A DNA stretch of 60,987 nucleotides, taken from Gracilaria domingensis (taxonomy: Eukaryota; Rhodophyta; Florideophyceae; Gracilariales; Gracilariaceae). Of the stretch, positions 1 to 60,987 are shown piece by piece. The position numbers were made by a program, and so were the translations under genes. The notes beneath the pieces are model-generated. The model saw nothing but the letters and a program-made list of their open reading frames with translations. It did not search any database and was not told the origin of the DNA. Location of the stretch: the NCBI GenBank assembly GCA_022539475.1, contig VCMS01000383.1:1-60987 (forward strand). The letters are read 5' to 3'. Position 1 is the first letter of the stretch. Every line of letters begins with the position of its first letter.

Positions 1-2309
1 AACGTGACCTTATGACCGTTGGTCATCACATCAGATGAATCTGACGAACTGTTCTTCAGTCAGCCGCTTCGAATCAGAGCGCGATGGGAATCGAATCATA
101 GTGAACTCGTTTGGGTGCTGCGTCCACTTGTCGCAGGAGCATTTAAAGGCTTCAATCTGCCACCTTAGAGACGAAATAGAGCTTCACTACACCATAGGGC
201 CACGATGAAACCTATAAAGTAGTCCAAGCGACGTCCGCAGTACCTGAGAGAAAATTGTTGCTGATTGTGGCCGTGTCCTGCCGGCTCGCTATCAGAATTC
301 AAAGAATTCCATCATGAAAGCAAAAACATTTTCAATGTCTTTGTATGTTTTGGCATCCATCATTCGAAGGAGATTCTGCCTTAATTTGAAGGTTCATTGC
401 AGTAAACCTACCTTTCTCGGGCGAAAAACAATCTATATGCAAACCTCTTGCAGAAAACTTGCATTGCATGGGGATAAGATTTGCGTTTGAAAGTTCTGGA
501 TTTGAGTTACGTATCGTTCGAAATAACGTGACGCGGATGATCCTATTTGCCAAGTGGCTTAGGGTTCTCGGGGACTACAGTCTCTTCGATTTCTGGTAGT
601 ATAATCGGTTTCAATATGCCAGGAGCAAGTTGCGTAACTGTTCAAATGAGCTCTCCTTGTCCAAGCAGACTGCATGGAAATGAACCCCTGGTATGAATCT
701 TACGGTCAAGGAGTTTTGATGACGACAGAATTAAGAGATATGGAAATTAGAACGCAATGATGGAAGTATCCGACTTAATCCTCCTCTCCTTGCCACGACG
801 TAAACTTCTTTCTCCTGTCGCCTTTCTTTGCATATTCGAGAAGAATAACTGAGTATGTCCTTTTCTGGACTCTTCAAGAACTATCACTAAAAAGTTTTAA
901 TGTGGTTTGAGAGGGTTCCAGTGAAATGACGTTAAAGAACATTACTGCATAAGAATGAGGGAGGGATTTGCATCTTACGACAAGGGCTTTGCGTTTTGGT
1001 CCCAGGAAAGTAGACAGAATTCCTTAGTCCTTCAGAGATATCCGCACAAAAGAACTTGCAGAACAAGGCAACACTCGATATAGTGCGTCTTCGCCGATGA
1101 AATGAAAACCTTTTTGCATAATAGATTAGAATTTGCTACAAGATTTGACGGAAAAAGATTCTTGAAGGATGTGCATCCTGCGAATTCGCGTAGAGACTTC
1201 CTAGAGAGGAATGGGATTGGGTCTGCTTCAAGTACAGTTTTTCGCATCTGAAGTTCAGATGCGAAAAACTGTACTAGTGTTGTAGGAAAGTATGCCACTA
1301 CTGTGAGGTCATCACGGATGCGCTTACGTCGTAGCTCGTCGGAAAGTTGAGAAAGATGAGGTGAAGAGGATAAGCAGTAACCGATGTTTTCTTTAGAGTT
1401 GTTGAAGACTTATCGGTGCATACCTGCAGATGACCTAGCGAAAAGATCCCTTTAACTTATTTCTGGGAGTAATCACGCTATTCTTACTATCCAAAGAGCC
1501 CCTCACTACTTCCTTAAGTTTTGAGATTTGCGTCCTCTTGCCGAGAGAGCCGGACATGGGTGAGATATTTCGTCAGTGGGTCTGGGATAGCTGGTGGAAG
1601 AATGGTTTTCGTTGTTAGCCAATTTGGAAGCGTTTAAACAAGTAAGTACTGTTCTACGGAGTCTCTCGTGTAGATGGTGGCGCTGAACTGACATTCCTAG
1701 CTGGCGAACAGTTCTGCGATTTTGAAACGTCCTGAGGCGTATCGTTCGGGAAATGGCGTTGCCTTCAGTTCTTGTAACACGCTGGAACTAATATAGTCAT
1801 CAGTTGAATCGCTTTGCAGAAATCGCGGTCCCGAAGTTAGCCCAATTAGCTCTCCAGCTCGTCTGCCTCACGATGACCAAGGTTTGGAAGCTACTGAAGC
1901 CAGACAAACCGTGAGATAATCCATATGCAAATCACGAGGGCCTTCTCAGAGGCACTGGGCGGGGAAACTGCTTCCGTTCCGCTCTAAGGACGCGAACCCG
2001 GGTGAAGGAGAAACAAATGCGAAGTGTCCGGAATGAGAGGGGCGACACGCTATGATGCGGTACGACATGTCCTCGGACACCGAAGGTCGGAAGGCGACAA
2101 GGGGCAGTGACCGTCTTCGAGAAGATGCTGCTGGGCGCGGGCGCGGAAAGCTTGAGACGCTGCTTTCTCCGAATGGCGCGGCTATTGTCGTCTTCCAGCG
2201 CTGCTTTTCAGACGAAACGGGCAATGTTACATTGCTGTTGAAGAGATAAGACTCCTCGGCGAGTAACGAAGGGGCACCCACGCTTCTTGTGTGTACAGTA
2301 GTAGACCAT
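1..2309 (-). pseudogene. Plavaka-type transposase remnant (copy 0)
   Basis: Heavily decayed transposase gene, read on the minus strand. Its DNA aligns by eye, segment by segment, with the better preserved transposase at 20739-23918; for example the stretch giving LRESRMQILQ-like sequence and the 5' zinc-finger region are shared. Single-base insertions and deletions break it about every 100-200 bases, so only short ORFs remain. The probable start ATG is at 2309, just before the Cys-rich N-terminus (VHTRSVGAPS here, YCTHKKRGCPF in the other copy). The 3' half lies outside the window. The family (CACTA/EnSpm superfamily, Plavaka clade) catalyses cut-and-paste DNA transposition. It is certainly non-functional as read. 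Confidence 0.75.
1231..1275. repeat. 45-bp near-perfect inverted repeat inside the transposase remnant
   Basis: Arms AGTACAGTTTTTCGCATCTGAA with a short centre, followed by the reverse complement. The corresponding place in the related transposase (about 22890) has only one arm, so an inverted duplication was added here after the copies split. Confidence 0.8.
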
Positions 2310-3039
2310 GGGAAGAAGAAATGAACGAGAAACGACGACAAGACTGCAAGGGATGGTTGTAAGAAGGGAGAAGGAGGTCGAGCGACAGTCAAGATCGACG
2401 TCATGCTGAGAACGGAGAATATATTTTGAGTTTAAATCACGTGCTTTCGTTCAAAAAGGAACGTAGGTACACGTCGACCTCAACACAAGGGTGTACTTCT
2501 CGTATTATCTACCACTGGTTATAAACCTGTGGTTTCGCAACGTTGTACGCTGTACACCTGTCCAGTCTCGCACAGAAAAATAAATCTCTTCCCTCCGCCG
2601 CCGCCGCGCCTCCGGCGTCCGACATACCCGTTACCGTCGGGCGTTCTACTCCGCCGGAGTAGAACGCCATAAAGCGGACATCATCCGTATCTCATGGATG
2701 TATTCCGTGCAGTCTATTCGTACGTTCTTCCATATCCTTCCACGTATCTTTGCTCTAAACTAACCAATCCTCACCACGTTTCTTCGCGCTCTGCGACATG
2801 CAAACGGCAGGAAATAAGTTTTCACCCTCAACTTCTTCTATTTCTCCAAGATATAGAACGATTGAAGGGTGAAAACGGGAACCCGGTAACCCAAAGCGAC
2901 GACTGTAAGTACGCGAACAATGGTTCATTTCGTTGCGCCATAGGCTCTATCTTCGCCTCTTGCGCTACTTTTCAAAAGTAGCGCAAGACGCGAGAAGCTA
3001 GAGCCTACTGCGCAACAAACCAAGTTGGTTCCTTGGCGA

Positions 3040-3770
3040 TCTTGAATCTCTGAGTGTTCGGGATAGACGATTCTGGTACTTGGTTGGGACATAGGCTGCT
3101 CTCTCGTTTATCGCATCTTGCGGTATGTTTGCTGCATGGGCATTCTTGGTGTCCTTGCTTGTGAGTTCTCGCTTCGACACCTTTCGCGCTTTGCGATGAT
3201 GGTAGGCTGGTAACCTAACCGATCCCTTTCCTTCTTCTTCTTCCTTTTGCGAGTTACCAGGTCCCTCGACTTTTCTAACGCAACGTTTCTGTTTTGTTTT
3301 ATCAATGGTACGTTCCATCGCATTTCAAATGTATCCAACGGAGAATTGACTAACTTATAGATAATTTCTGCTTGCGTACACAGGTACACCACCAATTTCA
3401 TTTCGTCTCTCAAGATCGATGTCTGACTGTTCGGGAAAAGAGATTCTGGTGCTTGGTTGGGACATAGACTGCTCTTTCGTTTATCGCATCTTGCGGTATG
3501 TTTGCTGCATGGGCATTCTTGGTGTCCTTGCTTGTGAGTTCTCGCTTCGACACCTTTCGCGCTTTGCGATGATGGTGGGCTGGTAATCTAACCGATCCCT
3601 TTCCTTCTTCTTCTTCCTTTTGCGGGTTACTAGGTCCCTCGACTTTTCTAGCTCAACGTTTCTGTTTTGTTTTATCAATGGTAGGTTCCATCGCATTTCA
3701 AATGCATCCAACGGAGAATTGACTAACTTATGGATACTTTCTGCTTGCGTATACAGGTAAATGACTTTTG
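3040..3770. repeat. Two tandem ~373-bp units in the subterminal region
   Basis: The landmark TTTATCGCATCTTGCGGTAT begins at 3107 and again at 3480, a 373-bp period. Open frames on the minus strand repeat with the unit (KKKKERDRL, CRSENSQ), but they encode nothing recognisable and are best read as repeat-borne ORFs. Confidence 0.85.
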
Positions 3771-3802
3771 ATGCGGACGTAGCTCACGAGTTGCAGGTGC
3801 AG

Positions 3803-3978
3803 GTTCCTCAAGTAGGGAACCATGCATCTGGGCATGGTTCCCTACATGAGGAACGGAGAGGATGAGGCGCTTCGCGCCTCATCCTCTCGGAGTGCGTATT
3901 TGTTCTACCGATACAGCCGATGGTGGAGGTGCAGTCTGCGGCATCTGCCGCAGATTGCGCCTACACCCGCTCCATCAT
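3803..3978. repeat. Three consecutive strong hairpins
   Basis: Hairpin 1 (3803-3854) has about 23-bp arms starting GTTCCTCAAGTAGGGAACC. Hairpin 2 (3856-3888) has perfect 15-bp arms GAGAGGATGAGGCGC with a TTC loop. Hairpin 3 (about 3920-3978) is centred on GCAGTCTGCGGC and its near-complement. The same triplet recurs at 25543-25720. Confidence 0.85.
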
Positions 3979-4384
3979 GGGGATATGGTACATGTAATAT
4001 AGCGAAGTAGTGGTTAGCAAAAGCGGTCGATAGAAGAATAGATACGAATAAAACGGTATGATTTCATAATGGGCATCATCTGTACTAGCACTAGTATTCC
4101 ATGCGTTGCAGGGTATCATTCCGCAGAAGGTATCGTGTAATGTGCACCTTAATAGAAACTGAACCTAGACTTCGCGAAATACCGTTCAGGTAGCCGTCGA
4201 CTAAAGAACTAGCACGAGTGGAAAACCCACCAGTATTTACTGCACAGCGATTCTGGACGACCCAAGCAATTATCTTCAATTTTGAAATAATTGATCTCGA
4301 TATTTTTTCAAAAAATTTACTGGACGACCCTTGCCACATTCTGGACGACCCTCGCCAAAAACTAGCATCTGCAAGAGACAGACG

Positions 4385-6111
4385 TTGGCTGTATCGAAAC
4401 AGCAAACGAGAGAGCAAACGCACTGTAAGGAAAACTCAGAAGAGTGAAAACGGACCAGACTTTCCGAAGGTCCGCTCTCTTGCGAGATGGTAGACCAGTG
4501 ACAGAGCCCTCTGTACCACCCTAACTCGGGTGTAAGACCAAAGTGGCACTGGCTATACCTACAGAAGTGCCAGGTACGATCGTGGGGAAACGATGAGAAA
4601 CTCTAGAGATCGGGTGGTATCGGCAACGATGCGACGCGACCAATGGCAGGTGTAGTCCGGAGAAGGAAAGCAACAAACAACAACAACAAACAACCAACAC
4701 CCACACGCGACGGGTAGAGCCTCCTCAGCACTGTGCCTGGAGCGGGGGGAGATTCTCCAACAGGGATGCACGGGTTTCCGTAACCACGGCTAAACTCTAT
4801 ACAGAGTCGGATCACATCGTAATCGAGTCTGATACCTCCTCGATATGACTCGCAAGTACTGACATCAACGACAGATGTTCTTCAGGGATACCGAGAGGGT
4901 AGGACCACCGTTACCAGACGCAGTTATACTCGTGAGAGCGATAACCCACGTAGGCGGTGGCGCCAGAGCCTCCCTGGTGCGCAGTCCACTCAAAAAAGCG
5001 CTACTCGAGAAAGAGTTCACTTGGGGAGTACTCGGGTTTACTTTACAAAGGTGCTGACGACGGTGAGGTCGAGCTCACGTAAGTAGGTCTAAACCAACTA
5101 TGTACACGTGGTGCACACCCGCAGGGGTCTGTACACGTAGCTAATTTAGTGTCAGGCGCCTCAGGTGCACCACCTATCCTCCCATACTATGCACACACGG
5201 TCGTGTCATACACGCGTCCACCTAGCGGTAAAATCCAGCAATGGCGCCCCTGATTACAGGTAAATTCTGGGAAAGCCATCCAAAAGTAGCCTCCAAAATT
5301 GGGTCCCACTCATACATTGGGAGTGCATCCTCCTAGGCTCACCCCTGAATATATGAGTTGCATCATCCCGATTACCACGCGGTATGCGTTGCTCTACATC
5401 TTTTCCTCCTTGGACCCGAGAACGACTTCGAGGCAGACGTTTTGCGCAAACGCGAATACGTAAATACGTGACCACGATGAGCGGTACCGACTCCATGGTT
5501 TCTATACCTCGCAAGCGCGATACACACTCAGGCGAACAGAGATTCCTGGCATCAAGACTGGATCACAGTACATCTGCTATCCTTCCGATGAATCCGAACC
5601 AGTTTCCCTATCACCCTACGGGTCAGGCGAGCGCGTCGAACTACGTCTGTGTTCTGCAAAGTGGAATATAGTCTGTTCGCTTTGGAAACTAAGCTAGTTT
5701 TGGGGCTATTTGGGGCGCGCGAGGGGATAGCAGAGGCTGGCTCTCAAAAAATTAAGAAATTTTGGAATATTAAATTCCATCTCGCGCAGTTTAGTTCTTG
5801 GGTCCCCTAGTTTTTGTAGAGGTTCTACTTCGCCGCACCACCCCATTCACTCTTTTCCGCGACCCTCTCTCAAAACTGCACTCGTGCTAGTTTGCCTTTC
5901 CATTTTCTCCCATGTTGCAATGCCAATCGCAACTCATCCCACCTCAATCATCCCATCACTTCTTCCCAGTCCACACCACCCCCGCTATTTACCTATTTCT
6001 CGCCCATCACGCGTTCGCATCCTCTCTCTCCGTCTCCGCAAACGTCATTTTGTAGAAGTCAGGTGGACAACCCTCCCCCTTCTCGTATACCCGCCTCGCC
6101 CCAAAACGGCT
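4385..6111. other. No gene recognised
   Basis: About 1.7 kb beyond the copy 0 terminus. Several short overlapping ORFs occur on both strands (for example 4521-4815 and 5254-5671) but none has recognisable motifs or convincing composition. The 3' part is strongly pyrimidine-rich because of the gene on the opposite strand. Confidence 0.5.
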
Positions 6112-7041
6112 TCAAATCCCTCCCATCCTTCTCTGCTCCTGTCCCCTCAGAATCCCCTTCGCAGTCCGCGCTACCTCCGCCGCACTCCTAAACCCAGTCA
6201 CCACCGGAGCTCCGACTCCCTCCCGCGGCACCTCCTCCACCACCTTCTTCATCTCCTTACGCCTCTTCTTCAGACGGCTCTTCCCATCCCCAACCCCACC
6301 ACCCTTTGTCTTCGGTGTAACAGGGGACCCCTTCTGCACCGCCACCCTTCCCACACTTCCCTTCTCCGTCTTTCCCTCCACACCTCCTTTCACAGTCTCC
6401 TCTTCCACCAATCTTTGCCTCTTGCCCAGCTCCTTCACCTCCTTCTCCAGCACGTCCAACCTCTCGTTCAGAACCCTATTCTCCTCCCGCAACTCTCCAA
6501 CCTCCCTTCCCGCACACTCCACTATCCCATACACATGATTTCTAATCTCCACTCCAAATACCGACAACGAATTCCACAGGCTCGAAATCGCCTCAACCGA
6601 AACACTACTACCACCCCCACTCAGCACCACATCTCCCATTTCCGTTACAATCTCCACAATTCCATCGTCCAGTTGCTCCTTCATCACCAACCCCAACATC
6701 CCCACCCTCGCCTTCATCTCCCACACAAACCGCATCTCCCTGTCACCCTCTCCGCCCCCACTCTCTATCTGGTCTCCAACCTCTAACTGACTCAGATGCA
6801 CCGCACCCCTTCTCTCCATTGCGATCCCCTCCACCTCCAATTCTACACCCTTCTCCACCTCATCACCATCCCCTCTCCTCACCTCACACTTCTTTCCTTC
6901 ATCGGCCACTTCCTTCTTCTGCGACATACGACCAGCCGCCGTAATCACGTCCTCTTCCCGCTTTGGTGACGGCGTCGGCGGTACCTCCTTCCCCTCCAAC
7001 AGCGCCAACAGCTCCTCATCCTTCACGTATCCGTTCGACAT
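6112..7041 (-). CDS. Hypothetical coiled-coil protein
   Basis: About 309 residues from the ATG at 7041; an upstream in-frame ATG at 7137 would add a leucine-run leader that looks like 5' untranslated sequence. The protein is rich in Glu, Val, Gly and Lys. A heptad-patterned segment around residues 180-220 (VGELREENRVLNERL, then DVLEKEVKEL) predicts a coiled coil. A basic stretch follows (KSRLKKRRKEMKK), resembling a nuclear localisation signal. I recognise no catalytic domain. It could be a host structural or regulatory protein or a transposon-encoded coiled-coil protein. The opposite-strand ORF at 5884-6786 is a shadow of its composition. Confidence 0.55.
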   Translation of the reverse strand: MSNGYVKDEELLALLEGKEVPPTPSPKREEDVITAAGRMSQKKEVADEGKKCEVRRGDGDEVEKGVELEVEGIAMERRGAVHLSQLEVGDQIESGGGEGDREMRFVWEMKARVGMLGLVMKEQLDDGIVEIVTEMGDVVLSGGGSSVSVEAISSLWNSLSVFGVEIRNHVYGIVECAGREVGELREENRVLNERLDVLEKEVKELGKRQRLVEEETVKGGVEGKTEKGSVGRVAVQKGSPVTPKTKGGGVGDGKSRLKKRRKEMKKVVEEVPREGVGAPVVTGFRSAAEVARTAKGILRGQEQRRMGGI

Positions 7042-7326
7042 CTTCAGAAGAAGAAGTAGTAGTTGGATCGAAGTTTCCGCTGCGATACAGTGCAATCGAG
7101 CTAAGCTGTGCTGTCCACCCCCACTGTCCAACCACACGCACTATATCCAGCAACATGATTGTCCCTGTTTCCCTCATCCCATTTCCCGCCAAAACATCTA
7201 CTGTACACCTTCGCACCTTCCACTATTTAAGCGCCACCTCTCTGTCTCCTCTTTCGCGCTCACATAATCCCCACCCACCTCGCCTCGACCGGCGATATTT
7301 TTCTCTTCCACCATAACCTTACTCGA

Positions 7327-7641
7327 TGGTTATAGTAGAACAGGAAGATATTGCCAGTGGAGGCAAGCTAGGGACTAGTGATTGTACTTAGAGTTGCTCA
7401 CCCTCTGTCTCGACTGGGGGCATGTTCTTCTTCCGTCACATCCTGTGTGGGTTGTGACAAAAAAAGAATATGTCACCACTCGACACCGGATGGGTAACAA
7501 TGATAGCACGTAGAGTAGTTCATCCTCCCTCTCAGCGTCCACTGGGGATATATTGATGTTCTCTCACATCCTTTCCCGGTTGTGCTACAAGAGAAATACA
7601 TCTCCAATGGAGACGGAGAATATAGTCGTGATAACACGTAA
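7327..7641. repeat. Diverged tandem repeat, ~125-bp unit, about 2.5 copies
   Basis: The blocks 7390-7513 and 7514-7641 share, in order, a TCACCCTCTGTCTC/TCATCCTCCCTCTC motif, a CACTGGGG/GACTGGGG motif, TCACATCC, GGTTGTG and a final GATAGCACGTA/GATAACACGTA. A partial unit precedes them. It lies between two minus-strand gene remnants and contains no gene. Confidence 0.65.
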
Positions 7642-7681
7642 AGGTAACAATGTAATAAACAATAAATTTATGCTACTATCT

Positions 7682-8003
7682 CTAACCAACCTTTCGAAAA
7701 CCAGCTATGACATGAGATGGGTTACTCGAGCCAAAGATGGCAGATCCTGCAACTGAAATGTTTGCACCGGCCTTCACTACTCCTTTCACAGTACTCAGTC
7801 CAATACCCCCATCCACCTGTATCCCTATTCTTGCGTACAACTCCCTTGCATGTCGCACCTTATCAAGAACACCCTCCATAAACGCCTGTCCTCCAAACCC
7901 TGGCTCCACTGTCATCAACAATAACATGTCTACAACTCCTTCCTTCATAAGTGCTTCTACGACCTTTATAGACGTATTCGGGCGCAACCCAACTCCATCC
8001 TTT
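7682..8003 (-). pseudogene. rpe: Ribulose-phosphate 3-epimerase, C-terminal fragment
   Basis: About 105 residues matching the C-terminal half of ribulose-5-phosphate 3-epimerase, the (beta/alpha)8 enzyme of the pentose phosphate and Calvin cycles. Visible family motifs are MTVEPGFGGQAF (phosphate and metal-site loop), IQVDGGIG (metal-binding Asp strand) and AGANISVAGSAIF (phosphate-binding loop), and the natural stop is at 7682. The fragment begins at KDGVGLRPNTSIK. An in-frame stop lies just upstream and the N-terminal half, including SILSADF-type motifs, is not in the following few hundred bases. It therefore reads as a truncated gene copy, or a 3' exon whose 5' exons are far away. Confidence 0.8.
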
Positions 8004-8399
8004 TAATTATGGCAATCTAAGTAAAACTATAGAACCCGTTCACGTCATTTATGAAGCCAAAATGGCTCCTTTCATCCTGTATTCAAGATCCCCGTAACTC
8101 GTACTTTACAACTACTTTACAACTCAGGTTCGAAATCAGTTTCATTCATTGTACACTTTCTACTCTTCCAGCTACTTTTTATAAAACATCATCACACTTT
8201 GTGGCTTGTCGTCTCATACAAGCCCTATAATTCATTCAGTACAATCACATATCATACATTTCGCTCACTTTCACAAAGTGAACCATGTTCCCGTTCTGCG
8301 CTTTTCAACCGTTTGTACTTAAGTATCACTCTTTACCCCAGCAGTTCTCCGCCCCATCTTCCATTTCTATCGTCACACAAAAACATTCGAACACTTGCA
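8004..8399 (+). promoter_or_regulatory. Upstream region of the reductase-like gene, TATA-like box
   Basis: Gene-free, AT-rich region. TTTATAAAA at 8178-8186 resembles a TATA box about 215 bases before the ATG. Pyrimidine-rich sequence just before the ATG resembles an untranslated leader. No other element recognised. Confidence 0.35.
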
Positions 8400-9302
8400 A
8401 TGAACTCCCAGTCCGACATGTCTCCAACTCCGCCTCCGAGTCTCAGATACTCTGACGTCCCTCAGGCCTCATCTCCCTCCCGAAGGACTCGGGCCGTTAT
8501 TGTTGGAAGGGGGCGTATAGGTACCATGCTGGATAACGAAGAAGACACGGTCATTTCCGCACACGAATTCTGCAGCATGGCTGCTACCTCTCATCTTTCT
8601 GATGTACCGATACTAGTTTGTGGAAGAACGAACACCCTGGAAACCGTAATTCAAGCTTGCCCTTATTCGCTCAGAGAGAATCTCGTTTTCTTCCAGAATG
8701 GAGACATCATACCATTGGTTTCGAAGCTCGGTGTGGACAAATGTTCAAAAGTTGTCTTATACGTTGGTGTCCCCTCAAGAAACGCAGCTCCGCAGGATGG
8801 TGTCACTCCTCAAAGTCCGGATGGTCTCACTGTCGCAACAGGAAAGTGGGCCTCCAACGTTGCAGACAGGTTTAGGTCTATGGATCTCACTTGCGGGGTT
8901 GTCGACGAAGACACATTTCTCGTAAGCTATTATGAGAAGCTCGTGTGGCTATCAGCGTTCAACATCGTCGGGGTCTCAAGAGGTTTCATTCCTATGGACG
9001 TAGTCGCTACGGAGTGCAGTACGGTTGTGCTCACAATAATGAAAGAGCTGTTGAAGATAGTTTCGCTTAAGACAGGTACTACTTTCAACCTGGAAGAGAC
9101 CGTTGGGCGACTTCTTGCATATGGGAAAACTCTCTTTGGCTTCCCTACTTCTTTCTCCGACTTTCAGTTTAGAAACGCGTACTTCTACGACTTTTCCCGC
9201 CAAGAAAGAAACATTGTAGGCGGTGACCCCGCTCCTTTTCATACAAACTACGTCAACGTTGTTAAGGAAAAGTTATCCCCGTCCCCATTCCCCCAGCTTT
9301 GA
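8400..9302 (+). CDS. Ketopantoate-reductase-like (ApbA/PanE fold) protein
   Basis: 300 residues from the ATG at 8400. The frame is open upstream to 8199, but that part looks like leader sequence. An N-terminal Rossmann nucleotide-binding motif follows a Pro/Ser-rich start (RAVIVGRGRIGTML, about residues 30-45). LVFFQNGDIIPLV resembles the 'LQNG' segment of 2-dehydropantoate 2-reductases. A C-terminal helical region (SYYEKLVWLSAFNIVGVSRG) fits their substrate-binding domain. The family reduces ketopantoate or similar 2-oxo acids with NADPH. The fingerprint GRGRIG deviates from the usual GxGxxG only in composition. Uninterrupted and probably an expressed host gene; the exact substrate is unknown. 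Confidence 0.65.
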   Translation: MNSQSDMSPTPPPSLRYSDVPQASSPSRRTRAVIVGRGRIGTMLDNEEDTVISAHEFCSMAATSHLSDVPILVCGRTNTLETVIQACPYSLRENLVFFQNGDIIPLVSKLGVDKCSKVVLYVGVPSRNAAPQDGVTPQSPDGLTVATGKWASNVADRFRSMDLTCGVVDEDTFLVSYYEKLVWLSAFNIVGVSRGFIPMDVVATECSTVVLTIMKELLKIVSLKTGTTFNLEETVGRLLAYGKTLFGFPTSFSDFQFRNAYFYDFSRQERNIVGGDPAPFHTNYVNVVKEKLSPSPFPQL

Positions 9303-9928
9303 GGTTAGAACACATGACTTTTCGGTGTTGTAAACCTTTTAGAGATAGTTAAACATAAAAGTTACTTTATCGAAATGACCTGTTCCTATTACATTACTTA
9401 TATTGTTCGTCCTTCTGTGGTTCAAGTATGCCCCTTTAAATCCTACATCCCTTATCACTAATACCTGGCTAAGTTTTTGCTAGATGGAAAAGGGTCATTC
9501 CACATCATTAAAGTGCACGATACTAGTAACGAAACAAGTACAAAATTGTGATATTTCTGAAGAACTAAGCCTTTGCAATACTTGGGTCACCCGTATAAAG
9601 TAAGGTAAACCTTTTATGGGTTTCAACCCTTAATGGAGGTTGTTTTACTGATCTTGATTTCTAAGCTCATGTTGAAGATATTCATAGTTTTCTTTACCCA
9701 CTTGAACCCTTACATATAATTTATGACTAAATCATCCTTTCTTTACTGCAAATCGATGCAAAAGCTTCTCGTCGTAGTAACTTTTTAAAACAGTACTACA
9801 ATACCCGGATATGGTCGTTCTTAGACTCTTTTTATACTACGAAACACCTTGTGAACATCAATCACATCCTTCTCATTCGTATACCCACACCCATTTGCAA
9901 AACGAACCCTCTCGAAAGCTTTGAAAAC
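9303..9928 (+). promoter_or_regulatory. AT-rich intergenic region with TATA-like box
   Basis: No gene seen. TTTATAC at 9831-9837 lies about 95 bases before the chosen ATG of the next gene and could be its TATA box, giving a short leader. Confidence 0.35.
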
Positions 9929-10801
9929 ATGTATAACTCAGAAGTTAGAGCCCAAGAAGTAACTCCTCAGAAGCTGGTTAACGAAATATTCGAAAATGGC
10001 TACGCCGTGATTAGTGATATTTACGGTACTCTGAAAAGAGCTGGGGAGAACATTCCTGCCGAAACAGTCAAATGCATGAAGTACATCAATGCACGCGTTG
10101 GTTTCGGAATTGCTACTGGGCGAGATATAGAGGATGCCGAGAGTTTCATGGAGCACCTGGGTGGCTACAATTTTGGCATCTCTGGAAACCAAGGCGCACC
10201 GGTGAGATTATCCAATGGTACCGAAATTGATCAGGACCTTGACAGGGAAGGCTACGAAAGATGTGCAGCCGAACTTGAGAGACTTGTACTCTCCTTAAAT
10301 GAATCGCACGGACTTCACGAAGAGCGTCAACAAGCAGTTGTGAGCACTAGAAAAGACAGTGGACTCCCGAACTTCACGTACAATGGACTGTCGAAGTGGA
10401 AAACAGAAGTTAACTCCGGTATTTCAAAAGTGTTGACATCCTTTCCGAACCTGGTTGCGTACCCTCAAGATAAAAACTGTGACATAGGGGACATTCGTTT
10501 CACGAAAATTAGTATGGCGCTAGCCTTGGTTGAAAACGACCCCCAGTTCGACACACATTTAATCGTTGCTTTCGGGAATGCTTCCAATGATGGCCCTCTA
10601 TATGAAATGGCAACCCTGGCAGTTCATGTGAAGGGACACGACCCTCCAGCAGCGGTAACATATCTTGTTGATGGGGTGGAGAACGTGCATGAGACCATCA
10701 GAAGGGTGGCAGAACTGCACGGGTACAGAAAATGCAAGTGTCAATGGTTTAGAAATGCTCTTGGAATTTGTTTCAAGTGCTACGATGCCTGTAATACTTA
10801 G
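9929..10801 (+). CDS. HAD-superfamily phosphatase-like protein (Cof/sucrose-phosphatase type)
   Basis: 290 residues. The start at 9929 (MYNSEVRAQEV) is chosen because the neighbouring paralog begins at the matching place; an in-frame ATG at 9851 is the alternative. Motif I appears as SDIYGTL (canonical DxDGT, with the second Asp replaced by Tyr). Motif II is GIATGRD and motif IV is AFGNASNDGPLYEMA (canonical G-D/N-xxND). A cap domain lies between them, as in Cof-type hydrolases. The family dephosphorylates sugar phosphates. Loss of the second Asp would weaken acid/base catalysis, so activity is uncertain. The C-terminus is unusually Cys-rich (CKCQW, CFKCYDAC). An AATAAA at 10822 follows the stop. 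Confidence 0.7.
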   Translation: MYNSEVRAQEVTPQKLVNEIFENGYAVISDIYGTLKRAGENIPAETVKCMKYINARVGFGIATGRDIEDAESFMEHLGGYNFGISGNQGAPVRLSNGTEIDQDLDREGYERCAAELERLVLSLNESHGLHEERQQAVVSTRKDSGLPNFTYNGLSKWKTEVNSGISKVLTSFPNLVAYPQDKNCDIGDIRFTKISMALALVENDPQFDTHLIVAFGNASNDGPLYEMATLAVHVKGHDPPAAVTYLVDGVENVHETIRRVAELHGYRKCKCQWFRNALGICFKCYDACNT

Positions 10802-10821
10802 CTATGATATGAGATCTGAGT

Positions 10822-10827
10822 AATAAA
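10822..10827 (+). terminator. Possible polyadenylation signal AATAAA
   Basis: AATAAA 20 bases after the stop codon of the HAD-like gene. Confidence 0.35.
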
Positions 10828-10853
10828 AGTGTCGTATATATCTCAATACCCTT

Positions 10854-11695
10854 TTATGACTCATGGTGGTTTTTATCGTGCTGCTTTTCCTCGTAGCCGT
10901 ACAACAGAGCCACCAGCACAATTGTCGAATGTACATCCTCCACGCTTTCGAACAGGTTGTGTACTCCACCTGGGATACTATCTTCTTTGACGTGAACGCC
11001 GTACACGCCTACCTCATGCAAAGGCCCGTCGGCTCAAAGCACTTCCGAACGTCACGACGTCATCTGTATCAATAAATCTCGGTTCGTTATCCACAAGATT
11101 TTCTCCTCCGCTTCCTTTTGTGTATCGCTTGTCCACAATTTCGCAACTTTTATCGCCGGGATAGATAACAAACGCATCCATCTTCTGCAACAGGTCCCCA
11201 ATAGCAGAATCCACTTCTTCTCTCCACTGCCACAGTTTGTTGTACAGGAAATTGGGAAGGCCATTATCACTTCTGGTCTCCACGAACCCCTTCTCATCAT
11301 CATTCACAATACCATGCCTCCTATTCAAATACCTTGCCAGGAACAGTAGTCCGTCAACAGTGTGGTCAAGGGTGTGATTATTGAATGCAGCCTTAATTTC
11401 CCTCTCGTCAGAGAAACGGAGGAAAGCTCCATGATTCGCCGAGACACCAAACTTATAGTCTCCCGAGTCCTTCCATTTTCCCCTCCACGTCGCCCACATC
11501 ACCCCCTGTGACAAGTCCGAAACCAACACGTTCGTCAATGAACTTCATACACTTCACAACTTCTTCTGGAATTGACTCTCCTTCTCTTCTCAACGTTCCA
11601 TCAACGGAACTTAATATACCGTAACCATTGGCATATATGAACTTAGAAAAGGTATTGGGTGAAATTTCCGCCAAGTCTCTCTGTTCCTCTGCCAT
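10854..11695 (-). pseudogene. Broken HAD-phosphatase-like paralog
   Basis: Inverted, tail-to-tail paralog of the HAD-like gene; the two stops are only about 50 bases apart. Shared sequence runs from MAEEQRDLAEISP to the C-terminus (DGPLHEVGVYGVHVK and VEDVHSTI near 10880-10970). At least two frameshifts break it, near 11460-11500 and near 11020. Motif I reads SSVDGTL: the nucleophile Asp is Ser while the second Asp is kept. The asparagine of motif IV is also lost (TFGSA). It arose by inverted duplication and cannot make the full protein as read. Confidence 0.75.
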
Positions 11696-12031
11696 TTTTC
11701 CTGATACAGTCACCATACTGCCACAAGTACCGCATAGACAGGACCTGTATAGACTTCTCAGTTTCATACTTCTCTTAAAAGCAACCTTAAGTGCAGTTTC
11801 AGAAATGTTAGGACGCTACATGTTCAATTGCGAATTGACTAGTGCCATCAATGATGTTAACGATACCGAGCATTTGGCATGTTGCAATTAGACGCAACTG
11901 GACCAAAGACGTTTGACATTTGTTCAATTACCAGCCTGCCGCACCTTTTCTATGTTCATATGTATAGCCTTGTAATAGTATACTACTCTTAATACTCGCA
12001 AGACACTCATAATTTACTAATCATCTCATTC

Positions 12032-13702
12032 TCATCCACTTCGAGGCGCTCGCAGCCTCATTATTGGCAAATCGTCATCACTACTACTCTCGACCACCTC
12101 GGTTCTACCGGCGTCCGCTTCCACACCAATCTCCACGACCACTTGGTCTTCGTACATGTCAACCGCCCCACCCTCCTTATCGGACAACAGTTCATCCTCC
12201 GCCTCCTCCTCCTCGTCACCATTGACAAACGTGGGTCGGAAATCCCGCACCCGATGAACAGCATCAGGTAGTGCGTAGCCCTCTGGTGCCATGTACATGT
12301 GGTATCTAACCAGCAAATCCATAGACTCGGGACTATCCACCTTGTCCTTCCCACTTGCTCCAGCATGTGTCACATCACCACGGCCCACGAATACAGAGTA
12401 CGGCGGGATGATTATCTTCTTCGCTGGATACACCTCCGACATCACTCGCAACTGTTGGCTGTTCATCCCCACCAGTTGATGGCTTCCAGCGCTCACCCAG
12501 AGAGGAAAGCTCTCTTTCCCAGAGGCCATTACAAAGTATCCGGGGTTACCAGTATTCATTGTTTCCTTCGTAACCAGACCACTGAAGTCGGTGTGCAGCG
12601 TCTGGCGCTTGCACTTTCTCGTCGTACCCAGAAATCGACGACCAGTTTTCGGAGTGTACATCTTCACAGCTTCCCTTTCATTGTCCCATAGTCCCAAAGC
12701 CGCAGCAATTGTACCCATTCGAACATCAAGTAAAGCACGCGACCTTACAACCCACCTGAGCTCCTCATTATCCTCCGGCTTTTCCACCGTACCCCAACGT
12801 GTCGACATCACTCTCCCCTCAAATGGTTCATCGCTACCGTCCTTCCATCCTTCATCATCGTTGATTATTTGAACAAACGACTTCTGTTCCTCCCCTTTCC
12901 GTATATCCGGCATCGCTCCATACTCATTCTCGAAGTCCACCAACTTCCCCGACACATCTCCGAACTCCCGAACTTCTTCCAACTCCTCCCATTTAGGGAC
13001 ACCATTATCCGTAGCAAAGCCATCAAGCACGCAATATCTATTCTGCCTTAGCTCAGCTTGCATTCGGGTGAAGAACATTTGCCCAAATTCGTCATGCTCC
13101 TTCGCAGCAACCCACAGCACCTCTTCATCATCCATACCTGTCGGTCGCGTACGAGGATACTGCATACCAAATTTCTCCGCCCGTAGGCGATGTTCAGCCC
13201 TTGCAGCGTGCCAAAAGACAAGATGGTGTACATCTCTGAGATTCGAGACACTTAGCAGCTCCGACCTATGTCCCTTCGGCAAGTGAATGACTCTGAGCCA
13301 GGGGTCCTTGTGCTCAATTACGTTCTTCCCTTCCCATTCCTGCGGTCTCAGCCTGGCATACCCGCACCATGGTGGGTTCGGTGGGCCATCATATGGGTCA
13401 TCTCGAACAAGTCCGTGCTCCTCAGATTCCGGAAGAGCTGTAGGTAACTCGTCATCAAATGACCCCCCACCTGTCTCTTGCTGATCGTCTGGCGCAGCAT
13501 CTTTCTCGACGGTGACAACCCGTGGAACTGTCACAGAAAGAAGCTCTTCGTCATCCACAAATGCAGAACTGCCTGCGTTCTCTGCATTCGCTCCCTCTCC
13601 CAATGCCACGAACTGAACCTTCATCGACCTTCCTCTCAGCACATGTTCATTTAGTTGAGACATCAGGTCATCCGGTGTCATGCTGTTCAGAGTATATCTC
13701 AT
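12032..13702 (-). CDS. 2-oxoglutarate/Fe(II) dioxygenase-like protein (copy A)
   Basis: 556 residues, uninterrupted. The N-terminal ~120 residues are acidic and probably disordered. The C-terminal half carries the double-stranded beta-helix signature: LHTDFSG (HxD iron ligands, about residue 370), then IPPYSVFVGRGDVTHAG (distal His, about 445) and LVRYHMYM (Arg for 2-oxoglutarate, about 464). An upstream RYCVLDGF motif resembles the start of phytanoyl-CoA dioxygenase-like folds. Such enzymes hydroxylate or demethylate substrates including methylated DNA bases (TET/JBP, AlkB); whether this one acts on DNA is inference from its companions. An acidic tail follows. Its ATG overlaps the stop of the ParB-like ORF (ATGA). 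A diverged, broken copy lies at 46906-47920. Confidence 0.6.
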   Translation of the reverse strand: MRYTLNSMTPDDLMSQLNEHVLRGRSMKVQFVALGEGANAENAGSSAFVDDEELLSVTVPRVVTVEKDAAPDDQQETGGGSFDDELPTALPESEEHGLVRDDPYDGPPNPPWCGYARLRPQEWEGKNVIEHKDPWLRVIHLPKGHRSELLSVSNLRDVHHLVFWHAARAEHRLRAEKFGMQYPRTRPTGMDDEEVLWVAAKEHDEFGQMFFTRMQAELRQNRYCVLDGFATDNGVPKWEELEEVREFGDVSGKLVDFENEYGAMPDIRKGEEQKSFVQIINDDEGWKDGSDEPFEGRVMSTRWGTVEKPEDNEELRWVVRSRALLDVRMGTIAAALGLWDNEREAVKMYTPKTGRRFLGTTRKCKRQTLHTDFSGLVTKETMNTGNPGYFVMASGKESFPLWVSAGSHQLVGMNSQQLRVMSEVYPAKKIIIPPYSVFVGRGDVTHAGASGKDKVDSPESMDLLVRYHMYMAPEGYALPDAVHRVRDFRPTFVNGDEEEEAEDELLSDKEGGAVDMYEDQVVVEIGVEADAGRTEVVESSSDDDLPIMRLRAPRSG

Positions 13703-15941
13703 CTGTTGTGTGAAAGCTTTTTCCGTTTCTTCCTCAGCGGAGCCCGCTGTTCTTCTTCAGAGCTATCCAGAACTTCTATGGCGCTTCGATTTCGGCCGTG
13801 CTCAATTTCCCTATAACTCACCTGCGCCCGTTCTCGTGCACTTCTTCGCGGCTCCTCTTCTTCACTGGCAGATGTTGCAGCAGCAGCAGCGGGATTCCTC
13901 CTATTCGTCACGGACTGCTTCACTGGTGCGGGGGGCGGAATTACCTTGAGCATCGTCCGCAATCGATTCTGAACGGAAGTCGTGGCAGTTCTAATTGAGT
14001 TTGTCCTGCTCCGAACACGCGGCAATGTGTTGAAGTTCACAACTTGTCCCAAAAGAAACTGATACACAGCTGCGTTGTTGTCTGGGTCTTCAACGTCATC
14101 TTCATTGGATGGAGCAGAAAGACTGACTTCGCGTTTCAGGAACACTTCCATGGACTCTTCCTCGTTCAGTTCATTCCTCACTGCTCGAGCCGCGCGGAAC
14201 AGAGACACTGCTCTATCATAAAAGAAACCTCGAATCTCCTCAAAGCTTTTCCATTGCTTTGTCTTCATCGACTTGCCCTTCAATAGAAACATCTGAAGAC
14301 AATCAAGAATGAAGGAAAAATCCTCGGCATCCAAAACATATAGCGGAGTATGGGACAGATGTCTGAGACCTATGTCACTCACATTCTCACATATATCCTC
14401 GAAATGGGCCAGCATTCCCTCACGAGACATGAGTTGCAGGGCGACATTGGCATATCTCAGATACTGACGCTCTTGCACAGTCCCAATCAGTTGGCTCTCC
14501 TTCAACACTTCTGTCACTTCTGCAGGATCCACGTCTGCCGGCGTCACCCCCTCAACATCTTCAATTAGAATGGCGACCACACTAACTATAGAGTGTATCT
14601 TGTCTGCAAACATCATCCTTCGCATGGTACTCGTCGACTCATTGAGGTACGAAGCAACACATAACAATCCCTTCATCCCAATGGGCCTCCCATCTCTTCG
14701 TATCAGCAGATTGCAACGCCAAAACTTGGCTAATCGCTTCGACTTCGGTGCACCAGTCGCTGCCAAATATTGTATAGCTTTCAGACGATGCAAACCATCT
14801 ACAATGAAGCACTTCTTCGTTACGCGTCTCTTGTCAGTATCCCTCTCTCCCGTAGTAGCATCTCGTAAGGCCACCACTAGAGAACCCATCGACTGCAATA
14901 TCTCCCGCTCCTCCATACTCTTCACAAGGGCTTCAACGTGGCGTTTACTTACTCCACGGAGTAAATTGGGCGAAGTGTCCACCAGAGTGATGTCAACAGT
15001 AACAACAACCATCCGGTACTGATTGAGGTTCACCTTTGGTACCTTCTGACGAATTCGTCTGTACTTCTTGCTCCCAGTAGGTGTCCCTTGTATTCCAGAC
15101 CGCTCGCCAGAAACACTTGAACGTGCCATTCTTGCGGACAGAAGCACAACGTCATCGTCCTGCTGCTCCGCAGTTTCTGGTGCAGTTTGGGGTACAGATG
15201 GACCAGCTCCTTGTGCGGATTGCGCATCCGCGTCTGGAAGGGGACCTTTTATGATCTCATCTTCCTCCTCTTGCACAGCCGTCCCCTGCTGAATCGTCTG
15301 TTTCGACGCAGAAGATCCCCTTGTGTCGACGGTCTGATTCATCGCAGGAGATGCCCTTTTCGACGCAGTGGGCTTCGTAGCGGAGGTAGACTTTGTTTGA
15401 CCTGTCCGCTTCGTAGCTGGGGATGCTCTCGTCTCCATAGACCGCTTCGTTACAGACGACGGACCTGGCCGCGGAGGTGCTACTGATGCGCTACCTCTCG
15501 GTGTTGATGAACTTCGAATTGGCTCCGTGCGGCTTGTCGGCGTCATCACCTCACTCATAGCGCTCACCGTTCATCGCTTGGACGCCGGAATGCTGGCTGC
15601 CACCGGTTCCATCATTTTCTCATCCCAAGGAGCGGCCGTCCGGAGATCCTGGAAATATTGTGGAAGATCCAGGCCCTCCGCCCGGTAAGGGTAGAACGTC
15701 TGACCGCTTCGACTGATGAGAATTATGAACCACACAAGACCTGGGTCGAATTGCTTCCCGTGCAACTCGCGGCGTAGAACACTTCCAATTCCATGCAACA
15801 ACGCTTCCCCGACTATCACCTTCCTTCATTCTCAATATCCATCTGCAGAGAAACCCGCATTCCACCTTGCAATAATCGAGTGCTCCGCCGAGTGCGAGGA
15901 GTCACGCTTTGCGTACGCTTTCGAACACGAGTTGGCTTCAT
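13699..15941 (-). pseudogene. ParB/sulfiredoxin-like domain protein with N-terminal module (copy A), nearly intact
   Basis: The main ORF (13699-15567) has a long Ser/Thr/Pro/Lys-rich linker and then a ParB-like domain: VSKRHVEALVKSMEE, followed by IVDGLHRLKAIQYL (about residue 256), the family's G-x-H/R-R-x-x-A-x-x-x-L phosphate-binding motif. A helical region (MMFADKIHSIVSVVAI) and a basic tail (RKKRKKL) follow. Upstream in the same frame, after one TGA at 15571, is a small module (GKQFDPGLVWFIILISRSG, then FYPYR) that also forms the N-terminus of the copy B gene; it begins at an ATG at 15941 and needs one more frameshift near 15830. ParB-fold proteins bind DNA and some hydrolyse NTPs. One broken gene, or a functional ParB ORF on its own. 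Confidence 0.6.
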
Positions 15942-16002
15942 GTTGAACAGCTATTGCAGTGAAAGGTGTATATAACAATACGCTCGCTCTGGACGATACA
16001 AG

Positions 16003-16092
16003 AACGGATGCGAGCCTTTTAAATGGCGACTTAACGCTGGGCACCTCCGCTTCCGGCAGCTCTGCCAAGCGCACTCCAGTCGTCCCGTGTCC
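16003..16092 (-). promoter_or_regulatory. Promoter module 1 (inverted copy of module 2)
   Basis: This ~90-bp block is the near-exact reverse complement of 17643-17734: shared segments include TTTAAATGGCGACTTA, CGCTGGGCACC, CCGCTTCCGGCAGCT (CCGCTTTCGGCAGCT in module 2), GCGCACT and CCCGTGTCC. It sits just upstream of the leftward gene start as module 2 sits upstream of the rightward one, so both arms probably share regulation. Confidence 0.7.
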
Positions 16093-16343
16093 TGATCCAT
16101 TGCCCTCGCACGGCTGATTGTTACGCTAGAGTCGTGGAGTTTCTGCGCAATGATAACCACGCAGGCAATGGTTCGCGCTCTCTAATCATTGCTCTTCAAA
16201 TGCGTTTTGGCATAGTAGTCAAGAGTACACTCATTCACTTCCATGTACAGCCTAACTCCCGCAAATACACGTGGACAGGCGGCCGCCAACGTACCGGAAC
16301 GGCGGGAATGTAGCGAAATCACTGCGGGGCGGCCTGTTTTTGG

Positions 16344-16880
16344 NNNNNNNNNNNNNNNNNNNNNNNNNNNNNNNNNNNNNNNNNNNNNNNNNNNNNNNNN
16401 NNNNNNNNNNNNNNNNNNNNNNNNNNNNNNNNNNNNNNNNNNNNNNNNNNNNNNNNNNNNNNNNNNNNNNNNNNNNNNNNNNNNNNNNNNNNNNNNNNNN
16501 NNNNNNNNNNNNNNNNNNNNNNNNNNNNNNNNNNNNNNNNNNNNNNNNNNNNNNNNNNNNNNNNNNNNNNNNNNNNNNNNNNNNNNNNNNNNNNNNNNNN
16601 NNNNNNNNNNNNNNNNNNNNNNNNNNNNNNNNNNNNNNNNNNNNNNNNNNNNNNNNNNNNNNNNNNNNNNNNNNNNNNNNNNNNNNNNNNNNNNNNNNNN
16701 NNNNNNNNNNNNNNNNNNNNNNNNNNNNNNNNNNNNNNNNNNNNNNNNNNNNNNNNNNNNNNNNNNNNNNNNNNNNNNNNNNNNNNNNNNNNNNNNNNNN
16801 NNNNNNNNNNNNNNNNNNNNNNNNNNNNNNNNNNNNNNNNNNNNNNNNNNNNNNNNNNNNNNNNNNNNNNNNNNNNNNNN
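16344..16880. other. Assembly gap (N bases)
   Basis: Run of undetermined bases immediately beside a foldback element, which probably caused the assembly or sequencing failure. Confidence 0.99.
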
Positions 16881-16909
16881 TTCACTGAGTGACGCCAGTG
16901 GTACAAGAA

Positions 16910-17208
16910 GTGCCGGGAGGAGTGTTTTGGGAGGTCTCCGGAGGGTGTCAAAAAATCGTCCAAAACGTGCCCGCGGGCGGGGGGGGGTCGGTCGTGTTAG
17001 GGTAGGTACCCTAACACGACTGGACCCCCCCGCCCGCGGCACATTTTGGACGATTTTTTGAAAAATGTGCGATTTTATGCCCGCGGGCGGGGGGGTCCGG
17101 TCGTGTTAGGGTAGGTACCCTAACAGGACCGGACCCCCCGGCCCGCGGGCACGTTCTGGTCACATTCCGGCGCCTTCCGGGGACCTCCCAAAACACTCCT
17201 CCCGGCAC
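16910..17208. repeat. GC-rich foldback (MITE-like) element
   Basis: The 26-bp ends starting GTGCCGGGAGGAGTGTTTTG (16910-16935) are perfectly inverted at 17183-17208. Inside are two further hairpins. Each is centred on TGTTAGGGTA-GG-TACCCTAACA (16991-17020 and about 17105-17126) and flanked by G-runs and their C-run complements. The block TTTTGGACGATTTTTTG is also inverted (about 16950-16970 and 17043-17061). No coding capacity. It may be an inserted miniature element or part of the control region of the giant transposon. Confidence 0.8.
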
Positions 17209-17591
17209 CCCAGGCAAAACTCGTTAAGGGAAAGCTAAAAGGGTTTTCAGTAGACTTGCAGACAAGATGACTGGTGTAGTAAGGTAATATGACCAACGTC
17301 ATTGAAAAATAAGTAAGTTTTTCTTTCACTGACATTTCCATGAGTGTGATTTTCTGAAAAATTAAATTCCTCGAAAGTGCCCTTATATTTTATTGAAAGA
17401 CATCAATTTCATTTACCGCCGCATGATGATTCAATGACAATGGGTTTTGCTAGGGCACTTCCGGCAGTGATTTCGCTGCACACGCCGTGCACATATATCA
17501 AACTAGAGAAAACTAGCGCTTCACACCCACTTGATCCGCGACTTTTAGCACAATACGGGACCGTTGCAATAGCTCCGAATCGCGACGTGGC

Positions 17592-17633
17592 CGACACGCG
17601 ACGCTATCGCTCCGACACGCGACGCTATCGCTC
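17592..17633. repeat. Two tandem 21-bp units near promoter module 2
   Basis: CGACACGCGACGCTATCGCTC occurs at 17592 and again at 17613 (the unit is 21 bp; first 20 bases: CGACACGCGACGCTATCGCT). Possible operator-like repeats beside the rightward promoter. Confidence 0.8.
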
Positions 17634-17642
17634 CGAGCGGAC

Positions 17643-17734
17643 ACGGACACGGGCGAGACTGGCAGTGCGCTGGGAGGAGCTGCCGAAAGCGGGGGTGCCC
17701 AGCGTAAGTCGCCATTTAAAGGCTCGCCTCCGTT
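17643..17734 (+). promoter_or_regulatory. Promoter module 2 (inverted copy of module 1)
   Basis: Reverse complement of 16003-16092 with few differences. It ends about 15 bases before the ATG of the rightward methyltransferase gene. Confidence 0.7.
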
Positions 17735-17749
17735 GTTTGCGCTGAAGCG

Positions 17750-19920
17750 ATGGATTCCACCGATGTTGGAGAGGAGATACATCCTATCGACATGAGTGCT
17801 CCGCCTCCGGCGTTCCATGCATATGTCAGACTTTTCTTGGTTCTTCGCGATGCTTTGGCAAACAGCGATGGAGGCCCTGATCGGCCACGGGACGTGGGGT
17901 TTAGAGGGTTAATAGAGTTCTGCGCCGAGAACTATAAGGATATTCCGGAGGCAAGGAAGATGTTTGAGGAGGCCACTAACTCCAAGAACCTGCAGACCTT
18001 GACACTGCAACAGCTGCGAAAGAGTGTTGTGAATAACAAACCTGTGGAACAACGATATCTTGTAACGAAGCTTCTTGACAAGAAGGACGGGGATGAGGAC
18101 CAGAGACTGCGCGATTTTTTCCTTCTCTCTATGGATATGGGTATATACCTACCGGTGCGATGCCTGGTTGGTTATTTCATGACCATTAGAAAGCAGGTTC
18201 TGAAGACGACAGTGTTCATCCCACCATCAGCTGTGAACCCATTTGAGGTCGTTATATACTTATCATACCTCGGCCACATAATGGGAGAGAACGACAACAT
18301 CCGAATGATGAAGAAGAAACAACCGAAAAAGAAACGAAAAGTGAACCATGCACCATCTGTGTACATACCCACTTTTACGTCGTTCTCCAAAGACAACTGT
18401 GATCGACTGGGATTCGCTATCAGTGAGGTCGTATGGGCATGGAGTTGTTTTGCGGCTCATCTTGGATACACGAACGTTCAGCACATGGTGAAACCATACA
18501 TTTACATGAATATGCAGACGTTGAAGTATACAGCGCTAGAGACACGGGAGTCTGGTTATGCCCCGCCGAGCCAGAGTACTCGATTCAACACAAAGGATGT
18601 GCCACAGAGCAGTACTAGTGAAAATCGGTGGAGACCTTGAGTGATGAATGCGATACAAACCTGCGAATACTGGCTAAGGAGGTTTTGACAGACCTCGAAA
18701 CCATATGCACCCACGATAGCCTCTATAGCTTACGGGCTGATCAGATGAGGAACTGGATAGAGTTTTCGGAGATACGGATGGATACCGTATCTAGCTCTGA
18801 CTCCGGTGAGTTGCCTGCTCGATTTCAGAAGTTTTCGGAGTTGCTATGGAAACCGATACAGGATATGCGTCATGCGGCAGGGTTCCATGTCGGCATTTAC
18901 GCGAAACCTGATATTGAACTGACGAAAACCCCTAAAACTTCCGGTAATGCCGAACCCTCTTCGACCAAGTCTGCCCCACCTCCACCTCGTCGAGAGTATA
19001 TGAACCTCGTGAGCTCCGATAGCGACGAGTTCGAGAAGCCGGTGAATCTTGCGGAGCATGAATCTCGGGTTGCCGGTTACAACATCCAAAAGACTGGTAT
19101 TGAGCCGCCCATGAAGGGGATATCCAGTCTCCTTCGAATGAATATGGACAAGGTGTGGAAGGGGATGAGAAAGTCACACTTTGTAGCGTACAACTGTGAC
19201 ATGACGGACCTGAGGCACACACACGAAACGTTTGTGAATCAGAGTGAGATTTTATGGGCTGAGGCACAGCCTGTCCTAACAGACCCTCCCTTTAACACTC
19301 GAAGGAAGAGGAACAAACGGAATAGTGGTCACGATGTCTTCAGTGAGGAAGACATGACCCGTACGGCTGACTTTATAAGTTCCGCGCTTCGGTCAGGTGG
19401 GCACTTCATTATATTCTGTGCCATGGCACAGTTTCATGTGTGGCACAGGATACTTTCGGAAACGGCGAGTAGGAAAGATGAAGCTGGAAGCGAAGGTAAA
19501 CCAGAACTCATGCCTTCGTTTAAAGTGGATGCGAATCCACTGGTGTTCATCCGGGATCGCAGTAATGTTGGAGGGAATCCACGGAAGTTTGGGATACAGC
19601 CCGTAACGGAGTACGCCGTTCATGGGGTGAAGCGTGGATTGCGACCAGTCGCAATCCGTCAATCCGTGCGCAAGCCAGTCTTACTCCATTTGAGGAGAAC
19701 AATTTCATTCCTTCTACTTTCCCGGCTAACAGGAATGTAATTGACCGGGTGCCAAAACCCAGAGCGGGGGAGTGGTTGACATGGAAGGTACATGAGCCAG
19801 GTAGTTCAGTACTAGGTGGGCAGTACATAAGACCGGAGTAGAAGTCGAGGGAGTTGATGAAGGAGTTGATATGTCGCTTCACAAGACCGGGTGATCTTGT
19901 CATGGACATGTTCGCGGGAA
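17750..19920 (+). pseudogene. Permuted DNA amino-methyltransferase (N6A/N4C-like), copy A
   Basis: Spans ~720 codons in pieces. ORF 17750-18640 is an N-terminal region of unknown function with a basic patch (KKKQPKKKRK). A one-base shift near 18630 leads to 18628-19740, whose start (LSDECDTNLRILAKEV) matches the copy B gene. Catalytic motif IV is intact as LTDPPFN (19282-19293), followed by LRSGGHFIIFC (motif VIII-like region). After a frameshift near 19625 the sequence continues to a degenerate AdoMet motif I, DMFAGTF (19902-19919), preceded by an in-frame TAG at about 19841 where copy B has Gln. The order IV then I marks the beta class of DNA N6-adenine/N4-cytosine methyltransferases. The C-terminus after motif I is missing, apparently deleted. 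Confidence 0.6.
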
Positions 19921-20742
19921 CTTTTTCGAGGGATAACTATTTCTGCTTCTGGGGTACGATCTGATTTGGAGAAGAACAAGCTGGTAGAAGAGAATGCTGA
20001 CGAACTCACAATGCAGTTGAAGGAAGCGCAGGAGAACATACTGCGTCTTGACGAAAATGGTGTACCGAACACTTCATGGTGGAGAAAAGCCCCATTTGTT
20101 CGTCTAAAGTACTCCAATGCGGACAATGTCGAGGATATGCCGACGGAAGATCAAGACTTGTTCTTCCGAAACCGTGTCGGGGTACAAGTGCTGAAGGAGT
20201 TTATTGGGTATGATGTGGAAGACAAGGATACGGGCACCTTTTTAGATGGCACAATACTGTTGCTCGCACGTTTGGACGCTTGGGTGTTGACGGTTGTGAG
20301 CCTTCTAAGTACGGATGTGTCAAGGGGTGGCCAGAGACAGAAACTGTTTACAAAGAAGTTTGCCGAACTGCTACCTCTGTGTTTAAAGAATGTTCTGGGG
20401 GATGTTAGGCAACGTGTCTTGAGGACCAATTCCAGCGAGTTTCATAATTTTGGAACGACAACGGAAGATTGGACTAAAGTTCTTGGTAATGACATGAGAG
20501 AGGCTACATTTGGATATCGAATGCCGTCGAACGGAAGACTTTACCTCACTGTGAAAGAACAATTTTTTATTGACAGTGTGAGCCAAAGATTGGGGTCTAT
20601 TAGCGATTGCTTCGTTGGTGAATGCGAGGATGGGGATCTGGAGTTCAAGGAAATGGACATGAACGATTTCGGAAGTAACACAGGATCACAAGAAAAGGCA
20701 CCACAAGGTGAACATGTAGAGGATGGAGCCCTTAATGTTTAA
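19921..20742 (+). CDS. Gene C, C-terminal part (copy A), unknown function
   Basis: ORF open from 19891. From about residue 12 it matches the C-terminal third of the larger gene at 54064-56566: LFFRNRVGVQVLKEFIGYDV here, LLFRNVLSLQFLQKFLGYDV there; also RLYLTVKEQFF and KLYLAVREDIL. I recognise no domain; the N-terminal part (LEKNKLVEENADELTMQL) is predicted coiled coil. Its beginning is fused directly to the broken methyltransferase, so the SET-like ORF and N-terminal two thirds seen in copy B were probably lost by deletion. Its stop overlaps the transposase stop by a few bases, tail to tail. Confidence 0.5.
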   Translation, partial: LFRGITISASGVRSDLEKNKLVEENADELTMQLKEAQENILRLDENGVPNTSWWRKAPFVRLKYSNADNVEDMPTEDQDLFFRNRVGVQVLKEFIGYDVEDKDTGTFLDGTILLLARLDAWVLTVVSLLSTDVSRGGQRQKLFTKKFAELLPLCLKNVLGDVRQRVLRTNSSEFHNFGTTTEDWTKVLGNDMREATFGYRMPSNGRLYLTVKEQFFIDSVSQRLGSISDCFVGECEDGDLEFKEMDMNDFGSNTGSQEKAPQGEHVEDGALNV

Positions 20743-23700
20743 GGCTGTACAAGATCAACGTGCTCAGTTGGTCCTTCGTCTGAATCATGATAGAATCGAT
20801 TGATGTAGAATCGGTGTTGAAACCATTGAAGTGGAGGACAAAAAGGTGGAGCAGCGTAGTTTGATCGAACAACATGGAAAGTTCCCTGTAGTGCAGAAGC
20901 CGGAACCATCCCGTACCAAGGAGTTAACTCTACGATAGTCTCCGCTTTGGAATGACGAGGGAACGGAAGAGTGTGGTTCTTTTCATCGTTTGTAGCCCAC
21001 CGTAAAGATATGCATTTCAATATGTGGTCGATGTTTGTTGCGGGGGGTAAAACCTCGAAATACCGGACGAATGCCACCTCTGGTGCGGTAAGTGCAGAAT
21101 CAAGGAGAGATATTCGAATCAGAGCGACTACCTGGGCAACCCAAGTCTCTGAATCTTCTCCGCTTACCAATACAGTGGAAAACTTTGGCTTTCTACTGGG
21201 ACCAAATGCTGGAGAAGCGAAGACACGTTGGATGATGGGGTATTTGGGTCGTCCCAGCTTAAGTGCCTTAGAAGACGAATCGAAGTGTTCAAGAGTCGGA
21301 ACGAAACCGCCTTTCACGAGGGCCGAATTCACCAGAGTTATCCTTGTCTTTTCTGGGAAGTATGTAATAGAGTGCTCATCCAGTGTTTCTTTCACGAGAC
21401 TGAGGAAAGGAGGAAGGGCCTGTTCACCAATTTGATCAAGAATCGACCTTGTGTCCCTACTTGAGAACATCTCTCTAACAGCAGTCCATGTTTTTGAACT
21501 GGACATACTTGAAACACAATGTTGAAGAGCTCGTAAAGTGAAAGAACGCCCTCTCGTTGCAAACCGAGGAAGCTGTGTGGAAGTTCCTGGTAAACCTGGA
21601 TTACGCTGGTAAAGAGTATTGCCATTCCATTGCTTTCTAACATGTCCGTGCTCAATGGAGCGAATAGTCTCCTCCACAGCCGTTGCTGTTCTTCTGGACG
21701 TCTTTTTTTAGTGTCTCTTAAATAGCAGGTGTGCATGTTCGTATATGCCTGCGTCGTAGTACTTGATACTTTCCAGACGGCGAATATCGTCCACGAGATG
21801 ATCGAGAAGATGAAACTTCAGAGTTCCCAGTCTGGAGGGATGAAAATCCGCCAGAGTCTTTGTTGCGGAACGCTTGAAGGCTTCAATCTCCGAACTAAGA
21901 CACAGGAGAGAGCTTTCAGTCCAATACGGGTCACGATTTTATCTGAATAAGGTCGAGAGCAAGTCCGAGTACTGAGAGAAAACGGTTGTGATTGGGGCAA
22001 CGTCCTGTTCTCCACAGCATATGTCAAAGAATGCTCCTATGAAGGGAAAGACCATGTCAAGTGCTTTGTAGTTTTTGGCCTCCAGCATTCCACGGAGACC
22101 GTCTTTCGTGAAGATACCATTCAAAGATTTGCCTTTCTCCTGCGTGGAGAAATCGATATGTAAACCTTTGGCAGGAGAATCGCGTTCTATGGCAGCTAGA
22201 ATTGCGTTTGCATGGTTGAGAAGTTAGGTGCGTATCGTTCGAAATGAACGCGATGCAGATGTTCCTATTGTGGTGCACAGGGTGTCTGACTGCAGTCTCT
22301 CGATTGTGGCCGTTTTTATCAACTTTGAGATGCCGAGATGCAAGTTGTGTAATGGTTCGAATGAGAACAGACTGTATGGAGACAATCCCGGGATCATTCC
22401 AAGGCTTACGGAAGTTTCGAGGAACGAAGGAATGAGAGATATGGAATTTGAACGCATCAGAGTATCCGCTTGAGATCTCCTCTCCCTCGCACGACGTGGA
22501 CGTCTTTCCGCCTCGTCTTTTTGTGCATGTTGCAAGATAGCTGTGTATGTCTTTCGGATGCTTTTCGTGTGCTTTTGAGAACGTCCGTTGAATGAGGTGG
22601 GAATAGGACTGCATAAAGATGAGCGAGGGGCTTTGCATCTATGGCACGGGCTTTCCGTTTTGGTCCAATGAAGAATGGACAGAATGTCCTTAGCCTCAGG
22701 AATATGCGCACAATAACTTGCAAGCAGAGGATGGCACACTCGACTTAGTTTGTCTTCGCCGATGAACTGAAAACCTTTCTGCGTGAGATTTAGAATGGGC
22801 TCCAGGACTTGACGAAGAGATTCTTGAAGGATTTGCATCCTGGACTCGCGTAGAGACTTGCTAGAAACAAATGGCATTGCGTCTGCTTCAGATGCGGAAA
22901 CCTCGATCAGTGTGGTAGGGAAGTATGCCACTACTGTGAGGTCATCACGGATACACTTACGGCGAAGCTCGTCGGAGAAGTTGAGAAATATGAGGTGAAG
23001 AGGATAGGCGGTAACCGATGTTTGCTTTAGAGTTGTTGAAGACTTATCGGTGTATACCTGCAGAAGACCTACGAAAGATTCACTGTAACTTATTTCTTGG
23101 GAGTACCACACTATTCTAATATCCAAAGAGCCCATGACCATTTCCTTAAGTTTTGAGGTGGCGTCTCTTGCGAGAGAGGCGGACATGGGGTGAGATATTT
23201 TCGTGGAGTGGGTCTGAGGTATAGGGTGGAAGAATGTGTTTTCGTTGTTAGCCAACTGGAGCTGTTTCACAAGTGTCTGAACGGGGTCTCTCGTGTAGAG
23301 GGTGGCGCTGAACTTACATCCTTCTGGCGAGACAGTTCTGCGATTGAAACCGTCCTTTGAGGCGTATCGTTCGAAAATGGCGTTCTTCAGTTCTGTACAG
23401 CGCTTGGAACTTGTTATGGTCTCGTTGAATCGCTTTTGCGAGAATCGCGGGTCCCGAAGTAGCCCAATTAGCTCGTCCGCCTCACGATGACCAAGGTTGG
23501 AAGCTACTGAAGCCAGACAAACCGTGAGATAATCCATATGCAAATCACCGAGGGTCTCCTCAGAAGGCACTGGGCGGGAACTGCTTCCGTGTTCTCGCTC
23601 TAATGACGCGGGACCCGGGGAAGGAGAAACACAATGCGAAGTGTCCGGAATGGGAGGGGCGCACGGAGTGGGGTCGACGATGTCCTCGGACACTGGAGGC

Positions 23701-23918
23701 TCGGGAAGGCGACAAGGGGCAGTGACCGTTTCGGAAGATGCGGGCGCGGGCGCGGAAAGCTTGAGACGCTTGCTTCTCCGAATGGGCCGGCTATTGTCGT
23801 CTTCCAGCGCTGCTTTCAGACGAAACGGGCAATGGTTGACATGCTGTTGAAGAGATAAGACTCCTCGGCGAGTAACGAAGGGGCACCCACGCTTCTTATG
23901 TGTACAGTAGTAGACCAT
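20739..23918 (-). pseudogene. Plavaka-type transposase (copy A), frameshifted
   Basis: About 1,060 codons. The ATG at 23918 begins MVYYCTHKKRGCPF, an N-terminal C2HC zinc finger (C-x6-C-x13-H-x3-C, ending LSLQQHVNHC), and is preferred to the non-ATG start at 24002. Family-like core motifs are YTDKSSTTLKQTSVTAYPLH, VVAYFPTTL, RVCHPLLASYCAHIPEAKDI, PCHRCKAP and FSFEPLHNLHLGISKLIK. The ORF breaks near 22224, continues in another frame (MLEAKNYKALDMVFPFIGAF, 21939-22124) and ends in 20739-21677 (FVRYFEVLPPATN, HILKCISLRW, HRFYINRFY). The same pieces occur in copy B. It moves DNA by cut-and-paste; as read it needs at least two frame repairs, so it is inactive or mis-sequenced. The family assignment is by motif resemblance. 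Confidence 0.7.
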
Positions 23919-24594
23919 GGGAAGAAGAAATGAACGAGAAACGACGACAAAGACTGCAAGGGAAGGGCGTCCGAAGGGAGAAGGAGGTCGAGCGACAGTC
24001 AATATCGACGTCTTGCTCAGAACGGAGAATATATTTTGAGTCTAAATCACGTGCTTTCGTTCAAAAAGGAACGTAGGTACACGTCGACCTCAACACAAGG
24101 GTGTACTTCTCGTATTATCTACCACTGGTTATAAACCTGTGGTTTCCCAACGTTGTACGCTGTACACTTGTCCAATCTCGCACAGAAAAATAAATCTCTT
24201 CCCTCCGCCGCCGCCCCCGCCCGTCCGACGTCCGACCTTTTGTTACCGTCGTGATCCGTGCCATCCTCGCGTTCTACTCCGCTCCATCGTACGTTTTTCC
24301 GCCCTCGCACTCGCTACGAAGTGCGAGGGCGGAAAAAAGTACGACGGATTACGAAGTAGCGTGCTGAGAATGGATTCCATTAAGCGGACATGAAGCGTAC
24401 CTCATTCTCTTTCTCCGCCCTCGTCGGACGCCTCCATAAAGCGGACAGCATCCGTATCTCACGGATGTATTCCGTGCAGTCTTTCCGTGCAGTCTTTTCG
24501 TACGTGCTTCCATTTCCTTCTACGTATCTTTGTTCTAAACTAACCAATCCTCATTACGTCTTTTCGCGCTCTGCGACATGTACACGGCAAGAAA

Positions 24595-25500
24595 ACGGCT
24601 TTGGGTTACTTTTGCGAGTTACTAGGTCTCTCGACTTTTCTAGCGCAACGTTTCTGTTTTGCTCTTATCAATGGTACGTTCTATCGCATTTCAACTGTAT
24701 CCAACGGAGCATTGACTAACTTATGGATACTTTCTGCTTGCGTATACAGGAAAACGACCAATTTCATTTCGTCTCTCAAGATCGATCTCTGGCTGTTCGG
24801 GATAGGCGATTCTGGTACTTGGTTGGGACATAGGCTGCTCTCTCGTTAATCGCATCTTGCGGTATGTCTGCTGCATGGGCATTCTTGGTGTCCTTGGTTG
24901 TGAGTTCTCGCTTCGACACCTTTTCGCGCTTTACGATGATGGTGGGCTGGTAATCTAACCGATCCCTTTCCTTCTTCTTTCTCATTTTGCGAGTTACTAG
25001 GTCTCTCGACTTTTCTAGCGCAACGTTTCTGTTTTGCTCTTATCAATGGTACGTTCTATCGCATTTCAACTGTATCCAACGGAGCATTGACTAACATATG
25101 GATACTTTCTGCTTGCGTATACAGGTAAACGACCAATTTCATTTCGTCTCTAAAGATCGATCTCTGGCTGTTCGGGATAGGCGATTCTGGTACTTGGTTG
25201 GGACATAGGCTGCTCTTTCGTTTATCGCATCTTGAGGTATGTTTGCTGCATGGGCATTCTTGGTGTCCTTGGTTGTGAGTTCTCGCTTCGACACCTTTCG
25301 CGCTTTACGATGATGGTGGGCTGGTAATCTAACCGATCCCTTTCCTTCTTCTTTTTCATTTTGCGAGTTACTAGGTCCCTCGAATTTTCTATCGCAACGT
25401 TTCTGTTTTGCTTTATCAATGGTACGTTCCATCGCATTTCAAATGTATCCAACGGATCATTGACTAACTTATTGATACTTTCTGCTTGCGTATACAGGTA
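24595..25500. repeat. About 2.4 tandem ~375-bp units
   Basis: GATCGATCTCTGGCTGTTCG starts at 24780 and again at 25155 (375 bp). A partial unit precedes the first. Same unit as at 3040-3770. Confidence 0.85.
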
Positions 25501-25542
25501 AATGACTTTTGATGCGGAGGTAGCTCACGAGTTGCAGGTGCA

Positions 25543-25720
25543 GGTTCCTCAAGTAGGGAACCATGCATCTGGGCATGGTTCCCTACATGAGGAACGGAGA
25601 GGATGAGGCGCTTCGCGCCTCATCCTCTCGGAGTGCGTATGTGTTCTACCGATCCAGCACTATGGTGGAGGTGCAGTCTGCGCCATCTGCCGCAGATTGC
25701 GCCTACACCCGCTCCATTAT
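25543..25720. repeat. Three consecutive hairpins (copy A version)
   Basis: Same order and nearly the same sequence as 3803-3978, including the perfect 15-bp GAGAGGATGAGGCGC stem at 25597-25629. Conservation in two copies suggests these belong to the transposon end. Confidence 0.85.
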
Positions 25721-26106
25721 GGGGAAATGGTACATGTAATATAGCAAAGTAGTGGTTAGCAAAAGCGGTCGATAGAAGAATAGATACGAATAAAACGGTA
25801 TGATTTCATAATGGGCATCATCTGTACTAGCACTAGTATTCCATGCGTTGCAGGGTATCATTCCGCAGAAGGTATCGTGTAATGTGCACCTTAATGGAAA
25901 CTGAACCTAGACTTCGCGAAATACAGTTCAGGTAGCCTTCGACTAAAGAACTAGCACGAGTGGAAAACCCACCAGTATTTACTGCACAGCGATTCTGGAC
26001 GACCCAAGCAATTATCTGCAAATTTTGAAATAATTGATCTCGATATCTTTTCAAAAAATTTACTGGACGACCCTCGCCAAAAACTAGCATCTGCAAGAGA
26101 CAGACG

Positions 26107-26539
26107 ACATTCTACATTTCTATGACATACATAACAGACTTCTGTCAACTGTTATGGACATCAGCATTTTTGTGCTCGGATGTGGTCACAAATAGACCTC
26201 TGAATACACTCTACACTGTTGCCTACAAATGTGACCAAGAATCTTGCAAATCAGTAAGAAACAGATGTCTACCTTAAGCAAGAACTTGTAGATGTTTCAC
26301 ACAAAAATGTGACGAGTAAAAGCAGCGTTAACAGCACTACACATATTCAACAAATGACAAATGTAACAGTGGCACTTGACAATCACTAGTTTATAATAGA
26401 CCTTATCAACCTCCCACATTTTGCATTCACATCCGTGAATGCAAACTGTTAGCAAAATGTCTGTTATCTTGTACACAAAGCAGCCGTTGCTTCGCTTTTA
26501 TTGTGTTCACAGAATGAATACCTAGCATTTGGATGCTGT
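26107..26539. other. Flank of copy A, no gene
   Basis: AT-rich. One palindrome, TTTGCATTCAC near 26422 with its complement at about 26436. Nothing else recognised. Confidence 0.5.
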
Positions 26540-27965
26540 GGGCACAGGCTGTGCCTATACTCACAGCAGGTTTTGCAGCCGCTGTGAGCATAGGCTATCC
26601 CAGTGCTCATAGCAGTTAGTGCGGAGGCTGTGAGCACGGGCTATGCCTGTACTCACAGCAGTTGGAGTGGACGCTGTGAGCACGGGCTGCGCCTGTGCTC
26701 ATAGCACTTGGGGTGGACGCTGTCAGCACGGGCTATGCCTGTGCTCACAGCTACCCCTATGTACATGTGTGCACGGGATCTGTCTCTGCATGCACTCTGC
26801 TTTTGCTTCAAGCAAACGTTGCGGACTCTGCGGGAAGCAAGCTTATTTAGTTTCTGGACTCTAGCATAGGCGCAGTCTGTGCACACTACTGCTGATGTGA
26901 GCTCTGGTGGCACGGGCTGTACCTGTGCCCACAATGCATTTAGTGGATGCTGTGAGCACGGGCTGTGCCTGTGCTCACAGCAGGTTCTGTGGATGCTGTG
27001 AGCACGGGCTGTGCCTGTGCTCACAGCAGATGATGTGGACGCTGTGAGCACAGGCACAGCCTGCGCTCACAGCAGTTGATGTAGAGGCTGTGAGCACGAC
27101 CTGTGCCTGTGCCCACAGCAGGTGATGTGGACGCTGTGAACACAGGCACAGCCTGTGCTCTCATCAGGGCATGAGAACGTTGTGAGCACGGGCTGAGCCC
27201 ATTCTCACAACAGGTTCGATTAATGCTGTGAGCACAGGCTGTGCCTGTACTCATAGCAGTTGATTTGAAGGCTGTGAGCACGGGCTGTGCCTGGGCTCAC
27301 AGCAGGTGATGTGGACGCTGTGAGCACAGGCTCTGCCTGTGCTCTCAGCAGGTCATGAGAACAATGTGAGCGCGGGCTGTGCCTTTTCTCGCAACAGGTT
27401 CTGCTGACGTTGTGAGCACAGGGTGTGCCTGTGCTCACAGCAGTTGATGTGTAGGCTGTGAGCACAGGCTGTGCCTGTGCTCACAGCAGTTGATGTAGAG
27501 GCTGTGAGCACAGGCTGTGCCTGTGCTCACAGCAGTTGATTTGAAGGCTGTGAGCACGGGCTGTGCCTGTGCTCACAGCAGATGATGTAGACGCTGTGAG
27601 CACAGGCTGTGCTTGTGCTCTCAGCAGGTCATAAAGTCGTTTTGAGCACGGGGCTGTGCCTGTTCTCACACAGGTTCTGTTGACGCTGTGAGCACAGGCA
27701 CAGTCTGTGCTCACAGCAGTTGATGTAGAGACTTTGAGCACGGGCTGTGCTTCTGCTCACAGCAGGTGATGTGGGCGCTGTAAACACAGACTGTGCCTGT
27801 GCTTTCAGCAGGTCAAAAAGAAGTTGTGGGCACGGGCTGTGCCTGTTCTCACAACAGGTTCTGTTGCGCTGTGAGCATGAGCTGTGCCTGTGCTCACAGC
27901 AGTTGATGTGGATGCTGTGAGTAAGGGCTGTGCCTGTGCTCACAGCAAGCCGTGCCTGTGGACGC
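26540..27965. repeat. Minisatellite of 46-bp hairpin units (about 30 copies)
   Basis: Units begin GCTGTGAGCAC at, for example, 27501, 27547 and 27593, a strict 46-bp period. Most units contain CTGTGAGCACAGGC, a 3-base loop TGT, then the exact reverse complement, so each can fold into a 14-bp stem. The stem is joined by a variable linker (AGTTGATGTAGAG, AGGTGATGTGGAC and others). Copies vary by substitutions, and 26740-26930 is interrupted by diverged sequence. The long minus-strand ORFs across it (AHS repeats) follow the repeat and are not believed to be genes. Confidence 0.9.
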
Positions 27966-28349
27966 TGTGCGCATAGGCTTTGTCTGTGCTTACAGCAGTC
28001 GCACTTGAGAACTGGACACAGCCGAGACTGCCGCTGCTGTAGCAAGCTCACCAGTGACAGGCACCGACAGCCTGTGCTTGTAGCAGGCTGGTAAGGCTGT
28101 GAACACGGACAGTTCATAGGGTGACTTCTGACACGATTAAGTCTGTTACGTAAGGCGTTCAGATTTGAGGAAGAACCCTCTGTTTTGACCCCGTTTAGAA
28201 GGGGTGTTGAAATCGCCTGTTACTGTACATTCAGCAGGGTACAGGTTGCAGGGAATGTAAAGTTAGGGCCTTTCTACAAAAGGACAGACACGGCGCTTTT
28301 TGTCCAAAACGTTGTATATTTTGAAGAAAGACATCCATAAAAGACACGT
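27966..28349. other. No gene; degraded edge of the minisatellite
   Basis: Scattered CTGTGCTTGTAGCAGG-like pieces to about 28110, then unique sequence without recognisable features. Confidence 0.4.
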
Positions 28350-29890
28350 CGCGTTTGTCCACGTTCAATCAAAGAGCATTCAAAATTGTCCGCGCAATCC
28401 GAGCGACCCCAAACAGTAGACAAAACGTTCCGCGCTGCGACCGCGGTGCCTTTGCTTCAAACTGTGAAGTTCACATCACGACGCAACGGAACGATCACTT
28501 GGTGACCGTTTCACGCCGTTCACGCTCTTCGGAACAGCCCGTGCCGCCCTCCAGTACCTTCTTCCATACTTCCCTTGTCTCGTTCCAACCCCCGCCGCAC
28601 AAACAATTACCATTTTCAGTGCTGAAGTACTCACAGCCGCCTCAAAGAAAACCACTTTTTGCAGCACTTCTGAGACCACTCTCAGCGCTGTATAATTCTA
28701 CACCCGCCCCAATAACCGCCGCAGTACATATCTTCTTTCATGCGTCGACAACAACCAAGTTTCGTATCGCTTCTCCCACCACCGCTCCCAACAACCCAAC
28801 ACCACTTCGTCCATTTCCCGCACTACCACTTCACCATCCACCACCGCTCTGACGGATCCTCCCGCCGTCGCTCACAAAGTTCACACCCACCGCCACGTCC
28901 ACCATTTCTCCCACTACCACTCCCGCCGCCGCTTCGTCTGCTCCCGCCGCCGCTCCCACAGCTGCTTCCGCCGCCGTTCTCACCGTCGCTGCAGCCGCCG
29001 CTCTAGCGGCCGCTACTGCCGGCGCAACTGCACAACTCCAACCGCCGCCCATCGCCGGTTTCACGGCCATTTGTACCACCGTTCCCACTGCATCTGATAA
29101 CGCTGTGCGGACAGTATATTACGCAGCCAATCATACCGCCTTTCCAGTCGGCACCCCCCCGATTGTCCCCCGGCACCATTCCCACCGTAAGTTTTAGCGT
29201 CGATCGCATCGTCCCTCTAACCGCCGTTCCCAGTGTCAATCTCACCATCATTCTCGCAGGCAATCTACCCGCCTCTTCTACCGCCTTTCCCACCATCGCC
29301 TCCACCGCTTGTTGCACAACTGCTTCTACCTGTGCATCGGCTGGCGTTTTTGGCTGCTTCCACAGCGGACCGCCTTACCAAATTCAACCGCAACAGAGAT
29401 CACATATTCGAACGACCATCGCAACAACTTTTTGCGCCGTGCGGAGCGCCATTCTTACGGCCAGACACCGTACTGATCACAGCCGCACGACCACCAAATC
29501 CCACCGCCCACCGCCAGTGTTGTCGTCCTTCTGCACACCCACCAATCAGAATAGGATCATATCCAGGCTCTTAACACCTCAATTCGCATAAACTGCAGCA
29601 GTCACTCCGACCACCGAATCGACCGCCGCACGCAACATTGACAGCCGCTCCAACTACCGCCGACAAAGACTTCAGCGCTTTAACTATCAAGAAACGCACC
29701 GAACGCCGCTCCTAACGGCGACCACCAGACTGCTAACTGGTACCGCTTTTGGCGACGGCATCTAAGCTCGCTTCCACGAAAGACCTCCGCACGGACTTTG
29801 CCTTCCACCTCACCGACCTCCGCTCCCACCGTCGACCGCAGCACTGATGTGTAACTCTCCAACTGGTCTACTCTGTATCCAAATCATTTA
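28350..29890. repeat. Degenerate ACCGCC-rich array upstream of the Harbinger transposase
   Basis: The plus strand is C-rich and carries CCGCC or ACCGC motifs spaced roughly 12-40 bases apart, often followed by TTCCCAC or GCTCCCA (for example 28960-29030 and 29220-29300). ORFs such as 28355-28852 and 29163-29591 are low-complexity products of this composition. It ends just before the transposase ATG, so it may be its subterminal binding region or 5' leader. Confidence 0.5.
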
Positions 29891-29899
29891 TTTTTTGAT

Positions 29900-31123
29900 A
29901 TGGAGAGCCAAAAGTTGCGAGGAGCCTTTCTACTCCTACAATGTATCATGTCGCTCGAAGATGACAACGAGGAGCTCGTAGCCTCTTTGGCCTCGGAAGG
30001 ATACGGTATGGCTCTGGTGGCGGACAATCTGGATCTCAGAGCTGGTAGTAGTGGCAGAGTGTGGCGCAGAATTAGAAACTCTCAAACGTGGCTCTATGAC
30101 TATGCCTACCATCCGAATGTTAGATTAACGCAAACGTGGTCGGCGATATTCAGAGTGCCACACACGGTGTTCTGCCAGTTGGTCCCCGCTGTAGCCTCCG
30201 AAGGTAGTGTTCATACGACCGCACGTGGGAGACGCCCACTGGCAGTAGATGTGCGAGTGGCAGCATTTTTGATGTATGTCGGAGCGGGAACCTGTGAGCG
30301 CTTGGCGACAACACTCATAATAGGAACAAGCACAGTCAATGAGAGCGTTGGGATTGTTTCAAGGTTTATATGCCGCCATTTCCGTGAAGAGGTCGCCTTT
30401 CCAAACACTGAGGCCGAGCTAATACCTATCATGGCAGGGTTTGAGGAACTGGCCGGATTGCCGTACTGTCTCGGCGCTATTGACGGGACTCATATCAGAT
30501 GGCCGGCATGCCCTGAGGACCAGTATTACGAGTACCGCTGCTACAAGGGGTACACCAGCATCGTGATTTTTGCCGTATGTGATGCACACAGGCGCTTCCT
30601 CTACGCAGATGTTGGGCTCCCAGGGGTGCTAGGAGATGGTACGATATATGGAAGGTCCGCATTAAAACGCAATATAGAGTGCGGAAAATGGTTGGAGGAC
30701 TTAATGAAAGACTTAAGGGTGGCTGGTATTAAAGTAAGACCATATTTGATGGGAGATTGTGCCTTTACTCTGGAGAGAAATATGATGAAATCTAGTTCGC
30801 AAGCTGAGATGCGGGCAAACCAGGTGCTAAGAGCCTGGGACGGAATTGCATCTAATACAAGGAAACCAATAGAATGCGCATTTGGTATTCTTAAAAACCG
30901 GTTCCCAATTCTAAGAACAGGGGTAAAGCTTCAGCACGAAGATCAAATCAGCTTGATGCTAATGGCTTGCATTATTGTGCACAATACGTGCCTCGTTGAG
31001 AATGATTTTATGACATATGATGCACCAGAAGACGAAGATAGAGATATTGGAGAAGTGGCTGGGGAGACAACTGCAGGGCGTCACCAAAGAGATGCCCTCC
31101 TTTACTATGTTCTTAATAAATGA
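29900..31123 (+). CDS. PIF/Harbinger transposase (DDE endonuclease)
   Basis: 407 residues, uninterrupted, from an ATG at 29900. A helix-turn-helix-like region at about residues 105-160 precedes the DDE nuclease: D195 in GAIDGTHIRWP, D286 in YLMGDCAF and E324 in IECAFGILKNRF. The family segment ADVGLPGVLGDGTIY lies between the first two. The full length and intact triad fit an active or recently active element of the PIF/Harbinger superfamily, which inserts with 3-bp (TWA) target duplications. Its partner gene lies 18 bases downstream in convergent orientation. Confidence 0.9.
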   Translation: MESQKLRGAFLLLQCIMSLEDDNEELVASLASEGYGMALVADNLDLRAGSSGRVWRRIRNSQTWLYDYAYHPNVRLTQTWSAIFRVPHTVFCQLVPAVASEGSVHTTARGRRPLAVDVRVAAFLMYVGAGTCERLATTLIIGTSTVNESVGIVSRFICRHFREEVAFPNTEAELIPIMAGFEELAGLPYCLGAIDGTHIRWPACPEDQYYEYRCYKGYTSIVIFAVCDAHRRFLYADVGLPGVLGDGTIYGRSALKRNIECGKWLEDLMKDLRVAGIKVRPYLMGDCAFTLERNMMKSSSQAEMRANQVLRAWDGIASNTRKPIECAFGILKNRFPILRTGVKLQHEDQISLMLMACIIVHNTCLVENDFMTYDAPEDEDRDIGEVAGETTAGRHQRDALLYYVLNK

Positions 31124-31141
31124 TCAGCAAAGTACATTGCC

Positions 31142-31693
31142 TTAAAACTTCTCCACAAATTTTTCTATCAGCAAACGCATCTTGAAGCGTTCATCGTTCC
31201 CACGTTTAAGTTCTTCAATTATTTGGGAGTGGCGATCTTTCTGATCATTGGAATAACGTTCTAGAAACCCCTTGCCGCTAGTCTTGGCACGATTACGACT
31301 ACTAGTCATGCCAAACTCACTTATATCTTGATCTGTATTACAGGCTCCTGGTGGTTCATGTCGAGCTTTTCCGGCTTCCAATTCATGCAATTCTTCATAG
31401 AATGGGGGCTTTTCATAAAGCTCTTCATCATCTCCATCTCGACCGGACTCGGAAATTTTCTGTATGTAGGCTGTATAGTCCTGTCCAAGACGAACAAATT
31501 TCTTCTGCCACGCCTGGGCTGATCTCACAATCCCATTCTCATCTTTTTCAAGCTTAATTGCACTAGCAAAAAGTTCTTTCATTGACTTGCGTTGACTAGA
31601 TTTTGATCCATATCCAACGGCCTTCATTTTCTGCAGCAAAATAATGATAGTGTCGTGTTCATAGCTTGGTTTCTTGTCCGATTTCTTTCCCAT
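31142..31693 (-). CDS. Harbinger-associated Myb/SANT-like DNA-binding protein
   Basis: 183 residues. QAWQKKFVRLGQDYTAYI and PPFYEELHEL resemble the trihelix/SANT module that accompanies Harbinger transposases and brings them to the element ends. The C-terminal half is charged and helical (RYSNDQKDRHSQIIEEL). It is convergent with the transposase, the usual arrangement. A second minus-strand frame at 31694-31859 (TEFELDLIQI, QIKPKRGVK) overlaps its start and could be an N-terminal extension separated by a one-base shift. Confidence 0.7.
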   Translation of the reverse strand: MGKKSDKKPSYEHDTIIILLQKMKAVGYGSKSSQRKSMKELFASAIKLEKDENGIVRSAQAWQKKFVRLGQDYTAYIQKISESGRDGDDEELYEKPPFYEELHELEAGKARHEPPGACNTDQDISEFGMTSSRNRAKTSGKGFLERYSNDQKDRHSQIIEELKRGNDERFKMRLLIEKFVEKF

Positions 31694-32104
31694 TATTTGG
31701 TTTAGAAGGTGCAGTAACAGCTAAATTGGGTGCAGCGTTTTCTTTGGATTCTTTGTTGTTGACATCAGTATTCTTTACCCCTCTCTTCGGCTTAATTTGG
31801 AATTGTGGTCTGATTTGGATCAAATCCAATTCAAACTCTGTCACAGGATAGCGCACCACAAATCATCATCAAAGGGTCCAAGACAACTTGGATTCTGTAA
31901 ACGTCCTCAAGAAGGATGTGAAATCAGAAGGCATGGACAAAGAACCAGCTGTGCACTGCATTCAAGTTTACGTAGCGCTCATCTAGAATTTATTCTGACA
32001 CCGAAAGCCTTGCCAATCCGAAGTCGAAACTGACCATCTTGCCAACATAAAAAGCGGACAACACAGAATGTTCACCATACATTTTCCTACTTCCACCACC
32101 TGCA
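31694..32104. other. Short intergenic region
   Basis: Apart from the possible frameshifted extension of the Myb-like gene, nothing recognisable. Confidence 0.4.
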
Positions 32105-33981
32105 ATGCCGCCTTCTTTGCGTAAGCAAACAGCGGCGAACAAGCGACGAAATATTCGTGACGATCTTTGCACTCAGCAACGACGCCACGCTTTGCATCTT
32201 CTTCGCCAGCAAAAACGTACCAGTACTATCGTTTCCAATACTGGCATTTCAAAGACCACGTTACACCGCATCCGTACGGCTTTGAAAAGCAACTCTCATT
32301 CTAAGATTGAGCAGCTTTTGAATCCTGCAAAGCACCGAGCCGGACGAAAGGCAGTGATTGGAACTGAAGAAAGCAAACTGATCGTCGAACATATGAAGCG
32401 CGCATCAGACCGAGGTTTTGCGGTCAACGTTGCTACTGCAAAACACATTATGGGCAGTATAGCAAACGACGAACGCTCAGGATTTGAACAGGGTTGTCCA
32501 TCCGATGATGCCGTTCGTGCTTGGAGAGCGCGAAACAGGGATATCTCATTGCGAAAGATGGAGTCGAAACAAGCCGTGAAGATACTAGCCGAGGACCCGA
32601 AACACGCTCGAACCTACGAAGATTGCTTGAAAGCCGTTCAGGAGTTCAATCCATCTATATTTGATAACGGGGACTTTGTTTGGAACCTGGACGAAACAGC
32701 CATCGACCCGCAGTTCGGAAAGCGTGTGAAAACGTTCTCGAGTTCGAGTTCTTTCCACGGTGGTTATTGCGCTGCGTTTGTCGGGAACAAGAGTAGAAGA
32801 CATGTAACGGCAGTGTTGGCAGTTTCGGCGTCAGGAAAGAAAGCCCCTCCTATATTCGTAGTTGAGGGAAAAAACGTCATGTCCGAATGGTTCATGGGAC
32901 TTGACAAGGAGATATTCCATCTCAATGGAGAGCCTCATCCTCTCTGTTCCGACAAGTGGTTGGGCCGGTGACAGCATGGTAGTCGCAACCAAATCCGGTC
33001 TGTCACAAAGATGTTCTGCCGCTCATCATGAGCACCTATCCAAGTTCATCAGGAAATTGTTCCGCAGGACACTCCTGTTTTGCTTCTCTTGGATGGGCAC
33101 TCCTCCCGAAATGGCGCTGCGTGGCTTGAAACCTGTCAAGCCCACAATATTGAAGTTGTGCAAAGCCCCGCAAATACCACCCATTTCCTGCAACCCATTG
33201 ATCAGTTCGTGAACAAAAGGTTCAAGCAAGCCGTTCGCGGAATGCGGGATGAACTTATGGATATTGGTCCTTTGCAGCTCAGTTCTATAAGGTTGAAATT
33301 GATGCTGGGTGTCTGCGGATGGGAGCGTGTGTCGCATGACGACATACAAAATAGTTGGAAGCGTTGTTATTTGTGGCCGATGGACTCTCGCTTTGTCGAA
33401 GAATTGAGCGAAAAGCCGGAGGAATCAAGAAGGAGCCCGTGGTTTCTGTCAGTAGCGTCGCACGCGCTGGGTACAGTCAGCGCAATTGCGATAGTAGCGC
33501 ATACCAGAAGGTGAAGGAAATCATGGAATCCTCTCTTGGTCCAGCTATGGCATTGAACCAGGTACTTTGTGTTTTGCAGAGCAACCCAACAACGGCACAG
33601 ATATTGGGAAAGCATGAGAAGGAAATAGAGCCTTCGGTCTCTACGACTACCCGTAAGAACAATCGTGTGCTTTCCGCAGGATTACCAGCAAAATACTTGA
33701 CAGTTCAGGAGCTCATCGAAGCACGAAAGAGTCGCGAGCGCAACCCTGTGTGTCGAAGTTTGAAGAGAGAAAAGATGAGTTCTTCAAATGATGCATCAAC
33801 CTCTATGCTAGGCGTCAATGGAACTGCGGCGGACTCTGGAGACACTGTGCAACGCTTGGTGGAGGAGAAAGACTGTGCAAAGAGTGATGGTGCTGTACGC
33901 GCTAAAGACGGTGGTGTTTCTGAGGATGAAGCGCACGCAGTTATTGCCCTTCGTCAGTTGAGTGGTGAAGGTCCAAATTGA
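32105..33981 (+). pseudogene. Pogo/DDE_1-type transposase, frameshifted
   Basis: The first ORF (32105-32971, 288 residues) has an HTH-like N-terminus (STIVSNTGISKTTLHRI), a CENP-B-like middle (HAVRAW-type region) and first catalytic Asp in VWNLDETAI (residue 196). A shift near 32970 moves the frame to 33080-33514, with the second Asp in LLLDGHSSR and the third in the QPID motif of THFLQPIDQFVNKRF. A further shift near 33400 leads to a hydrophilic tail ending at 33981. The D-D-D triad and PANTTHFLQPID fit the Tc1/mariner-pogo (DDE_1) family. All motifs are present, so only the frame is broken. Confidence 0.85.
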
Positions 33982-36654
33982 ACCGCCTGACTGTCATTGG
34001 TCCTTGTCGTGAACAAATTAGGACGCCGATAATATCTTTAGTACTATCAGAGTAAAGTGAGCGATGTGCTTTGTTGAAGTTGAAGGAGACTCGCTCGTCT
34101 CGATTCAGCTAATTTCTGGATGATAATGACCTACGGAACAGCCTGATTTGCAACAGATAGAAAATACGATCCAAATTAGGCCATTGAGAGGGGTAGTTCG
34201 TTTGAGGATATAGTCTTCGGTACATATGTCGGGAAAGGCCATTTCATATTGTGCGCTGACGCCAATGTGGTCACAGCGTGTTGCTCAGCAGTGGAGAGAT
34301 TATCTGACATCTTTGGAATGATGGTAAAGTGGAATCGGGGGTTCCAACTATTGGAATTCTTGGATGTGGGAAAAACAAGATCCCGAACTGTGAGTGCTAC
34401 ATGGGCAGTCGCCGGCTGTTGAGTGGGCGATATAGGCACACTGAACCTGTGTTTTCTCTTGGTGTGTTTGCCTTTTTTGGCGCCAAATGCTCGACTATAA
34501 TGTCTTCAAAAGTGTCTACGGTAGTTTCTACATTTTGCTAGGATGTCCTTATTTTTGTGAAAGTCTCTTGGACATTTTGCAAAATGCGCCGTGTCCACGA
34601 CACATTTTGCCTGTCCTTATGTAGAAAGGCCCTTACGCTGTTATCGAGGACAAGTTCAGCAAAAACGGATGGAACTTGGAAGCAAGTACGACGACGCAGA
34701 TCCGGCTGTGGCGAAGGCACCGGCACAGCCTCTATCTCTTCACCGGCGGTGTCCGCCACGGATGCCGTCGCCGCGGCGACAGGGGTGTCAGGGATGGTCG
34801 TTGGGATGGTGGTGGAATCTTCAACACTGACCAGAGGCGAACGGAGCATGCTGCACGTAGAGCTGCCCGGCAGAATGGTGGTGCGTGTAATGGGTCCCGG
34901 CGTCATGCTGCTGCGAGAAGGATGCTGTGCTCTCTGCAGTAACTGGTGGTAAACAGACGCAAATAGCAAGCGGTGCCATTGCACACCAATTCGCTGATTG
35001 GAATTGGGCGGCGCGTTTGTCAGCGCTTCTTTCCCAGCTTGTGATCGAGCTGCAACGAAACCGCCACCGAAGAGACGCGCTATCGCGCAAGCGCAAGTTA
35101 CCAACGTGATCATATGCGCATTGCCCCTGCGCTTTGGTGCTCAAAATACATACATATCAAGACGCGAAAGATGGAGATGCGCAACATCTCGCCGGTGCCA
35201 ACATGCGCACATAATGGGTCGAAAACCTTCTGTTGAACAATGCTACCGATGCATCCTACCGGTGGAGATTCTTTAGCTGGATGGGTTTAAGATACAGAGA
35301 ACAACTGCTCCTCGTTTCGCCGCCAAGACCTGAAGTCTGTCACCAATCTCATGAACTTCAACGTCTTAGATGGTGCTTTAGTGCTGTTGGCAAAAAACGA
35401 ATCTGTGCTGCATGATCACCTTGGTGTACTGATTTCACCTGTTTCGAGCCAGCTTGAGTAGCAGACCTCACCAATTATGCTTCGCGCAATTGGCGCAGAC
35501 ATATGCGTCTAGGTTTCTGTCGGTAGAAAATCCTCTGTTCTACCATTATGTTGCAATTCAGATGTTGTGTCGGAAAACCGCGTTGTGAAAAACATGTCCT
35601 CAGCCATTTCGAGCAAGTCTACCACGCTATTATCCAGATGTGACGGACACCAAAACATCATCCGCTGTGCTTGAACAACTTGTGTTTCTTCATCTCTAGA
35701 CAAGCATTACGTATTCATTTCTCATATTCATCAGTATATTTTTATCAATGGATGTCCCCCAGACATATGGAAAACTATTTACTACAATACGGAGCAATAG
35801 TTGGTCTTTTCGATTATTACCGAGACTTAGGTATTCTATGTTCATTACCTAAGATAGGTACTCTAACATACCTCCACAAGAAGCAACCATTATCCAGAAA
35901 CGAAACTGCGCCTTTTAATGTCTAGCAACAGTTTCGACGCCAGAAATGGAATGGATAATACGGTACTGGTTTCCCGCAGAGGTTGCAGCTCCGTCTTTTC
36001 GAGGAATCCGTGAATGGTACCAGGCTTCGATCTCGAAAGTATGTCGTATCTGCACAGTTTGTATATGCTCTTCACTGACAAACTGAGTATTAGTTCGAGA
36101 CGGAAAGTCTTCGACATATTGCATCAAAATGCCGTCGTTCTTGTTCCAGTCTACAAACATTTTGCAGTACTTCTTCTGAACCTTACCCTTCTTCTTATTG
36201 TGCCGTGCTCTGCGCCTCTCATTCTCTTTCGCTCGGTTAGCGCTGCTACTTCTGTATCTTCTCTTATTCACGCCAGATTTGGAAGTAGAAAGAGAAGAGG
36301 ACTGCCGCCTATGCTTCTCATTCTTATGCGTAGCTTCTATCATCCGTGAATGAGGAATTGACGTGTTGTGAACTGTAAGTTTTGTGAGCGTGTCGCACTG
36401 CGGAGCCCTTCGCAAATTCAAGATAAAGGAATTTATGCCATGCGGGACTAAATCGTGTGGTATGCAGGCCCGTATTTTCGACTCCACGACTACGCCAGAT
36501 ATTGTAATGAATACGACTACATGACTACAAAGCTTCTGTAGTAGTCACTTAAAATGGTCATAGACTTTCTCCTGGTCTTTCACTGATACACAAGACAACC
36601 TGCACGCACCATGAGATTATCTATAGAAATAATAGCTCTGGTAGCAGATTAGCT
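33982..36654. other. Gene-poor, decayed sequence
   Basis: Only short ORFs without recognisable motifs. The minus-strand ORF 34538-35113 has mixed composition and looks accidental; 35915-36487 is listed separately. Confidence 0.4.
35915..36487 (-). CDS. Hypothetical basic protein
   Basis: 190 residues, with a strongly basic centre (KRRYRSSSANRAKENERRR, then HNKKKGKVQKKY) and no recognised domain. It belongs to a group of minus-strand ORFs (also 37118-37496, 38277-38807, 39168-39503) that may be pieces of one decayed gene or element. Start uncertain. Confidence 0.3.
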   Translation of the reverse strand: MESKIRACIPHDLVPHGINSFILNLRRAPQCDTLTKLTVHNTSIPHSRMIEATHKNEKHRRQSSSLSTSKSGVNKRRYRSSSANRAKENERRRARHNKKKGKVQKKYCKMFVDWNKNDGILMQYVEDFPSRTNTQFVSEEHIQTVQIRHTFEIEAWYHSRIPRKDGAATSAGNQYRIIHSISGVETVARH

Positions 36655-36866
36655 GTCGTCGACTACAACAAGATCCATGTAACAGAGTTAATCCTTGCCG
36701 ACTTTTTCAAGTTTTACTTAGTTAGCCCAGTTCCATTTAATAGCGTAGCAAGGGCTGCATTATCTGCCCAGGCCTCTTCTGCCTCCGCCGAAAGTCTGTT
36801 CAGCGATCCAGGTTGCCTCGAAGGCAATCAGAGGCAATCACTATTCTCTCTGGAACTCTAGAAATG
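36655..36866 (+). pseudogene. hAT transposase C-terminal fragment
   Basis: In one frame the sequence reads ELILADFFKFY, then SPVPFNSVARAALSAQ and SSASAESLFSDPG. This fits the hAT dimerisation region (PxxxxxxLARxxLxxxASSxxSERxFSxAG), with ESLFSD in place of ERLFSD. A stop follows soon after. I could not find the catalytic part upstream. Confidence 0.65.
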
Positions 36867-37117
36867 ACGGAAACTATACCCACTTTTATTCATTCTGAGA
36901 CACAAAGGATTAGGGTATCACAGCAAACTTTGATGCATCTTAGAGCTACAGCATTTCGCTGGACAGTCATTGAAGTAGCTCGAAAAATTCTAGAGAGCTC
37001 TCCGTCCGAAACTGTAAGGTACCATTGACCTTTGTCTCGATGCTCCTTGTGACTACTTTCCAACTAGAAAAGGGCGACTACAGCCAAATTAGCATGACTA
37101 CTTGACTTCTTAGCCGG

Positions 37118-37496
37118 TCAATATCGTAAAATACGGCCTGGTGGTATGCAGACGTAGCCAGATGCTCTGATCCACTCTTCCGCATCAGAGTCATTCGAGC
37201 CGTGCGACGAACTATGCGACGAACTACTGCTGTGCTGAGCATCAGAACCGGATGTGGGTTGCTGTGAAGGTGCACAGGTTCTCTTCTCAAAGCACGTATT
37301 ACACAGACGGAAAGAGCCATATCCTTCGTCTTCCTCCCCACCATTCGAGCACAGTGACATACCGCAAATGGCGTGGATAGGTTTTTTTACAAGAAGCGCA
37401 TGAGTGACCATACTGCTTTCCGCTTACTCCGTCTTTCACTCTGCATTTGGAGACAACATGTTCCACACAAACAAAATCTTCTCCCATCCTTGACAA
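37118..37496 (-). pseudogene. Cys/His zinc-finger fragment, split at an A7 run
   Basis: ORF 37299-37496 ends its meaningful part at YGHSCASCKK and ORF 37118-37411 continues with KKPIHAICGMSLC, GYGSFRLCNTCFEKR. The joint is a run of seven A (minus strand; T at 37382-37388). Together the Cys/His spacing (C-x2-C, H-x2-C, C-x2-C) looks like a treble-clef or BED-type finger. Downstream is a Ser/His-rich stretch. Parent protein unknown. Confidence 0.45.
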
Positions 37497-38276
37497 AGAC
37501 TGAAGCCGACTCGTTATGGACGAACTCCGTCGCTATTCAAGAACACAACATGAGACATCCTGGAAATACCAAAGGTAACCAGGGATGCCATAATACGTAT
37601 TCAGAAGAGATTTTCCACTGTCAATCTTGAAATTTCGTATCCCCGCTTAGCAACCAATCATAACTTCAGAAAGAATTGTTTGGTGTCCCCTTCTAAGAAA
37701 CGTGATTGGTAGTGGACATGATTCTGCAATGAGTGCTAGTTTTATGCAGCGTTATAGAGAGATGTGATGGAAAGACCGCTCGCTAGGACGCTGCCGGCAT
37801 ATTCTGCTATCTGATATTGATGTTCGAATTCAGCGCGCGTCAAGAATCCCCGAGCAAGTACAAACTTACCGTCGGTATCCTGTGTTGATCACCACATATG
37901 CAGCGGGGTGCGGTTTCTTCTTCACTGTCACTCATTACGAAATGGTCAATTAACTCGTCTTTAATCCGAGCTGGATGATTTGGGACGAAAGCAAGGTGCA
38001 ATGAATCGACTCAGTGCAAAACAATACTTCTATGTGCAGCTTTGTCGCATGTTTTCAATTTGTGTAATGATGCTCAAGGACATTTATCAGAGACAATGGA
38101 CGAGCAAAAACCTGCTAAAAAGCTCTATCCGCATATTAATCAGTCGAAAACGTGCAGGAGACTACCATAAGATTGTTCAGTACGGGAAATCAAGCGACAC
38201 TACAATACGAACAAGAACATAATGCGGATCTCGCGAAATAGGTTCTCCACGAAGTGCTTCATTCGCATTTTAGTTA

Positions 38277-38807
38277 TCACTTTTGCTTCTTACGACATTC
38301 AAGAAGATCAGAATTGTGCTTCAACGATCTTACAGTAGTACTTTGAGAGGCTTTTGTCTTTCTGATCTTCTTCGGCCTAGGCTGTCCCTCGCCCATGACT
38401 CTTGGAGAACGGTTTGAAGCGTGGTTGGATGCTTTGAAGCGCATCTTGGGCTTTTTCATTGCAAGTTTCCTCTTCTTTGTAACTAGAGTATTCTTATTCA
38501 TGTCTGTTTCAAGAGAATGATCGTCACTGCTGGAGCTACTGCTACCTTCCCCACGGCGCACAACTTTCTTAAGCGTTCTTGGCATGACGGGTTCCTTTGA
38601 TGCTGCGATACCCTCAATTTTGTGCTCCTCATCGTCGACAAAAGTGCCTTGACTGCACTCAGGCGACGTACGCGACGATGAGCTATCAGTGTGCATCGAC
38701 GCTTTCCGCAGTTCACTACTTGGTTCAGATATGGAAAAAGACGTACGGGGGGTGGAACTCACACGATGATCACCGATATCATTCTCAGAATCTTCAAATG
38801 TCTTCAT
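38277..38807 (-). CDS. Hypothetical Ser/Lys-rich protein
   Basis: 176 residues with acidic-serine (RRGEGSSSSSSDDHS) and basic (KKRKLAMKKPKMRFK) segments like nuclear localisation signals; no domain recognised. Low-complexity composition makes the coding status doubtful. Confidence 0.3.
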   Translation of the reverse strand: MKTFEDSENDIGDHRVSSTPRTSFSISEPSSELRKASMHTDSSSSRTSPECSQGTFVDDEEHKIEGIAASKEPVMPRTLKKVVRRGEGSSSSSSDDHSLETDMNKNTLVTKKRKLAMKKPKMRFKASNHASNRSPRVMGEGQPRPKKIRKTKASQSTTVRSLKHNSDLLECRKKQK

Positions 38808-39167
38808 TCGCTTTCTCTCGTCCGTCGTTCTCAGACTTTCATTACATATTTCTTTTCGCGGCGACGCTTAACTCCGCACTTCTTCCTCTTCCGCGTTTCT
38901 GCTTTCGGTTTTGCACGATTATTACGTTCACGCTCATTAGAATCAGATGTTCCGCAGTCAGGATTCTTTTCATGTTCCCTTCGATTTGTTGAACTATGTT
39001 TACGAAGCTTGGCTTTATCTTTTCGTGCAAGAGTCATGCGATCCATTCTAGCTCTGTTCCTCTCATTACGCTCCAACGCGCGGGAGTTCTCTTCGGGTTC
39101 TAGTCCTTTTTTGCCCTTTTCTCCTGCCGCCGTTTTCTCTTCTCTCTCCTCACACTAGCCTTTTGAT

Positions 39168-39541
39168 TCACGAGCTTGGTCTTTGTAGCTCATGTGCTCC
39201 CCAGAGGAACTTAGTGGCAAGCAAATGCTCAAACCGATTGGACAATTCCCGCATTACTCGTCTCAACTCTGTTTGCAACTCATGCTTCCTCCTTGACAAA
39301 CATTGCTTGATCTCTTGAAATGTATTCTTTCCGTAGTAATGGTGAAGAAGATCGGAGGCCTCCAGCTCGACGCCAACGGTTTTCAGAACGCGATAAGAGT
39401 AGGCTCTTCGCGAGCATGGAAGCGGAGAAATGCGCTCCGAGTCGAACGTAACACCGGCATTGTATTGTTGAATAGCATTCGTTAACGCCTCTCCCACATA
39501 CACCTTTCCTCGAGTTCCATTCCCGTGGGGATGGTTCAGAA
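39168..39541 (-). CDS. Hypothetical protein fragment with helical C-terminus
   Basis: ORF of 111 residues, open further upstream (NHPHGNGTRGKVYVGEALTN). The C-terminal half is heptad-like (CLSRRKHELQTELRRVMREL). No family recognised. Probably the 5' end of the minus-strand remnant group. Confidence 0.3.
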
Positions 39542-40919
39542 CTTCTCTTTCATGTACACGCCGAGAAAGTTAGTAAGGAACGAGACCAAGAGATGAAGTC
39601 GAGAAGGCCGGCCGTGAAGAAGAACGCAAGAACGACTGTTGCTTGACTCAGGCCAAAATCAGCCGATAGAAGTGAAAAGCAACAGCTTGATACTGGAGAA
39701 GACCGAAGAGTATAGCGCATTTCTATTCATTGCGCCTGTAATGTCGTACGGAACGAAACGAAAGTCTGAAACTTTCTCCACTTTTGCACCCCATCAGCGT
39801 ACCCATCCTCGTGAATAACTGTCTCAACACCAGCTACCATCTTATATTAAGCGTCAACTAGCGCTTCATATGAAGTAGTGAAAGACATGTCTTTTGCGGG
39901 TTATGGCTTTTCAGCATTAGTTCACTGCTCTGGCACTGTGGGAAGGATCATAAGCAGAGCCACAGCTTTCCGACACTACCGCAATACTCTTCAACTCGAG
40001 TCGAAACTAAACCGAAGAGCACCACGAACAATTCCTCTTCCCCGTCCCGTTACTGCTTTATCTTCATCTTCATCGTCATCATCCGTGCCTATAAGTTCTG
40101 ATTCGAATATCACTTATTCGAACAGTTCCCGCAAGGAGCGCAACCTATATTCGCCGCTTACACGGCTTCTGCCAGTGCAAATAAACAACTTGAGCACCAT
40201 TCTAGCGAAGAAAGCCACAGCAGCGCAGAATTTCAGTCAGAGATTAGGAATTACATATCCCTGATACATCTAATCCTTTACCGCTTCGAGAAACCGATAG
40301 AGAACGCGTCGAGAATGCGTCAAGCGCAGAAGCTCGAGAATCACCACAGCTGCGAGTGATGGTGACCCATCTGACGCAAGTTGAGCATAGAGATTACTCA
40401 TGATTCATATATCGACGATACGTCACACCACAGTACTCGGGCACATGAAGAACAACATTTGTCATCCAGCTTTTCACAGGTGGGAAGCTTTGGAAGTAAG
40501 TGCTTAATGGACGCCACGACATCGAACGAATATGACACCGCACTTTCTGAAGTGAAGAGAATGTCCCGGCCTATGACGTCCAAGGGAAAGTGATTGCTTC
40601 AATGCAGCCGACTACCGACTGCTGTACTTTATGAAGAAACACTCATTTGTTGTCGTTTTGCTCTTAAACATGGCCTTGTCCACGTATATATGATGAATGA
40701 CATGCTTCGAGATCGAGTGGGTACTTCACTTCTTGGAATGGCCTGCGGAAGGCATTGATCCGAGAATCCTTTCTATCTCTCGAAATGCTTCCTTTCTGCC
40801 CAAAGAGCATAAGCTATAGATGCGCGAAATGGAGGTGGTTCTATATCTTGCCAACATCCCAATTGCCGGCAGCACCCAGCGCCTCTTTCGCAGTACTGCT
40901 ACATTAGAATCTGGGCTCG
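39542..40919. other. No gene recognised
   Basis: Short ORFs on the plus strand (39878-40264, 40381-40593) are Ser-rich and without motifs. They could be remnants of the region 5' of the Tnp2 pseudogene. Confidence 0.35.
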
Positions 40920-43112
40920 CCTTGAGGCGCATTTGAAGAACAAGGACAAAGGGCCTTTGCTATACAAGCATTTCCATGCAGCGATGAAAAGACACAGGTT
41001 CAACGGATCACCACAAATCGAGAACTATGAAGACTTTGTTTCAGGAAGCTTGTTCCACAAGGCGGTGAAAGATTTCGGCGACATTGAGGCCATGAAGCAC
41101 GATATATTTCTGTCTCTGTCTACAGATGGAGTTTCGGCTTTCAAAAAAACTGACTACTCTTACTGGTCTGTGGTGCTCCTTGTACTAAACCTGCACCCTT
41201 CACAGCGGTTCAAACTCAGCAACATGCTGCCAGTATCAATGATTCCAGGCCCAAAGCTCCTCAAAATCTCACGTCTTTCTGCAACCTTTAATCGAAGAGC
41301 TCATATATTTCAGCAGGGAAGAAAGTAACACTATAGGGAGGAACTGAGCGCCATGTGCGTGTGCACTTGCTATACGTTCAAGGACATCTTGTGGCATTAA
41401 ACAAGCTGACAAATCTTCGGGGCAATGCCATCGTACCATGCCGATTTTGTACCATTCGAGGAACCTTTGACAGCAGCAGGAATCATGTACACTATCCGTC
41501 ACAGGCAACGAAGACCGTTAAAGGTAAGACCAAAAGGGTGAAAGTTTGGAGTCCAAAACAGTTACCAATGCGAATGCAGACACATTCTTGGGTGCAGTGC
41601 ACGAGCTTCGAGAAAACTCGAGTAAGCTGACAAACAAGAACTAAATCAACGATGAAAGACCTTGGGATACAATCTACCTGGCTCAGTCCGTTGATTGAGA
41701 ACTTACGGCTGATAACCCCGTTTCAAAGTTTTCCAATAGACACCATGCATCTCTTGTTGAGAATATCGCCCCAGACATCGTTTCTATATGGCTTGGGGAG
41801 AAAGGATGTGTGCCACTTATCTGTACTACAACCAAATGAAGCAAACGAACTGTATCAAAGACTAATGGAGCAGGGAATGGTATAACGATCGCATCAGATG
41901 TCCCAGAGGCCTCGATGAGCGCAAGCGATGGAAAGCAACGGAATGGAAAGCGTTTGTAATACATCTCAGTCTGGTTGTTCTTCATGGACTGATCCCAGCG
42001 CATCTATTAGCCGGTTGGAAACTTTTCGTAGATCTGTGTGAGACTGTGTGTCGCTGGAGCCTTTCTGATGATGACGTAAACGGGTCGGATCTCTTTCTCG
42101 CAGGTTCTTATCCACTTCTCAAGAATCTATTTCAAATACCAACACGAGAACCAATATCTTTGCAAGTATATGTACCATCTACTACTACACCTTGAGGATT
42201 CTATTCGGAGTTGCGGTCCACTTCCTCTGGTCTCTGAATGGAGCATTGAAACTACGTGGATTTCTAAACAGGAAATGCAACTCGACGTATCGGTTTTCCG
42301 AGTCTATCATTGAGAGTGTGAAAGTCACTGAAGCTGTCAAGCTCTATTGCTTAGCTAAAGACATTAGCATTCCTCTCCTCGATGAAGAGCATGCTCCTGA
42401 GAGAAATGGTCTTGTGCGTCGGAGTTCACAGCCGGAGCAGGATGGATATACATTTTGTCATCCCCGCAAGTTCTTCAGCTTTCGGGATCTTTCGGAGAAG
42501 ATAGGATGCGATGTAAAGAAATTGCTGCAGAATTACTACACACGAAACAAGAAGGCAACCGACTTGTCTCCAACTCCACTTCTTGGACCAGATGTACAAT
42601 ATCAAAATGGAGTCACAGGATGGTCACGCCTTCTCGATGAAAAAGCTGAAGACGAATATGTAACGATGTACCATTGCAGCATGATGAAAACGTTTTCTGA
42701 GAGAACCAGGTCTTCTTGCTTCACAGCCGCACTTTTTAAGGGATCCGATCAGCATGAACTTCATGTGTACTACGGGAAGATCTTGTTGTTCTTTGAGCAC
42801 ACTGTCTCAGGTAATCGGAGTCTGCTTTGCCTCATCCGTTGGGCATCAAAAGATTTGAAAAGAGGTGAACAAGGACAACTTTTTGGGAAAGGGTTTCAGA
42901 GTGAGGGTAAGGTATTTCGAGAACTCTCGGTAGAAAATATATCAGCCTTATCAAACCAGATTTCAGTGATTGAACAAAGTATAGGAATCGGAAGAAGAGC
43001 AGCGAAGAGAACGAATGTTGTCGATCCATTGCAAGGTACGTATAACTGGTCAAGAAAAGGGGGAAATCATGCTGAGGGGGGTGACATCTATCGTCTCCAG
43101 AGCCTTTCGTAG
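40920..43112 (+). pseudogene. CACTA/EnSpm Tnp2-like transposase, decayed
   Basis: Recognisable Tnp2 blocks in order: LSLSTDGVSAFKK (Asp of the catalytic core, about 41115), SYWSVVLLVLNLHPSQRFK, SMIPGPKLLK, VPCRFCTIRG and HVHYPSQ (zinc-binding block, about 41430-41500), FPIDTMHLLL then ENIAPDIVSIWLG in the next frame (about 41740-41810), and the C-terminal ORF 42192-43112 with YGKILLFFEHTVSG and LLCLIRW. Frame changes near 41340 and 41765 and stops at about 41630 and 41885 show it is dead. It is distinct from the Plavaka-type elements and represents another branch of the same superfamily. Confidence 0.8.
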
Positions 43113-46100
43113 CTAAATGAGGAGTCCAAGCCTACTGCGCAGTTCTCAACTTCTCGCTACACTGCCACAAACATCTCCGACGAAGAGGGTTTCCCGTTTT
43201 GTCGTAGTGACTTCCAATGGTGATGAGGACGAAGGTACAGCTCACAATTGGTGAAAAGCATGGTAGATTTACGGTGGTGAGTGAGGCTCGGTTTCAAAGA
43301 ATTATTTGATTGTAATTTATGGTCATTTTTTACAGCTTTTTGCTTCGCTTGCAAAGAGACTTGAAATTAGGCTTCAATGTCAGAGCTGGAGGAGTGCACG
43401 ACTGGAGACACGAGCGTCATCTTCGTCCCTCACCGACTTCATTCATTTGCACCAGATGTTTCTGGAGGCAGATAATGGTTTCTTTCCATGTCGTTCATCT
43501 CTGTCCCGCACCGTAACAAGTGATTTTACGCTTCTTTTCGGCAACTCTGAACGATGTAATGTTCCGAATAGTACCATTTTCGATGCATTTCCGCTGCTTC
43601 AACTGTTCCGCGGTCGTACTAATCATTCATACTCGAGAAACGTGGCTCCGCCGTATGCGTTAACATTTCGCGCATAATCGTAGCTATCTCTCACCACAAG
43701 TGATCGCACACGACCGTATTGAATTTCAATCCAATTCCTCTCTGACTTCGTCGAACTGTTCGCATGTACTTAGGGAGTACGGGAGAGCTGTAATGCATAA
43801 GGACGTTACCGTTAGATGTGTTGTGCCTACTATGCCGTTGAAACAGGTTCATCTGCATATTCAGTTCTGGATAACCCGATTGCCACTAATCGATCGGTTT
43901 CAGAGCGCTTCTCTGACTTCAAGTCGTTTATGTTGAGCATGACATGCTCGAAAAGCAACTTCAATCCTTGTGAATGTTACATGCATTGAGACACCATGTT
44001 TGTTTCTTCGGTATTTCTTCTGCTCTGCGATTGCTGCCTTCAAAACATCTCTAAGCACCTTCTGTTCTCTCTTAAGGCAGGAGTGTTTCTTCAAATATTG
44101 GAATCGATCCGTGGTAAAACGCAAGTGATGTCATTTCTCTTGGCTGCGGTGTACACTACTAACTTTGGTACTGCCTAACGTTATTATTGCTCTCGATCAT
44201 TGCAAAGCGGTGGACTAGATGCGCCACAAATGGTTTTATTTCTTCTTTTTTTCGCATGTTGCTCAGGTGCACTCTCTATTTCACTTTCACTTCCTATACT
44301 TCCGCCTGTACCAAGTACTTTAACATGTTCGTCTCACACACTCTATCTGCTTCTATCTGCGGCAGTTACCCTCATATGAAAGGTCAATGAAGTTCCGAGT
44401 CTCTCAATCAGTCTCAGTATTGTAACTACTTCGTTGTTCATGAACACTTCGATACTTGTACTGCCGGGTTACTGACGTCGTAGAGTCCAAAAGTGTTTCA
44501 CATTGCCCTGCGCGTACCGTTTTCTCGCGATATGACCATGGTTTTCGTGTTCTTTCTCTCGGGGTTCAGCACCGGTAATGTTCGGTCCATTTCTACAAGT
44601 AGGCTGTTGTCTTCATACTGATCAAACATTGCGTATTCCAACTGCTTTCTTCTGCAACCGTGGATCTTCTGTCGCATCATCCCGCGTTTCTGAATGCGCC
44701 ATAACGCACACATCAAAGCCGAATCATGAGATTTGTTTCTTCGCGTCTACTCTGTTTGCCGAGACTGTCCGGTCTGGGCTGCCTCTGCAATAACTTCATG
44801 TCTCTTCTTCCCTGAATTCTGTACTCATTTTCGGCCTCGTTCCTGTCTCTTTCCTTCCGATGCTGCTGGCGTTACCTGGCCCTCTTCAACAGGCTGGGAT
44901 ACCTAATGTGACCATTGTTATGAACAAGGTACATGTTAGGTTTCGTCTCACTCAGAACTTCTCAGCACCGTTTCGTTCTCTCAATCAATTCCACACGGAA
45001 TACGTTCTTTCTTTTTGTGTTGAGATCTATCTACCGATGGCGCGTACTTCTCTATGAATATCTCAAAATGGTCAAAATGGTACTCAGGCTCTCTCTTTTC
45101 ATGTTCTTCGTCTCATTGTCACATTCTCTTCGTCGCTGCACCTTTCCTGTCGCTTCAATGGTCAACGAGATCGTTTATCCTTTTCTTTTTCACGAATGCA
45201 TCGTCCTAGATTCATTTCCGCATTCTCACCGCTTTCGTACATATTCTCTGGTGTCATCTCATCTGCTCTGTTGATGCTCAAATTCCGCATTGCGTACGGG
45301 CATCACAAGTTCACAGTCTTTCCCGTACATCTCATTTACCTTCGAAGTTAGGATTTCAACGCCACTCGCACATTTCGAATGTCTTCTTCGCTCTTTTTGG
45401 TCGTTGCCTTTCCGTGTTTGGCACTTCTTTGCTGAACACTTGATTCGGCTGCCGATCGTGTGCACAGAAAGCGTCCCGGCTCCCATGTTGGCACCTCGCA
45501 CTTTAGTGCTTCCTTTCGATACCGACGAATGTTCTTTTCCAATCATACAACTTTCTTTCATCGATCTAAGTGTTCTGCTTTCGATATCACGCCAATGCCA
45601 TTCCTTTTCAACTCTGGAAAACGTCCTTCAGTCAATTTCTTTCTTCATTCTATCTTCGGCTCACTATTTAATGAGACTTTTCACTTTGGTCTCGTGTTCT
45701 TCTCATTTTTCATCATCGCGGACATGCCGAGAACAAGAGATGGTGAAGATTGCATGCATTGAAAGCGAAACTGCCGTCAGATTAGGTCCTGAGAGAACTC
45801 GCATTGATTATTATCTGCGAAATGGACACCGTGCATCTCCTACGGCATCAGCTTCGAGCTGGACCAAACTCTGCTTCCCTGTAGAGGGTCACCCTGAGGC
45901 CACGTTCAGCATCTCAATTCGCAACTGTTACTCGTGCCCGTCTCCTCTTCGGGTTTCGATTTCATGCGTTCCTGCCCTGCTTCTTACGAAACGAAGGTGC
46001 TCAATCGCTGTTTTTATTTCTTGGAATGTTCATCTGACCCATTGGAGCCACCAGGTCGCGTCAAAATGGGGCATTAAGGAGCTGGTATGGCATACGAGAG

Positions 46101-46905
46101 CGTCAAACCACGTATTATGAGTTGTTCACACGCTTATCATCGTTCATGCTGGTCGATGATGATCATGATGTTGGCGAGAAGCTGGTTACCTGCCAATGGT
46201 TTTCACTGTTCATGTATCCCTGAGTCTGTTCTTTGCCTTTGAACTTGTATCTCTTTTGCCTTGATGTCTTTTGTGGTTGTTTACGGCAGTCTGGTATGCC
46301 ATAGGATAGTCTCAGCGTTGCTCTTGGCTCCATATGGTTCATGGGTTGGTTTATCACTGCTTCACTGTGTGACTCTGTCGACGGTGATAGGTTGGAATTT
46401 TGAAGGTTGATTGGTATTATCACTTTGATAGTCTACAGGGGTGATGGAAACGTCAGACAAGAAAGCCGCACACGCCGCTTAGCTGCTGATTAAGGCCAAC
46501 ACAAACAACGCTGGTATGAAGGCAATACTTAGCATGTACAACGTTCTAGCTGTTATAGTGAAATAGAAGATATGTACTCAGCATAAATGAGATAGACTGA
46601 GATTGAATCTCGTTCTCTGTTCCTTCTTTGTTCGCTACAAAAAAGCGTGAGTAATATGGATGCCATTATCTTTTCTTCATTTCGTAAATTGTCGCTAGTT
46701 ATCTGAGTTCACATCGAGAGACTAATGAACACTGTTTGCACACCATACTGAAGATCTATTTAGAAATGAGTTATCCCCCGGAGTGTCAATCGTGCAAACA
46801 GGATTCGAATCAATTGAGAATCAGTTGAAATGTTAGACGAACAATTAATTGAAATTTATTTATTCAGTTTTACCTGGGCTACAAAAGTCAGTCGAAAATG
46901 GTGAT
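43113..46905. other. Decayed sequence without identifiable genes
   Basis: Many short ORFs on both strands. Minus-strand pieces 46163-46423, 45259-45561, 44498-44716 and 43900-44124 are basic and could be fragments of one gene (for example SAKKCQTRKGNDQKERRR), but I recognise no family. The 276-residue plus ORF 45290-46120 is Phe/Ser-rich, as expected of an antisense frame. Confidence 0.4.
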
Positions 46906-47920
46906 TCAGATGAACTGCATCCAGCAAACTGTACTCTCTGGTACCATATACATATGGTAGCGAAACAGTGGGTTTTCCCGAAATCTTCCATCTTTACTGC
47001 CCGCACCGGCATGAAATACATCTCCCCTCCCAATAAACACAGAAAAAGGTAAGACAAAGAACTTTCTCACAGCCATTCCTCGTGCCAACCCTTCAAATTC
47101 CTTTGCGGTTACAGCAAAGTGACTGTGGGATCCTTCATATATCCAAGGCGGGAACGACACAGTTCCGAAGACCATCACAAAGTACCCCGGGTTCTTCCCT
47201 TACAGCTTGCCTTCGTTTGTCAAGGTCTTGAAGTCGGTATGTAGTTGCTGTCGCTGGCAAGCCACTCCGGTACCTAAGATTTTCCCTCCGGTCTTCGGTG
47301 CAAACATTCTCTCATTCGGTTGCTTGTAGTCATGTAGCCCCACGCCCCACATATTTCACCAAGCCGAGCATCTAACAACGCCCTCTTCTTCACAAGCAAA
47401 TGCGTCCCCGGTCTACTTTCCATGTCGTCCACTATATCTCTTCTCGTCTTCATTTACCTTCCATTGTCCATGTTGATTATAGAAATCCATGTAGTTTGAT
47501 TCTCTGGTACCCTGACGTCTAGGGCTTCTTCGAAACGTTTTTTGAAAAAGTCCAATAACTCGACGCTTACATCCCCTTCGATGAGCTTGCTGGGACTTTC
47601 AGCCATCTTCAAAAGGTCCTTATCACAAGCAAAGCCTTTCAGAATACAGAAACCTCTCTCCCGAAGCTCAGCCTTCTTGTTCACAAAATGCATATACGCG
47701 ACGGAATCGTGCTTCACTGCCTCTGCCCATAGGGTCCCATCATCAACCTCCCGTTCTCCTACCGCCTCGGTGAGTAGCTTCTGACCCTAATACGCAGCCT
47801 GCCAAAACACAGCATGATGTACTCCTTTAAAGTCCCTCAGCTAGAGCAAATGACCTCGGGGCTCCTTCCGGAGATGTATCGCATCCATCCATGAATACGC
47901 AGACTTAATCGCGTCCACTC
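46906..47920 (-). pseudogene. 2-oxoglutarate/Fe(II) dioxygenase-like (copy B), broken
   Basis: Pieces collinear with the copy A enzyme: GVHHAVFWQAA (near 47820), RERGFCILKGFACD (ORF 47454-47717), then QLHTDFKTL (about 47230, HxD retained), a stop, GYFVMVFGTVSFP, VFIGRGDVFHAG (distal His retained) and LFRYHMYM (Arg retained) in ORF 46906-47178. All metal and 2-oxoglutarate ligands survive in a gene broken by stops and shifts, which supports real past function of the domain. Confidence 0.65.
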
Positions 47921-47927
47921 CAGCAGG

Positions 47928-50418
47928 TCACTTGGTAGGAACTGCTTTTAACAATTTCAACAACGAGTCGCCTCCTCGTTGGGTCCTCCGTCTGCTTTCT
48001 TCAGCCCCGGGGGGTAGAATTTCCGGGACTGTGTCGTCGAAAGGATCGGTGTCATCTCCCCGTGTCTCAACATTTGGCGCTGAATCAGAGTCCGTGTCGC
48101 TGAAGGAGATTTGATGAGCTTGGAGGAAGCGTCTGACTCTTTTCCCTCCGAGCTTACGCAGAGGATTGATGACGAATGTTTCATCTTGGGGCACGTCGCT
48201 TACTTTCGCCTTCTTTTGAGCTCTGGGGTTGTTATCGCTCATAATCTTCCTTCGTCGACGGCTTATTCTCGTGCTCCTTCTGAACCCCGCAGCACTTGGC
48301 TCCACTCAAACCACGTCGCTTTCCATTTCCTGAACGTCTTCCACGGCATTCTTCGCCTTAACAAGTTTAGAACATGACGCCCGAGTATCGGGTTTAGTGA
48401 CTTGGGTCAAAGGCGTCGTCGTTTTTCCTCCTCTCGCCGTAGCAGACGGCCCCACAGTCGAGTTCAAATCCATCCCGACGGACTTCTTCAGCTTTTCACG
48501 AGCATAAGCCACCCTTCTCGATATTTTCCGCCCCCAAAGCTTCTTTGTCGCTGCAGTTTCCAGGCGTGCGGCCTGTGTCGCAAGATACTCACGAAGGCTG
48601 AGTTTCTCAAAACCTCGTGACTTCAATTCGCATTACGTACACTTCCTTCAGAGAGAGTCTTTTTCTTTTCGATACTTCAAAGGCCAGCTCATTTAGGGAC
48701 CGGCAGTATATAAATAAACACTTCCGTATGTCTTCAAAGCGGCCCTTCAGTTTGGACTCTCGTCTCCTCGCAAGTTATGCTACCAGGGCGTCCAGGGTGA
48801 AATCGGTTGTGTCCTCATCCATAGAAAAGAACTCATCACTGGAGATACATGTAAGACCAATTTCATTATACTCCCGACAAACACTTTCCAAATGCTTCAG
48901 CAATCTTGGACCTCTAGCCACCTTCAAACCCATCTCCGCAAACCTCGATAGATGCCTGATATGGTACTTGCCTATGATTTCACATATACTTAAGGCACCC
49001 GCTACAGCGGTCCTTGTCATGTTGTTCAACACTTTCTTCTCCTCTTCAACTATCGCGGCTATAAAGGATACAACGGAATGAACCTTGTCGGCGAAGTTCA
49101 TAAGTCGAGCCTGCTTCAGTCCATCGTTCAAAGCATTTCCCAAGCTCAGAATCTATCTCGTGTTCATTCTTTGTCCATCCTTTCGCCACCATAAGGAAAC
49201 GGTAAGTCCTTTACACAGTTTCCTTATCTTCGCATCATCCTCACATAGTTCCTTGATTGCCACAAGACGATGAGCCCCATCTTTGGGGACACACGTAACT
49301 TTCACGTAATTGCCCTTTACCATCTCCTTCTCGGACTTACTCGTGACCAAAATAGCAACACTCATCGTTCCAAGAGTCTGAAGAAACCCTTTTCTTCGAA
49401 TCTCCGCCTTTAGAGCTTCAACATGCTCCCGAAGTGTCGCTCTCACAGTTGCGTACGGGATTTCGATTAAGTCGACGTCGAACTTCACGGACTACTACTC
49501 ATAATGGTCCAAGTTGAGCCTGAGCGTTGCCAGACTCATATCCACGTCATCCGAAGGTAATTCATCACCTTCGTCGAATAGGTCATAGACGTTTCCAGCC
49601 AAGCTCTCCTTCACCAAAACAACCTCATTATCATCCACTTCATCCACATCCAAAACTTCCATCCTAGCTCCACTGGGACTCCCAGCCATTGCAACAGCCT
49701 CAGCAGTGCTATTTCTGGACGACCCAGACTGCACATTCATCGCTGGTTGCTTTCGTAATCCAGAGACTGCACTCTTTGGAATTGTGGTCAATTGTGCAGT
49801 TCCTACCTTTGTACAAACCTGGTTTTGCTTAGATGGAGATTTATGCACAGTCCCAGGCGCTGAAGGCGATACTTCCTTCCCCCCCTTGTTCTTCTGTTGT
49901 TTATCTGGTGTTTTGACCTGGGCTACCTGAGCTGGCAACCGCTTCTCACTCGGTGTACGTGGAGATTTCGGTGTTTTCGCCATACGCACTCGTTTCCCTC
50001 CTGTCGTGGACGCCGCATTGGGATCCCCTGACTTCTTACTGGGCACCTGCGGCGTGGTGTTCTGAACGATCTCACTCGAGGCCATGAAGTTTAAGTCCCG
50101 AGCATAGAAACCCATCTTGTGTAAGTCCGCAACGGTCTTCGGATTGGAGTTTTCATCCGTACACTTAAAGGGATACGCGTACGGTGTATAGAGCTCCTTG
50201 GATACATAAGCTAGCCATATACCGACTATATCCTCTCTCAGCTTTCCTTCCAGTGTGTGACCATGCATTTCTCTTCCATAGTCTTTGCTGTCGCCGGCAG
50301 GCTCGATGGCCACCACGTCAGCCGCGCTGATTGGGACCTTGTCCTCACCATTCACCGCGATAAGAAGCGTCACTTTGTCCCCCGGTGCGGGCTTCGCATT
50401 CCTCGGGTTAGAGCTCAT
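47928..50418 (-). pseudogene. N-terminal module plus ParB-like domain protein (copy B)
   Basis: Begins at 50418 (MSSNPRNAKPAPGDKVTLL). The N-terminal module (GDKVTLLIAV, GIWLAYVSKELYTPYAYPFK) resembles a BAH/SH3-like reader only loosely. A long basic disordered linker follows. After two TAG codons (49492-49497) the same frame continues with the ParB-like domain: LREHVEALKAEIRRKGFLQ and KDGAHRLVAIKEL (49153-49488). Helical (MNFADKVHSVVSFIAAI) and basic tails follow through further stops at 49153 (TAG), 48775 (TAA), 48306 and 47928 (TGA), with one frame change near 48700. Compared with copy A this shows that the module and ParB form one gene. Confidence 0.6.
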
Positions 50419-51215
50419 ACTCGTCTCCGGATTTTTGCTCCCTCACTGCTCTTCTTCCCTTTTTCTTTTTTCTTCTTCGCACTTCGAAGATTCGGCGCCA
50501 TGGGGTTCCGAACTTTACGCGGCTTTCGGGAGCGTCTCATCTGCCGGCTCCCCGATCTTCTTGGCTCCGTTATATAGCTTATTTGAATTTAGCTTCGTCC
50601 AGCACCTATAAAGCTTGAATGCAGAACAAAGCGGTAATCGTATAATGCTCTGATCACGTCAGCAAACGGCACACCCGCTCGGTTTAAACACGGTACACGT
50701 TTCGCTATCGGTTAAAGTGTCGCACCCGTTCGCATCGCAGGTTTGTAGTGCAGCTCTCGAAAATGCTCGCGCGAACATTCACGTCACCTTGAAAGAGTTG
50801 TATAAACAGTTAGAGAGGTTTAGAAGGCATAGATGAATACTATGCAGCATGAGCAACCCTCACGGTTTCCGCCTGGTACACTCTGGGGTGGCCGGATGTG
50901 ACGTGTTCAGACCGCGATCTGGACCGCGGTCAGCGCTCTGAACACGTCGCATCCGGCCATAAGGGGGGTCACTACTAGACGTGATTCTACACAAGTCTGC
51001 GTACTACACCCGCTCTTGCAAACCTGTTCACACACTCCTGCGTACGACTAACACCCGCTCAAATACGAATTTAGAATAACGTTTCATCACCACCGTCTAC
51101 TACGCTTCTCGAGAACTCCTCTAGCGAGATTCATCGCCACCGTCTATTCTGCGAGAAAACGACGCTTTCTATCGGCACAATTGAGTCCTGTTCTTCCGGA
51201 TACAGCCCAGCTTCG
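50419..51215. promoter_or_regulatory. Divergent intergenic region of copy B
   Basis: Non-coding spacer between the two arms, like 15942-17749 in copy A. It contains a large palindrome and repeated ACACCCGCTC/GCACCCGTTC motifs (about 50670, 50727, 51007, 51051) that could be binding sites. Confidence 0.5.
50889..50959. repeat. 71-bp palindrome in the copy B divergent region
   Basis: TGGCCGGATG-T-GACGTGTTCAGA and its reverse complement flank a centre that itself pairs (GACCGCG with CGCGGTC). It occupies the position of the foldback element in copy A but shares no obvious sequence with it. Confidence 0.8.
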
Positions 51216-52796
51216 ATGTTCAAAACATTGGGGATCGAAATGAAGCCAACCACAGAGGTCAACGCTACTGTGACTTGGGTTCACACACTTTCGGATGATA
51301 TCGATACCAAACTAAGGGATTTGTCAAAAGAGTTCCTGTCCGATTTGAACAAGGTGGTATTAAACGGATTTCTGTACAAAACGTGCGCTAATACCAAGTG
51401 GGAACTGCTTGAAGACTTTTGAAAGAAACTTCGGACTCGGTTTCCATCTTGTTTTGATGCTTTCTTCGATGAGTATTTGGGTACTCTTCGTACGGCTATT
51501 GTCCAGCTGCACCTGAGACCTTCCCAGCAGCCATCCCGGGCCACTCTGTCAGGACGTCGAGAAGGAAGCAACACGGTCACGGTGAAGATTGAGGATACGG
51601 TTATGGTACAGAGAACCATTTCCTCCAGGCCAAGGGCTAGGGCGGTGGGTAAAACATCCAGTAAAACATCCGGTGCAGACCCGGGTCCAGTGAATGTCAT
51701 TGTCATTGACGACATGGATGGTGACGATGATGGAGCGCACCTTCTTTCTAATGTTCCTGATGGCATTCTTCCACCTCACGACTTTGGCGATGCAAGGACG
51801 ACGAAGGCTCTCAGTGTGGTCAAAAAGAACATGGAGCAACAGTTCTGTATGCATTACGTTTGTTATGAAGAGTTAGCGGATGCTTATGCTACACAATTCC
51901 CCTCCGATATTTCTCTAGAGGGCAATGTTCAACTCATACTCCCATATTCACCTTATGGTATACGCGACAGTGAGCATGATGAGCTCCTCGACGAAGATAT
52001 GGTTAATACTGCGGAAATGATGGCCGCAATGCTTCGCCCTGGCGGTAATTTTACAATGTTCTGTACTATCGAACAGTTCGCGGACTGGGAGGAGATTCTA
52101 CCTGAGCACCAATCGGAGAATGCAGTCGGGAGGCAAAGTGCTTCGTTCTTAGTCGACCCTACACCGATGCAATTCGTTCGCTCTCGTACTCACACTTTGA
52201 AGAACCCCGGAAGGAACACAACACCGTTGTTCTCTGCAACCGGGTATGCCGTGCACGGAGTCCGAAATGGAAACGCGTACGAGGAGCAGCAGGTGATGGT
52301 GAACTACAAAAATTTCAACTACGTTCCCACGCAGTACCCCCGGCATTACTCCATTATCGTTCAGGTTCCGCATCTGGATGCGGGTGAAGGACTCCGTTGG
52401 AGGGTAAAGAAGCGTTCCAAAATACACTCCGTTCAGGTTCGCCCCGAACAGAAACCGAGGGCACTGCTAAAGGAACTCATTGCCAGGTTCTCAAATCCAG
52501 GAAACGGTGTGGTTGATCCCTATAGTGGAATATTTTCCGGTGCCTCGGCGTGCAAGGACAAGGAAGAGCCCCAACGCTTCATTGTATTTGAGAGGGATGA
52601 GCAGTGCTTCGATCATGCTGAACGCAATGCTGTAGTGATGTGTGCGAGGAGGGTTTGGCGTAACGAGCTCAACGCAAGAATAACTGTCGGTAATGAGGTC
52701 GTTGAAGCCTCTTATTTAGTACAGACAAAGTTCCCATATGGGAAGCAAAGAACCTCGCTCACATGGACCGCACCGAAAGGATTCTCGCCATACTAA
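51216..52796 (+). pseudogene. Permuted DNA amino-methyltransferase-like (copy B)
   Basis: One frame from 51216 with a single in-frame TGA at about 51420. The C-terminal half carries AdoMet and family motifs: LRPGGNFTMFC (motif VIII region), RPEQKPRALLKELI and VVDPYSGIFSGASAC (motif I, 52514-52550), then IVFERDEQCF. Motif IV is degenerate: the site aligned with DPPF of copy A reads PYSPYG, so transfer activity is doubtful here. The copy A N-terminal region (17750-18600) has no counterpart upstream. The arrangement IV-VIII-I is that of beta-class N6A/N4C DNA methyltransferases. Confidence 0.65.
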
Positions 52797-52965
52797 TGTT
52801 TCCCGTTCCTTATCAATTCTTACATCGCAACTTTTTCCAGGAGAACCCAGTCTTATCGCTCAGCACAAGGAGAAACCGGTGCACGAGTAACCTCTGAATC
52901 TCCAAGGCACATTGGAGACGATGGATGTACGGATTTTGCTCGCCGTTGAAGCAGCAGATTAATGG

Positions 52966-53514
52966 TTGTACAGGAAGAAATCAAATATCAAACACCCCAT
53001 AAGTGGAGATGGAGTGTTCAGTAGTAGATCGTTCTCGGAAGGAAAAGTTGTTGGGTACTTCTATGGGACATTGGTACATCACGACATAAGACGACGCAAT
53101 GTAACACAGATCAAATACGGAAGCGGAGTGCTCGGTGCTACCGCTTCCCGTTTCAGGAGGTACTGCATGGAAGAGAAGCTGAAAAGGCAGATGTACAGCA
53201 CGCGTCCCCACTATGATTCCAAAATCAATACTGCGATTGCCTGGGTAGTACCCGCTCCTTTCTGTATAGCGAGCTATAAAAATGATGGTTCGTATCGGGA
53301 TGGGGACGAAGAGAAAATTTTGAACGAGATGGAGCCTTACCAAGGACGCTTACCAAACTTTAGTATTCGACAGCCCTCCAAGCATCAAACTACCACATTG
53401 GGTACACTCGAAAGCTATAGACTACTGTTGGTGACGGCTACAAGAGATATTCATGAACACGACGAACTGTACGTACACTATGGACCCAGCTATCCATGGA
53501 AGAGGTATTTGTAA
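52966..53514 (+). CDS. SET-domain-like protein or exon
   Basis: 182 codons without an ATG at the start; the frame opens right after a stop, and TTGTACAG just inside it resembles a 3' splice site. This may therefore be a second exon, or the N-terminus is lost. The ends of a SET fold are clear: GDGVFSSRSFSEGKVVGYFYG (split here as GDGVFSSRSF and VVGYFYG) and a C-terminal TRDIHEHDELYVHYGPSYPW. The central NHxC-type motif is not obvious (LPNFS is at the expected place). SET enzymes methylate lysines, mostly on histones. It lies 170 bases after the methyltransferase. No counterpart in copy A. Confidence 0.55.
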   Translation: MYRKKSNIKHPISGDGVFSSRSFSEGKVVGYFYGTLVHHDIRRRNVTQIKYGSGVLGATASRFRRYCMEEKLKRQMYSTRPHYDSKINTAIAWVVPAPFCIASYKNDGSYRDGDEEKILNEMEPYQGRLPNFSIRQPSKHQTTTLGTLESYRLLLVTATRDIHEHDELYVHYGPSYPWKRYL

Positions 53515-54063
53515 CTCTCCCATGATTTATAGTTTGACGTAGTACAAACTGTTTAACTGTATTTAATAACTTCTGCGTCTTTTATTGAATGCATTCATCA
53601 TTCTAGTATACCTATTATTGCAGGAATCAAGAAAGTGGCACAAGGACACATTGTCGTGCTAAGCAAAGAGCTATTAAGAATACTCCACAGCGGTCAGAAC
53701 CACCACCTCAAAAGTAACACCTCAGAACTAACACCGGACACCCGGGAGGTTGGACCAAGGAACAGAGAACCTTCATCATGAAGGGACCCGACAGACAGAC
53801 CTGGCACAAAGAAAATAGCCAATGAAAAATACGATCATGGGAAACGTGGAAATTTAGTATGAATGTCTGCCACAGGAATGAACCAGCTCACTCAGAGCTC
53901 AAGAACCACTGAACTTCTCCATCACCTGCTGGAAAGGGTTCACCAGCTTCCTCACTTCCGCTTTTTCACCCCACACTACCAGCAGAACTCCAGAAGCTTC
54001 CGTTTTCCCACTCCATAATCCGAACATAATCCCTTCCTTTTCACACGATTCTGGAGCGCAATC
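53515..54063. other. Gap between SET-like ORF and gene C
   Basis: No ORF of note; nothing recognised. Confidence 0.4.
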
Positions 54064-56566
54064 ATGGCTCCACAAAACTCCAGCAACGCGGACGACTGGG
54101 AGACGAAGAGATCCCAAACAACCCGGCGATATGGTATTGGCGTCACTAAGCGCAAGAACCTACCGCCTGCCGGGACCCGGAGAAGTTCTCGACGACGAGC
54201 TCCCCCTGTCGGGCTTACCAGAAAGAAGTCTGGTTCGAATTCAGCACTCCGGGATTCGAAGGCAAAACCGAAACCGAAGCTGGGTGTTAGTACGACCACA
54301 ACGGAAGTGACAGAGAGCTAAGTAGTGTTATCACATCACAGCTCAGTGAGAGGGCCGGTTACACGACAAGTGGCTGCAGAGGAAGTGCCAAGAATCATCG
54401 ATGGTGCGAGTGTGGAAGAAAGAGTTGCCGAGACACGTACGAGAGCGAAAGGAACACGCGCAAGAAATTTGAGAAACAATGTCATCGAAGAAGAGTTGAA
54501 CAGACATAAAAGAGCAATCTTACCTGGTAGGAGGAAGCGCATTATAAACTATTCCATGCAACCTTTACGTAGTAGATACGAAGAAGAAGCCGATGATATA
54601 CAGCCCGCTGTACGTGCGCTCGCAACATCGCGAAGGGAGATCAAAAATCGGAACGATTCCCTTTATGCCGATCGTGCTAGTGACGAGGAACAAGTCGACA
54701 ATATACAGTCCTCTGTACCTGCGCCCGCACCGTCGAGGAAGAGTTTTCGATTTCATTCATCCCGAACGTCGTACGCACGAAGAAGAAGTGGACGAGGTAC
54801 AGCATCCTCTATGTACGGCGTACCATCGCAGAAAAGGTTAAACCAAATGAGAAGGAACGGTTAGACCTCGATTTCTTTTGGCGAGATTCGTAGGGAACGG
54901 GCAGAGGTGGTGTCGTAATTACCAAGAGAGGCATAGAGCGGAAGGTGTCGTAATGTGGGAGGTCGCCGGAAAATTAACCGTACGCTTCCATCTCGTGCTT
55001 TTGCTGGTGTAGACGAAGAAGGTGAAGAAGATGAAAGCCGAATGCCACGCTGCGAGCTGTTGGAGAAGATTGGAGACTTGAAAGCGGATCTCTTTCAAGT
55101 AACAGAGGATAATCAAAGTCTGAAGATTAGAGTAAAAATAGCCCAGAAAAGCGTAACGGAACTAGAGCTAAAGGTGAAGGAGCAAGATGTTCTAATATAA
55201 TGACTTCGAGAGGCACTGAAGCAAGGAGCACCACGGGGGGAGCGTGATTCGCACAGGGGAAGTAAAAGATACGAGATTGATGTGAATGAAGTTTATTTAG
55301 CGGTAGCCAAGACAGTATACGAGTCCATACTGCGATACGCGAAAGAAGAGACAAAGGAATTGTGCTTCGAGATGAGTTCAGCGGCGAGAAACTGGGAAAC
55401 TCGAAGTGAGACACTCGGGCCTGAGACTGAGTACAGTGTCCCGGTCGTTGACGGGAAAGAGATTGTTTTACGCTGTCCAATGGAGGTCGCGATGGAGATG
55501 AGAGCATATATTCCATCGATTCGTGGTACAACTCATAACGTGCTGATGCAAATCGTGGAGACGGAGGTAATGAAACCTCGTTGGGAACCCATCCGGGAGA
55601 TGAAGATGGAAGAAGAATGCATCAGACAGCTGGCCAGCGACATGTGCTTACGGAAGAAGTTGAAGCAGGCCTTAAGCGATGCGGTGGGGGTTCGAAACGC
55701 CATGCGAAGGAAAAGTTGTTGATGGGGCTAGGGAATGACATGTTGGTGAAGACAACATCTCATGAGAGGGTGAGGAGCATATAACTAAAACAAGTGGAGG
55801 AACTATGGGAGAAGCTTCTGCCGCTAAATGCAAAAGGGTGTGAGATTCTCTCCATATTCAAAACATCCGAAAGAGAGTACATATCATTTTCCGGGTTCAA
55901 AATGCGTTGCGAAGAGAACAAGCCCCAAGACTTGCTGTTTAGAAACGTTCTAAGCCTACAGTTTTTACAGAAATTTCTGGGTTACGATGTAAACCAAAAG
56001 GATTCGAGAAATGCGGGAGACAAGGACCCAGCGGAGCTCTGAATAGTGCAGTTGACCCGTTTAAACCCTTGGATCGCGTCAGTTGTTCGAGCTACACAGT
56101 TTGAAGGAGGCCGGGGGGTAAAAGGCAGGTGTTGTTTTCCAACCTATCCAGAAATTATGTTGCACAGGCGTTGGAAAGTGTACTGATGGCTGTGCGAATG
56201 AAAATGAAGCAGAAGTTTGAAACGGAGTTCAGGAACGACTCAATGGCTCAACACCCGCTCCATGGAAATGATGACCATTTGGGAACTGTGGCATGCTAGA
56301 TACCGTCTAAGAAGAAACTATATCTAGCTGTTCGAGAAGATATATTAATGGAAGAGATTACGGAACATCTTGGAGCCGTATTTGATTGCTATATTGGGTA
56401 TTGTGACCCAAAGAATCGCGTATACTCCCCTATAAGAGCAATGGATGAAATCCGAGAAAATAGTATGATCGATTGCAATCCGAATGTCCGGGAACGGAGT
56501 AATAAACGAGACGGGGGAGGCGTGGACGATGAGCACGAGATAGAAGACGAGGAGGACAATATCTAA
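54064..56566 (+). pseudogene. Gene C (copy B), unknown function, many stops
   Basis: A single frame runs from ATG 54064 to 55722, broken only by stops (TAA 54319, TAG 54862, two more near 54916-54930, TAA-TGA at 55198). It then shifts to 55794-56042 and 56348-56566. The N-terminal part is basic (RRSSRRRAPP) with three imperfect repeats of a DDIQPAVRALATSRR-like unit (54590-54830). A coiled coil follows (LEKIGDLKADLF, KVKEQDVLI), then a helical segment (VYLAVAKTVYESILRYA). The C-terminal third matches copy A 19921-20742. No enzymatic motif seen; possibly a structural or DNA-binding partner of the transposase. Confidence 0.45.
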
Positions 56567-56594
56567 AGTACATGAACAGTTTATGTTAAGAATG

Positions 56595-59500
56595 TTACGT
56601 AGTAAGAGTATGATAAACGTGGGCTCGAGGGTTACGATAGAATCTGTTAATGTAGAAACGATGGAATTGCCAGTGAAGGGGAGGGAGAAATGGTCGCGCA
56701 GGGTAGTTTTGGCGAATGACGTGTATGGAACCTTTGATTGAGGAGAACGGGATAAGCCCGAACCAAGGAGAGACAGGAGCAGAACGAGGTTTCATTGTTG
56801 ACGTACTTGGATCCAAGGTGTGATCATGCTCGTCATTGGTAGCTCAACGGAGTAATATACAATTCAGAGTTTCATCAACGTTATCCAAGGGTTCTCTCAC
56901 TTCGAAGAAACGAACAAAAGCGAGCTACGATTCAGAGTTGTCTAAGTTCTTGTCCCTGAAGCGAAGCAATGCAAATACTTTGCATACCCACGCTGTGGAC
57001 GACCTAAAGTTGGGAGGGGGTGTTCCGTGCCCGAGAACTGTGGAGAACGTGGGCAACTTGGAAGGTCCGAAGGACGTCGTAGCGAAGATGCGTTCACATA
57101 GTTGTACATTGGGCTTCCTCAGTCTTATGCATCGAAGATCCCGATCTTAATCATCGAGAGAAGGGCAGAAGCCGCTGAGAACGTATGCAGAATTAACTAC
57201 AGTGAGTTTGATGTCGTGACGATTCTTCAGCTGTTGAATGGTTTTTACACAAAGGGTGCGGAAGGAGGTGAGAGCGTCGCGAGATATTTGGTTGATGAGC
57301 TGCAGTTTGGTTGTCGAGAAAAGTTCTGCCACAGCCGAAGAAGATACATGTGGATGCGATCGTAGGTACTTGTCAGCTGTGATGATGTCAAAGAATGAGA
57401 AGGAGTTACCGTCGCGAACCAAGGCCCGAAAGCGGTTGATGGAAGCGCTTCGAGAGTTGGAGCAGACACAGATGTGACTTCTGACCGAGACATATTGCAA
57501 GTAGTCCTGCGACTCTTGAATGGCGTTCACCGTTTCCTTACGAGCTTTAGTTCGCCCTCGAAATGTTCGAAAATAGTAGTTTTTGTGGAGAGAAGATGAG
57601 CATAGTCCCACAGGCCTGCATCGCCACAGTGCAGGCCTCTGTATCGCCGTATGTCTGGAATGATTTGGTCAGGAAGGTGGAAATTGAAAGTAGGAAAGTT
57701 GGAGCTTGGTACGGGCCGAAAATGGAGACTGTGTGAGACTTGAAGTTCTTGAAAATAGTTTCCAATACATCTAAGAAATGCTACGTCCATTCTGGAGTGG
57801 TATTGTAGCGACGACGCCGTTGACGAGGTCAACGTAGGATGTGAGCATGGTGGTGATAGAGGCGGAGGATTCCGCACCACAAAAGCGGTCAAAGAAAGCG
57901 CCAATGAAAGGGAAGACCACATCAAGGGAACGGTAGTCCTTCGCTTCCCACATACCTCTGATGCCGCCTGTCGTGAAGAGACCGTTGAGAGAATTTTCTT
58001 TTTCGGATGTGAGGAAGTCGATGTGAAGTCCGGATGCCGGATAGGAGAGCTCAATGTGGGCGAAAATGGCGTTGGCGTGGCTTAGAATAGAAGTTCTAAC
58101 GGTCTTGAAAGACCTCGAGTTACCCTGAGAACCATCAGAAATGTAAAGCGAATCGGACTTGAGGCGTTCCATTGAGGCGAGTTTGATGAGTTTGGAGATT
58201 CAGCGATGAAAGTTGTGAAGGGGATGGAAGGAGAAGATTGAGTAAGGAGTCAGCAGTTAGGAGACATTGAGCGTAGGGAATGATTCGAGAAAGGACTTGT
58301 AAGTGGATAAGGATGTGGTTTGGAGTAGTTCAACAGCTTTATTTTTAGGGCCCTTGCCACCTGAAGTCTGCGGAAGAACAGAGCCTGTTCAGTGCCGGCA
58401 AGTAGATCTTGGTGTTTCTTTCTCATTGCTGAGTTGTGGGATACGGTTCGCTCATTGAGGATGCGTTGATAGATGTTGAGTTGCGAACGAGGGGTTAAGC
58501 ATTTATGATAGGCCTTGTTTGGTTTTGTGCCATGGAGGACAGCGAGAATGTCCTTTGCTTCGGAAATTTCAGTGCTATAGTTAGCGATGATGGGATGACA
58601 CTGACGAATGACTCCCTTGGCGTCTCTGAAGGGGAAGCCTTTTTCGCATATGTCGTAGAGAGAGTTTAGGATTGTTTCCAAGGACTTCTGGACGAGCTCC
58701 ATGCGCACAACGCGAGTTATGTTCGAGAACAAGGGACCACTTTCCAAAGAGTCGGTGTCGGTGGAGGAAGATTCGGAGGAGAAGGATTTGAAGGAAGTGG
58801 GAATGTAGCCTACGAGAGTGTGGTGGTGTGTGATACATTTTCTGCGGAAAGAGTGCTTGAAGTTAAGAAACGTAATATGGAGGGGGAATGATGTGACAGA
58901 AGAGCTTTTTAGCGTGGTGAAGGACTTATCGCAGTAGAGTTGAAACATGTCGATGAAAGAGTCTATACCAGTAGTGGTGGGATCATGCCAGATGACTCCT
59001 GGGTTTGGAGAATGTACGATGTGCTTTTTGAGAGCGGGGTCTTCATGTGCGAATTTGGAGGCTATAGAATGCATGAAAGCGTCAGTTCCAGTGCGGGTGG
59101 CGTGTTGAATTGTGTGAAAGATGGCGTTCTCGTGGGATGCTAGCCGAAGTTGTTGTTGAGGGACTTGAATGGGGTCCTTGAGATAGAGGGAGGCAGAGAA
59201 CTGACGGCCGTTGTCGTGAATGGCGGTAAGGTGAACCCTATGAAGCTCACGGCCTCTTCAAAGATTTTGGAGTGCAGCTTGAGACATTCAGAAGCGGAGG
59301 TGATGGAGGTTTCGAAAAGAGAGGGTGGAAAGTTGGACTGCCTGAGAATGTTGATAAGCTCGTCAGCGGAGCGCTTTCCGAGTTTCGTGGCGATGGAGGA
59401 AATGTATGTGACGAGATTGTGAATGTTATCAATTGAAGCGGGCGGAGAGAGTGCATGACCGGATCCTACGAAGAGGGACTGAGAATTGAACGGGGGTTGT

Positions 59501-59820
59501 GGTGTAGCTAGATGTGCTGCGTCAGAAGAACGTATGGAGAGAGCGAGCTGCTGTTATTTATACGGTTCGTAAGTGGCGAGTGCTACATTATCGGAGGGGC
59601 GGTTGGAGGGAGAAGAGAGAGGGACTTTGTTACTGCTGAGTCGGCAACGTTTCGTTCGGGGGGAAGAGGGAACCGCGGGGGTCTGCAGGAGTGAGAAAAG
59701 GGTTTGCGTCGTGCAGATGAGTGCAACGTTTCTGATGTTGCGCGAGAGAGGCGATAGAGCCTGTGTGAAAGACATAGCGGGGGAAGCAAGAGATTTACAT
59801 GATGCAGTAGGGAGGGGAGG
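56595..59820 (-). pseudogene. Plavaka-type transposase (copy B), broken
   Basis: Collinear with copy A. The N-terminal finger remnant reads YCIM-stop-ISCFP, ending SLAQHQKRC (about 59730-59815). Then KLGKRSADELINILRQ (about 59350-59400), ORF 58250-59074 (LYCDKSFTTLKSSSV, FPLHITFLNF, LVGYIPTSF, KDILAVLHGTKPNKAYHKC), TPYSIFSFHPLHNFH with a TGA in place of Gly (about 58200), ORF 57771-58172 (KDYRSLDVVFPFIGAFFD) and the C-terminus HRFYINRFYR (56595-56816). Multiple frame changes and stops make it inactive. It converges with gene C, as in copy A. Confidence 0.7.
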
Positions 59821-60987
59821 GGAGGGAGGGGGAGGCGGTTGGTCGGAACATTGGAGGTGAGGAGCGGAGGTCTTAGGTGCAGTGTTGCAACTTGTAGGAA
59901 CTTCTTGGCGTACCGTGTGGAGGAGAATATAGGGAGAGTCGAATCGGCGCCATGCACGTGATGGTTTACGTACATCACGATAGGATATGGGTACGTCGAC
60001 GAGGGAAGGAATTGTGAAAAACTGAAAAGTAACATTCCTTAATTTTTTAGCCCATGCTTTGCGGCCGGCGTGAACTCTACACTAGACGTAGATAGTGCTG
60101 CACTGGAGAAGTCAGGAAAGTGCCATGGCACGGACCTGAACAGTGCGATGTGACCTCTAATCATGGCCCTTCTCTGCCACACATTCTCTTACAGATCATG
60201 CGAGTTCCATACAGGTACGTGAAACACGTAACGGTTTCGACTCTTACTGCGATCTTATTTTTTGCTGACCTAGTTCGATACTAGCGTGTACAATAAAGAA
60301 CGAAAATAGCTGGTATGCAATGCTGCGCGAGGACATACTGTACGTTACACTCTATCTGCGCTTGTTATAGGATCTAGTCTCTTGCTGACCCCGAAGTATG
60401 CTGAGCCAGCCCAGTTACGAGAGCGAGCAACAGGTTCTAGAAACGCACTGTGGTGCCAGTTAAGAATACGTCGCCTAATTTCACGCTCTAGAGCGAATTC
60501 GAAGTGAGAGAAACGGCACTACAAGTCTCACCGAACGCTCGTAAGAACTAGTAGAACCCTATACTATGTTCTAAGTGAATAAACTGCTCGGTATGTGTAG
60601 TTCTGGCTGTAGCGGAACTTTGGGATCGTTCATTGAATTAGATTGGAAACATGTGCACGGGGGGTTCCTGTGAGGATAGATTGTGAGCGGTCTCATAGAC
60701 CGTGAAAGGTATCGCATTATAGAGACTGGAAACCATGGAGAGGTATGTAACCAAAAACACACACATCCGAGAGTTTTACCTCTGTTGTATATTACAAACG
60801 GACTGTCCAAATTAACTGCTTGCAGAATTTCGATCCATAGTTAGAATAGCACCCGGGAACGTTCACGCCGTCTTCGTATTCAACACAGGTCAAAACTATT
60901 AGAAACCTACCCATGAGAAGATAGATTACAGTTGCAATGTACTGAAACGGTTCAAACCTTCAGTACATCTAGAGCAGTAACATCATA
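59821..60987. other. Region beyond the copy B transposase
   Basis: Presumably subterminal sequence of copy B followed by flank. The G-rich block 59810-59850 is a simple repeat. The repeats and hairpins of copies 0 and A are absent. No gene recognised. Confidence 0.4.

Follow-up and report, generated by a model that had tools for sequence, protein, structure and literature searches.

The 60,987-nucleotide stretch of DNA analysed here (the window; contig VCMS01000383.1 of the red alga Gracilaria domingensis) holds element A, a giant transposon with a Plavaka transposase, a sharp left end, a high copy number and a conserved gene order. Its intact copies encode two fusion proteins, one joining a ParB-like domain to a domain with the motifs of 2-oxoglutarate (2OG)-Fe(II) oxygenases, the other joining a predicted DNA amino-methyltransferase to a predicted SET domain. 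We suggest that this giant cut-and-paste family carries its own chromatin-rewriting pair, for which self-marking or anti-silencing would be the best-fitting role, a reading to which we give about an even chance. The features of element A and of its left neighbour are:

128 to 4384, no strand: right end of another, more diverged family-A copy, a direct repeat of 21860-26106 at 78-94%
5644 to 26106, no strand: giant Plavaka transposon (element A), spanning 20.5 kb in the window
5644 to 5650, plus: left terminal inverted repeat CGTCTGT, from copies compared
6115 to 7140, minus: unassigned 342-aa open frame within the repeated unit, no family
8055 to 9299, plus: 415-aa open frame with a GxGxxG Rossmann-like motif, at least 101 genomic matches, 86 without stops among the matches listed
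9731 to 10798, plus: HAD-IIB/Cof-type hydrolase (PF08282 passes its cut-off at E=6.9e-10, TIGR01484 falls short of its own at 4.5e-9)
12035 to 13756, minus: 2OG-Fe(II)-oxygenase-like domain by its catalytic motifs, C-terminal half of a fusion, frameshifted off in copy A, at least 76 genomic matches
13702 to 15570, minus: N-terminal, ParB-like half of the fusion, with a DGxHR motif (phrog_3264, E=0.0015), at least 71 genomic matches
15571 to 17749, no strand: common divergent upstream region between both fusion genes, with a large palindrome at 16910-17208 and an N run at 16344-16880
17750 to 19935, plus: methyltransferase-SET gene truncated at 19935, retaining the N-terminal domain, DPPF motif IV and the beginning of motif I, with the remainder of the domain and SET gone (by comparison with the intact L049 and L057 frames)
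19936 to 20739, plus: gene C, 3' part, no family, at least 143 genomic matches
20742 to 24041, minus: Plavaka transposase (PF18759, E=9.9e-18, over cut-off)
26100 to 26106, minus: right terminal inverted repeat ACAGACG, from copies compared

The first-pass annotation had correctly recognised a giant Plavaka with 2OG-oxygenase-like, ParB-like, permuted amino-methyltransferase and SET modules. It had placed the element at 12032-26106, and that start is rejected, as the sharp left end lies at 5644. The sequence at 4385-8600 is repeated elsewhere, with 34 of 38 other copies beginning at 5641-5644, and in 12/12 copies compared CGTCTGT opens the element with unrelated flanks outside it. The right end is common to position 26106, position 4384 and a further copy, C182:104832-128805, of 23,974 bp. 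With at least 71 to 143 copies per component among the matches listed (genome 77.9 Mb), element A belongs to a high-copy giant Plavaka family. Rfam and tRNA searches returned nothing. The frame at 8055-9299 may be ketopantoate-reductase-like, an identity for which an HMM search gave no support.

A second set in the window, copy B, comprises the following relics:

46880 to 49521, minus: ParB-oxygenase relic with stops, 30-36% identity over the longer matches
51144 to 53499, plus: methyltransferase (motif IV degenerate; PF01555, 1.5e-7) and SET relic, the SET remnants at 52903-53499
55791 to 56407, plus: gene C relic, by tblastn with copy A gene C
56616 to 59801, minus: Plavaka transposase relic (PF18759, 5.1e-13, over cut-off), with genomic copies L001-L008 about 71-72% identical to it at the DNA level

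The two sets are colinear and divergent in sequence, as had been claimed. In tblastn, copy A frames matched copy B at E=5e-33 (oxygenase), 5e-27 (ParB-like), 1e-21 (methyltransferase), 1e-18 (gene C) and 1e-72 (transposase), with identical order and orientation, and at the DNA level blastn (E<=0.01) aligned no part of A with B. Copy B, with protein identity of mostly 27-41% and many stops, is a decayed, distant relative that has retained the core. The description of the two sets as copies of one element gives way to membership of two divergent families.

That the cargo travels with the transposon was borne out genome-wide. Ordered, oriented clusters of at least three components numbered 49 among the matches listed, the window itself being one, against a mean of 10.4 and a maximum of 16 in 100 runs of a random-orientation control. 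Plavaka copies consistently devoid of these neighbours had been named as the outcome that would speak against such linkage; instead, at least 41 of the 123 scored Plavaka transposase matches have a cassette component in register beside them (among the matches listed). A stricter pairwise test linked the 76 oxygenase matches listed to ParB in only 25 cases, to the methyltransferase in 22 and to Plavaka in 10.

The four modules of the proposed gene set are not separate genes in intact copies, where they form two fusion genes. The search for more intact copies yielded fusion frames (L036, C81, C296, L049 and L057) and revealed damage in window copy A, where a frameshift separates ParB from oxygenase and the methyltransferase C-terminus and SET are deleted. 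ParB-like and oxygenase-like domains constitute one protein in a 1308-residue open frame; the fused frame is present in L036, and frames of this length without stops occur in C81 and C296. Among the best 30 of 76 oxygenase matches, window included, HxD is present in 30/30 loci and HTD with the distal His and Arg in 28/30, and 7/30 of these best loci are rearranged or broken off relative to the window. HxD also occurs in the homologues P0005-P0008, and the order HxD...H...R is kept in 4 of 5 sequences (distal His at +70-76, Arg 16-27 later), P0007 ending early. No Tet_JBP or other Pfam match at E<=10 was obtained for the L036 oxygenase, P0005, P0006 or P0008, P0007 and P0009 matched only unrelated Pfam families at this threshold, and a PDB search with the oxygenase profile gave three matches, all unrelated, at E>=0.6. 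The analogy drawn earlier with TET/JBP dioxygenases is therefore not upheld: the motif is HxD and not HxE, unlike PE-type TET, and by these sequence criteria membership of TET/JBP appears unsupported. The ParB-like assignment should likewise be interpreted with caution, with weak support from one PHROG match (phrog_3264) and GmrSD_N at 0.065, below cut-off; the L036 region had no Pfam match at E<=1, and hhalign against the ParB-bearing P0002 gave a probability of 1% (E=0.052).

The second fusion, a permuted N6A/N4C DNA methyltransferase with SET, forms one 1045-aa protein in L049 and L057. L049 matched PF01555 at 3.5e-15 and PF00856 at 1.4e-7, and the phage DNA methyltransferase profile phrog_67 was matched at 3.5e-23. 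PF01555 together with DPP(F/Y) preceding motif I points to a beta-class N6A/N4C DNA methyltransferase of the DpnA/CcrM-like amino class, and PF00856 over its cut-off to a SET domain. Among the best 30 of 110 methyltransferase matches, window included, DPPF was found in 30/30 loci, FAGTFS in 29/30 and the SET motif in 24/30, while methyltransferase and SET shared a single uninterrupted frame in 5/30 loci within the DNA examined. The idea that gene C and SET are alternatives at one site was rejected, as copy C163 has both: SET lies in L048, and some 4.1 kb separate gene C from the methyltransferase, with identical spacing in C359, which indicates a deletion in window copy A.

Homologues outside this genome carry the same fusions. 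P0001 combines methyltransferase and SET (41% over 97%; PF01555 9.9e-19, PF00856 7.8e-6), and P0005 combines ParB-like domain and oxygenase (45% over 41%). In P0002, SET (PF00856 1.9e-6) is accompanied by a ParB-like motif and by a region that resembles a methyltransferase and lacks DPPY. The only further homologues from a second, profile-based search were P0008 and P0009.

The cassette shows an excess of synonymous change: between copy A and one intact copy per gene, 35/1209 synonymous and 65/4137 nonsynonymous sites were changed (Fisher p=0.005). For oxygenase loci, the median pairwise dN/dS was 0.59 (48 of 435 pairs with at least 8 synonymous changes; best 30 of 76 matches), and 0.62 for the window oxygenase against other loci, so that much of the oxygenase variation reflects relaxed decay. 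Stops interrupt many copies of the oxygenase, ParB-like and methyltransferase components among the matches listed.

We suggest the following scenario for self-marking or anti-silencing. The two fusion genes are divergently transcribed from 15571-17749, where the palindrome at 16910-17208 holds two GGTCGTGTTAGGGTA..TACCCTAAC sites; palindromes between the divergent genes are the candidate nucleation site at which the ParB-like domain would load on element DNA. It would bring with it the oxygenase, which could remove or change marks placed by the host. The methyltransferase-SET protein would methylate both DNA bases and histones on these same copies. The outcome would be copies that stay expressible, or can be told apart as self, in the chromatin of the host. 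Retention of the core in the distant family B, and the same fusions in P0001 and P0005, count in favour of a role for the cassette. A more ambitious version, possible though doubtful, is a complete portable epigenetic system in which a ParB-loaded base eraser and a writer coupling DNA adenine/N4-cytosine methylation to histone methylation, nucleated at the divergent-promoter palindromes, would let more than 100 giant copies hold their own chromatin state against the host. The same divergent arrangement of candidate writer and eraser would also suit a switch, and with the very high copy number it counts towards self-restraint, in which methyltransferase-SET silences sibling copies as copy-number control and ParB-oxygenase lifts silencing for the active copy; we consider this rather unlikely.

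Other readings assign the enzymes different targets, or none. SET and oxygenase could act on non-chromatin proteins or RNA, leaving the methyltransferase alone to act on DNA, which is compatible with the other readings and in our view distinctly unlikely. The lack of a TET/JBP match is in its favour, as is the GSH and GxGDxxHxG pattern, found in phytanoyl-CoA-type oxygenases and shared by the oxygenase here, whereas the fusion of that oxygenase to a ParB-like domain argues against it. Very unlikely, we believe, is that the genes are passengers, picked up accidentally and multiplied through the transposase with no role for the element: many copies have stops, and the HAD hydrolase and Rossmann-like genes look metabolic and have no match under E=0.97 in the copy-B half of the window, but the four modules recur in two very divergent families and, with the same fusions, in foreign homologues, and the synonymous excess also speaks against it. 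We attach the smallest likelihood to a function in transposition timing or strand choice, in which amino-methylation would mark the element ends and so direct the transposase to newly replicated DNA. Dam and Tn10 provide a precedent for methylation-timed transposition, and here the transposase shares its element with a methyltransferase of the DpnA/CcrM-like amino class, yet SET and oxygenase would be left unexplained.

Should the two proteins do what their domains suggest, they would equip a transposon with a reader, an eraser and a dual DNA/histone writer, and the relevance of 6mA/4mC in eukaryotes and transposon escape from silencing would become directly testable in a seaweed with many intact and broken copies. 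Finding out what both fused enzymes do could reveal how a transposon handles host gene-silencing marks, and the inflation of red algal genomes by giant Plavaka elements may be partly explained.

Giant Plavaka/EnSpm elements of red algae have reportedly been described in Bostrychia by Petroll et al. in 2025; they reportedly resemble element A in being giant Plavaka transposons with several accessory genes and in having a florideophyte red algal host. Phage amino-methyltransferases (phrog_67) are of the same class (24-29% identity over 80-89%, 10 listed of 96 records) and, unlike the algal element, come from bacterial viruses; in IMG/VR, consulted for a viral origin of the cassette proteins, no relative was encoded among the 96 and 39 pattern matches of the methyltransferase-SET and oxygenase profiles, respectively. 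In the accessible portion of a further report, Sola1-1_Ec32 of Ectocarpus, a DNA transposon of 21.5 kb, encodes a protein combining ParB-like and N4C/N6A DNA methyltransferase parts on the strand opposite to its transposase (PMC12477816). It shares ParB-like and amino-methyltransferase modules with element A, but has a transposase of another superfamily and unites ParB and methyltransferase in one 1104-aa protein, an arrangement of the algal transposon type that does not apply here, where the fusion partner of the ParB-like domain is the oxygenase; the terms 'dioxygenase' and 'SET domain' are absent from its main text (PMC12477816). As far as the same source extends, ParB and DNA methyltransferase transposons are published for brown, green and red algae together with a self-marking proposal, so that the novelty initially claimed for the gene combination was too strong as worded (PMC12477816).

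Fungal TET-bearing Plavaka elements (PlavakaB) also pair a Plavaka transposase with Fe/2OG-type dioxygenase cargo, in the sections available, and differ in their oxygenase, which is of the PE-type with HxE and resembles TET when structures are compared, and in a main text from which 'ParB' is absent (PMC12730594). HarbingerS/MuDR elements, as here, carry a SET histone methyltransferase gene on a transposon, with no DNA methyltransferase fusion mentioned in that paper's introduction (PMC12730594). Both ParB-methyltransferase algal transposons and TET-bearing fungal Plavaka are thus already known from the portions of these sources available, and the fused combination described here differs from them. 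Plavaka termini are given there as group-specific, with a 2-3 bp target duplication: TGT..ACA in PlavakaA and CATCA..TGATG in PlavakaB (PMC12730594). The termini CGTCTGT..ACAGACG of element A differ from the PlavakaB form; no target duplication beyond CG was seen by eye at C182, and the outer CG may be part of the repeat or a 2-bp target duplication, both of which fit.

We consider element A (window 5644-26106) to be real: a giant transposon, present in high copy number, whose left end is sharp and which encodes two fusion enzymes of an unusual kind. The structure of the element and of the fusions is well supported; the function of the fusion enzymes we infer. The first-pass annotation had described the same ordered gene set twice beside a Plavaka transposase, and tblastn with the copy-A reading frames as queries against region B (~46880-59801) recovered both order and orientation for all five genes.

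Matches of copy-A reading frames in copy B (tblastn)
Oxygenase: 36% identity, E=5e-33
ParB-like: 30% identity, E=5e-27
Methyltransferase: 27% identity, E=1e-21
Gene C (no family): 31% identity, E=1e-18
Transposase: 36-60% identity over longer stretches, E=1e-72

Copy B is riddled with stops and frame changes, and right of window position 26500 the Rossmann-like and HAD hydrolase genes gave no match below E=0.97. A second high-copy Plavaka family (loci L001-L008) carries a transposase with ~71-72% DNA identity to that of copy B; some of its copies have open frames of 1110 residues.

The repetition had also been taken to mean that the cargo moves with the element, a proposal that the rest of the genome (77,892,253 bases, 680 contigs) bears out. 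Matches number at least 76 for the oxygenase, 71 for the ParB-like region, 110 for the methyltransferase, 101 for the Rossmann-like gene, 143 for gene C and 123 for Plavaka, all lower bounds from the best candidates scored (e.g., 76 of 759) and biased toward close copies; listed matches of the first five are 84-98% identical, the window itself excepted. Pairwise, across five lists, 25 of the 76 listed oxygenase matches are linked to ParB, 22 to the methyltransferase, 20 to the Rossmann-like gene and 10 to Plavaka. Each of 664 matches (six lists plus 40 left ends) was then turned into an inferred element start; the tolerance was 3.5 kb, and a constant 2,950 bases was added to make up for a segment that the window has lost. 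The outcome was 307 singles and clusters of two (94), three (34), four (10), five (3) and six (2) components. Clusters with at least three components in register number 49, including the window, which fits by design; in 100 runs with randomized orientations the mean was 10.4 and the highest count 16. Linkage to at least one other component was found, among the matches listed, for 58/76 oxygenase, 54/71 ParB-like, 72/110 methyltransferase, 72/143 gene C, 36/101 Rossmann-like and 41/123 Plavaka matches and 24/40 left ends, fractions that are minima because partners may fall past contig ends or outside the matches listed. Among the 30 fetched oxygenase loci (window included), 23 align to the window as a single block and seven are broken or rearranged.

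A DNA search with window 4385-8600 returned 44 rows: the window, contig C22, 38 other copies, three continuation pieces and one short match. The 38 copies begin at query 1247-1282, 34 of them at 1257-1260 (window 5641-5644), and the left end CGTCTGT follows unrelated flanks in all 12 copies read directly (the window and eleven others). The right end ACAGACG is common to window 26106, window 4384 and C182:104832, the last belonging to a copy at C182:104832-128805 with six listed components in order. Outside CG..CG its flanks differ, which leaves either CG as the target duplication or none that can be seen. The C22 match (709594-713809; flank and left part) is 100% identical over the entire query, whereas identity to the window drops to 96% in the C22 oxygenase region; this contrast may reflect recombination or gene conversion between copies, or their chimeric assembly.

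The ParB-like and oxygenase regions form one protein in better preserved copies: a single 1066-residue frame within the fetched piece at L036, part of a 1266-residue open frame, and, on C81 and C296, a stop-free stretch of 1308 residues covering both halves. The window copy has a frameshift between them. The oxygenase domain matched no Pfam, NCBIfam or PDB profile, and the case for a putative oxygenase rests on residues of catalytic type: an invariant HxD, followed after 70-76 residues by a distal histidine of the GxGxxxH type and after another 16-27 by an Arg, found in four of five sequences compared (the fifth, P0007, ends early), all three being kept in 28 of 30 genomic loci (the best 30 of at least 76). 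PE-type TETs, found in Plavaka and other elements, have HxE as their hallmark according to PMC12730594, whereas the Gracilaria oxygenase has HxD; given this and the lack of a profile match, we do not claim TET/JBP membership. For the ParB-like domain, a DGxHR motif, phrog_3264 (E=0.0015) and a sub-threshold GmrSD_N match point to a possible place in the ParB/Srx group.

The second fusion is one 1045-residue protein of methyltransferase and SET at L049 and L057, with Pfam matches over cut-off for both domains (PF01555, 3.5e-15; PF00856, 1.4e-7). The nearest PDB sequences to the methyltransferase are DpnA (4e-8) and CcrM (2e-6); the best for SET, KMT2A, was not significant (E=0.13). Among 30 loci (the best 30 of at least 110, including the window), DPPF is present in 30, FAGTFS in 29 and the SET motif in 24, and five hold the fusion as a single frame within the fetched DNA. 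At window 19935 the methyltransferase jumps into the gene C region, so that its remainder and all of SET are lost there. Database relatives include the same methyltransferase-SET fusion (P0001, 1015 aa; 41% over 97% of query), a ParB-oxygenase fusion (P0005, 1174 aa; 45% over 41%) and P0002 (1278 aa), in which a ParB-like motif and a SET domain accompany a methyltransferase-like region that lacks DPPY, and which is possibly an undivided form of the cassette; comparing profiles of the ParB-like domain and P0002 gave no significant match (probability 1%, E=0.052). IMG/VR yielded no relative, and the 96 phage records matching the methyltransferase domain are all below 60% identity. The public names of P0003 and P0004, "mediator of RNA polymerase II transcription subunit 15-like" and "cell-wall-anchored protein SasA", are misleading for transposon proteins.

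With codons containing stops or gaps left out, comparison of the window with a single intact copy of each gene gave pS 0.021 and pN 0.011 for the methyltransferase (L057) and pS 0.034 and pN 0.019 for the ParB-oxygenase (L036); pooled, 35/1209 synonymous and 65/4137 nonsynonymous sites were changed (Fisher p=0.005). Across 30 oxygenase loci the median dN/dS was 0.59 (48/435 pairs, those with at least eight synonymous changes), and 0.62 for the window against the others. Both tests fit past constraint diluted by post-insertion decay.

A palindrome of ~300 bases lies in the upstream region between the divergent genes and contains GGTCGTGTTAGGGTA..TACCCTAAC sites, of which the window has two. Of 30 methyltransferase loci, 20 have one or more of these sites, several of the 10 site-less ones (e.g., the window's own L039) stopping short of the region; the sites are absent from 38 other loci, none of which spans it. 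As single-stranded DNA the palindrome folds at -159 kcal/mol versus -64.1 for 100 shuffles (z=-24.6). It is a candidate nucleation site; an equally possible reading is a fold-back element that has become fixed in the family.

Giant Plavaka elements are reportedly blamed for the Bostrychia genome expansion in the abstract of Petroll 2025. The two fusions themselves were found described nowhere in the literature searched, whose reach took in few subscription papers. PMC12477816 describes Sola1-1 of Ectocarpus (21.5 kb), with a ParB and N4C/N6A methyltransferase protein. It mentions, with reference to Iyer 2011 and Petroll 2025, similar proteins in transposons of green and red algae, proposes that such proteins bind the transposon that carries them and modify it, and notes that red algae have giant EnSpm elements carrying accessory genes. 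Fungal TET+ transposons are the subject of PMC12730594, in whose main text "ParB" is absent, and giant repeats with a flanking Plavaka transposase are described for Amoebidium in PMC11244446.

Several further features were observed. The element's right end contains a subterminal direct duplication (window 24610-25506; 375-base offset, 96% between copies), and a related pair lies in the left neighbour (3046-3765). A tandem array of diverged ~92-base units with many inverted GCTGTGAGCACAGGC motifs occupies window 26527-27999, immediately right of element A. It is followed by a Harbinger-type transposase at 29855-31120 (PF13359, 4.1e-19) and, at 32051-32968, by an open frame that looks Tc1/mariner- or pogo-like and matches HTH_23 weakly (E=0.0079, below cut-off).
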